From the IMG/VR virus record IMGVR_UViG_3300020000_000053, positions 1 to 30,823 of that record: DNA of 30,823 nt; one strand, 5' to 3'. The position numbers and the translations under genes are program-made. Positions 1 through 30,823 of this stretch are shown piece after piece (the stretch's first letter is position 1; the number at the start of each line of letters is the position of its first letter). Under the pieces are notes generated by a model. That model made no database searches. It worked only from the letters and a program-made list of their open reading frames with translations, and had not been told where the DNA came from. The stretch is from a virus.

Positions 1-2
1 GT

Positions 3-236
3 ATGGCCCTGTTCGTGCCTGGTGTGCTGTGGGTGGGCGCCACGCTTATGTCGGTGGACAATCGGTTGGGAAAGGTCGAAACGCAGTTACAGGTTTCCCC
101 GGCCGCCTACACCCGCGCGGAGGCTGTAGAATTTGCCAAGGCTATCAGCGCCCGATTTGACGGGGACGAACGGTGGATAGCCAACAACGGCCACCGCCTG
201 GACGCCTTGGAAGTCGCGCGCCGGCGCTTGCCTTAG
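3..236 (+). CDS. Small membrane-anchored protein, possibly N-terminally cut by the window edge
   Basis: The reading frame is open to the left edge, so the ATG at 3 may be internal to a longer protein. The visible 77 residues start with a hydrophobic stretch (about residues 2-16, rich in V, L, W, G). A polar, probably helical segment follows, with alternating charged residues (RAEAVEFAKAISARF). One hydrophobic helix followed by a charged helix is the layout of many small phage membrane proteins, including spanin-like and holin-accessory proteins, but no diagnostic motif is present and I do not assign a function. The gene is followed by a dyad operator-like site and the gene at 288. Confidence 0.5.
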   Translation: MALFVPGVLWVGATLMSVDNRLGKVETQLQVSPAAYTRAEAVEFAKAISARFDGDERWIANNGHRLDALEVARRRLP

Positions 237-254
237 CTTAACCAATAGGTCAAT
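237..254. promoter_or_regulatory. 18-bp dyad site (copy 1 of 7)
   Basis: CTTAACC-AATA-GGTCAAT, two inverted half-sites separated by four bases. It ends 33 bases before the ATG of the gene at 288, just after the stop codon at 236. It matches six further sites in the window in half-site sequence and in the exact 4-base spacing. Probably an operator or promoter-linked element; the binding protein is not known. Confidence 0.55.
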
Positions 255-287
255 ATCGCCGCCTTTCCAACCAAGAGGGACGACGAA

Positions 288-641
288 ATGGACTTGAACC
301 GAAACGGCAAAGACGACTTTTTGGAGGTTGCCGACGGCATCGTGGAAGCCGTCACCAACGCAGCCCATTGGGTGCAGGGCATCCTTGTCGGCCTGGCGGC
401 CGAAGCCGCGCAGGCCCCGCAGCTTTTTGCGGACGTTCTGAATCATGTGAAGACCAACGACGACGGAAGCGCGAAGCCGATTGGCGAAGTTGTCGCGGAC
501 TTCCTCACCGTCATTTACAACGATGGCCACCACGTCCTTGAAGGCGTGGAAACCAACGCGGTGGAAGCTGTGCGCAAAGTGGAAAGCGGCGTGGTGGAAG
601 CTGTCGCCGGCTTGACGCTGCAAAAGGTGCCGGGTAAATAA
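288..641 (+). CDS. Small acidic phage protein with an EF-hand-like N-terminal loop
   Basis: 117 residues, ATG preceded by AGAGGGA at 274-280. Residues 2-13 (DLNRNGKDDFLE) fit the spacing of an EF-hand or dockerin-type calcium loop, with acidic or amide side chains at loop positions 1, 3, 5, 9 and 12. The usual hydrophobic residue at position 8 is an Asp, so calcium binding is only a possibility. The rest is Ala/Val-rich, amphipathic and probably helical (VEAVTNAAHWVQGILVGLAAEAAQA). There is no signal peptide. It lies downstream of a dyad site and is closed by a strong terminator. The family is not recognised. Confidence 0.65.
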   Translation: MDLNRNGKDDFLEVADGIVEAVTNAAHWVQGILVGLAAEAAQAPQLFADVLNHVKTNDDGSAKPIGEVVADFLTVIYNDGHHVLEGVETNAVEAVRKVESGVVEAVAGLTLQKVPGK

Positions 642-645
642 TCCT

Positions 646-663
646 GGTCGGATTGTCCGACAC
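646..663 (-). terminator. Possible terminator hairpin for the leftward DNA polymerase transcript
   Basis: GTCGGA-TTG-TCCGAC is a perfect 6-bp inverted repeat with a 3-base loop (647-661), about 50 bases past the leftward polymerase stop. Read leftward it is followed by the T-rich stretch AGGATTATTTA. It could therefore act as a weak intrinsic terminator facing the opposite way from the hairpin at 686-715. It also contains an isolated dyad half-site (ATTGTCC). Confidence 0.35.
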
Positions 664-685
664 CCCCACCATACCCAACGAACTT

Positions 686-715
686 GGGGCGTCCGAAAGG
701 GCGCCCCTTTCTTTT
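686..715 (+). terminator. Rho-independent terminator, GAAA tetraloop
   Basis: A nine-base-pair GC-rich stem (686-694 with 699-707, one G.T pair) is closed by a C(GAAA)G tetraloop and followed by TTTCTTTT. This is a textbook intrinsic terminator for the rightward transcript ending with the gene at 288-641. The T-tract overlaps the stop codon of the convergent DNA polymerase gene, so the two transcription units abut. Confidence 0.8.
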
Positions 716-3083
716 AGTCCTTGCGATAGCGATAGCCGCGCCACCCGCCGGCGCAGCGCAGGGGCCACGCTTCGCCCTGGTTGTCATTGGCGAACGGCGG
801 CAACGTCCCCATGATCCGTTCAAATTCTTCGACCGACCCCCAACCCTTCACGACCTCCGCCACTATTTCGTCGTGGACGTGCAGCACGACCGGGTAGCCG
901 GCGCGCTGTATGTTGATAATGGCATAAGCGAGAATATCGAAAGACACCGCCTGCACCACATTTTCGCACAGCTTGCCGCCGTAGGTATCGACACGCACCC
1001 AACCGGCCGGCCCCATTTTCGGGTTGGTGTTCCATGTCATGTACGACAGCGACAAGGCGCCGTCTTCGGCTTTGTGCAGGCCGCGCGACGCCGGAACAAG
1101 GCGCGGCTGGTGATAGGTGAGATACCGACCGGAAGGCAGGCGGCAATATAAAACGTCGTCTTTCACCACAAAGGAAATAGGCCGGCTGGCGGGGTGCTGC
1201 GCGCACACCGTAAATTCTGTGCCGGGGTATTGAACGGCATTGACGGCCGCGCCTTCCAGGCCGAAGCGTTCGGCGCGGTATCCTGTCTCCCACGGCAAGC
1301 CCCGGAACTGCCCGCCCCAAAATTCCACAATCGCCGGCGACGCATCGCGCCATGCCAATATGTGGGTTTTCATTTCCTGTTCGCTAAAGTATTCACCGGC
1401 GCCGAAGGACAGCCAAGCGCCAATCCATCCACCATAGCCCGACGACAATTCGGCCACCTTACCGAACGGCTGGCGGTGTGGGTGATGCTGGCCAGTGTTC
1501 TTTTTGTAGTCGGCGTAAAATTCGTATGTGTTGCCGGTTATCTTGGCGGCCGACGCCAAGTAAATATCTTTCTTGTTGCGGAAAACGTCTAGGCGCCATT
1601 CCTCACCCGCGAGCGCAGCCAGCACCACAGCTTCAATAGCGCTAAAATCGGATGCGATAAGGTCGTGGCCGTCACCCGCAACAAACAAGCCGCGCAGGCA
1701 ACCAGCTATCAGCAACAGCGCGTCGCCAAAATACATTTCCGCACAGGCCAACGACCGGGTGGCTAGGATGGTGAAGGCGTCGGCGTGGACTTCGGCCGAC
1801 CATTCCAGCTTTTTGGCGGTGGGCGGCCACACAACGCCGCACCAGGGGCAAACGTGGGTGTGAGCGCCGAAGAATCGGCCGCAGCATTTGAAGGCGCTGG
1901 CGTCTTTTGGGTTGGGGCCGAACACGTCGGGGCCGGCCTTCGGCAAATTCTGCGGCTGCGGCCCGTTGCCTGTCGCGCGCCCGGTACGCGCACCATGGAA
2001 GCTAAAGAGGTCGTGCAGGCGATTCCAAAGTGTCTTTTGGTTTCGGATAGCGAACAGTTTTTTAATGCTGGCGCTTCCTATGGCTGCGCGAATTTCCAGT
2101 GCGCGGTAGGCCCAAGGGTCCATCCCCTTTACCTTCAACAGCGCGTCCATGTGTTCTTCGTCCAGGCTATCGACATGCACGCCGCGCGTGGCCAGGAACG
2201 CTTTTAGCCTTTCAAGCTGTGACGCCTTTTCGACAGCGCCGCCGGTGATGGCGCGCAATTCCGCGTTGTAGCGTTCAAACGCCTGTTCCACGATTGCGAT
2301 TGCATCGGCTAGTCCCTTGGGGTCCACCGCCACGCCGCGAAAATTTATTTCCTGGTCGTTAAGCCAAAATTCCAACACGGCCGGCGGTAGGTCGGGGCAT
2401 CGGCTGGACGCTTCGGCCTCCGCTTTTATGTCGGTGCCGTTATAGTCGTACAGGCGCGCGGCGTCGGCCTGGTCTTCCGCCGGCGTGATCCTGCGGCGCT
2501 TGTCCGTCTTGGTGGGATTGCGCGGAATAGAAAATTTATTCAGCAACCGTTTGCCGTCGGGGTCTTTGCGCGTGTGAAGCTTCAACACGTCGCCGGCATC
2601 TTCCAGCGCGCCAGGTAGCGCGAAGGCGCGGGCCTTTGCCATCGCGCAGCGTAGTTGCCGAAGGGGAAGCGGTGGCCACCCGTACTTCGGCACGCAAACT
2701 AAATTCCATATCCAATGTTCAAAGCCGCTATTCCACGCCTCAATTACCCCGCCATCGGCAAGATGCTGGAACAGGCGGTGTGGGGGTTCCATTCCCGGCC
2801 GCCAGAACATGGGGCCGCGACCGTCTTTCAAATCCCACTTGAACGATAGAACTTCGGTGCTGGGATGCGTCGCATAGACGGCGGCGCCGACGGTGTTTAG
2901 GCCCTTGCGTCCCTGCGGTGCATTGGGCGGGCAATCGTATTTTTGGGTGGCTTCATTCCAGATAAAGCCGGCTTCGCTAAAGGTTTCAAAATCTGCATCC
3001 GGTAGGACCGTGGCCAGGCCCATGCCCGCGACAAGCTGATACCCCGCCGGCAACGATTCGAGTGTTGGCGGCGGGGGTATCAT
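714..3083 (-). CDS. Family A DNA polymerase with 3'-5' exonuclease and zinc-finger insertion
   Basis: 789 residues; the phage replicative DNA polymerase. The exonuclease domain shows DFET (residues 31-34, motif Exo I), NSGFEHWIW (118-126, Exo II region) and Y214-N-G-T-D218 (Exo III), so proofreading looks intact. The polymerase domain has motif A SDFSAIE (478-484), motif B with R537, K542 and Y550-G551 (RQPFGKVAELSSGYG) and motif C HDE (737-739). Cysteines 400, 401, 412 and 415 form a CC-x10-CxxC cluster just before the palm, a zinc-ribbon-like insertion. The gene is last in the leftward replication operon, 9 bases after the SSB stop codon. The ATG has no strong ribosome binding site; Met21 is an alternative start. 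Its stop overlaps the tail of the opposing terminator. Confidence 0.96.
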   Translation of the reverse strand: MIPPPPTLESLPAGYQLVAGMGLATVLPDADFETFSEAGFIWNEATQKYDCPPNAPQGRKGLNTVGAAVYATHPSTEVLSFKWDLKDGRGPMFWRPGMEPPHRLFQHLADGGVIEAWNSGFEHWIWNLVCVPKYGWPPLPLRQLRCAMAKARAFALPGALEDAGDVLKLHTRKDPDGKRLLNKFSIPRNPTKTDKRRRITPAEDQADAARLYDYNGTDIKAEAEASSRCPDLPPAVLEFWLNDQEINFRGVAVDPKGLADAIAIVEQAFERYNAELRAITGGAVEKASQLERLKAFLATRGVHVDSLDEEHMDALLKVKGMDPWAYRALEIRAAIGSASIKKLFAIRNQKTLWNRLHDLFSFHGARTGRATGNGPQPQNLPKAGPDVFGPNPKDASAFKCCGRFFGAHTHVCPWCGVVWPPTAKKLEWSAEVHADAFTILATRSLACAEMYFGDALLLIAGCLRGLFVAGDGHDLIASDFSAIEAVVLAALAGEEWRLDVFRNKKDIYLASAAKITGNTYEFYADYKKNTGQHHPHRQPFGKVAELSSGYGGWIGAWLSFGAGEYFSEQEMKTHILAWRDASPAIVEFWGGQFRGLPWETGYRAERFGLEGAAVNAVQYPGTEFTVCAQHPASRPISFVVKDDVLYCRLPSGRYLTYHQPRLVPASRGLHKAEDGALSLSYMTWNTNPKMGPAGWVRVDTYGGKLCENVVQAVSFDILAYAIINIQRAGYPVVLHVHDEIVAEVVKGWGSVEEFERIMGTLPPFANDNQGEAWPLRCAGGWRGYRYRKD

Positions 3084-3092
3084 GCTGGCGGA

Positions 3093-4118
3093 TTAGATCA
3101 TGTACCCATGCGCCCGCAAGGCGTCGTCGGTCCAGCCTGCGCCGGCGAACACTTCGTAGGGTTGGCCTGCGGCCTTGGCCGTCATTTGCCGGCCTGCTGG
3201 CGCCACAGGGGCGGGCGCAGGGGGCGCCGCCGACATGGCGGGGTGTGGCGGCACGGCGGCCGGTGCTGGCGGCTGGTAGGGCGCCGGGGCGGGTGCAGGG
3301 GCCGGGGGTGCGTAAGCCGGCGCAGGGGCGGCATAGGCTGGCGCTGGGGGCGCGTAGGCGGGCGCCGGCGGCGGGGCATAAGCCGGCGCTGCGGCCGGGG
3401 GCGGGGCATAGGCGGCCGGCGCTGGGGGCGCATAGGGCGCCGGGGCCGGGGGTGCCGGATTGAACCCAGCAGGGGGCGCAGCGGACGCACCAGGCGGCAA
3501 CTGGACACCCTGGCCAAAGCCCACCGCGTCGGGCGACGGCCCGCTGCGGATCACCGGACCATATGCCAGCAGGCACACCATGTTGTGATTCAAATAAATG
3601 CCGGCGTTGTTCTGGTTGTTGTTGCCCTGGACGTTAAAATTGACCTGGCAATAATAGCCGGATTGAATCGCGCCCTTTTCGATCAACGCGGCCGGCTTAC
3701 CGTCCTGTGTGCCTAGCAGCGTGAACAGGTTGGGCGCGAAGCCCGAACCGAAACGCAGCACCCAATGACCGGGGAAACCCTCTTGCGTATTGGGAACGCG
3801 ATTCTTTTTGTTCGGCGTGGTGCTGTCGCCATCGGTGATTTTCCAAGCGAAGTCTGGGCGCTGCGCCTGCGCCGGAAAGGCTGTGTGGCCGACAGCCCAA
3901 ATCTTGGCGCCCCAATCGGTTTCCGCCCAATGGCGTTCGCCGCGCTTGGGGATGGCAAAGCCAAAGGGATAGTCCACGCGTGCCTGTCCCGCTTGCGGTC
4001 CCGTCTTGGTGGTGAGTGGCTTGCCGTCAAAATCTTTTGTCTGCGGGTCGTAGAGGTCGCCCCATACGATGCGCCCCACGGGAGTGGTGATATTCACCAC
4101 AGTGTTAACTTGCGTCAT
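3093..4118 (-). CDS. Single-stranded DNA-binding protein, Enc34/DUF2815 type
   Basis: 341 residues from the ATG at 4118, chosen because AGAAGGG lies 9 bases upstream; an in-frame start at 4172 would sit inside the preceding gene. The N-terminal 200 residues match the Enc34_ssb (DUF2815) family layout: the TTPVGRIVWGDLYDP start, the central WKITDGD, and the GAIQSGYYCQVNFNVQGN core with LNHNMVCLLAYG. A long low-complexity tail of Pro/Ala/Tyr (PAYAPP-like repeats) follows, then a short conserved-looking end, GWTDDALRAHGYMI. By analogy with other SSBs the flexible tail and tip may recruit partners (inference). In this family the protein coats single-stranded DNA at the fork. It lies between the DUF2800 nuclease and PolA genes, the usual order. 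Its start overlaps the true DUF2800 C-terminal frame by 14 bases. Confidence 0.9.
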   Translation of the reverse strand: MTQVNTVVNITTPVGRIVWGDLYDPQTKDFDGKPLTTKTGPQAGQARVDYPFGFAIPKRGERHWAETDWGAKIWAVGHTAFPAQAQRPDFAWKITDGDSTTPNKKNRVPNTQEGFPGHWVLRFGSGFAPNLFTLLGTQDGKPAALIEKGAIQSGYYCQVNFNVQGNNNQNNAGIYLNHNMVCLLAYGPVIRSGPSPDAVGFGQGVQLPPGASAAPPAGFNPAPPAPAPYAPPAPAAYAPPPAAAPAYAPPPAPAYAPPAPAYAAPAPAYAPPAPAPAPAPYQPPAPAAVPPHPAMSAAPPAPAPVAPAGRQMTAKAAGQPYEVFAGAGWTDDALRAHGYMI

Positions 4119-5264
4119 TTCCAAAAACCCTTCTAGCTTGTTCGGTGTCTGCGGCAATAAGTTTTGTTTCACCCTTCGGCCGCGCCGCGAAGGATTTAAC
4201 CACGTCTTCGGTTAGGCCGGCGGCCTTCCCCAATTTGATGGCTTGCGTTGGTGTGATGGCTTCCGGTTCTTTGCGCAAGTCCACGCCGTACATATCACCA
4301 AGCACGACGACTTCGGCCGCCGGCTTCGTCCACGCCAAGCGGCCACACCAGCACGGACGTTCGCCATTACTTGGGCTTCCAGTCCGGTGGCGCGAGCCTT
4401 TAGCAATTCCTGCGCGCGTTGGATCATGCGCAATTCCACAGCCTGCGCGGTCGGTGACATGCGGACGGGCACAGCCAGGCCGGCGGTGTCCATCGCGCTT
4501 TCGCTCGCGCGCTGTAGCGCCTCGCAATCGTGCCGCCCTTTACAGTCCCTACATTCCGCGCCCACGTTGGTGGGGGCGCCCGGTCCCATAGACAAGTACG
4601 CATTGTTGCGCAGTTGGTCGAAGTACGGCCGCAGCTTCGCGGCGGTGGTTTCCCAATGGCGCACCTGGTCGCCGCGTCCATAGCAGCGCGGTTGCACGAT
4701 AACGATTCTAACTTTGATGTTTTCCCACGGTATATTTGCGAGTTCGGGCCGCTCAAGCACGCCGGCGGTATAGTCGATACACTGCCAATTCTCGAAAGCG
4801 TCAACGAAGCGGTGGCCATATTTGTAGTCCAGCAAATAAATTTCGGCGCTGGGGATGGCGCGATGCGTGCCGCCGCTGATAGCCCACACGTCGGGCGTTC
4901 CTTCGTTCACCGGATGCACCAGGTTGTGCATGGTCAACTTTTCTTCAACGTGGATAGTGTCCAGCGCGTCGGACCCGATGATTTCCACCACCGTGTCCAC
5001 AAACATTTCCGCGCCTTCCAACATTTCCTTGTCCAAAATCGTGCCGGCCGGGTCCGACATGCCGATTTTGAATTGCCGCGCCTGCTTGTACTGTTGAAGG
5101 TCGCGCAGCGTCGTAGCACCCACCCAATGCGAAGCGTCCCCCTCGCGGGCGTCTTGCGACTTTTCCGCTTCGGGGTTTGCCGCTTCCAACGCTGTGGACC
5201 CGGCGCACTGCGCCCCCCACCTACCGGCGGCGGAGGGCGCTAAGGGTGCGTGCTGTTCGCTCAC
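4105..5264 (-). pseudogene. DUF2800 Cas4-like nuclease gene, frameshifted with probable small internal deletion
   Basis: The first frame (GTG at 5264, GTGA overlap with the upstream gene) encodes a DUF2800 protein: APSAAGRW start, the EEKL and LLDYKYG motifs of the PD-(D/E)XK core, and a CxxCKGRHDCEAL cysteine cluster. DUF2800 proteins are Cas4/RecB-like nucleases in phage replication-recombination modules. After ...VRAGVA the frame enters nonsense rich in R, S and K and stops at 4212. The expected C-terminal domain (AWTKPAAEVVVLGDMYGVDLR, then TPTQAIKLG and ARRVFG) continues in the -1 frame down to the TAA at 4105. The join falls near 4333-4345. Homologues I recall have about ten more residues at this place, so a deletion of a non-multiple of three is more likely than a simple shift. 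It could be a real lesion, a sequence error or, less likely, recoding; no classic slippery heptamer is seen. Confidence 0.75.
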
Positions 5265-5935
5265 GGGCGCGACAGCGCGAGAGCGTCAAGCGTGGCGCCA
5301 ACCGACGGGATAAGGTCGGGGCGCTGCGCAAGCAGCGGAGCGGCGGCGATACCGAACTGCTGGCACACGCCGGCAACATCGGCTTGGGTGATTTTCCCGG
5401 CGGCAATGTGCCCCGTAATTTTTCCCATAAGTCCAATGAAGTCCAGCGCGCCAGTTTGTGCCGGCGCAGCGGGAGGCGGAGGCGGCGGAGGCGGGGGCAC
5501 CTGGCCAACCGGCGCAGGCGGAGGGGGCGGCGGTGCCGGCGGGGTGAAAGCACCCTGCGGGTTCGGCGCGGGATAGGTAAGGCGCAACTGCTGTTCCACG
5601 CTGGACACCACCGTGTCTTGCACGCCGCGCTTTTTCTTCCACGAACCGTCTTTGTTGAACGACTTGGCGCTGCTGTGGATTCGTTCGTCCCACGGGAAGC
5701 CAGCGGAATCTTTCGGCGCCGTTTCGGCCTGCTGTTGCTGCGGAGGCGGAGGGGGCGGCGTGAACGCGGCGGTGGGTGAGGGACCGGGCGCCGGTGCGGG
5801 CGGGACAGCGCCCGATTGCATCAAAGCGGCGGTGACGTTCTGCATTACTTCCATTCCGGCGATAAGGCCGATAACGGACATTACCCGTTGCACTTCGCTA
5901 GCGTCGGGGTTTCTGGACAAAGCAATGGTGAACAT
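5261..5935 (-). CDS. Proline-rich two-domain phage protein with PWDERIHSS motif
   Basis: 224 residues; the ATG has AAAGGAAG 8 bases upstream. A short N-terminal helix region is followed by a Pro/Gln linker, a central block containing PWDERIHSSAKSFNKDGSWKK and RRGV-like residues (KKRGVQD), a second very long proline linker, and a C-terminal helical domain. The central block recurs in many phage proteins next to SSB and nuclease genes, but I know of no assigned activity; a role in replication or recombination is inferred from position only. The start lies 21 bases downstream of a dyad site, so this gene may lead a sub-operon containing the DUF2800, SSB and PolA genes. Confidence 0.75.
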   Translation of the reverse strand: MFTIALSRNPDASEVQRVMSVIGLIAGMEVMQNVTAALMQSGAVPPAPAPGPSPTAAFTPPPPPPQQQQAETAPKDSAGFPWDERIHSSAKSFNKDGSWKKKRGVQDTVVSSVEQQLRLTYPAPNPQGAFTPPAPPPPPPAPVGQVPPPPPPPPPAAPAQTGALDFIGLMGKITGHIAAGKITQADVAGVCQQFGIAAAPLLAQRPDLIPSVGATLDALALSRP

Positions 5936-5956
5936 ATGCAGGCTTCCTTTGGTTGT

Positions 5957-5974
5957 GTTGTTCGGTTGGTCAAT
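5957..5974. promoter_or_regulatory. 18-bp dyad site (copy 2 of 7)
   Basis: GTTGTTC-GGTT-GGTCAAT on the plus strand. It begins 21 bases upstream of the leftward start at 5935 and touches the stop codon of the primase-helicase gene. It has the same half-sites and 4-base spacer as the other copies, placed to control the genes from 5935 leftward. Confidence 0.55.
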
Positions 5975-8373
5975 TAGCCAAACTTCGCGGCGGCCGTCAA
6001 GCTCTTGGTTTGTGTGTCTTCGTAAACTTTGCAGATAGACGGCCCTGTACTTAGTACATTATTGGGGTGTCCGCGCTTCACGAACAGGCGCGGGCGCGCA
6101 TTGTCTGGCTGCACGGGGTTAGGCACGCGGCCTTCGGGCAACGCGGGGTGGTAGTGATAGCCAAGCCCTTCAAGGATAATTCGCCGCTTGTTGGGCGGTA
6201 CGCGGCGTTCGGCTTTCAAATGCGCCAACAGCTTGTCCACCGCCATAGACGACACCCACCCGCCGGCAAAGCCGGGGCGTTCTTCGCCAATCGCTTCAAG
6301 TATCGCTTGTTCTATTCCGCCCACGGACAGCCCTATGGCTTCGTTGGTGCTGGTGGTGTCGGGCGCGCGGTGCATATCTTTGGCGGGGTTTAGCGCGTCC
6401 GGTATCGCATAGGTGCGCAGGAAATGATTGATAATCGCGGCGCCGGGTGTGTGGCCGGCGAATTCATCACGCCCCCAAAACCAGTTATAAAGCTGCGGCA
6501 TGTAGTTTCCGCCCATGCCGTGCGCCGCGAGGTCTTCCACTTTCTGTTGCGCCGTAAAGAATATGCCCCACCGTCGTTCGTTCGCTGTCTTCGGCACCGC
6601 GTCCTTGTGGTTGCTGCACGCTACGAAATTGGCGCGGTTGTCGCCGGTGAACTGGTCTTGCCCCTTTGCTTGAATCTCTATGCGGCTGTTGGTTATGAGA
6701 GGTTTTAGCGCGTCCATCATGTTGCGACGTTCGCCGGTGTAAATTTCCTCTAGCCCAATGAACAGTTTATTTTGCAGCCATCCCGTAAACTTCGCACCGC
6801 CGGCCACAAGGTCTTCGCTGTTCGGCAAATGGGTGTAGCGGTCGCCCACGCATTGGGACAGTGCGGTAATAATCAGCGTCTTGCCGTTGCCTTCCACGCC
6901 TTGCACCAGCGGCGCCCATTGGAATTTGCGGCCGGGGTATTGCACCACCGCCGCCATATAAGCCAACAGCTTTTCGCGGTCGGCCTGGTCGGGCAACAGC
7001 TTTTCCATGTGAACCATGAAGGGCGACACGTCGCCTTCGGTCGCCGGCGTTTCAATTGGCCACCAGATATTTGCCAGCGTCGTGCCGGCTTCGGTTATGA
7101 GTTCGCCGGGCGCGCGTTCGGGGCGGAAGCAAAGGCCGTCCGCGCGCGGCGCACGGAACGATTGGCTTTCGGTGAAGGCTTCCCATGCGTTGCGCACCAC
7201 CCGTTCGTTCTGCGGGTCCATCGGGAAGCTATACCCGCCGTACATGACTTTAAATTGGTCGGGCTTTAGCAGTTGGCCGCCGGGCACAAGCACGCGGTGC
7301 ATGTTGCAGACATAGACGCAGCCCGCGAAAATTTTCATTTGTTCTTCGGCCGAAAGCCACGTTTCGCCGGTGACGGGAACAGCCATTGCCGACATGCCGG
7401 TGGCGGCCACGCCGGTATGTTCCTGCGGGGGCTTGTCCTGCAACACGTCGTATTGCCGCGCCACCACCATTTCAATTGTGGTTCGTAAATAGTCGGGTCT
7501 GTCGTGCCATTTTTGGCGGACAAGCGCCGATTGCCACATAAGGCGCAGGATGCGTTCGCAATCCTTGCCCGTCCAGAACGCGAGTGCTTGCGCCAACGCG
7601 CTGTCCGCGCGGCTTTCATCCCACGGCCGCGACTTATGGTCGTCCGGGTAGCAGCGCGCTAGGGCGTCGGCGTCCCTCTCCCAAAGCTGTTGGAAGCTGG
7701 CGCGCGTGCCGAACGCCTGCGCCGATGATTGCGAGCGCAGCGCGCGGCGGATTAGCTCCGCGTCGTCGGTCGGGCCGCGCCATCGCGGGTCCGGTGCGGT
7801 CGTCCATTCGGCGGTTGTGGCCGCGTCCGGGGTTAGGTAGGTGGCGACAAGCCATTGCAGCGCCGGCGTGTGATCCGTCCAGGCGTCGCCGCCGGCGGCC
7901 GTTCCGGTGAGCGCCACGAATCGGTTTTCTGTGTATAGGTCGAAGTACGAACCGTATTTGACTTTGCGCGCTGGGGGTGGTGGGCCTGCATTGCCGCACG
8001 CGATGATATGCAGGCCCCGGCCGCTGGCGGAAATTTCCACGGCCGCGCCGGCGAACGATTGCAGCATGGCTTGCGCCGTCGGGGACCATGCCCCGTCCAC
8101 CAAACATTCGTCTATGTCGATAAAAAAGAACGGGTCCGCCGGCGTGAAGACGAAGCCCACGCCGTGGTTGGCGCCCAACATTTCGGCATAGGTGGCGCAG
8201 CTTTCCGCGTCCATCCACGCGCCGGCGTCGTGCGCGTTGGCGACAAGGCCGCTTCTGTAATCAATGGGGAATTTGTCGGTCTTGCCCGGCCGGGTGGCGG
8301 AGGGCACCAACTTGAAGGGGACGAACTGCCTATACCCTCGCAATGAAGCGAGGGCGGGGGGCAACACGAACAT
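5974..8373 (-). CDS. Primase-polymerase / SF3 helicase fusion
   Basis: 799 residues. The N-terminal prim-pol-like domain has D86-I-D88 in FFFIDIDEC, SASGRGLHI (about 115-123) and RFVALTG (about 151-157), matching the catalytic DxD and the SxSGxGxHI motif of archaeo-eukaryotic-type primases. The C-terminal third is a D5/NrS-1-like superfamily 3 helicase: Walker A GVEGNGKT (492-499), Walker B LFIGLEE (537-543), a sensor-like ANFVACSNHKDAVP (581-594) and NERRW (598-602). The protein would prime synthesis and unwind DNA at the phage fork. It follows the TetR-like gene by 14 bases. The start is supported by the typical LRGYRQFVPFKLVPS beginning, though the ribosome binding site is weak. Confidence 0.93.
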   Translation of the reverse strand: MFVLPPALASLRGYRQFVPFKLVPSATRPGKTDKFPIDYRSGLVANAHDAGAWMDAESCATYAEMLGANHGVGFVFTPADPFFFIDIDECLVDGAWSPTAQAMLQSFAGAAVEISASGRGLHIIACGNAGPPPPARKVKYGSYFDLYTENRFVALTGTAAGGDAWTDHTPALQWLVATYLTPDAATTAEWTTAPDPRWRGPTDDAELIRRALRSQSSAQAFGTRASFQQLWERDADALARCYPDDHKSRPWDESRADSALAQALAFWTGKDCERILRLMWQSALVRQKWHDRPDYLRTTIEMVVARQYDVLQDKPPQEHTGVAATGMSAMAVPVTGETWLSAEEQMKIFAGCVYVCNMHRVLVPGGQLLKPDQFKVMYGGYSFPMDPQNERVVRNAWEAFTESQSFRAPRADGLCFRPERAPGELITEAGTTLANIWWPIETPATEGDVSPFMVHMEKLLPDQADREKLLAYMAAVVQYPGRKFQWAPLVQGVEGNGKTLIITALSQCVGDRYTHLPNSEDLVAGGAKFTGWLQNKLFIGLEEIYTGERRNMMDALKPLITNSRIEIQAKGQDQFTGDNRANFVACSNHKDAVPKTANERRWGIFFTAQQKVEDLAAHGMGGNYMPQLYNWFWGRDEFAGHTPGAAIINHFLRTYAIPDALNPAKDMHRAPDTTSTNEAIGLSVGGIEQAILEAIGEERPGFAGGWVSSMAVDKLLAHLKAERRVPPNKRRIILEGLGYHYHPALPEGRVPNPVQPDNARPRLFVKRGHPNNVLSTGPSICKVYEDTQTKSLTAAAKFG
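6046..6058. repeat. Perfect TGTAC-TTA-GTACA palindrome
   Basis: A 13-base perfect inverted repeat inside the last codons of the primase-helicase gene. It carries the same GTACA core as the boxes in the strand-switch region (16599-17251). It may be a binding site or chance. Confidence 0.3.
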
Positions 8374-8387
8374 GGAAAAAATCCCAG

Positions 8388-8711
8388 CTACTTAGACAGC
8401 GACGCTACAGCCAATTCCTTAATTTCCGCCGGGGCCTTTTTCGCGTGCGAATCACCCACCGCCAGCCCTTCGGCAATCACCGACAGCACCGGAGGCTTGG
8501 CAGCAATGGCGGCGCGCATGATGGCGCGGCGCAACTGCGGCATGGTGGTGAAATAGTTAAACACCAGCCCTTTGGAAACGCCGGCGGCGTTCGCCACCTG
8601 GTCGCTAGTGATTCGCTGATAGCCGTTTTCCCTGGCCAGCTTAAGCGCAACCGCTACAATTTGTTCCTTGCGCATCGCCGGCGGCAATCGTTCTTGTGTA
8701 TTCGGTGGCAT
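8388..8711 (-). CDS. TetR-like DNA-binding protein, HTH domain only
   Basis: 107 residues; the ATG has GAAGGG 6 bases upstream. RKEQIVAVALKLARENGYQRITSDQVANAAGVSKGLVFNYF follows the TetR N-terminal helix-turn-helix pattern: helix 1 with a GY turn, ITSDQVA, then AGVSKGLVFNYF as recognition helix. The protein stops about 55 residues after the HTH, so the large TetR ligand-binding and dimerisation domain is missing. Short TetR-like proteins of this kind recur in phage replication modules. The gene lies directly behind a dyad site at 8724-8741, which suggests autoregulation, and six similar sites occur elsewhere. That it binds those dyads is inference. Confidence 0.85.
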   Translation of the reverse strand: MPPNTQERLPPAMRKEQIVAVALKLARENGYQRITSDQVANAAGVSKGLVFNYFTTMPQLRRAIMRAAIAAKPPVLSVIAEGLAVGDSHAKKAPAEIKELAVASLSK

Positions 8712-8723
8712 ATCGGACCCTTC

Positions 8724-8741
8724 GTTAACCGGATAGTCAAT
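8724..8741. promoter_or_regulatory. 18-bp dyad site (copy 3 of 7), upstream of the TetR-like gene
   Basis: GTTAACC-GGAT-AGTCAAT, 12 bases upstream of the TetR-like start codon and abutting its ribosome binding site. It overlaps the 3' end of the gene at 8737. The position fits an autoregulatory operator. Confidence 0.6.
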
Positions 8742-8973
8742 AAGACGTTTCGCGGATTATGTCTAGTTCGTGATGGTTGCCGCGCACAGGGCTGTATTGG
8801 CCGTTTGCGTACCATAAAACGGTGCCGGCGCCGGGCGGAAGTAAAACGCCCTTCCAAAACTTAACGCCGTAAAATTCGGTGTGGCCATTGACAAAGCAAC
8901 GAAGCCCCGCCCGGAGGTCATAGAACCCACCGACGGCCGGCACCTTTGCCGGGCTGCGGCTGTCGTATGTCAT
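8737..8973 (-). CDS. Small hypothetical phage protein
   Basis: 78 residues, starting by ATGA overlap with the stop of the MazG-like gene, so translation is probably coupled. It is rich in aromatics and Gly (GGFYDLRAGLRCF, VLWYANGQYSPVRGNHHEL) and looks like a small compact beta protein. No family is recognised. It lies between the MazG-like and TetR-like genes, in the same leftward operon. Confidence 0.65.
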   Translation of the reverse strand: MTYDSRSPAKVPAVGGFYDLRAGLRCFVNGHTEFYGVKFWKGVLLPPGAGTVLWYANGQYSPVRGNHHELDIIRETSY

Positions 8974-9287
8974 GCGCGAATCAGTTTTAGCCAGGCTTCC
9001 TTATGTGCGAGTTTTTCGGCTACTCGCTCCGGGTCTATCGTTCGGCCAAAATACTTTTCCGCCAGTATCGACATAGCGCGCGTGTCCGCCATTTCCTCAA
9101 ATATCGCGTCTTCGTTGGGCTTATCGTTCTTCGGGTCGTGCCCGACAATTCCTTGGATGGTGGCGCGGTGGCATATTTTGCTTAGTTCGGCCGCTTCCTC
9201 TCCCAGCTTCCCGATAACCGCGACGGTGACGGGGTTGCGTTCTGTCTGCCAATCGCTTGGCGCCTTCAATTTTCCGGTGTCTACCAT
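8970..9287 (-). CDS. MazG-like nucleotide pyrophosphohydrolase
   Basis: 105 residues. KLGEEAAELSKI and, about 45 residues later, EDAIFEEMADTRAM reproduce the EExxE...ExxD metal-binding pattern of all-alpha NTP pyrophosphatases (MazG/dUTPase-like). Such phage enzymes hydrolyse non-canonical or excess nucleoside triphosphates and may lower the host alarmone signal; the substrate here is unknown. The gene overlaps the gene upstream by 7 bases and the gene downstream by 4. I am fairly sure of the superfamily, not of the substrate. Confidence 0.78.
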   Translation of the reverse strand: MVDTGKLKAPSDWQTERNPVTVAVIGKLGEEAAELSKICHRATIQGIVGHDPKNDKPNEDAIFEEMADTRAMSILAEKYFGRTIDPERVAEKLAHKEAWLKLIRA

Positions 9288-9517
9288 TCTTCGGGTTCCT
9301 TTGATCCTTTAGGTATGCACGCGCCGCGATACCAATTGTTGTTCCGCCGGCGCCATCCGTCGGCGTGCATCTGTTGGCGCAATTTGATGTAGTCGCCTCC
9401 ATAATTCGCGTCGTCGTACATTTGAAAGTCCACCTGTTTGCAGCCATCGCACGACACGATAACCACCAGCGGCCGGGGCGGCGGCCACGACTCTTTCGCA
9501 AGTATCTGTTGGCCCAC
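9281..9517 (-). CDS. Small putative zinc-binding protein
   Basis: 78 residues from a GTG at 9517, preferred because GGAGG stands 10 bases upstream; an ATG at 9589 would overlap most of the preceding membrane gene. SCDGCKQVDF near the middle and HADGWRRRNNNWYRGAC later give a CxxC...C arrangement with a DGW turn, as in small phage zinc-ribbon-like proteins. The function is unknown. It is coupled to the membrane protein upstream (TAG-C-GTG) and overlaps the MazG-like start by 7 bases. Confidence 0.6.
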   Translation of the reverse strand: MGQQILAKESWPPPRPLVVIVSCDGCKQVDFQMYDDANYGGDYIKLRQQMHADGWRRRNNNWYRGACIPKGSKEPEEW

Positions 9518-9518
9518 G

Positions 9519-9719
9519 CTAGTAGAACCTCCGGGGCCAGGCGACGCATAGAAACAGGATAAAAGCGGACACCACCCACAGCGGGCCAAGCACCGTTAGG
9601 ATAACAAACCACCCGACGCTTTCGGGGAAGTTGGGCCGGCGCGGGTCGTGCGTTTTCCATAAAAACCAAATGGCCGACGCCATCCCGAACCCCAACCAGC
9701 CAGCGCCCCACAGCATCAC
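9519..9719 (-). CDS. Small two-helix membrane protein
   Basis: 66 residues with two predicted membrane helices (about residues 3-20 and 37-58), separated by a short basic/proline loop (KTHDPRRPNFPES) and ending WPRRFY. The positive charges suggest that loop and C-terminus stay in the cytoplasm. The start overlaps the VRR-NUC stop by 4 bases. No function is assigned; membrane proteins in early phage operons may be superinfection or host-takeover factors, but nothing here shows that. Confidence 0.65.
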   Translation of the reverse strand: MMLWGAGWLGFGMASAIWFLWKTHDPRRPNFPESVGWFVILTVLGPLWVVSAFILFLCVAWPRRFY

Positions 9720-10195
9720 AGTGTCCCTTCGCCCGTTGTAAAAGCTGCATCGCCGCCGACCGACAGCACCAGGTTAGCCCACGCCAACTGTGCCGGCTCG
9801 CGGTCGGCGCCGGTGTAGAACCACCCGTGCGCCTTGCACTCGCGCGAAACAAATTGGCCAATGACTTGCCCGACATGCGCCGGCGTGATGGTGACAGGGC
9901 GCACGCCGATAAGGTCGCCGCTCTTGATTTTCTTATTTACGGCCGTGCTGTCGTTGGCCAGGCCATAACGCACCACGCGGCCGGTGGCGTCTTTGAGCGC
10001 GCCCACATTGTTGCGCCACACCAGCAGGCCTTTGCGCGCCGCCTCGAAACGGACAGCGACTTGCACCGCGTCTTCGTTGTGGCCGACACCGCGTTGCGAC
10101 GCCGGCACGGCATTGTCCAAGCCCAACTGTAAGCGGAGGTCTTCAAGGGCCGCCGCCGGCACGCCCCAACGGTGCGCCCATTCGTGTAAATTCAT
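9716..10195 (-). CDS. VRR-NUC domain nuclease
   Basis: 159 residues. The core VWRNNVGALKDATGRVVRYGL, then KIKSGDLIGVRPVTI, FVSRECKAHGW and AQLAWANLVLSVGGDAAF is the phage VRR-NUC (PD-(D/E)XK) pattern: the catalytic Asp in SGDLIG and the ExK equivalent in SRECK. VRR-NUC proteins act on branched DNA, for example Holliday-junction-like structures. The gene sits in the replication operon after the zinc-finger gene (ATGA overlap) and probably resolves replication or recombination intermediates. Confidence 0.88.
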   Translation of the reverse strand: MNLHEWAHRWGVPAAALEDLRLQLGLDNAVPASQRGVGHNEDAVQVAVRFEAARKGLLVWRNNVGALKDATGRVVRYGLANDSTAVNKKIKSGDLIGVRPVTITPAHVGQVIGQFVSRECKAHGWFYTGADREPAQLAWANLVLSVGGDAAFTTGEGTL

Positions 10196-10596
10196 TCTGC
10201 GGCCTGTGTGTAATCGGGGTGCTGGCCTTTCATGTGGTTAGCCAGGTTTTGAAATGTCCGCGTGCAGCAAGGGCATACGCCGCCGGCGACGCGCTTTTTA
10301 ATTCTAGTCACATGCCCTTTGGTAACAGCAAGAGAATTGCGGGTGTGTTGGTGGGCTGCGGCTTCCGCTTCGCGGCGTTCCTTGTAAAACGTCACGTTGT
10401 GCTGTGCTTGCGCCAACTCCCGCTTTAACCGTTCTTCCTCACTTTCCCCGGTATAGTGCTGGCGGTGGCCATTGGGACAATAGAACCAAGAATGGTCATT
10501 GCGCCTTAGTCGGTCCCAATCCGCCGGCACCGCAAAGACTATGCCGCAACTGGACGTACAGCACGTTTGCACCACAAAGCGGGTGGTTATATCCAT
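10192..10596 (-). CDS. Zinc-ribbon / coiled-coil / C2H2-like zinc-finger protein
   Basis: 134 residues from the ATG at 10596, with AAGG 8 bases upstream; a start at 10635 would place the dyad site inside the gene. The N-terminal half has CCTSSCGIVF and FYCPNGHRQHY (a zinc-ribbon), then a charged coiled coil (SEEERLKRELAQAQHNVTFYKERREAE), then GVCPCCTRTFQNLANHMKGQHP, a CxxC...HxxxxH finger. This three-part layout recurs in phage replication operons; DNA or protein binding is likely, the exact role unknown. It is first in the leftward replication operon and is divergent from the gene at 10668, with the dyad between them. Confidence 0.82.
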   Translation of the reverse strand: MDITTRFVVQTCCTSSCGIVFAVPADWDRLRRNDHSWFYCPNGHRQHYTGESEEERLKRELAQAQHNVTFYKERREAEAAAHQHTRNSLAVTKGHVTRIKKRVAGGVCPCCTRTFQNLANHMKGQHPDYTQAAE

Positions 10597-10608
10597 TAAC
10601 GGGGCCTT

Positions 10609-10626
10609 GTTGACTGGTTGGACAAT
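10609..10626. promoter_or_regulatory. 18-bp dyad site (copy 4 of 7), divergent intergenic region
   Basis: GTTGACT-GGTT-GGACAAT in the only gap between the leftward replication operon (start 10596) and the rightward island (start 10668). It is 12 bases from the leftward start, the same distance as at the TetR-like gene, and could control both directions. Confidence 0.6.
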
Positions 10627-10667
10627 TGCCGGCAATATGCCGACGAATTTTTAAGGACGCAAGCCCT

Positions 10668-10919
10668 ATGGGTACGAAAGCCGCCCCCGGTCGATTTGAT
10701 GGATACGGGAAAGCCGAAGACGACGAACCCGTGTTTACACTTTTGGGCCGTGATCCCGTCGCGCCGAAACTGATTCGGGAGTGGGTGCGCCATCACCAGG
10801 ACGCCAAGACGGACGGCACCCAGCTTATGGAAGCGCTGGACGTGGCGGACCAAATGGAACGGTATTTGATAGACCGCAACCGGCGGCCACAATTGCCAGT
10901 TATCGGGGACGACGAATGA
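10668..10919 (+). CDS. Small conserved phage protein
   Basis: 83 residues from the ATG at 10668, with AAGGA about 11 bases upstream. The pattern KAEDDEPVFTLLGRDPVAPKLIREW matches a widespread small phage protein type in which a short N-terminus precedes EP.F.LL.RDP.AP..VR.W. I recall no known function. It is the first gene of a rightward island set against leftward neighbours and is probably driven by the divergent region containing the dyad at 10609. Confidence 0.7.
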   Translation: MGTKAAPGRFDGYGKAEDDEPVFTLLGRDPVAPKLIREWVRHHQDAKTDGTQLMEALDVADQMERYLIDRNRRPQLPVIGDDE

Positions 10920-11083
10920 GGCGCTTTATTTTCAAGCCGCGTTCCGACATTACCGCGTTTGAGGTTGCGCAAGTTCTGGCGGCGGCACAAATGGGATGCG
11001 ATGAAACCACGTTCGGTACGCTATCACCGGAACTGAAACAACATTTTGAGGAAATAGACCCCAATGCCCCAACGAAGCCGTAG
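10916..11083 (+). CDS. Small hypothetical protein
   Basis: 55 residues starting by ATGA overlap with the gene at 10668. The N-terminus is basic (RRFIFKPRSD), the middle helical (ITAFEVAQVLAAAQMGCDETTF) and the end acidic (LKQHFEEIDPN). It overlaps the next gene by 20 bases. The overlapping, coupled position supports it being real; the function is unknown. Confidence 0.6.
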   Translation: MRRFIFKPRSDITAFEVAQVLAAAQMGCDETTFGTLSPELKQHFEEIDPNAPTKP

Positions 11084-11366
11084 TGCCCGCAGCGGGCAAT
11101 TTGTGCCGGCGAAATTCGCCAAGCGCCACAAGGCCACGACCGTAACCGAAACCACCAGGCGCAAGGTGTTTCCTAAAGTCACCGACAAATGCGTGGGTTG
11201 CGGCTGCACCACCGAACACGCTTGCGATGGCGGTTGCTCTTGGATCACGCCGGGCGTTTGTTCGCGCTGCTTTAACACGGCGGTGAAGGTGATGGCGGTA
11301 ATTTCCGCCTTCATAGATGGCACCGTTACGATAGTGGACAAGAAAGTAAAACGCCGGCGGAAGTGA
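11064..11366 (+). CDS. Cysteine-rich putative zinc-binding protein
   Basis: 100 residues. The N-terminus SRSARSGQFVPAKFAKRHKATTVTET matches a common small phage peptide family. It is joined to CVGCGCTTEHACDGGCSWITPGVCSRC, a dense cysteine cluster seen in phage proteins and probably binding zinc. The C-terminus is very basic (KKVKRRRK). Nucleic-acid binding is plausible but inferred. The last base of its stop codon is the first base of the next start (TGATG). Confidence 0.72.
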   Translation: MPQRSRSARSGQFVPAKFAKRHKATTVTETTRRKVFPKVTDKCVGCGCTTEHACDGGCSWITPGVCSRCFNTAVKVMAVISAFIDGTVTIVDKKVKRRRK

Positions 11367-11521
11367 TGGACGAACGCAGCGTGCCGCGCCATGATCCTAA
11401 AGCACCGTGCGCGGTGTGCGAGGGGCGACAATGGGTAAGGCGCAAGAGTGGAAAGGAAGGCGATACCGTAGTGTTGCCGTGCCCCGCCTGCGTTCCAGTG
11501 CCAGGGGCAAGCAATCGGTGA
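11366..11521 (+). CDS. Very small zinc-finger-like protein (51 aa)
   Basis: The ATG at 11366 overlaps the preceding stop by one base (TGATG) and the frame ends TGA at 11519-11521. The product has CAVCEGRQWVRRKSGKEGDTVVLPCPAC, a CxxC-x20-CxxC pattern typical of a treble-clef or zinc-ribbon knuckle. The tight coupling on both sides (the next gene starts with a GTGA overlap) and the two CxxC pairs argue that it is real although very short. Confidence 0.65.
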   Translation: MDERSVPRHDPKAPCAVCEGRQWVRRKSGKEGDTVVLPCPACVPVPGASNR

Positions 11522-11751
11522 CGCACAAAAAGAAACTTGGCGAACGCCAGCTTTTTAGCTGCAACCATCCGGGTTGCGGCGCGACCTTTGAAGGCATCGG
11601 CACCTATAAAGCTGTGTGGGAACGCGCCCGTAAAGAGGGGTGGCGCACGCTCAAGATAGGCCGCGCCTGGCTGCACTGGTGCATGTGGGTACATATACCC
11701 AACGACCGGGCCTTAAAAGACATGCGGGACAATGCGCAAGCCACAAGCTAG
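11518..11751 (+). CDS. Small cysteine/aromatic phage protein
   Basis: 77 residues from the GTG at 11518, chosen because it makes a GTGA overlap with the preceding stop and has AGGGG 10 bases upstream; longer starts would overlap the 51-residue gene completely. The sequence FSCNHPGCGATFEG, then ARKEGWRTLKIGRAWLHWC, follows a common small phage fold with cysteine pairs and a GWR turn, though the final CxxC is reduced to one Cys. Zinc binding is possible; function unknown. Confidence 0.62.
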   Translation: MTHKKKLGERQLFSCNHPGCGATFEGIGTYKAVWERARKEGWRTLKIGRAWLHWCMWVHIPNDRALKDMRDNAQATS

Positions 11752-11941
11752 TTGGTCGGACAAGAACGACGCGCGCCGCGTGCTGCGCCGTGGCGTTGCA
11801 CCAGGCCAACCAATCCCGCCCTGCGCCTGCACCAGCGGCCACCCGCGCGGTTGCGTCGGGGTGTGCGAAGACGCGGTGGACTTTGTGGCGCAAGCCCTGG
11901 TGGACGCGCGCTTGGGCTATGACGACGAAATACCATTCTAG
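11732..11941 (+). CDS. Small hypothetical protein, last gene of rightward island
   Basis: 69 residues, overlapping the previous gene by 20 bases. It contains CACTSGHPRGC and GVCEDAVDFVAQALVDARLGYDDE; the cysteines suggest another metal-binding small protein. Its TAG overlaps the stop of the convergent helicase gene by 4 bases, so no terminator fits between the two opposing units. Confidence 0.55.
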   Translation: MRKPQASWSDKNDARRVLRRGVAPGQPIPPCACTSGHPRGCVGVCEDAVDFVAQALVDARLGYDDEIPF

Positions 11942-13517
11942 CCGATGCGGACGCCGGCAAGCGCTAGGGCGCAGGCAATGCGCGCGGTGAGGTCTTCCGC
12001 ATCGCGCTTGTTGAGCGTGTGCGCCGTCGCCACGTCCACCCCAAAGTCAAAATAGAACCGGCGCTGCATCATACGAGCGGTGTCGCCGTCGCTTTCGCGC
12101 CACCATCCCCAATGGTTCATGTAGCCGCGCAACGGCGCCTGCGCCTGCTGGCGCGACAGGTGGTTATTATGGATGGCGCGGCCCACTATGCCGTTGACGC
12201 CTTCGGGGATGCGTGACACGCCGTCAATGCGCGCAATCTCACCGCGCAGCGCAGCCAGCACGCCGGGGTCCAATTCCATCAAATCACCGTCCACCTGTTC
12301 GGGCGCACCGCGTCCCGCCGGTTCTGGTATGTGGCCGCAATAGGGGCACTGGTGCATTAGGCGTTCGTAGTAGCGCGTACATTCCGCACAGGCGCGGCCG
12401 GGGATCACGCCCAACATGCTGGCGGAACGCGCGCCACGCTCGCGCCTGTCCAAGGACCATACGCGCGTGCGGTCGGGCAGGCCGTGGCGTATGACGTTCC
12501 CCACATGGTCGATAATGATTCCCCACAACTTGCCGTCTAGGATGCGCAGCGCACGGAAGAATTGTTGCGCGTACAGACTAAAGGAAGCGGTGGCGCGGCC
12601 CATGCTCACAACTTCGATTGCCGGCACGTCAAAGCCTTCCCCGAACAAATCTACATTGACCAACTGTAACAACTCGCGCTTGCGGAAGCGGCGCAGAATA
12701 GAGGCGCGCAAGGTGTCGGGGGTCTTGGCGGTGACGACCTCCGCAGCGACGCCGGCGGCGCGGTAAGCGGCGGCTATCTTGGTGGCGTCTTCCACGTCCA
12801 CCGCAAAGGTGATCCCTAGCCGGCCGGGCGCGATGCGCAAATAGTGTTTAACAATATCGCCCACGATGGCGCTGGCGTGCGTGGCCTCGCGCAGCTTCAC
12901 AGGGCTAAAGTCGCCGCCTTCGGTAATACCAACATCGGATAAATCCAAGTCGGTGGGCGGGCAGAATATCCGGTAGTCGGTGAGATACCCGCGCGTGATA
13001 AGTTCGCGCGCCGTCGGCCCCATAACCATGTCGTGCATGATCCCGTCGGCGTGAGCGCCAAGGCCCCGGCCGTCGGCACGTCCAGGTGTTGCGGTCCAGC
13101 CGACGCCGCGCGCATTGGGAAACTTCGCGCACGCGCGGCCCCACTTGTTTTCGCGCAACAGGTGGTGGGCTTCGTCGGTTTGCCATAGCCGCACCTGGTT
13201 AAACCACGGGTCGTTGCCTTCCATATTTCCAAGGGTGTCCACGCCGGCCACACCGACGTGGCTTTGGGGATGAAAAAAGCTGTTCCCCACTTCCTCCATA
13301 TGGATACGCACACAGGTTTTAATCAGGTGATCCCCGCCAATTCTTGGCGGTGCGCAATGTCCACCGACGCGCCAGGTTCCAGCACGTTTTCGTTGGCCAT
13401 GTTCACAGTTTTGCCGGCACCACATGGCGCGACCGCAAGCACGTTGCGGTTGCCGCGTTGCCAAGACGCATGGATACCGGCGTGCAATCCGTGTTGATAG
13501 TCTCTAAGCGGGATCAC
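11938..13517 (-). pseudogene. SF2 DEAD/DEAH-type helicase gene, frameshifted with probable internal deletion
   Basis: The first frame starts at a GTG (13517; GTGA overlap with the upstream gene) and carries IPLRDYQ, Walker A APCGAGKT and VDIAHRQEL, then stops at 13323. A second frame, open to 11938, carries LIKTCVRIHMEE, AGVDTL, the DEAH box (TDEAHH), WTATPGRADGRGLG, ELLQLVNVDLFGEGFD, the QQFFRALRI motif VI region and a C-terminal CAEC...CPYC zinc cluster. The frames join near 13335-13350. Homologues I recall have about 20 residues between HRQEL and the IKT region that are absent here, so a non-triplet deletion plus frameshift is likely. Intact, the protein would be an ATP-dependent helicase of the replication module. 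A true lesion, an assembly error or a split gene are all possible. Confidence 0.82.
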
Positions 13518-13690
13518 TTGCGGTAGCGTTCGCTGTCCCACGTATGCGGAGAGTCGCACCGCCAGCCATATAGGTTTCGGAATATCTCCATAAGTTTTAT
13601 GTGATCCGTCCACGCAAAGATTGCCAACGTAAGCGACGGCGGTTCAATTGCCGGCGTGCGTTCAAAGGCGCGCGTGGTGCGGTAGCTCAT
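13514..13690 (-). CDS. Small hypothetical protein
   Basis: 58 residues from the ATG at 13690 with GAGG 9 bases upstream and ATGA overlap with the preceding stop. The sequence TLAIFAWTDHIKLMEIFRNLYGWRCDSPHTWDSERYRK is aromatic and charged; no family is recognised. It precedes the helicase by a 4-base overlap, so the two are probably co-translated. Confidence 0.55.
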   Translation of the reverse strand: MSYRTTRAFERTPAIEPPSLTLAIFAWTDHIKLMEIFRNLYGWRCDSPHTWDSERYRK

Positions 13691-13956
13691 TGCCGCGCGA
13701 GCCTCACCACTTTGCCGCCGATAATCTGGCATGTCCAAATCATGCGGAACGTATACCCACTACCGGCGTGGACCGTCACCATGCGGATAGACACCCAATT
13801 GTCGCCGGCGCCCGATGCACTGCGCGGGCCGAACTCCGCGCGGTCGGGATAGGCCAACCGCTCTTTGATGGCGGAGCGGCACCGGGCCTGCGCGGTGTCT
13901 TCGTCCATCGCGTGCGCCGGCGTGGCCAGCAGCAAGAGCAAAGCAAAGCGTTTCAT
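13687..13956 (-). CDS. Small exported protein with signal peptide
   Basis: 89 residues with a very good ribosome binding site (GGAGGG, 6 bases before the ATG). The N-terminus MKRFALLLLLATPAHA is a clear Sec signal peptide with AHA as signal peptidase I site. The mature part has two cysteines (ARCRSAIKERL and WTCQIIGG) that could form a disulfide, and the pattern AIKERLAYPDRAEF, seen in small periplasmic proteins. A periplasmic phage protein in an early operon could act in superinfection exclusion or envelope modification; this is inference from location. Confidence 0.7.
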   Translation of the reverse strand: MKRFALLLLLATPAHAMDEDTAQARCRSAIKERLAYPDRAEFGPRSASGAGDNWVSIRMVTVHAGSGYTFRMIWTCQIIGGKVVRLARQ

Positions 13957-14432
13957 TTCGATCCCTCCGGTATCAGGCTTTCGCGGTAGTCATAGCCGGC
14001 GGCGAACGCCTCGCGCGAAATGCGCTTTTCGTTTTCCGTCATTTGGTCGTAGTGGCGCGGGGTGTATTCGTTCATGGCCACGTTAAGCGATGGCGACATG
14101 CCATTGGGCTTTTCCGCCGGCGGCTTCCATACCTGGCCAAGCAGCGCGCACGCCATCTGTTCGGCAAGTTGCGGCGATAGCGACATGCGCGCCAAGCTGC
14201 GGTCCACGCGGGTGGTTTTCTTGCGGTCGCCGCGCGCCGTGCCTACGGGCATGTCGCGGCCGGCTTCAATTTCCAACTGCGTTTCTTCACCACGCACCGG
14301 ATGGAACACGCGCACGATGCGCAGCGCGCCGATTATGTCGCCTTTGGTGCCGGCGCGGCTTTCGCCTTTGTACCGCGTGGCAAATTCAGTATGCAGATTA
14401 CTACGATGTATTCTCACGCCGTTGTCGCTCAT
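13953..14432 (-). CDS. Hypothetical phage protein
   Basis: 159 residues, mostly polar. It starts RIHRSNLHTEFATRYKGESRAGTKGD and ends with a helical YDQMTENEKRISREAFAAGYDYRESL, reminiscent of small host-interaction or regulatory proteins, but without a recognisable motif. It is coupled to its neighbours by short overlaps on both sides (4 bases at 14429-14432 and 13953-13956). Confidence 0.6.
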   Translation of the reverse strand: MSDNGVRIHRSNLHTEFATRYKGESRAGTKGDIIGALRIVRVFHPVRGEETQLEIEAGRDMPVGTARGDRKKTTRVDRSLARMSLSPQLAEQMACALLGQVWKPPAEKPNGMSPSLNVAMNEYTPRHYDQMTENEKRISREAFAAGYDYRESLIPEGSK

Positions 14433-14692
14433 TGCCCCAATTTCCTTGCTAAACCCAATGCGTCCACCAGCGCTTGCACGGCCGGCACGTCGTCGGGGTG
14501 TATATCAAATTTGTAGCTGTGAAGGTTGCCGCGATTCGTGCCCCGCCGTCTATTCTCGCAACAGATAGTGCATTGCCCGGACGCGGTATAACGCGGTGAC
14601 TGGTGGCCTTTGCGGCATGGCAAGCCGGTGTTGTACCGCACCATGTTAGCCATGCGCGCCACGTCGCGGGAAATAACGGGGAATTGCGCCAC
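14429..14692 (-). CDS. Small zinc-finger protein
   Basis: 87 residues from a GTG at 14692, with GGGAA about 11 bases upstream; the downstream ATG at 14653 lacks a ribosome binding site. The core NTGLPCRKGHQSPRYTASGQCTICCENRRR is a CxxxH...CxxC finger of the HNH/treble-clef-like type found in many phage small proteins; no catalytic HNH residues follow it. It may bind nucleic acid. Confidence 0.62.
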   Translation of the reverse strand: MAQFPVISRDVARMANMVRYNTGLPCRKGHQSPRYTASGQCTICCENRRRGTNRGNLHSYKFDIHPDDVPAVQALVDALGLARKLGQ

Positions 14693-14693
14693 G

Positions 14694-14918
14694 CTATCGC
14701 GTTCCCATAAGTTTGCAGATTGCGGCGCCTATCAGGTGTTCGGCATTGCCGCAGTAGGGGCACGCCGTTGGAGCGTTGGCAACCGCGCTTCGCGCTATCA
14801 ACTTCGCGGCCTTTAAGCCACGGATCACGCCGCGCTGATAGCCGCGATTGCGCCAGGCAATGGCACCAGCCCACCCAAGCACCCATTGGGCCACGATTAC
14901 CCAATGCAGCGTCGTCAT
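14694..14918 (-). CDS. Small membrane protein with CxxC motif
   Basis: 74 residues from the ATG at 14918 (ATGA overlap with the preceding stop). One N-terminal membrane helix (HWVIVAQWVLGWAGAIAW) is followed by a basic cytoplasmic segment (RNRGYQRGVIRGLKAAKL) and CPYCGNAEHLIGAAIC. Function unknown. Confidence 0.55.
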   Translation of the reverse strand: MTTLHWVIVAQWVLGWAGAIAWRNRGYQRGVIRGLKAAKLIARSAVANAPTACPYCGNAEHLIGAAICKLMGTR

Positions 14919-15196
14919 AGTGTGGCCGCCACAATGCCGACGACGCCAAGCACCAGCAGCGTGCCCCATACCATCGCCGGCTTGATCCGGTTGCCGTCAA
15001 AGAACGGTTGGAACAGCGCGTCTTCGCCATGCCCTTCATAGGGCGGGACAGGCGGGTGGTACACGCCATTGATGGCGGCGCCCTGTGCTGTCTGTACTTC
15101 GGCAAGTCGCGCCTGCGCGTCGTGCAGCGGGTCGTTAATCGGGATACCGACGCGGCGGGCGTAAGTGGCCAAGCGGCCGTAGGTTGGGTTTTGCAT
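14915..15196 (-). CDS. Small protein with C-terminal membrane anchor
   Basis: 93 residues from the ATG at 15196, with AAAGG 9 bases upstream. The soluble part (YGRLATYARRVGIPINDPLHDAQARLAEVQTAQGAAI) contains a probable short coiled coil. The last 22 residues (MVWGTLLVLGVVGIVAATL core) form a single membrane helix, giving a tail-anchored layout. Unknown function. Confidence 0.58.
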   Translation of the reverse strand: MQNPTYGRLATYARRVGIPINDPLHDAQARLAEVQTAQGAAINGVYHPPVPPYEGHGEDALFQPFFDGNRIKPAMVWGTLLVLGVVGIVAATL

Positions 15197-15197
15197 T

Positions 15198-15482
15198 TTA
15201 CCAAGCCTTTCCATGTTGTTCTGCGTACTGATAGACGCCGCCGATAGTGTCAACGGTCGCCACATGCTTTCCCAAGCGGTGTATTTCAATCCCGCTAGGG
15301 TGCTTCCAATTCAACAGCGCCACAGTATCGCCGCCAGTTGCTAACAAACCGGAAAGTTCATTGCCGGTGCGGTCGGTGCCATAAGCGTCTTTGATATAAA
15401 ACCTAGACGGCTGCGGCTTCGCGGGCTTCACCGCTTTAGTGGCGTGCTTTTTCTTCGGGTTTCTGTTCGGATGATTAACCAT
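15198..15482 (-). CDS. Small basic hypothetical protein
   Basis: 94 residues from the ATG at 15482 (TAATG overlap, GGAAG just upstream). The first 30 residues are very basic (NPKKKHATKAVKPAKPQPS), then comes a folded-looking part with NELSGLLATGGDTVALLNWKHPSGIEIHRLGKHVATVD. The basic tail suggests nucleic-acid contact, but the family is not recognised. Confidence 0.55.
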   Translation of the reverse strand: MVNHPNRNPKKKHATKAVKPAKPQPSRFYIKDAYGTDRTGNELSGLLATGGDTVALLNWKHPSGIEIHRLGKHVATVDTIGGVYQYAEQHGKAW

Positions 15483-15802
15483 TATACTTCCAATGTCCTT
15501 TCTTCCTTCACCCACTCAACAATCGCGGCCCACACTTCGGGCGCGAAAGACACGCTTGCGCCCATGCTGGTGTTGCGTCCGCTGTCGTAGCTCTGTTCTA
15601 TGGTGACTTCGATTTGCACCGCTTCGCCTTCGTCGTCGCGGCCTTTCCGTATCGCCAAGGTGGTGGTTTTCGTGACGCCACCAACACCTAGAGAAGCCAT
15701 CGCACGGTAGCGCGAGCGCACAACTTTAGATGCGTTCTTGCCGTGGGCGGCGTAGTGTTCGCGCGGCCCGCACGGTTTCATAAAAGTGTCCAGGGTCTTC
15801 AT
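15482..15802 (-). CDS. Small hypothetical protein
   Basis: 106 residues from the ATG at 15802 (AAGGA 7 bases upstream; ATGA overlap). The sequence contains TLAIRKGRDDEGEAVQIEVTIEQSY and FAPEVWAAIVEWVKEERTLEV, an alternating beta pattern and a final amphipathic helix. No family is recognised; it is part of the coupled leftward accessory operon. Confidence 0.55.
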   Translation of the reverse strand: MKTLDTFMKPCGPREHYAAHGKNASKVVRSRYRAMASLGVGGVTKTTTLAIRKGRDDEGEAVQIEVTIEQSYDSGRNTSMGASVSFAPEVWAAIVEWVKEERTLEV

Positions 15803-16059
15803 TGCGGTATCCTTTTGCGGTTGCGGGCGTAGGCTTTGACGAAGCCCCACGCGATGGAAGAACGGTTGGTTTTGTTTTTCATGGCGCGTTCGCCAAGCAG
15901 CCGCGCCAGCTTTTCCACGTCCACCACCAATTCTATGTCGGCGTCTTCGTAGCCATCGGGCACGGTGGTAAAGCCGGTGCCGCCGTTGCTGGTGGTGTCC
16001 ACGCGCTTACCGATAGAACGGCGCAGCGCCTTAAGGGTGAAGGTGTGGGGCTGGCTCAT
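15799..16059 (-). CDS. Small hypothetical protein
   Basis: 86 residues from the ATG at 16059 (ATGA overlap with the tiny membrane gene). It contains DADIELVVDVEKLARLLGERAMKNKT, a probable beta strand then helix, and a basic end (YARNRKRIPQ). Function unknown. Confidence 0.55.
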   Translation of the reverse strand: MSQPHTFTLKALRRSIGKRVDTTSNGGTGFTTVPDGYEDADIELVVDVEKLARLLGERAMKNKTNRSSIAWGFVKAYARNRKRIPQ

Positions 16060-16163
16060 TGCATCACCCCGGCCGGCAAGCTGGAAATAAAGAGGGTGAA
16101 GGCGCCAAGCGCAAAGACCGCGCCCCACAGCAGCCCAACGAAAACTTTTTGCCAAAAGGTCAT
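16056..16163 (-). CDS. Tiny single-pass membrane protein (35 aa)
   Basis: The ATG at 16163 is preceded by the purine-rich CAGGGGCGGAG, ending 9 bases upstream. Nearly the whole product is one hydrophobic helix (KVFVGLLWGAVFALGAFTLFI). It leads the leftward accessory operon behind a dyad site and a leader almost identical to that of the gene at 16513. The small size makes it easy to miss; the conserved leader supports it. Confidence 0.5.
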   Translation of the reverse strand: MTFWQKVFVGLLWGAVFALGAFTLFISSLPAGVMQ

Positions 16164-16173
16164 TGCGTCAACT

Positions 16174-16200
16174 CCGCCCCTGAAAACCCGCGAGGCGCCG
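16174..16200 (-). promoter_or_regulatory. GC-rich leader that may hide the RBS (copy A)
   Basis: On the minus strand CGGCGCCTCGCG is followed by 6 bases and CAGGGGCGG. CGCCTC can pair with GGGGCG (one G.T pair, 11-base loop), which would cover the likely ribosome binding site of the gene at 16163. An equivalent block with identical spacing lies at 16523-16549. Confidence 0.45.
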
Positions 16201-16211
16201 GGCACGTCTAT

Positions 16212-16229
16212 ATTGTCCGATTGGTCAAT
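16212..16229. promoter_or_regulatory. 18-bp dyad site (copy 5 of 7)
   Basis: ATTGTCC-GATT-GGTCAAT, the best-matching copy (13 of 14 half-site positions symmetric). It lies between the stop at 16235 and the leader of the gene at 16163. Confidence 0.6.
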
Positions 16230-16234
16230 TAGTG

Positions 16235-16513
16235 TCAACCAGCCTTCACCTTGGAAATGGTAAACACGCCGGCGGGCGTGTAGTGGCCCTGGCAAATTTT
16301 GCGGCCGGTTTTATACCCCCGCACGTCGTAGTCCTTGCCGTCCAGAACGGAAACGCAATCCTCGAAAGTGCCGGAAAAAATCAAGCGGCTGGTGGAACCC
16401 CACCGCACGCGGTCGCTGTCGTTCACCGAAGCAATGTAGGAAAAAATCTGCCATTCGGTGCGAGCGAAGCCGGCAAAGCGATAGTTGGGCTTCACTAGGA
16501 TAAACTGGCGCAT
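16235..16513 (-). CDS. Small hypothetical protein
   Basis: 92 residues from the ATG at 16513. An in-frame start at 16597 would run through the dyad and the duplicated leader and is less likely. The sequence FILVKPNYRFAGFARTEWQIFSYI and IFSGTFEDCVSVLDGKDYDVRGYKTG is aromatic and beta-like. No family is recognised. The gene has its own dyad and GC-rich leader, like the gene at 16163. Confidence 0.58.
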   Translation of the reverse strand: MRQFILVKPNYRFAGFARTEWQIFSYIASVNDSDRVRWGSTSRLIFSGTFEDCVSVLDGKDYDVRGYKTGRKICQGHYTPAGVFTISKVKAG

Positions 16514-16522
16514 CTGAAATTC

Positions 16523-16549
16523 CCGCCCCTGTCTTCGCGCGAGGCGCCG
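16523..16549 (-). promoter_or_regulatory. GC-rich leader that may hide the RBS (copy B)
   Basis: The same two blocks as copy A (CAGGGGCGG and CGGCGCCTCGCG on the minus strand) at the same 15-base offset, 9 bases before the ATG at 16513. They have the same ability to pair CGCCTC with GGGGCG. Confidence 0.45.
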
Positions 16550-16573
16550 CGTCGTTCCGCCTATAGAGCAACT

Positions 16574-16591
16574 ATTGTCCGGTAGGTCAAT
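16574..16591. promoter_or_regulatory. 18-bp dyad site (copy 6 of 7)
   Basis: ATTGTCC-GGTA-GGTCAAT, upstream of the duplicated leader of the gene at 16513. It is seven bases away from the AGTACA double box at 16599. Confidence 0.6.
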
Positions 16592-16598
16592 AGCCAAA

Positions 16599-16613
16599 AG
16601 TACAGAAAGTACA
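16599..16613 (+). promoter_or_regulatory. AGTACA direct double box
   Basis: AGTACA-GAA-AGTACA, two hexamers with a 9-base period, preceded by CCAAA. A close copy (CCAAA, AGTACA-AGA-GGTACA) stands at 17237 and a third in the opposite orientation at 18887. A possible protein-binding site. Confidence 0.4.
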
Positions 16614-16615
16614 GT

Positions 16616-16864
16616 TTATTTTAGGGGTGCAGGCCAGCACTGGAAGCCGTCCAGCCGGCCGGCCGTGTTTTCCAAGTGGCGGGATAGCTGGCGCCAGTAA
16701 TTCTTAACCCTTCGGTTGGGCGGGACCAACCCAAGCATGGCCGTGCAGAACTCTAGGCCAGTGCAGCCCATAAAGTCCTGTTGGGCCAATTCAGCAGCGT
16801 GCAGGCTCACCACGAAAGCTAGACGCTGCTTGAGTATGTTGGAACGCTTGGGTAGGCGACGCAT
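16616..16864 (-). CDS. Small hypothetical basic protein next to the strand switch
   Basis: 82 residues if the ATG at 16864 is used (RRLPKRSNILKQRLAFVVSLHAAELAQQDFMGCTGLEFCTAMLGLVPP..., ending PAPLK). The frame stays open up to a GTG at 17002, but no ribosome binding site is visible for any of the upstream starts. The body looks like a real globular protein: a basic N-terminus, helices and two cysteines. No family is recognised; a DNA-binding regulator would fit the size and place, but there is no clear HTH. The upstream part of the frame overlaps the left arm of the inverted duplication at 16891-17124. Confidence 0.5.
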   Translation of the reverse strand: MRRLPKRSNILKQRLAFVVSLHAAELAQQDFMGCTGLEFCTAMLGLVPPNRRVKNYWRQLSRHLENTAGRLDGFQCWPAPLK

Positions 16865-16890
16865 TGGGCGCTTTCGTGGTGCGGGCAGAC

Positions 16891-17124
16891 TTTGAAGTAA
16901 CAGCAACGCATTGTCGCGTAAAGGGCTTTTGGGTTTTTCACTTCTCTGCCAACCAGAATCGCCAAATTCATAAGGTAGAAGGTACATTGTTAGTACATGC
17001 ACGTGTATCGTGTATCCTATGTACTATATGTGTACTGTTACAGTTATAGAATTTAGTTAGAGGGGGTTATAGAAGTAATAATAGAAAGGCTTTAATAAAT
17101 TCAATGGGTTGTTGTTACTTCAAA
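16891..17124. repeat. Degenerate inverted duplication in the strand-switch region
   Basis: The outer ends are a 23-base inverted repeat with two mismatches (16891-16913 against 17102-17124). Further in, the two arms share, in the same order and nearly the same spacing, AAAGG-CTTT, ACTTCT, AAATTC, GTACA and AGTACA. At the centre a tandem GTGTATC pair (17003-17016) lies between the arms. The region is AT-rich, mostly non-coding, and separates leftward early-type genes from the rightward packaging and structural genes. Likely a divergent promoter or control region, possibly an origin. Confidence 0.6.
16981..17036. promoter_or_regulatory. Symmetric cluster of four GTAC boxes
   Basis: GGTACA (16981-16986) and AGTACA (16992-16997) on one side, TGTACT (17020-17025) and TGTACT (17031-17036) on the other. 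Each pair has an 11-base period and the two pairs mirror exactly about position 17008.5. This is the core of the inverted duplication. Confidence 0.5.
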
Positions 17125-17236
17125 TTGAGCAAAGCCCTTTTCCGGTTGGTAGGATTGCAACCAAGCCATTGTTTTCACATAAGACCTTGACAATTCGGCG
17201 TTGTGGCCGTCACGTTGGGCGCTACACGCAACCAAA

Positions 17237-17267
17237 AGTACAAGAGGTACAGGGGCGAAATTCCCCT
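17237..17267 (+). promoter_or_regulatory. AGTACA double box and small hairpin before TerS-like gene
   Basis: AGTACA-AGA-GGTACA (17237-17251) runs into AGGGG-CGAAATT-CCCCT (17251-17267), a 5-bp hairpin that ends 9 bases before the ATG at 17277. The only purine-rich candidate ribosome binding site (AGGGG) is in the stem. Confidence 0.4.
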
Positions 17268-17276
17268 GCGTCACAC

Positions 17277-17618
17277 ATGGCCTCACGCAAAGCGAAGGCG
17301 AAGCCCCCCGGCGGCGCCGTCACCATCTTGCCGCCGACGCCGAACACGGATCACCAATTCAAGCCCGGCAACGAAGGAAAAAAACCCGGCACTGTTGGGA
17401 AGGATCACCGCGCGTTGCGCAGCATGATTCTTGACGCGCTGGAAATGTCGGGCGGCGTCCACTACTTGGTGTACCATGCGATGGTGAACCCACAGCTTTT
17501 TATGCCGCTCATTGGGAAAGTGATTCCATTGCAGATTGCCGGCGACCCCAACGAACCGCTAAACGTCGTGCATCACTACATCGCGCGAAAGAGCGTTGCG
17601 CCTCCAAAGAAAAAATAG
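17277..17618 (+). CDS. Putative terminase small subunit-like protein
   Basis: 113 residues from the ATG at 17277. The N-terminus is basic and Pro-rich (ASRKAKAKPPGGAV), followed by HQFKPGNEGKKPGTVGKDHRALRSMILDALEMSGGVHYLVYHAMVNPQLFMPLIGKVIPLQI. The FKPGN.GKKPG lead, a helix and the PQLFMPLIGKVIPLQI end recur in phage proteins found directly before the large terminase and often labelled small subunit or DUF5681-like. It would recognise phage DNA for packaging. The assignment rests on pattern and position; no clear HTH is seen. No good ribosome binding site is visible outside the hairpin at 17251. Confidence 0.62.
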   Translation: MASRKAKAKPPGGAVTILPPTPNTDHQFKPGNEGKKPGTVGKDHRALRSMILDALEMSGGVHYLVYHAMVNPQLFMPLIGKVIPLQIAGDPNEPLNVVHHYIARKSVAPPKKK

Positions 17619-17621
17619 CGC

Positions 17622-18983
17622 GTGCCACTTCCCGCAGAATTTGAATTGCCGAACGCCGAAGTATTCGACCCGCTGCTAGAGCCTGCGCGCTACAAAGGCG
17701 CGTGGGGCGGGCGCGGCGGCGGCAAGGATTACTTTTTTGCGGACATGATGTTGGAACACGCGCTTTACCAACGCGGGCTTTTTTCTGTCTGCATCCGTGA
17801 AGTGCAGCGCACGTTGCGCGACAGCGTGAAGCGATTGTTAGAAGCGCGCTTGCGAAATGTGTTCGGGCTTGGTGAGGCGGACGGCTTTAAGATTTTCCGC
17901 GATACGATAGAGACACCAGGCGACGGCCTCATAACCTTCACGGGGATGCAGGATCACACCAGCGAGTCCATTAAGTCGATTGAAGGCGCGAACCGCTTTT
18001 ACTGGACCGAAGCGCAAACAGCATCGGCCACCAGTCTAAAACTGTTGCGCCCCACAGCGCGCGAAGCCGACGTGGAAATGTGGTTCGCCTGGAACCCAAA
18101 GCTACCGCCCGACAAAGAACACCCGGAAAATTCCATAGACGGTTTGCTGCGCGGCCAATTCGTCCCGCCACCGCCGCGCGCTAAAGTGATAGAGGCGCAA
18201 TGGTATGACAATCCTTGGTTTCCGCCGGGCCTAGAGGAAGAACGCACCTACGACCTCAAGCACCGCCAGGCCGAAGACTACAAGCACATATGGGAGGGCG
18301 CCTACGAAACCCGCAGCGAAGCGCGCGTGTTCAAGAATTGGATTGTGCGCGACTTTGAAACGCCAACCAACGCCATCATGCGGCGCGGCGCGGACTTCGG
18401 CTTTAGCGTGGACCCGTCGGTGCTGGTGTCGTGTTTTGTTGGCGACCTGGTGGACACTGGCGTGTTGGGCGCCGATGGCGAACGCATCCACAAAGCTGTA
18501 GCCAACGATAAGGGCCGGCACTTGTTCGTGGACTATGAGGCGCACCGCGTCGGCTGCGATGTTGACCATATCCCCGCGCTGTTCGCCGGCAACGATTGGT
18601 TGGGCGCGGACGACCCGACGAAGGCGCGCTGGAAAAATCCCTATGGCGACGCCGGCATACCGGACGCGACTAAGTGGGCCATCACCGCCGACAGCAGCAA
18701 CCCGCAATCTATCAGCTACCTAAATCGCCACGGCTTCAACGTGAAGCCCGCTATCAAAGGCAAAGGGTCGATAGAGGAAGGCGTAGAGTTTCTAAAAGCC
18801 TACACCATCGTGGTGCATACCCGTTGCAAGCACACGGCCGACGAACTCACCTACTACAGCTTCAAGGTGGACAAACAGACTTTGCTTGTACTTCCTGTAC
18901 TGGAAGACAAGAAAAATCATGTGATTGACGCCCTGCGCTATGCGGTCGAAGACGTGCGGCGCGGCCGTGGGTTCTTTGGCTAG
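17622..18983 (+). CDS. terL: Terminase large subunit (ATPase-nuclease)
   Basis: 453 residues from a GTG three bases after the preceding stop. Walker A GGRGGGKD (residues 29-36; the usual Ser/Thr after Lys is Asp, as in some PBSX-type terminases), a Walker B-like YWTEAQ (about 127-132) with the catalytic Glu, and the coupling motif AWNP (about 156-159). The C-terminal nuclease part has RRGADFGFSVDPS (Asp about 258) and ends NHVIDALRYAVED with a conserved metal-binding Asp. It cuts concatemeric phage DNA and pumps it into the prohead with the small subunit and the portal. An AGTACA double box on the opposite strand lies inside at 18887-18901. Confidence 0.94.
   Translation: MPLPAEFELPNAEVFDPLLEPARYKGAWGGRGGGKDYFFADMMLEHALYQRGLFSVCIREVQRTLRDSVKRLLEARLRNVFGLGEADGFKIFRDTIETPGDGLITFTGMQDHTSESIKSIEGANRFYWTEAQTASATSLKLLRPTAREADVEMWFAWNPKLPPDKEHPENSIDGLLRGQFVPPPPRAKVIEAQWYDNPWFPPGLEEERTYDLKHRQAEDYKHIWEGAYETRSEARVFKNWIVRDFETPTNAIMRRGADFGFSVDPSVLVSCFVGDLVDTGVLGADGERIHKAVANDKGRHLFVDYEAHRVGCDVDHIPALFAGNDWLGADDPTKARWKNPYGDAGIPDATKWAITADSSNPQSISYLNRHGFNVKPAIKGKGSIEEGVEFLKAYTIVVHTRCKHTADELTYYSFKVDKQTLLVLPVLEDKKNHVIDALRYAVEDVRRGRGFFG
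18887..18901 (-). repeat. AGTACA double box, minus-strand orientation
   Basis: On the minus strand AGTACA-GGA-AGTACA, the same 9-base period as the boxes at 16599 and 17237, but inside the terminase coding sequence. It could be a functional third site or coincidence. Confidence 0.3.
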
Positions 18984-19000
18984 TTGACCTCTAGGTTAAT
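18983..19000. promoter_or_regulatory. 18-bp dyad site (copy 7 of 7)
   Basis: GTTGACC-TCTA-GGTTAAT, overlapping the last base of the terminase stop codon. It is the only copy in the late region and opens a 189-base gap before the gene at 19173, where it may mark a promoter or operator. Confidence 0.55.
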
Positions 19001-19172
19001 TCTGGTATTGGTGGCGTGCCCGGTCGTGTTGAGTATGGACCGGGCGCCAAGCCCCCGAAGGGTGACGGACGGCACCACAGTGAGTTTTGCCCGCCGGCGG
19101 AAGCTAAGGGCGGCTGCGGATCACGGCACCGTCACCCCAAGGGATTTTTAAAACCCAAGAGGAAGGCAAAGC
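19001..19172 (+). other. Structured non-coding leader
   Basis: No convincing gene. The stretch holds a hairpin with GCCCGGT (19018-19024) pairing with ACCGGGC (19039-19045), extended by GGC/GCC. A 9-base inverted repeat, GGGTGACGG (19060-19068) against CCGTCACCC (19129-19137), encloses a GC-rich segment. ATTTTTAAAA follows, then a strong GAGGAAGG ribosome binding site for the gene at 19173. It may be a regulatory leader or part of a packaging site near the terminase; neither is shown. Confidence 0.4.
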
Positions 19173-19430
19173 ATGACGACCGACAAGAACAAGGGCCACG
19201 AACACCACACGGACGAAGCCCGCGTGGACGGCCGCATTGACCAGGCAACGCTTATTGCCGGGGCCAAGGCCGCCATCCTGCGCGCCGAAGCCGGTACGCT
19301 CACGTTCCCCGACGCTGGCCAGATTGACGACAAGGCCGACGCCGACTTGACGCGGCTACAGGAAGCCGTGGCCAACATGACGGAAAGCCAGAAGGTTTTC
19401 TGGTTTGTGGCCGACACCAACGTGGGCTAA
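19173..19430 (+). CDS. Small hypothetical phage protein
   Basis: 85 residues with a strong ribosome binding site (GAGGAAGG). It has a charged N-terminus with His pairs (KNKGHEHHTDEARVDGRIDQ) and then Ala-rich helices (ATLIAGAKAAILRAEAG, LTRLQEAVANMTESQKVFWFVADTNVG). Function unknown. It is followed at once by a terminator. Confidence 0.62.
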   Translation: MTTDKNKGHEHHTDEARVDGRIDQATLIAGAKAAILRAEAGTLTFPDAGQIDDKADADLTRLQEAVANMTESQKVFWFVADTNVG

Positions 19431-19436
19431 GGGCTG

Positions 19437-19461
19437 TGGGGGCTTCGGCCCCCATTGCTTT
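19437..19461 (+). terminator. UUCG-loop terminator-like hairpin
   Basis: TGGGGGC-TTCG-GCCCCCA, a 7-bp stem closed by the very stable C(UUCG)G tetraloop, directly after the stop at 19430. The T-tract (TTGCTTT) is weak, so it may attenuate rather than stop transcription. Confidence 0.6.
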
Positions 19462-19483
19462 CAACATATCGTGAGGGAATGAC

Positions 19484-19723
19484 ATGGCCGACGAAGTACC
19501 AGGCGACAAGCCGCCGGAAGCATTGGCAGGATTTGCCGAACCGCCGGAATCCTTTTTCACCATCAACAAGGACCGCAAAACATACGTTGCCGATTGGGGC
19601 CGTATCGAAGCTATCGCCAAGGGCATCCAAGAACGCCCGGTGGAAGTGCCGTTGCAAATCCATGAAGCTATCGCGCTGGCGTGCTGGCTGGTGAAGTCCA
19701 CCAACGTGCCACAGGTGCATTAG
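19484..19723 (+). CDS. Small hypothetical phage protein
   Basis: 79 residues with GAGGGAATGAC before the ATG. It contains PPESFFTINKDRKTYVADWGRIEAIAKGIQERPVEVPLQIHEAIALACWLVKSTN; the middle resembles a small mixed alpha/beta fold. No known family. It abuts the next gene (TAG followed by GTG). Confidence 0.62.
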   Translation: MADEVPGDKPPEALAGFAEPPESFFTINKDRKTYVADWGRIEAIAKGIQERPVEVPLQIHEAIALACWLVKSTNVPQVH

Positions 19724-19912
19724 GTGGGCGCGCGGTTTGTGCTGGTGTGCCCGGCCACAAATGCGCCATGCGAAACACCGAAAGAGTGCGCGAGGATAGA
19801 CGCTTGCGCGAGCGACGAACGGGAGGCGTTCAACGAAGGGCGCCCGATGCTGGGAGGGAATACGCCTTGGGGTACGGACACGATTTTGAACGCGACCCCG
19901 ACGGGCGCGTAG
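19724..19912 (+). CDS. Small cysteine-containing hypothetical protein
   Basis: 62 residues from a GTG directly after the previous stop; a second GTG at 19739 is also possible. The product has CPATNAPCETPKECARIDACASDEREAFNEGRP, four cysteines in 20 residues, then a plain tail. It could be a small disulfide or metal-binding protein. It overlaps the start of the membrane gene at 19867 in another frame. Confidence 0.45.
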   Translation: MGARFVLVCPATNAPCETPKECARIDACASDEREAFNEGRPMLGGNTPWGTDTILNATPTGA

Positions 19913-20019
19913 AAGATTTGGGCTTAGGCCCGCTGTTCTTCATTGTCGCGTGGATTGTAATTGCGGCGGCCGTAGCAACCGCCATTTGGTATTTTTGGAA
20001 AGGGCCTGGCTCACTATGA
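19867..20019 (+). CDS. Small single-pass membrane protein
   Basis: 50 residues from a TTG at 19867, chosen because GGGAGGG lies 8 bases upstream; an in-frame ATG at 19768 would overlap the previous gene almost fully. It has a short charged N-terminus (GHDFERDPDGRVEDLGLG), then one clear membrane helix (PLFFIVAWIVIAAAVATAIWYFW). Its stop overlaps the next start (ATGA). Function unknown; lysis-type proteins often have this shape but no evidence singles it out. Confidence 0.5.
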   Translation: MGYGHDFERDPDGRVEDLGLGPLFFIVAWIVIAAAVATAIWYFWKGPGSL

Positions 20020-20441
20020 CGAACAAGAAACCCATGCGCGTGTCGGTGACGTTGCATAAGTTGGAACCCGACGAAAACGCGAACCAGTCGTGGAAGGAAG
20101 CCAACTACATGCACTTCAACCGGCAATACGCCATGATGGAATTTGACGCGCACGGCAATGGCTTGGTGCAAATCAAAAACATGGCGTTCCCGACATGCGG
20201 CGGCACCGACGACGAACGCCAGGTGCTTACCCATTTTTCTATCGGTGTGTGCGATGGACCGAACGGCGCCGGCGGTGCAATTATCAACGCCGGCCCGCTG
20301 GACAACGCGATAGAAGTTCGGCCGGGTAATCACCCGGAATTGCGCGCGGCAATGGTCGGCGTGTATGCCGAACGGCTGCAACAGATGCGCGACGACGGGC
20401 GGCTGTTTGACCATTTGCCGAACTTCGGACGCCCGGACTAG
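20016..20441 (+). CDS. Hypothetical phage protein
   Basis: 141 residues, ATGA overlap with the membrane gene. It has the beta-like MRVSVTLHKLEPDENANQSW and YAMMEFDAHGNGLVQIKNM, and the helical LRAAMVGVYAERLQQMRDDG toward the end. No family is recognised. It is followed by a 78-base gap with a large hairpin. Confidence 0.6.
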   Translation: MTNKKPMRVSVTLHKLEPDENANQSWKEANYMHFNRQYAMMEFDAHGNGLVQIKNMAFPTCGGTDDERQVLTHFSIGVCDGPNGAGGAIINAGPLDNAIEVRPGNHPELRAAMVGVYAERLQQMRDDGRLFDHLPNFGRPD

Positions 20442-20465
20442 ACGCGCCGGCCTTCGTCGTGTAGC

Positions 20466-20515
20466 TTCCCCTTCGCTTGAGGCGCCAGCGCGCCCGCTAC
20501 GCCAGCGAAGGGGAA
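20466..20515 (+). promoter_or_regulatory. 12-bp perfect inverted repeat covering the RBS of the next gene
   Basis: TTCCCCTTCGCT (20466-20477) and AGCGAAGGGGAA (20504-20515) are perfectly complementary, with a 26-base GC-rich loop. The right arm is the ribosome binding site of the ATG at 20520. The folded RNA would block translation, so the site may be a translational switch. There is no T-tract for termination. Confidence 0.6.
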
Positions 20516-20519
20516 TTAC

Positions 20520-20951
20520 ATGGCCGCGAAAACTATCAGCTATTGCACCGCTATTTTGGCACTGTTGCTCAACGCAACGGCCATCGCCAACGTAGCGGAT
20601 AACGCGGCGTCTTCGCCGCTCACCAGCCTTTACCTTTCGCTGCACACCGCCAGCCCTGGCGTGAGCGGCAACCAGACAACCAACGAAGCCGCCTACGGGT
20701 CTTATGCCCGCGTCGGCATCACCCGAAATTCCAGCGGCTTCACCGTCGCTTCGGCCGTGGCCACTCTCACCAGCGCGCAGAACTTCCCCACCGCGTCCAG
20801 CGGTTCGGAAACCGAAACCTTTATGGGCGTCGGGTCCGCTTCGTCCGGTGCGGGCGTGCTGTACTATTTCGGCCCGCTGTCGCCCACCATTGCCGTGTCC
20901 AACGGCGTCACCCCGCAGCTTCCGACCGGCACGACCATTACCGAATCGTAA
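20520..20951 (+). CDS. Tail fibre-type structural protein
   Basis: 143 residues. ISYCTAILALLLNATAIANVADNAASSPLTSLYLSLHTASPGVSG, then TNEAAYGSYARVGITRNSSGF, ending SNGVTPQLPTGTTI, follows a common phage virion protein pattern (L.LIFNATAIANIADNA...LYVSLHTADPG...Y.RV...R). Such proteins are usually placed with tail fibre or appendage genes. The Ser/Thr/Gly-rich beta pattern fits a small structural subunit. The N-terminal hydrophobic stretch is part of this family and need not be a signal peptide. Translation may be controlled by the hairpin just upstream. Confidence 0.7.
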   Translation: MAAKTISYCTAILALLLNATAIANVADNAASSPLTSLYLSLHTASPGVSGNQTTNEAAYGSYARVGITRNSSGFTVASAVATLTSAQNFPTASSGSETETFMGVGSASSGAGVLYYFGPLSPTIAVSNGVTPQLPTGTTITES

Positions 20952-20976
20952 AGCTCGCGGCACAGTATTGAACGCG

Positions 20977-21010
20977 AAGGGCCGGCCGGCTTCGTCGGTC
21001 GGCCCTTTCC
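20977..21010 (+). terminator. Intrinsic terminator-like hairpin
   Basis: A 14-bp stem (20977-20990 with 20994-21007, two G.T pairs) with a 3-base loop and a short TTTCC tail, between the genes at 20520 and 21026. The weak T-run suggests partial termination or mRNA stabilisation. Confidence 0.55.
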
Positions 21011-21025
21011 ACTTAGGGGGCTGCA

Positions 21026-22219
21026 ATGACTTTCCGTTATGCCGACTACACCAAGCAAATAACCGGCGCGGCCATCGGCACAGGCGCCTTTGTGTTCACC
21101 GGCACGCCAACCGGCTTCGCGGCCTTTAGCGCAATCCCCAGCATCGCCAACGGTGATGTTGTGCCGTACAGCGCATGGGACGGCGCCGGCAACCGCGAAG
21201 TGGGTTGGGGCACCTACAACACCGGCGGGTCGGTGACGCGAACCACCGTCACGCGCAGCACCAACGGCAACGCCCTGGTGAATTTCACCAACCCGGTTAC
21301 GGTGTGGTGCGATGCGTCGGCCGCTTCGCTTCCGCTTAAGGATCAAAACGGCGCGCTGTTATATACGGTTGCCAGCGGTGCCGCCGCCGCGTTGGATATT
21401 ACCCAAACCTTTAATGGTGGGGGTGCTATTGCTCAAATTTCCAATGTCGGCACCGGGCAGGCGTCGTCCCAATTTCGGGCCAACAACGCCACCCACACAT
21501 TTGGTTTCGTTATGCACGGAACCGGCTTTACTACGTCCGGTGCGGACAAGCAGGATGGCGGGCGCATCTTTACCGATGGTGTCGGCGGCATCTGCATAGA
21601 TTCGTCTAATGCCTCCGCCAACATTGAAATGTGGATTGGCGGCACGCGGTGGGTGCAGTTCACCAACGGTAGCGCGCAAATTCTCGCGCCATGCGATTTC
21701 CCCAACGCTGTTTCAATTGAAGGATTTGGCGGGTCTATCAGTATCAACGGCAACACAATTAGCGGCGGAACGCCTTATGGCGTCGCGGTGGTGTCCAACG
21801 GTTCGGGCGGCGTCCAAGTTCTTCCCGGCGCCACGTCATGGTCTATCTATTCATCGCGCGAGTACAAGCGGGATATTAAACCGCTATCGGGTGATCCCTA
21901 TGAACGCAACAGGCTGTTAAAGGGCTACACGTTCTTTTACAACGAAGACGCGCCCGGCACTGCGCGCCGCATTGGTCTTATGTACGAAGACAGCGTGAAA
22001 GCATTGCCGGAAGCAACCGGGATTGCGGAACGGCTGGAACACACCGACCCGAAAACAAAAAAGGTAACGGTGCGGCCCGAACGCAAAATGCTTTCGTTGG
22101 AAGCCCATGTGCCGCACCTGGTGGACGTGTGCAACAAACTCATAGACGACGTGTTGGCGTCGCGTGAGGAAATTGCGGCGCTGCGCGCGGAATTGGCGAC
22201 GCTCAAAGCGCGGGGGTAA
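21026..22219 (+). CDS. Tail fibre/spike with S74-type intramolecular chaperone domain
   Basis: 397 residues; AGGGGG ribosome binding site 6 bases upstream. The N-terminal FRYADYTKQITGAAIGTGAFVF and DRTTVT-like segments resemble phage fibre attachment parts. The middle is Gly/Ser/Asn-rich beta structure. The last 120 residues start SSREYKRDIKPL (about residue 276) and run to LSLEAHVPHLVDVCNKLIDDVLASREEIAALRAELATLKARG, the hallmark of a peptidase S74 chaperone of endosialidase: a Ser at the cleavage point, then a C-terminal trimeric coiled coil. This domain helps trimerise the fibre and then cuts itself off. A host-recognition protein. Confidence 0.85.
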   Translation: MTFRYADYTKQITGAAIGTGAFVFTGTPTGFAAFSAIPSIANGDVVPYSAWDGAGNREVGWGTYNTGGSVTRTTVTRSTNGNALVNFTNPVTVWCDASAASLPLKDQNGALLYTVASGAAAALDITQTFNGGGAIAQISNVGTGQASSQFRANNATHTFGFVMHGTGFTTSGADKQDGGRIFTDGVGGICIDSSNASANIEMWIGGTRWVQFTNGSAQILAPCDFPNAVSIEGFGGSISINGNTISGGTPYGVAVVSNGSGGVQVLPGATSWSIYSSREYKRDIKPLSGDPYERNRLLKGYTFFYNEDAPGTARRIGLMYEDSVKALPEATGIAERLEHTDPKTKKVTVRPERKMLSLEAHVPHLVDVCNKLIDDVLASREEIAALRAELATLKARG

Positions 22220-22222
22220 ACC

Positions 22223-23536
22223 GTGCTTGGCTTTGACGCCCTTAGCGCATATGGCATTGCCGACGCACCCACCACAGTAGCGGGCGCGGGAACGTGCGCC
22301 GGCGCGGCTGTCTTCGCTGGCGTCGGCAAGACGCTCAAGCGCACCGCCGGCAATCCTGCGGGCGCTGCTGTTGTGGCCGGCACCACCAAAACCTTGCGCG
22401 CCACCGTTGGTTCGTGCGTCGGTGCCGCTGTCGTCGTCGCACCAATCAAAGCATTTCGGAAAACTGCTGGCACGGCCGCCGGCGCGGCTACCCTCGCGGG
22501 CGGGCTGCGCGCGAACGCACGCGGTGCCGGCACATGCGCGGGCGCGGCTGTCGTATCGGGCACCACCAAGTCCACCAACAAGGGCGCAGGAACGTGCGCC
22601 GGCGATTCGGTTGTGTTCGGCGGTGCGCGCGTGCGCGGCGGCGGGGCCGGGACGTGCGCTGGTTCTTCCACACTTGTGGGAGTCTTCCGCGCTACCAAAC
22701 GCGCTATGGCCACCTGCGCCGGCGCCGCCACCGTCGCCGGCGTCGGCAAAACCTTGGAACGCACCGCCGGCACGATGCAGGGCGCGGCCGTCGTCGTCGC
22801 GCCTGGCTTGGCGTTGCGGATCACGCACGGCACGATGCAGGGCGCGGCCGTCGTTGCTGCTGGCGCGCGAGGCGTGGCGCACGCTGCGGGCCACGCCGTC
22901 GGCGGGTCGGTCCTGGCTGGCGTCGGCCGCTCTATCAATCGGGCGCGCGGTATCATCATAGGCGGCGCCGTCGTCGCCGGCGCAGGGCGTGCACTCGCGC
23001 GTACCGCCTGCCATGCGGTAGGCGTCGCGGTCGTCCAGGGGCGCGCGAAGTCCACCAACCAGATTGCGGGAACGATGGTGGGCGCCGCCACCGTCGCCGG
23101 CGTCGGTCGTTTAATCCGCCGCGCTGCTGGCACGGCTGCGGGCGCCGCTGTCGTCGCCGGCGTCGGCAAGCTGTTGAAGCGTACCGCAGGCACGGCCGCC
23201 GGCACAGCCACGGTTGCCGGCCACACCAAGCAATTTAAGTTAGCCGCAGGACACGCCGCCGGCGCGGGCTTTGTGTTCGGCGTCACCAAGAAAGTACACG
23301 CCGGTGCGGCCCATGCCGGCGGTGCTGCTGTTGTCGTGGGGCGGCCACTTGCACAGCGACGCGGCGCGGGCACAATGTCGGGCGCCGCGTCGCTGTCGGG
23401 TGTTGGCCAGGTGCGCCGCTTCGCGCGAGGCGCCGGCACAATACAAGGCGCGGCTGTTGTGGCTGCAACGGCGGCTTACGTTCCTGTCGCTGCGCCTCAC
23501 AACATTCTCAAAGCGAGGTCGGGCACCTATGGCTGA
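22223..23536 (+). CDS. Giant 20-residue-repeat virion/adhesin-like protein (about 20 repeats)
   Basis: 437 residues from a GTG with GGGGG upstream. After a 20-residue head (LGFDALSAYGIADAP) almost the whole protein is about twenty tandem copies of a 20-residue unit of the form AGT(C/M/A)xGAAVVxGxxK..., with exact 60-base spacing in DNA. The tail NILKARSGTYG resembles the end of the second repeat protein (NILEGEREYG). Gly/Ala-rich VV repeats suggest a stacked beta-solenoid or fibrous rod, and related repeats occur in phage fibre regions; this is inference. Several repeats carry Cys at position 4. It lies between the S74 fibre and the cupin-like gene. The opposite strand also reads open across the array, which is a repeat artefact. 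Confidence 0.72.
   Translation: MLGFDALSAYGIADAPTTVAGAGTCAGAAVFAGVGKTLKRTAGNPAGAAVVAGTTKTLRATVGSCVGAAVVVAPIKAFRKTAGTAAGAATLAGGLRANARGAGTCAGAAVVSGTTKSTNKGAGTCAGDSVVFGGARVRGGGAGTCAGSSTLVGVFRATKRAMATCAGAATVAGVGKTLERTAGTMQGAAVVVAPGLALRITHGTMQGAAVVAAGARGVAHAAGHAVGGSVLAGVGRSINRARGIIIGGAVVAGAGRALARTACHAVGVAVVQGRAKSTNQIAGTMVGAATVAGVGRLIRRAAGTAAGAAVVAGVGKLLKRTAGTAAGTATVAGHTKQFKLAAGHAAGAGFVFGVTKKVHAGAAHAGGAAVVVGRPLAQRRGAGTMSGAASLSGVGQVRRFARGAGTIQGAAVVAATAAYVPVAAPHNILKARSGTYG
22283..23470 (+). repeat. Tandem 60-bp repeat array A
   Basis: About twenty 60-base units inside the coding frame. They keep exact register from about 22283 until the last unit, which is shifted by 6 bases. The most conserved part encodes GAAVVAG. 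Units diverge mainly at the ends, so this is an old array rather than a fresh duplication. Confidence 0.85.
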
Positions 23537-23915
23537 ATATGTTGCAGGGCATGAGTATGTGCGCGAGCCCAACGGACTGTTGGAAACTGGCGCGGTGGTG
23601 GAAACTCATCGCCATAATTTTTTTCACAATACGCATTTGAAGAAAGGCTATTGGGAAGTCCACAGGTTTGAACCCTTGTTGGGCACGGACCTTGTACAAG
23701 TTACGGGGAACGACCAAAAGCCGTTATGGCGTCCACTTCCATTGTTGCGTGTGCATGGCGGGGGTCCGCGTTCTATCGTTCCAATTCCTGGCAACATGCA
23801 GCACAAATTTGTGTTGCTTGACGGCCCTGGTTTTTACAGTTGCAATTTTTGTCACCGTCACCCGGACGGTACGATTTCCGAAACCTTTACCGGCTGGTTG
23901 GATGCTTACCGCTAA
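23529..23915 (+). CDS. Cupin-like small protein in the fibre region
   Basis: 128 residues; the start overlaps the repeat-protein stop by 8 bases. VETHRHNFFHNTHLKKGYWEVHRF supplies several histidines, and later PIPGNMQHKFVLLDGPGFYSCNFCHRHPDG recalls the second half of small cupins (G..H.F..L..G.Y.C..SHR.pdG). This would be a beta-barrel that may bind a metal; the activity is unknown. The DNA here is visibly poorer in GC than its neighbours, suggesting acquisition by transfer. Its last base starts the next gene (TAATG). Confidence 0.6.
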   Translation: MAEYVAGHEYVREPNGLLETGAVVETHRHNFFHNTHLKKGYWEVHRFEPLLGTDLVQVTGNDQKPLWRPLPLLRVHGGGPRSIVPIPGNMQHKFVLLDGPGFYSCNFCHRHPDGTISETFTGWLDAYR

Positions 23916-24589
23916 TGAGTGAGATTTTACTTCGCGTAAAAGACGCTGGGTTGCCAACCGACGCCAAACAGGGCGACGTGATTTTGGTTAAGCCAGATGG
24001 CGCGACGTGGGGCGATTGTGAAATAGGAAGCCCAACATACCAGCAAGCCCAAGTATCCTATGGGTATCGTGACGTTACCTTGCTTATGAAAAAGGGCTTT
24101 GATTTTAGCTTAAACATCACCGACCCCGGCCAAATCGCAAATAACGAAGTGCTGATGGTCAATCGGTCCTTGTGGACGCCGGCGTTGGATGATTCCAATT
24201 GGAAGGACGAAGTTAGATTTAATGGTAAGGATGCGGAATTAAGTACGATAGGTTTCCGCCAGTACCGCCGCGTCGTGACGGGCTATATTGAAAAACCGAT
24301 TAAAGAACACCCGCACGGCGTCCATAATTTTTGGCGAGTGGTGCGCCTTCCCCTGGTGAATGTAGCAAAAGCAAGCACGTTGCTAGCGCCGGAAATAGAC
24401 ACGGACCCGCAAAATCCCAACCCTAATTTGCAGTTTCGCCAGTTCTATATTGACTTCACGAAAGTGTTGCCTGGTACTTTCAAAAAGTTTTTGGACGACG
24501 ACACGCGCAAAGCCGGCGCGCTAACTGCCAACCTCACCGAAAAACAATTTGACGGCCTAATATCTAAACGGGAACCGATACCCTTCTAA
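23915..24589 (+). CDS. Hypothetical protein in the low-GC fibre cassette
   Basis: 224 residues from the ATG at 23915 (TAATG overlap). The start LLRVKDAGLPTDAKQGDVILVKPDGATWGDCE resembles short phage structural proteins that begin with a GD.V.V.PDG segment. The rest (VNRSLWTPALDDSNWKDEVRFNG and FRQYRRVVTGYIEKPI) is not recognised. It has no cysteine-rich or signal sequence. Its stop overlaps the start of the next gene (TAATG), so the cupin-like, this and the following protein form one translational unit, probably a virion component. Confidence 0.6.
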   Translation: MSEILLRVKDAGLPTDAKQGDVILVKPDGATWGDCEIGSPTYQQAQVSYGYRDVTLLMKKGFDFSLNITDPGQIANNEVLMVNRSLWTPALDDSNWKDEVRFNGKDAELSTIGFRQYRRVVTGYIEKPIKEHPHGVHNFWRVVRLPLVNVAKASTLLAPEIDTDPQNPNPNLQFRQFYIDFTKVLPGTFKKFLDDDTRKAGALTANLTEKQFDGLISKREPIPF

Positions 24590-26433
24590 TGTCCACAACG
24601 TCCACCATAGGTTCGGCTGGCGGCCGCAATTACACCGACCCACAAAGTTGGTGGAACGCCTTTGCTGTGGGTGGGTGGATTGGCGAAATGTACAACGATA
24701 GTTTATTCGCGCCCGCCAACACCTACGATTTTAACGGAAAGTCCACTAGCTCAACAGACTTTGCGCGACTTACCGCCGCCACCGGACAGTCCTTTGTGGA
24801 CAATGGCGCCAATCCTTTGCAATTCGACCAAAGCAAAGGCGTGGCAATAGACCAACAGAATTTATATAGAAACACTTTATCGGTGCAAAACGATTGGGTG
24901 TCTGTGTCGCGTTTGCAGCTTAAAAATAGCGGCAACGGCTTAGTATATTCCAATAACGGAAACACAGGAAGTAACAGCGGTCGCAACACTTCTCAAATGA
25001 TTTTCGATAACGCCGCAGGCAGTTTAGTAACGCTGCTTTTTCGTCAAGGCGTACACACCAATTTTCTATTGGTGGAAAGACGAACTGGTGGAGTTGCAGT
25101 TTCTTTTGATTATGTCGTAGCGGGTACGACGGTGGCAAACGCCACTATTGTAAGACCTTCAAATCTATCTGCTGCCGCTACGGCTATAACAAACGACAAT
25201 GGTTCGTCGTCATGGCCGCGCGTCATCAATACTAGCGTGTTCAATTTTAGCACGCTTGCCAGTCAAAATAATTCTTCCCATTCGTCCGGGTCCAACAACG
25301 CCACCGATCTGGCAAGCATCGGCTGGGGTTCTGGCAATCAAACGTCGCTCACATATACCGCGCAATTCAACGACACCACCGTGTCGGGCGGTATGGATTT
25401 CAAAGTTAAGGCGGGGTCCGCGCTTATCGCCAACGGAAATACGGACACCACGGATATTCCGGGGTCTATCGACATTTTCAACAATGCGCGCGGCGTGTCG
25501 TGGACGATTGGTTGCTATCAATACCCGGCCGCCGGCGGAAGCGCCGGCACAATGGTGGGCGCGGCTGTCGTCGCCGGAGTTGGCAAAGCATTCCGCGCCA
25601 CGTCGGGCACAATGGCCGGTGTTGCGGTCGTCGCTGCTGTTGGGCACGGCACTGCGTCGGTAGCGGGGACGTGCGCGGGCGCGGCCGTTGTCGCCGGCGC
25701 CGCGTTCACCTTGCGACGAACCGCAGGGGCATGCACGGGCGCGGCTGTTGTGGCCGGCTTTGGCATTGCACAGCGACGAAGCGCAGGGACGTGTGCTGGC
25801 GCCGCCGTGGTGTCGGGCGTCACTAACAATATGCAAGCGACCGCAGGAACGTGCGCGGGCGCGGCCGTCGTCGCCGGCGTAGGTAAAACCATCATTCGTT
25901 CGTCGGCCACATGCTTGGGCGCGGCGGTGGTGAGCGGTGGCGCGCGTGCTATGGCCCGAATGGCTGGCACCTGTACCGGCAATTCGTCCTGTAATGGCAT
26001 CACGTCGGGTTCGGTGGGCGCTGCGGCGGGCACCTGTGCCGGCGCTGCGGTCGTCGCGGCCTTCGGTGCGCGCCGTGTTGCGGTCGCGGGAACGTGCGTG
26101 GGTGCCGCTGTCGTCGCCGGCGTCGGCAAAATCATTAAGCCAAGCGCGGGCACCTGTGCCGGCGCGGCTGTTGTCGTCGGTGGTGGGCGCGTGCGCGTGC
26201 CGACGGCGGGCACCTGTGCCGGTGCGGCCGTCGTGTCGGGCGCCACCGCGAAGCGAATTGGCGGTGCGGGGACGTGCGCCGGCGCCGCTGTCGTGCTAGG
26301 TGTGAGCGGCAACGGGGGATTGACGCCCGCCAAAGGGGTAATAATCGCCGGCGCGACCGTCCAGGGCTACGGTGGCGCTGTTCCGATGGCCAACTATTTG
26401 AACATTCTGGAAGGCGAACGGGAATATGGTTAG
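24589..26433 (+). CDS. Tail/adhesin protein: beta-structure head plus 20-residue-repeat tail
   Basis: 614 residues. The first 320 residues are Ser/Asn/Thr-rich beta sequence (NDSLFAPANTYDFNGKSTSS, LVTLLFRQGVHTNFLLVERR), as in phage appendage domains with beta-sandwich or beta-helix folds, on visibly lower-GC DNA. From about residue 320 the chain switches to about thirteen copies of the 20-residue unit (AGTCAGAAVVAGVGK type), with GC-rich DNA and 60-base spacing. Ten or so repeats carry Cys at position 4. The end NILEGEREYG matches the end of the paralogue at 22223. It looks like a swappable head on a conserved repeat stalk. Confidence 0.72.
   Translation: MSTTSTIGSAGGRNYTDPQSWWNAFAVGGWIGEMYNDSLFAPANTYDFNGKSTSSTDFARLTAATGQSFVDNGANPLQFDQSKGVAIDQQNLYRNTLSVQNDWVSVSRLQLKNSGNGLVYSNNGNTGSNSGRNTSQMIFDNAAGSLVTLLFRQGVHTNFLLVERRTGGVAVSFDYVVAGTTVANATIVRPSNLSAAATAITNDNGSSSWPRVINTSVFNFSTLASQNNSSHSSGSNNATDLASIGWGSGNQTSLTYTAQFNDTTVSGGMDFKVKAGSALIANGNTDTTDIPGSIDIFNNARGVSWTIGCYQYPAAGGSAGTMVGAAVVAGVGKAFRATSGTMAGVAVVAAVGHGTASVAGTCAGAAVVAGAAFTLRRTAGACTGAAVVAGFGIAQRRSAGTCAGAAVVSGVTNNMQATAGTCAGAAVVAGVGKTIIRSSATCLGAAVVSGGARAMARMAGTCTGNSSCNGITSGSVGAAAGTCAGAAVVAAFGARRVAVAGTCVGAAVVAGVGKIIKPSAGTCAGAAVVVGGGRVRVPTAGTCAGAAVVSGATAKRIGGAGTCAGAAVVLGVSGNGGLTPAKGVIIAGATVQGYGGAVPMANYLNILEGEREYG
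25540..26330 (+). repeat. Tandem 60-bp repeat array B
   Basis: About thirteen 60-base units in frame, in exact register except for one extra codon near 26027. They have the same consensus as array A, with more Cys-bearing copies (GTCAGAAVV). The unit near 25980 is the most degenerate (GNSSCNG). Confidence 0.85.
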
Positions 26434-26755
26434 GGCTGTAGGGGATTTTTTAGACGCCGACCCGACAACGGACGACTATTACACCTTCGATTTTGTGAAC
26501 AACCTGGCGCCGGGCGACAGTCTGATAGCGGGCAACGTGTCGTGGATCATTGCCACGCTCAAAGGCGTGGACCCCGGCACGCCACAAGACTATCTGTTGG
26601 CGGGCGTGTTCGTGTATGGCACGCGAATCACCATCAAAGCCGGCGGGTTTTTGCCGGGCGTAAAGTACAAGATGCAAGGATTTACGGGCCTAACTGCGTT
26701 CGGCAACCAGCGCGACCTATGGGCGACCGTCACGGGGGCTAAAGTCGGATGCTAG
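26426..26755 (+). CDS. Small virion-type beta protein
   Basis: 109 residues, overlapping the previous stop by 8 bases. DPTTDDYYTFDFVNNLAPGDSLIAGNVSWIIA then GVFVYGTRITIKAGGFLPGVKYKMQGFTGL follows a widespread small phage beta-sandwich pattern (D...Y.FDW...L..GD.I..S.W...G...G..Y.........G). These proteins sit among structural genes and probably decorate or link virion parts. Its stop overlaps the portal start by 7 bases. Confidence 0.65.
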   Translation: MVRAVGDFLDADPTTDDYYTFDFVNNLAPGDSLIAGNVSWIIATLKGVDPGTPQDYLLAGVFVYGTRITIKAGGFLPGVKYKMQGFTGLTAFGNQRDLWATVTGAKVGC

Positions 26756-28476
26756 ACGCCACCAAAAACGCGCTTATCGCCATGACGCCTTTGCGCGGTG
26801 AGATTTTGCCGCCCGCGTCCGCGCACATGCCGGCGCAAGGTTTCTTTTCAACCGTAGCGCGCCAGCCCTACGCCTGGCGGCCCGAAGAAAACTTGGCGTT
26901 GTGGCTGCAACGCATGACGCCTTCGGTTTTTCAGCGCACGCACAAGGACGTGCAAAGCGTTGCCGTGTCGGTCGGCATGGACAGCGCGATAGAAGTAACG
27001 CCCGTTCGCTTTGCGATGGACGACAACAGCTTGAAAGACGCGTATGTGCTTAACAGCGGCATGCCTATGCCCGACGTGCAAATTACTTGGTACGCGGCGC
27101 AATCTTTTATCGGCTACCAAATGTGTGCCGTGTTGTTGCAGCATTGGTTTATTGACCAGGCTTGCACCATGCCTCCGCGCGACGCTATCCGCAACGGCTA
27201 CGACGTGGCGCGCAGCGACGGGGAAAAACTCCCGCCCAAGGTGGTGGACGAATTTAAAAAACTGGACAAGCGCTTTAAGGCGAAGTGGAACTGCGCCGAA
27301 GCGGTGCGCAAGTGCCGCGCGTTCGGTATCCGCGTGATACTTTTCGAGGTCGCAAGCACCGACCCCGATTATTATTTGAAGCCGTTTAATCCCGATGGCG
27401 TCACGCCGGGAAGCTACAAGGGCATGTCCCAAGTGGACCCGTATTGGATCACGCCCGAATTGGACTTTAACGCCAGCGCCAACCCGGCTTCCAAACACTT
27501 CTATGAGCCGACTTACTGGCGCATCAATGGGAAACGCTATCACCGCTCGCACCTGGTGGTGTTGAAGACGTGCGAAGTGCCCGACGTTTTGAAGCCCACC
27601 TATTTTTATGGTGGCATCCCATTGCCCCAACGCATTTACGAACGTGTCTACGCGGCCGAACGGACGACCAATGAAGGCCCGCAGCTTGCCTTGACGAAGC
27701 GAACCACCGTCGTGGAAGGCGTGGACATGGCCGCAGCCGCCGCCAACCAAGCGGAGTTTCAAAAGCGGATACAGGATTGGGCCTATATGCGCGACAACTA
27801 CGGCGTGCGCCTGTCGGGCGGCACCGAAAAGGTGGCGCAATTCGACACGGCACTAGCCGACGTGGACACCGTGATTATGACGCAATGGCAAATCGCTTGC
27901 GCTATCGCACAGGTGCCGGCCACAAAGATGCTAGGCGTACAGCCCAAGGGCTTCAACGCCACGGGTGAGAGTGAGGAAGCCAATTATCACGAAAGCCTAG
28001 AAAGCATCCAAGAACACGACATGGCGCCGATACTGGACAGGCACCATTTGCTTTGCGTGCGGTCGTATATCTGCCCGAAATTCAAGTGCGAGCCGTTTGA
28101 AACGCATGTGGAATTTGCCGACCTGGACGCCGAAACCGCGAAGGAAAAGGCCGAACGCGAGTTGGCGGAGAGCAACGCGGACAAGAATTGGTCCGACACT
28201 GGCGCGGTGGATGGCATAGACGTGCGCAACAAGCTGATAAATCGCAAGGGCGGAAGCTACTACGGTATTGAGGAAGCCATGCCGGAAGGCCCGCGCCCCG
28301 ATACGGTCGTGGACCCCGACGCGCCGAAGACCGCGCCCAACACTCCGCCAAGCCAACAGCCCGCAGGGGCGCCGCCGGCACAGCAACCAGGCCAAAAGCA
28401 GCCGATGAATCCGGCCGCAGCTAAGGCAATGGACGCGGCGTTGGCGGTAATCGCCGGCGCAATGGCGGGTGGGTAG
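26749..28476 (+). CDS. Portal protein, DUF1073 type
   Basis: 575 residues. The region from LALWLQRMTPSVFQRTHKDV through DVQITWYAAQSFIGYQMCAVLLQHWFIDQACTMPPRDAIRNGYDV, and the later NPASKHFYEPTYWRINGKRYHRSHLVV, IPLPQRIYERVYAAERTTNEGPQLA, IACAIAQVPATKMLGVQPKGFNATGESEEANYHESLESIQEHDMAP, is the DUF1073 portal pattern. The C-terminus is Pro/Gln/Ala-rich (PPSQQPAGAPPAQQ). The portal forms the dodecameric ring at the capsid vertex through which terminase pumps DNA. It overlaps the genes on both sides, as usual in a head operon. Confidence 0.93.
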   Translation: MLDATKNALIAMTPLRGEILPPASAHMPAQGFFSTVARQPYAWRPEENLALWLQRMTPSVFQRTHKDVQSVAVSVGMDSAIEVTPVRFAMDDNSLKDAYVLNSGMPMPDVQITWYAAQSFIGYQMCAVLLQHWFIDQACTMPPRDAIRNGYDVARSDGEKLPPKVVDEFKKLDKRFKAKWNCAEAVRKCRAFGIRVILFEVASTDPDYYLKPFNPDGVTPGSYKGMSQVDPYWITPELDFNASANPASKHFYEPTYWRINGKRYHRSHLVVLKTCEVPDVLKPTYFYGGIPLPQRIYERVYAAERTTNEGPQLALTKRTTVVEGVDMAAAAANQAEFQKRIQDWAYMRDNYGVRLSGGTEKVAQFDTALADVDTVIMTQWQIACAIAQVPATKMLGVQPKGFNATGESEEANYHESLESIQEHDMAPILDRHHLLCVRSYICPKFKCEPFETHVEFADLDAETAKEKAERELAESNADKNWSDTGAVDGIDVRNKLINRKGGSYYGIEEAMPEGPRPDTVVDPDAPKTAPNTPPSQQPAGAPPAQQPGQKQPMNPAAAKAMDAALAVIAGAMAGG

Positions 28477-28840
28477 GTTGTCGGCAAAGCTCCGCAACGG
28501 GGAAGACGGCTATGTGTCGTTCTGGTGCCCCGGTTGCGATAACGTCCACGCAATCCGCACGGGCGAAGGTGGCCCGCCGCGCTGGGGGTGGGACGGAAAC
28601 GTAGACGCGCCGACCTTCACGCCGTCTATTTTGGTGCGCAGCGGACATTTTGCGCCGGGCCATGAAGGGGAAAAATGTTGGTGCAATTGGGAAGACAAAG
28701 ACCAGTGGCCCGAAATGAAATGTTCTGTCTGTCATTCCTTTGTGACGAACGGGCAAATTATATTCTTGGGTGATTGCACGCACGCGCTGGCGGGGCAAAC
28801 GGTCCCGCTACCGGATTGGCCAACCAAAAATGGTTCGTAG
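28469..28840 (+). CDS. DUF6527 family protein
   Basis: 123 residues from a GTG overlapping the portal stop by 8 bases; a TTG at 28478 is an alternative. YVSFWCPGCDNVHAIRTGEG, WGWDGNVDAPTFTPSILVRSG and CHSFVTNGQIIFLGDCTHALAGQTVPLPDWP match DUF6527, a small phage family with a CxxC and a second Cys/His cluster, probably a structural zinc site. Function unknown. It lies between portal and head morphogenesis genes, where this family often occurs. Confidence 0.85.
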   Translation: MGRLSAKLRNGEDGYVSFWCPGCDNVHAIRTGEGGPPRWGWDGNVDAPTFTPSILVRSGHFAPGHEGEKCWCNWEDKDQWPEMKCSVCHSFVTNGQIIFLGDCTHALAGQTVPLPDWPTKNGS

Positions 28841-29726
28841 GTTACTCACCGATACGCGCAGCCGTTGGGTTCGCTCACGCGAGCATAGCGGCGCCATGAA
28901 AGGCACACGCCTGGCGCTTCCGGTTGGTGTGGCCGCCCGCTACGCGCGTAAGCTGAAAAAGATAACTGACGAAATGACGGCTACAGCACAGCGGGAAATT
29001 ACCGCGCTGTACCGGCACCCGGATTTTACCGCGTACTTTGAAAAGAAAAACCGCGAAGTGGCGTTCGCTATGGACGTGTCGCCGGCGTCGCAAGCGCGCA
29101 TCTTGACCAACGACCTCAAGAACCGATTTGATTCCCTGTTCCGCGCGGTCGCGCCGGCGCTGGCCACCGGCATGTTGGAGGGCGCTAACGCCGCGAGCGA
29201 AGACGCGATGGCCACCAGCCTTAAAGAACTGTCGGGCGGCCTCAAACTTAAAACCGATATGCTAACCGGCACGCTGGACGAATTTATGAAAGCGTCGGTA
29301 GCCAACAATGTGGCGCTAATCAAATCCATCCCGTCCGAATACTTCACAAAGGTGCAAGGCGCGGTGCTGCGGTCCATCACCGACGGCAAGGGCCTGGAAG
29401 ACCTCACTAGCTTTTTTGAAAATCAAGACGGGGTGGAAGCGCGGCGCGCAAAGAACATCGCCATAGATCAAACCCACAAAGCCTATAACGGGTTGAACGC
29501 CGAACGCATGAAGCGAGTCGGCGTCGGGAAGTATGAATGGGTGCATAGCGGCGGAGGCCTTCACCCCCGGCCGCTTCACCAGTCCTATTCCGGCCGCGTC
29601 TTTTCATTTGCCAAGCCTCCGGTTATAGATGAACACACGGGCGAACGGGGCATACCCGGCCAAGCCATAAATTGCCGCTGCACAATGGTGCCGGTAATCG
29701 AATTTGAAGACGGGAAGCCGGCATGA
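28830..29726 (+). CDS. Head morphogenesis protein, SPP1 gp7 / Mu gpF type
   Basis: 298 residues from the ATG at 28830 (11-base overlap with the DUF6527 gene); Met at 28896 is an alternative. A helical N-terminal part ([29 protein letters not shown]) is followed by the family signature: [78 protein letters not shown]. The CRC near the end is typical. These proteins are minor capsid components that act with the portal during head assembly. Its stop overlaps the DUF2213 start (ATGA). Confidence 0.92.
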
Positions 29727-30823
29727 CGGCGCGAGTGCAGGACGCAAACGGCTGGTACGAAGTGCGCCGCAATCCGCTGTCTCGCGTGGGCGTGTTCCCC
29801 TACACCAAAAAGTCCACCCAATACCCTGGCTGGGAGAGCGACCCCGGCGGAATTGTCATGGTCTACAGGCCGCAGGAAGAACTTAGCGACCCTGAAACCG
29901 TGCAATCTTTCCGCCTCACGCCGTGGACCGACAACCACGCCATGCTTGGCGACCCGGAAGTGGACCCGAACCTTACAGCACCGGAGGCAAAGGGCGTTCA
30001 CGGCACCATTGGCGAACAGTTGGAATACGACGCGAGCGACCGAACGCTGTATGGCAACGTCAAGGTTTGGTCGTCGTCATTGGCCGCTGCAATCGAAGCC
30101 GGGAAAAAAGAACTTTCCTGCGGCTTCCGTTGCGTGTATGAGTTCACGGCGGGAGTATTTGAGGGGCAACCGTTTCAAGCAATCCAACGTCGTCTTCGGG
30201 GCAATCATCTAGCCACCGTAGAACACGGACGAATGGGGCCTGGTATCGCTGTCCTAGACCATTTCAGCTTCGCGTATGACGCGAGCGAACTAAGGGAAGT
30301 AAAGCCAATGGCCAAAGTCCAACGCCGCGTCAACGTCGCCGCCAAATTGGGTGTGGCCGTTTCGGCCCTTCCCGCTTATTTCGGAATGGACGGCGCCGAC
30401 GCCGCGCTGCTTGGCAAATTCAATACCGCGATGGACGCGGAGGAAGACAAGGCCGAAGACAAGGAAGGCGGCGAAGGCGGCGGCGGTGGCGAACTCACCA
30501 TTTCCGAAGCTGCGGCCGTGATTGCCGAAGTTGCCGAACCCTTGGGCGAATTGCAGGCCGCACTTGGCGCGCTTGCCGGCGGTGGCGAAAGCCCCGAAGC
30601 CAGCCTGGACGACGACATGGAACCCGCGTTGGACGCGGCCGGCAACCAGATTATGGAAAACGGCAAGCCCAAGATGCAGAAGAAAGCCGCCGCTGCTGGC
30701 GCGGCCCCCGCTATCGACAGTGTGCCGGCAATCGCCGCGTGCGACGCCGCCATTAAGGTGGCCAAGAGTGTGTCGGCACGGATGCACAAGACCTTCAAGG
30801 GTAAGACGGCACCCGCCGGTCTT
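29723..30823 (+). CDS. DUF2213 prohead protein, probable protease/scaffold (partial)
   Basis: The frame is open from the ATG at 29723 to the window end (367 codons, no stop). The N-terminal half carries [68 protein letters not shown] and [27 protein letters not shown], the DUF2213 pattern, with H-G-R-M-G and S-C-G motifs as in prohead protease-like proteins. The second half is acidic and Gly/Ala-rich ([17 protein letters not shown], then a helical [25 protein letters not shown]), as expected for a fused scaffold. It would shape and mature the capsid. The C-terminus lies outside the window. Confidence 0.85.

Follow-up and report, generated by a model that had tools for sequence, protein, structure and literature searches.

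The repressors of phages P1 (C1) and phiC31 act at dispersed operators that overlap phage promoters, and both serve established lysogeny; their DNA-binding proteins and site sequences are unrelated to those of the small TetR-like phage protein considered here. Dispersed operators under one phage repressor are also known from the L5-type mycobacteriophages (PMC9283540). The gp71 stoperators of these Cluster A phages resemble the sites described below in that a single phage protein goes with many operators, dispersed over promoters and short gaps between genes, but they are 13-bp asymmetric sequences, oriented with transcription and served by a monomeric two-domain repressor (PMC9283540), whereas our sites are symmetric dyads that accompany a TetR-type protein with a single HTH and a tail.

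LuxR, HapR and SmcR, the TetR-type regulators of Vibrio quorum sensing, have the same HTH fold as the phage protein, and the likeness extends to a dyad operator with a non-specific 4-bp centre, a TTGA half-site core and many sites across the genome. They differ in being cellular proteins of ∼200 aa with a ligand/dimerisation domain, while the phage protein has 107 aa and a tail of ∼40 aa. The LuxR operator is a 21-bp dyad around its 4-bp non-specific centre (PMC2628434), and a natural HapR site reads cttttgacatttctgtcacaaa (PMC10328515). A tetR gene has been noted in phages phiPLPE, CP-T1 and 138, with speculation limited to an osmotic stress response and no operator or regulon described (Comeau 2012, PMC3391216). 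CP-T1 is reported to be temperate, yet it lacks any known lysogeny gene (PMC3391216). No description of the motif or of the function of the tetR gene was found in a partial sample of the literature. Our comparison of genomes gives good support to a multi-operator phage regulon that would be run by a minimal TetR-type protein (hereafter mini-TetR) through operators of LuxR-like geometry, and that appears common to a large phage group.

Seven dyads in a viral contig

A sequence-only reading of the window, which here means the whole 30,823-base IMG/VR record, had picked out seven 18-bp dyads spread over both strands and proposed, from proximity, that the small TetR-like protein encoded at 8388-8711 binds all of them and controls itself. 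Every coordinate and the half-site pattern proved correct, and in a scan of the window that pattern matches these seven and none besides. A weight matrix built from relatives only, with the window left out, places them at ranks 1, 2, 3, 4, 6, 8 and 10 of ∼30,800 positions. The candidate operators, each a dyad, are:

237..254, CTTAACCAATAGGTCAAT, between a 77-aa ORF (3-236) and a 117-aa ORF (288-641); matrix rank 6
5957..5974, GTTGTTCGGTTGGTCAAT, 21 bases ahead of the 5935 start of the leftward replication operon; matrix rank 10
8724..8741, GTTAACCGGATAGTCAAT, separated by 12 bases from the tetR start (8711), an autoregulatory position; matrix rank 4
10609..10626, GTTGACTGGTTGGACAAT, flanked by the divergent starts 10596 (-) and 10668 (+), with rightward TTGACT-17-CAATAT; matrix rank 3
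16212..16229, ATTGTCCGATTGGTCAAT, ahead of the 16163 start (-), inside a TTGACA-17-CAATAT promoter-like element; matrix rank 1
16574..16591, ATTGTCCGGTAGGTCAAT, ahead of the 16513 start (-); matrix rank 2
18983..19000, GTTGACCTCTAGGTTAAT, where the large terminase gene ends, ahead of 19173 (+); matrix rank 8

The broader pattern TTRWYY-N4-RRWYAA has exactly the same seven matches in the whole record, while 100 order-2 Markov sequences gave a mean of 0.19 and a maximum of 2; read backwards, it has zero matches in the record. A spacer of exactly four also holds, since the other spacers tried (0-3 and 5-12) yield no match. The dyads do lie at gene boundaries: four of them are wholly intergenic and the other three overlap only the final 1-5 bases of the upstream gene's end. 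The distance of 12 bases is right not only for tetR but also for the dyad before the 10596 start, and the dyad at 18983 overlaps the terminase gene by one base, the last of its stop codon, with 172 bases left to 19173. Most dyads precede transcription units in the replication and small-gene half of the genome, and the pattern scan of the record found no copy among the structural genes beyond 19 kb.

A further idea is that the dyads are structural or replication-related elements such as RNA hairpins, packaging signals or origin signals. Every dyad could in principle fold as a 7-bp stem with a 4-base loop, but mismatches in the window break the stem (for example GTTGTTC versus GGTCAAT), the dyads precede transcription units and promoters, and the late region is free of them; we find such a role barely credible.

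The mini-TetR protein

The gene for the putative regulator is followed directly by that of a primase:

8388..8711 (-), mini-TetR regulator, 107 aa, with a TetR_N HTH at residues 18-64 and a conserved tail; phrog_8723
5974..8373 (-), primase/helicase (DUF5906, NrS-1 HBD), directly downstream of mini-TetR and its syntenic partner in relatives

The TetR_N HTH (PF00440) is detected in the 107-aa protein with an E-value of 1.2e-10, better than the cut-off, and in 59 of 61 relatives. The phrog_8723 profile, which has no assigned function, spans residues 3-107 (E 8.1e-32) and matches all 61 of them, and the ∼40-aa tail after the HTH is conserved across the family. An AlphaFold model from the single sequence was poor, so the monomer model from an alignment of 61 sequences (pLDDT 91.8) was used instead. 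It has the HTH, a long fourth helix (57-70) and then short helices at 76-84, 88-91 and 95-106; the usual C-terminal ligand/dimerisation domain of TetR proteins (∼130-150 aa) is absent from this predicted model, the chain ending at 107 aa. The best Foldseek match is DNA-bound LuxR (7amn), with HapR and SmcR also found, all at weak E-values (4e-3). One helix of the window protein presumably resembles the recognition helix of LuxR, a likeness to which we give no weight as evidence.

When the LuxR operator criteria are applied (21-22 bp; G5, A6, A8, T15, A17), the phage sites agree in geometry, G5 and A6, and their position 8 is mostly G or C. The half-site ends in CG in the phages versus TA for LuxR, the latter as deduced from the critical positions of the LuxR paper. 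Within the phage family, position 8 of the operator is A in all five loci whose protein has V at the end of the recognition helix, versus 4 of 56 loci with M, and the five V-type proteins are at most 49% alike. This covariation was spotted post hoc among 368 tests, and we regard it as a suggestive lead, a possible sign of direct reading of the site. A glycine in the recognition helix was also considered as a marker of dyad-bearing phages and dropped, because the larger IMG/VR set contradicted it.

Several relatives have two HTH regions in one mini-TetR chain, the first with a helix like IPDGSFPHVMG (loci L008:21424-21924, L010:38065-38565, L052, L053, L059, L060, L063, L079, L080, L082, L083, L087, L091, L093, L095 and L097); these are perhaps fused or modified dimers.

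Association of dyads with the protein

Using the window protein as query, we found 13 phage records at E 1e-5, and the homologue from JD001 brought 99 records, 65 of them Klebsiella phages. The nucleotide sequence of the window has no match among phages, and neither its TetR nor its primase sequence alone finds anything in IMG/VR, so the window has no close relative. Gapped palindromes were then listed without supplying the motif, for 11 genomes first and for further ones later. TTGACG-N4-CGTCAA tops this list in JD001 (11 copies versus 0.35 expected), and TTGACA-N4-TGTCAA is the best entry in Scuro apart from a tandem array (6 copies versus 0.15). The same listing gives 13 dyad copies in both KsaM-C1 and AAM22, 9 in CP-T1 and 7 in PEi21; enrichment in SppYZU01 is weaker than in these six phages. 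CP-T1 thus has dyads, and its tetR belongs by sequence search to the same gene family as the window protein. An apparent enrichment in Psp6 was discounted, the copies there lying inside genes. Enrichment is absent in AeroV_348, SFCi1, Vibrio 1.009, PY6, VP16T, R9Y2 and StenoB2; where the protein is present without an enriched dyad (AeroV_348, PY6, R9Y2, StenoB2 and others), the site has therefore drifted or the link is not universal. PY6 (L015), which has no TTGAC dyad, carries a palindrome of its own, TGTAGC-N8-GCTACA, at about five places (7106, 8013, 12381, 19991 and 28187), apparently outside most genes; its copies may be terminators or a diverged operator.

The hosts of the dyad-bearing phages are Klebsiella, Acinetobacter, Pantoea, Edwardsiella, Vibrio and Shewanella. 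Such a span is hard to reconcile with binding by a HapR-like or FNR/CRP-like host regulator, through which the phage would sense the state of its host. The dyads also accompany a phage-encoded protein, and their TTGA-to-TCAA spacing is 8, unlike the FNR box, where it is 6. We hold this reading to be very improbable, even though the half-site TTGA does resemble HapR and FNR-type sites (HapR: PMC10328515).

A larger sample was taken from IMG/VR, where 80 loci were fetched by primase alignment with the regulator kept out of the query. Mini-TetR is encoded in 77 of the 80, usually right before the primase. Dyads were counted in 71 non-redundant loci (1.14 Mb), with other spacers from 0 to 20 as controls. 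With at most one mismatch, TTGAC-N6-GTCAA occurs 250 times versus a mean of 46.6 at other spacers; perfect copies number 73 versus 1.65 per other spacing, and they are enriched only at spacer 6. At least three copies are present in 54 of the 77 mini-TetR loci (3.9 expected from control spacers), while loci with a related primase and no mini-TetR have 0-2 copies, near background. The consensus of the IMG/VR sites is TATTGACG-N4-CGTCAATA, and the conserved operator unit, with its dyad symmetry, reaches 20 bp. Perfect copies are non-coding in 61 of 86 cases (71% versus 17% expected), and 47 of 68 loci have a copy in the region ahead of tetR, versus 10.2 for control spacers. A palindromic candidate operator at its own gene, as is usual in the TetR family, is found both in the window and in these 47 loci.

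These counts speak for the earlier proposal. It would have been contradicted by a motif equally frequent inside genes, whereas the sites are intergenic instead of spread through genes, or by relatives that keep the gene and lack the sites, whereas most such relatives retain them. Co-occurrence of dyad and protein, the copies upstream of tetR and the operator geometry together support mini-TetR as the putative binder of all seven sites and its own regulator.

Promoter placement and mode of action

Of 87 sites in the named phages, 41 have TAnnnT at a distance from TTGACN of exactly 17 bp; at the IMG/VR sites this holds for 92 of 494 orientations, most other distances having ∼12. One half of the dyad is thus the -35 box of a sigma70-like promoter in relatives, and these promoters face the next gene 81 times to 16, at a median distance of 97 bases. 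A smaller TAnnnT peak directly after the dyad at the IMG/VR sites (spacer 10, 40 cases) may stem from a TA that flanks the operator or from promoters of a second layout. Clearly promoter-like sequence exists in the window only at the dyads 16212 (TTGACA-17-CAATAT) and 10609 (TTGACT-17-CAATAT), both of which score at about the 99th percentile or higher against random places. The remaining window dyads score in the mid to upper range versus random places, and a consensus promoter scan of the window gave nothing useful and nothing near the dyads, therefore the mechanism proposed below is borrowed from relatives.

The sequence-only reading had offered phage promoters as an alternative, and a part of it stands: the dyad does overlap the -35 box in relatives. 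Taken alone, it would reduce the dyads to -35 elements in shared, possibly bidirectional use, and no phage regulator would be involved; the left half with its -10 at 17 bp in relatives fits this, and a TTGACN on each strand could drive genes that diverge, as they do at 10609. A -35 box, however, leaves unexplained the intact second half-site, at fixed distance, of sites that serve one direction. What is conserved is a 20-bp unit with dyad symmetry, most window dyads come without a -10, and primase loci without mini-TetR are without dyads too. Plain promoters are therefore an improbable account of the motif.

We consider it probable, judging from sequence comparison, that mini-TetR, which the phage itself encodes, has its operators in the seven dyads and would repress early and replication units including its own gene. 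The putative targets, apart from tetR, are:

714..5935 (-), putative leftward target operon with family A DNA polymerase, ssDNA-binding/annealing protein, DUF2800 exonuclease and a phrog_11133 protein
8737..10596 (-), putative leftward target operon with a phrog_33336 zinc-finger-like protein, endonuclease, pyrophosphohydrolase and small ORFs
11938..16513 (-), candidate target operon read leftward, which ends in a DNA helicase and has two operators upstream (16212 and 16574)
288..641 (+), 117-aa ORF, a putative target that matches no family
10668..11521 (+), small ORFs read rightward, also putative targets; the 83-aa ORF at 10668 matches no family

In the mechanism that we propose, two copies of the mini-TetR HTH would each contact one of the inverted TTGACN half-sites, which flank a 4-bp centre without specificity. 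We infer both this contact and a dimer, the form in which TetR-family proteins bind DNA, presumably held together by the short helical tail that replaces the usual ligand domain of TetR proteins. Bound protein would occlude host RNA polymerase at the promoters of early and replication units, its own promoter included, so that early and replication genes would be switched off during infection as mini-TetR accumulates and blocks polymerase. An operator laid over the -35 box of strong promoters, together with a copy before the protein's own gene, is most simply that of an autoregulated early repressor.

Mini-TetR could also bind the same sites chiefly to activate, or to regulate both ways as LuxR does, with the units being turned on. 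LuxR, whose operator geometry is equal, both activates and represses (PMC2628434), and some window promoters look weak, as activator-dependent ones can. Yet in relatives the operator covers the -35 of near-consensus promoters, where binding should exclude RNA polymerase, and operators before tetR itself suit negative feedback. We think activation rather unlikely, and it is repression that we infer.

Lysogeny and wider meaning

A bolder suggestion concerns the lysogeny or pseudolysogeny switch that has long been missing in this phage group: it would be the mini-TetR regulon. We rate this suggestion as unlikely, though not negligible. If it were true, the CP-T1 genome would be silenced by TetR at about ten dispersed operators, with no integrase or cI-like repressor, and 'strictly lytic' relatives, the Klebsiella phages included, would carry the switch in latent form or employ it for early shut-off. 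As regards a role as immunity repressor, in lysogeny or superinfection immunity, the CP-T1 protein has no match in plasmids, and none of the genome matches is a prophage with both mini-TetR and dyads. A Vibrio hannami locus was considered as a prophage and rejected: it is an integrase-primase element, with the TetR match among neighbouring chromosomal-type genes. The element (L113:7672-15000) has an integrase and a related primase between chromosomal genes, with no mini-TetR or recognised phage structural genes, and looks like a phage satellite with the same primase type. The puzzle posed in 2012 by CP-T1, reported as temperate without known lysogeny genes (PMC3391216), becomes directly testable.

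A DNA site and a likely job can now be proposed for a family with no assigned function that is present in ∼100 sequenced phages, many of them isolated on Klebsiella pneumoniae, and in most of the IMG/VR relatives examined. The predicted picture is of a stripped-down TetR that reads the -35 region of host-type promoters and runs a genome-wide regulon. Natural half-site variants in the family offer a ready set for studies of TetR-type DNA specificity.

Some features of the window are of separate interest. The DUF2800 exonuclease gene (4105-5264, -) breaks frame near 4330 and its conserved C-terminal part goes on in a different frame (ORF 4105-4527), which looks like a frameshift in the gene or an error of the contig at that place. 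The helicase ORF (11938-13613, -) lacks the Walker A region, and APCGAGKT is found in an overlapping ORF of another frame (13323-13613), an apparent second frameshift in the contig. The ORFs 22223-23536 and 24589-26433 (+) have no match in Pfam or PHROG; they carry many degenerate repeats of ∼18-20 aa like AGTCAGAAVVAGVGK, possibly tail or adhesin-like repeats.
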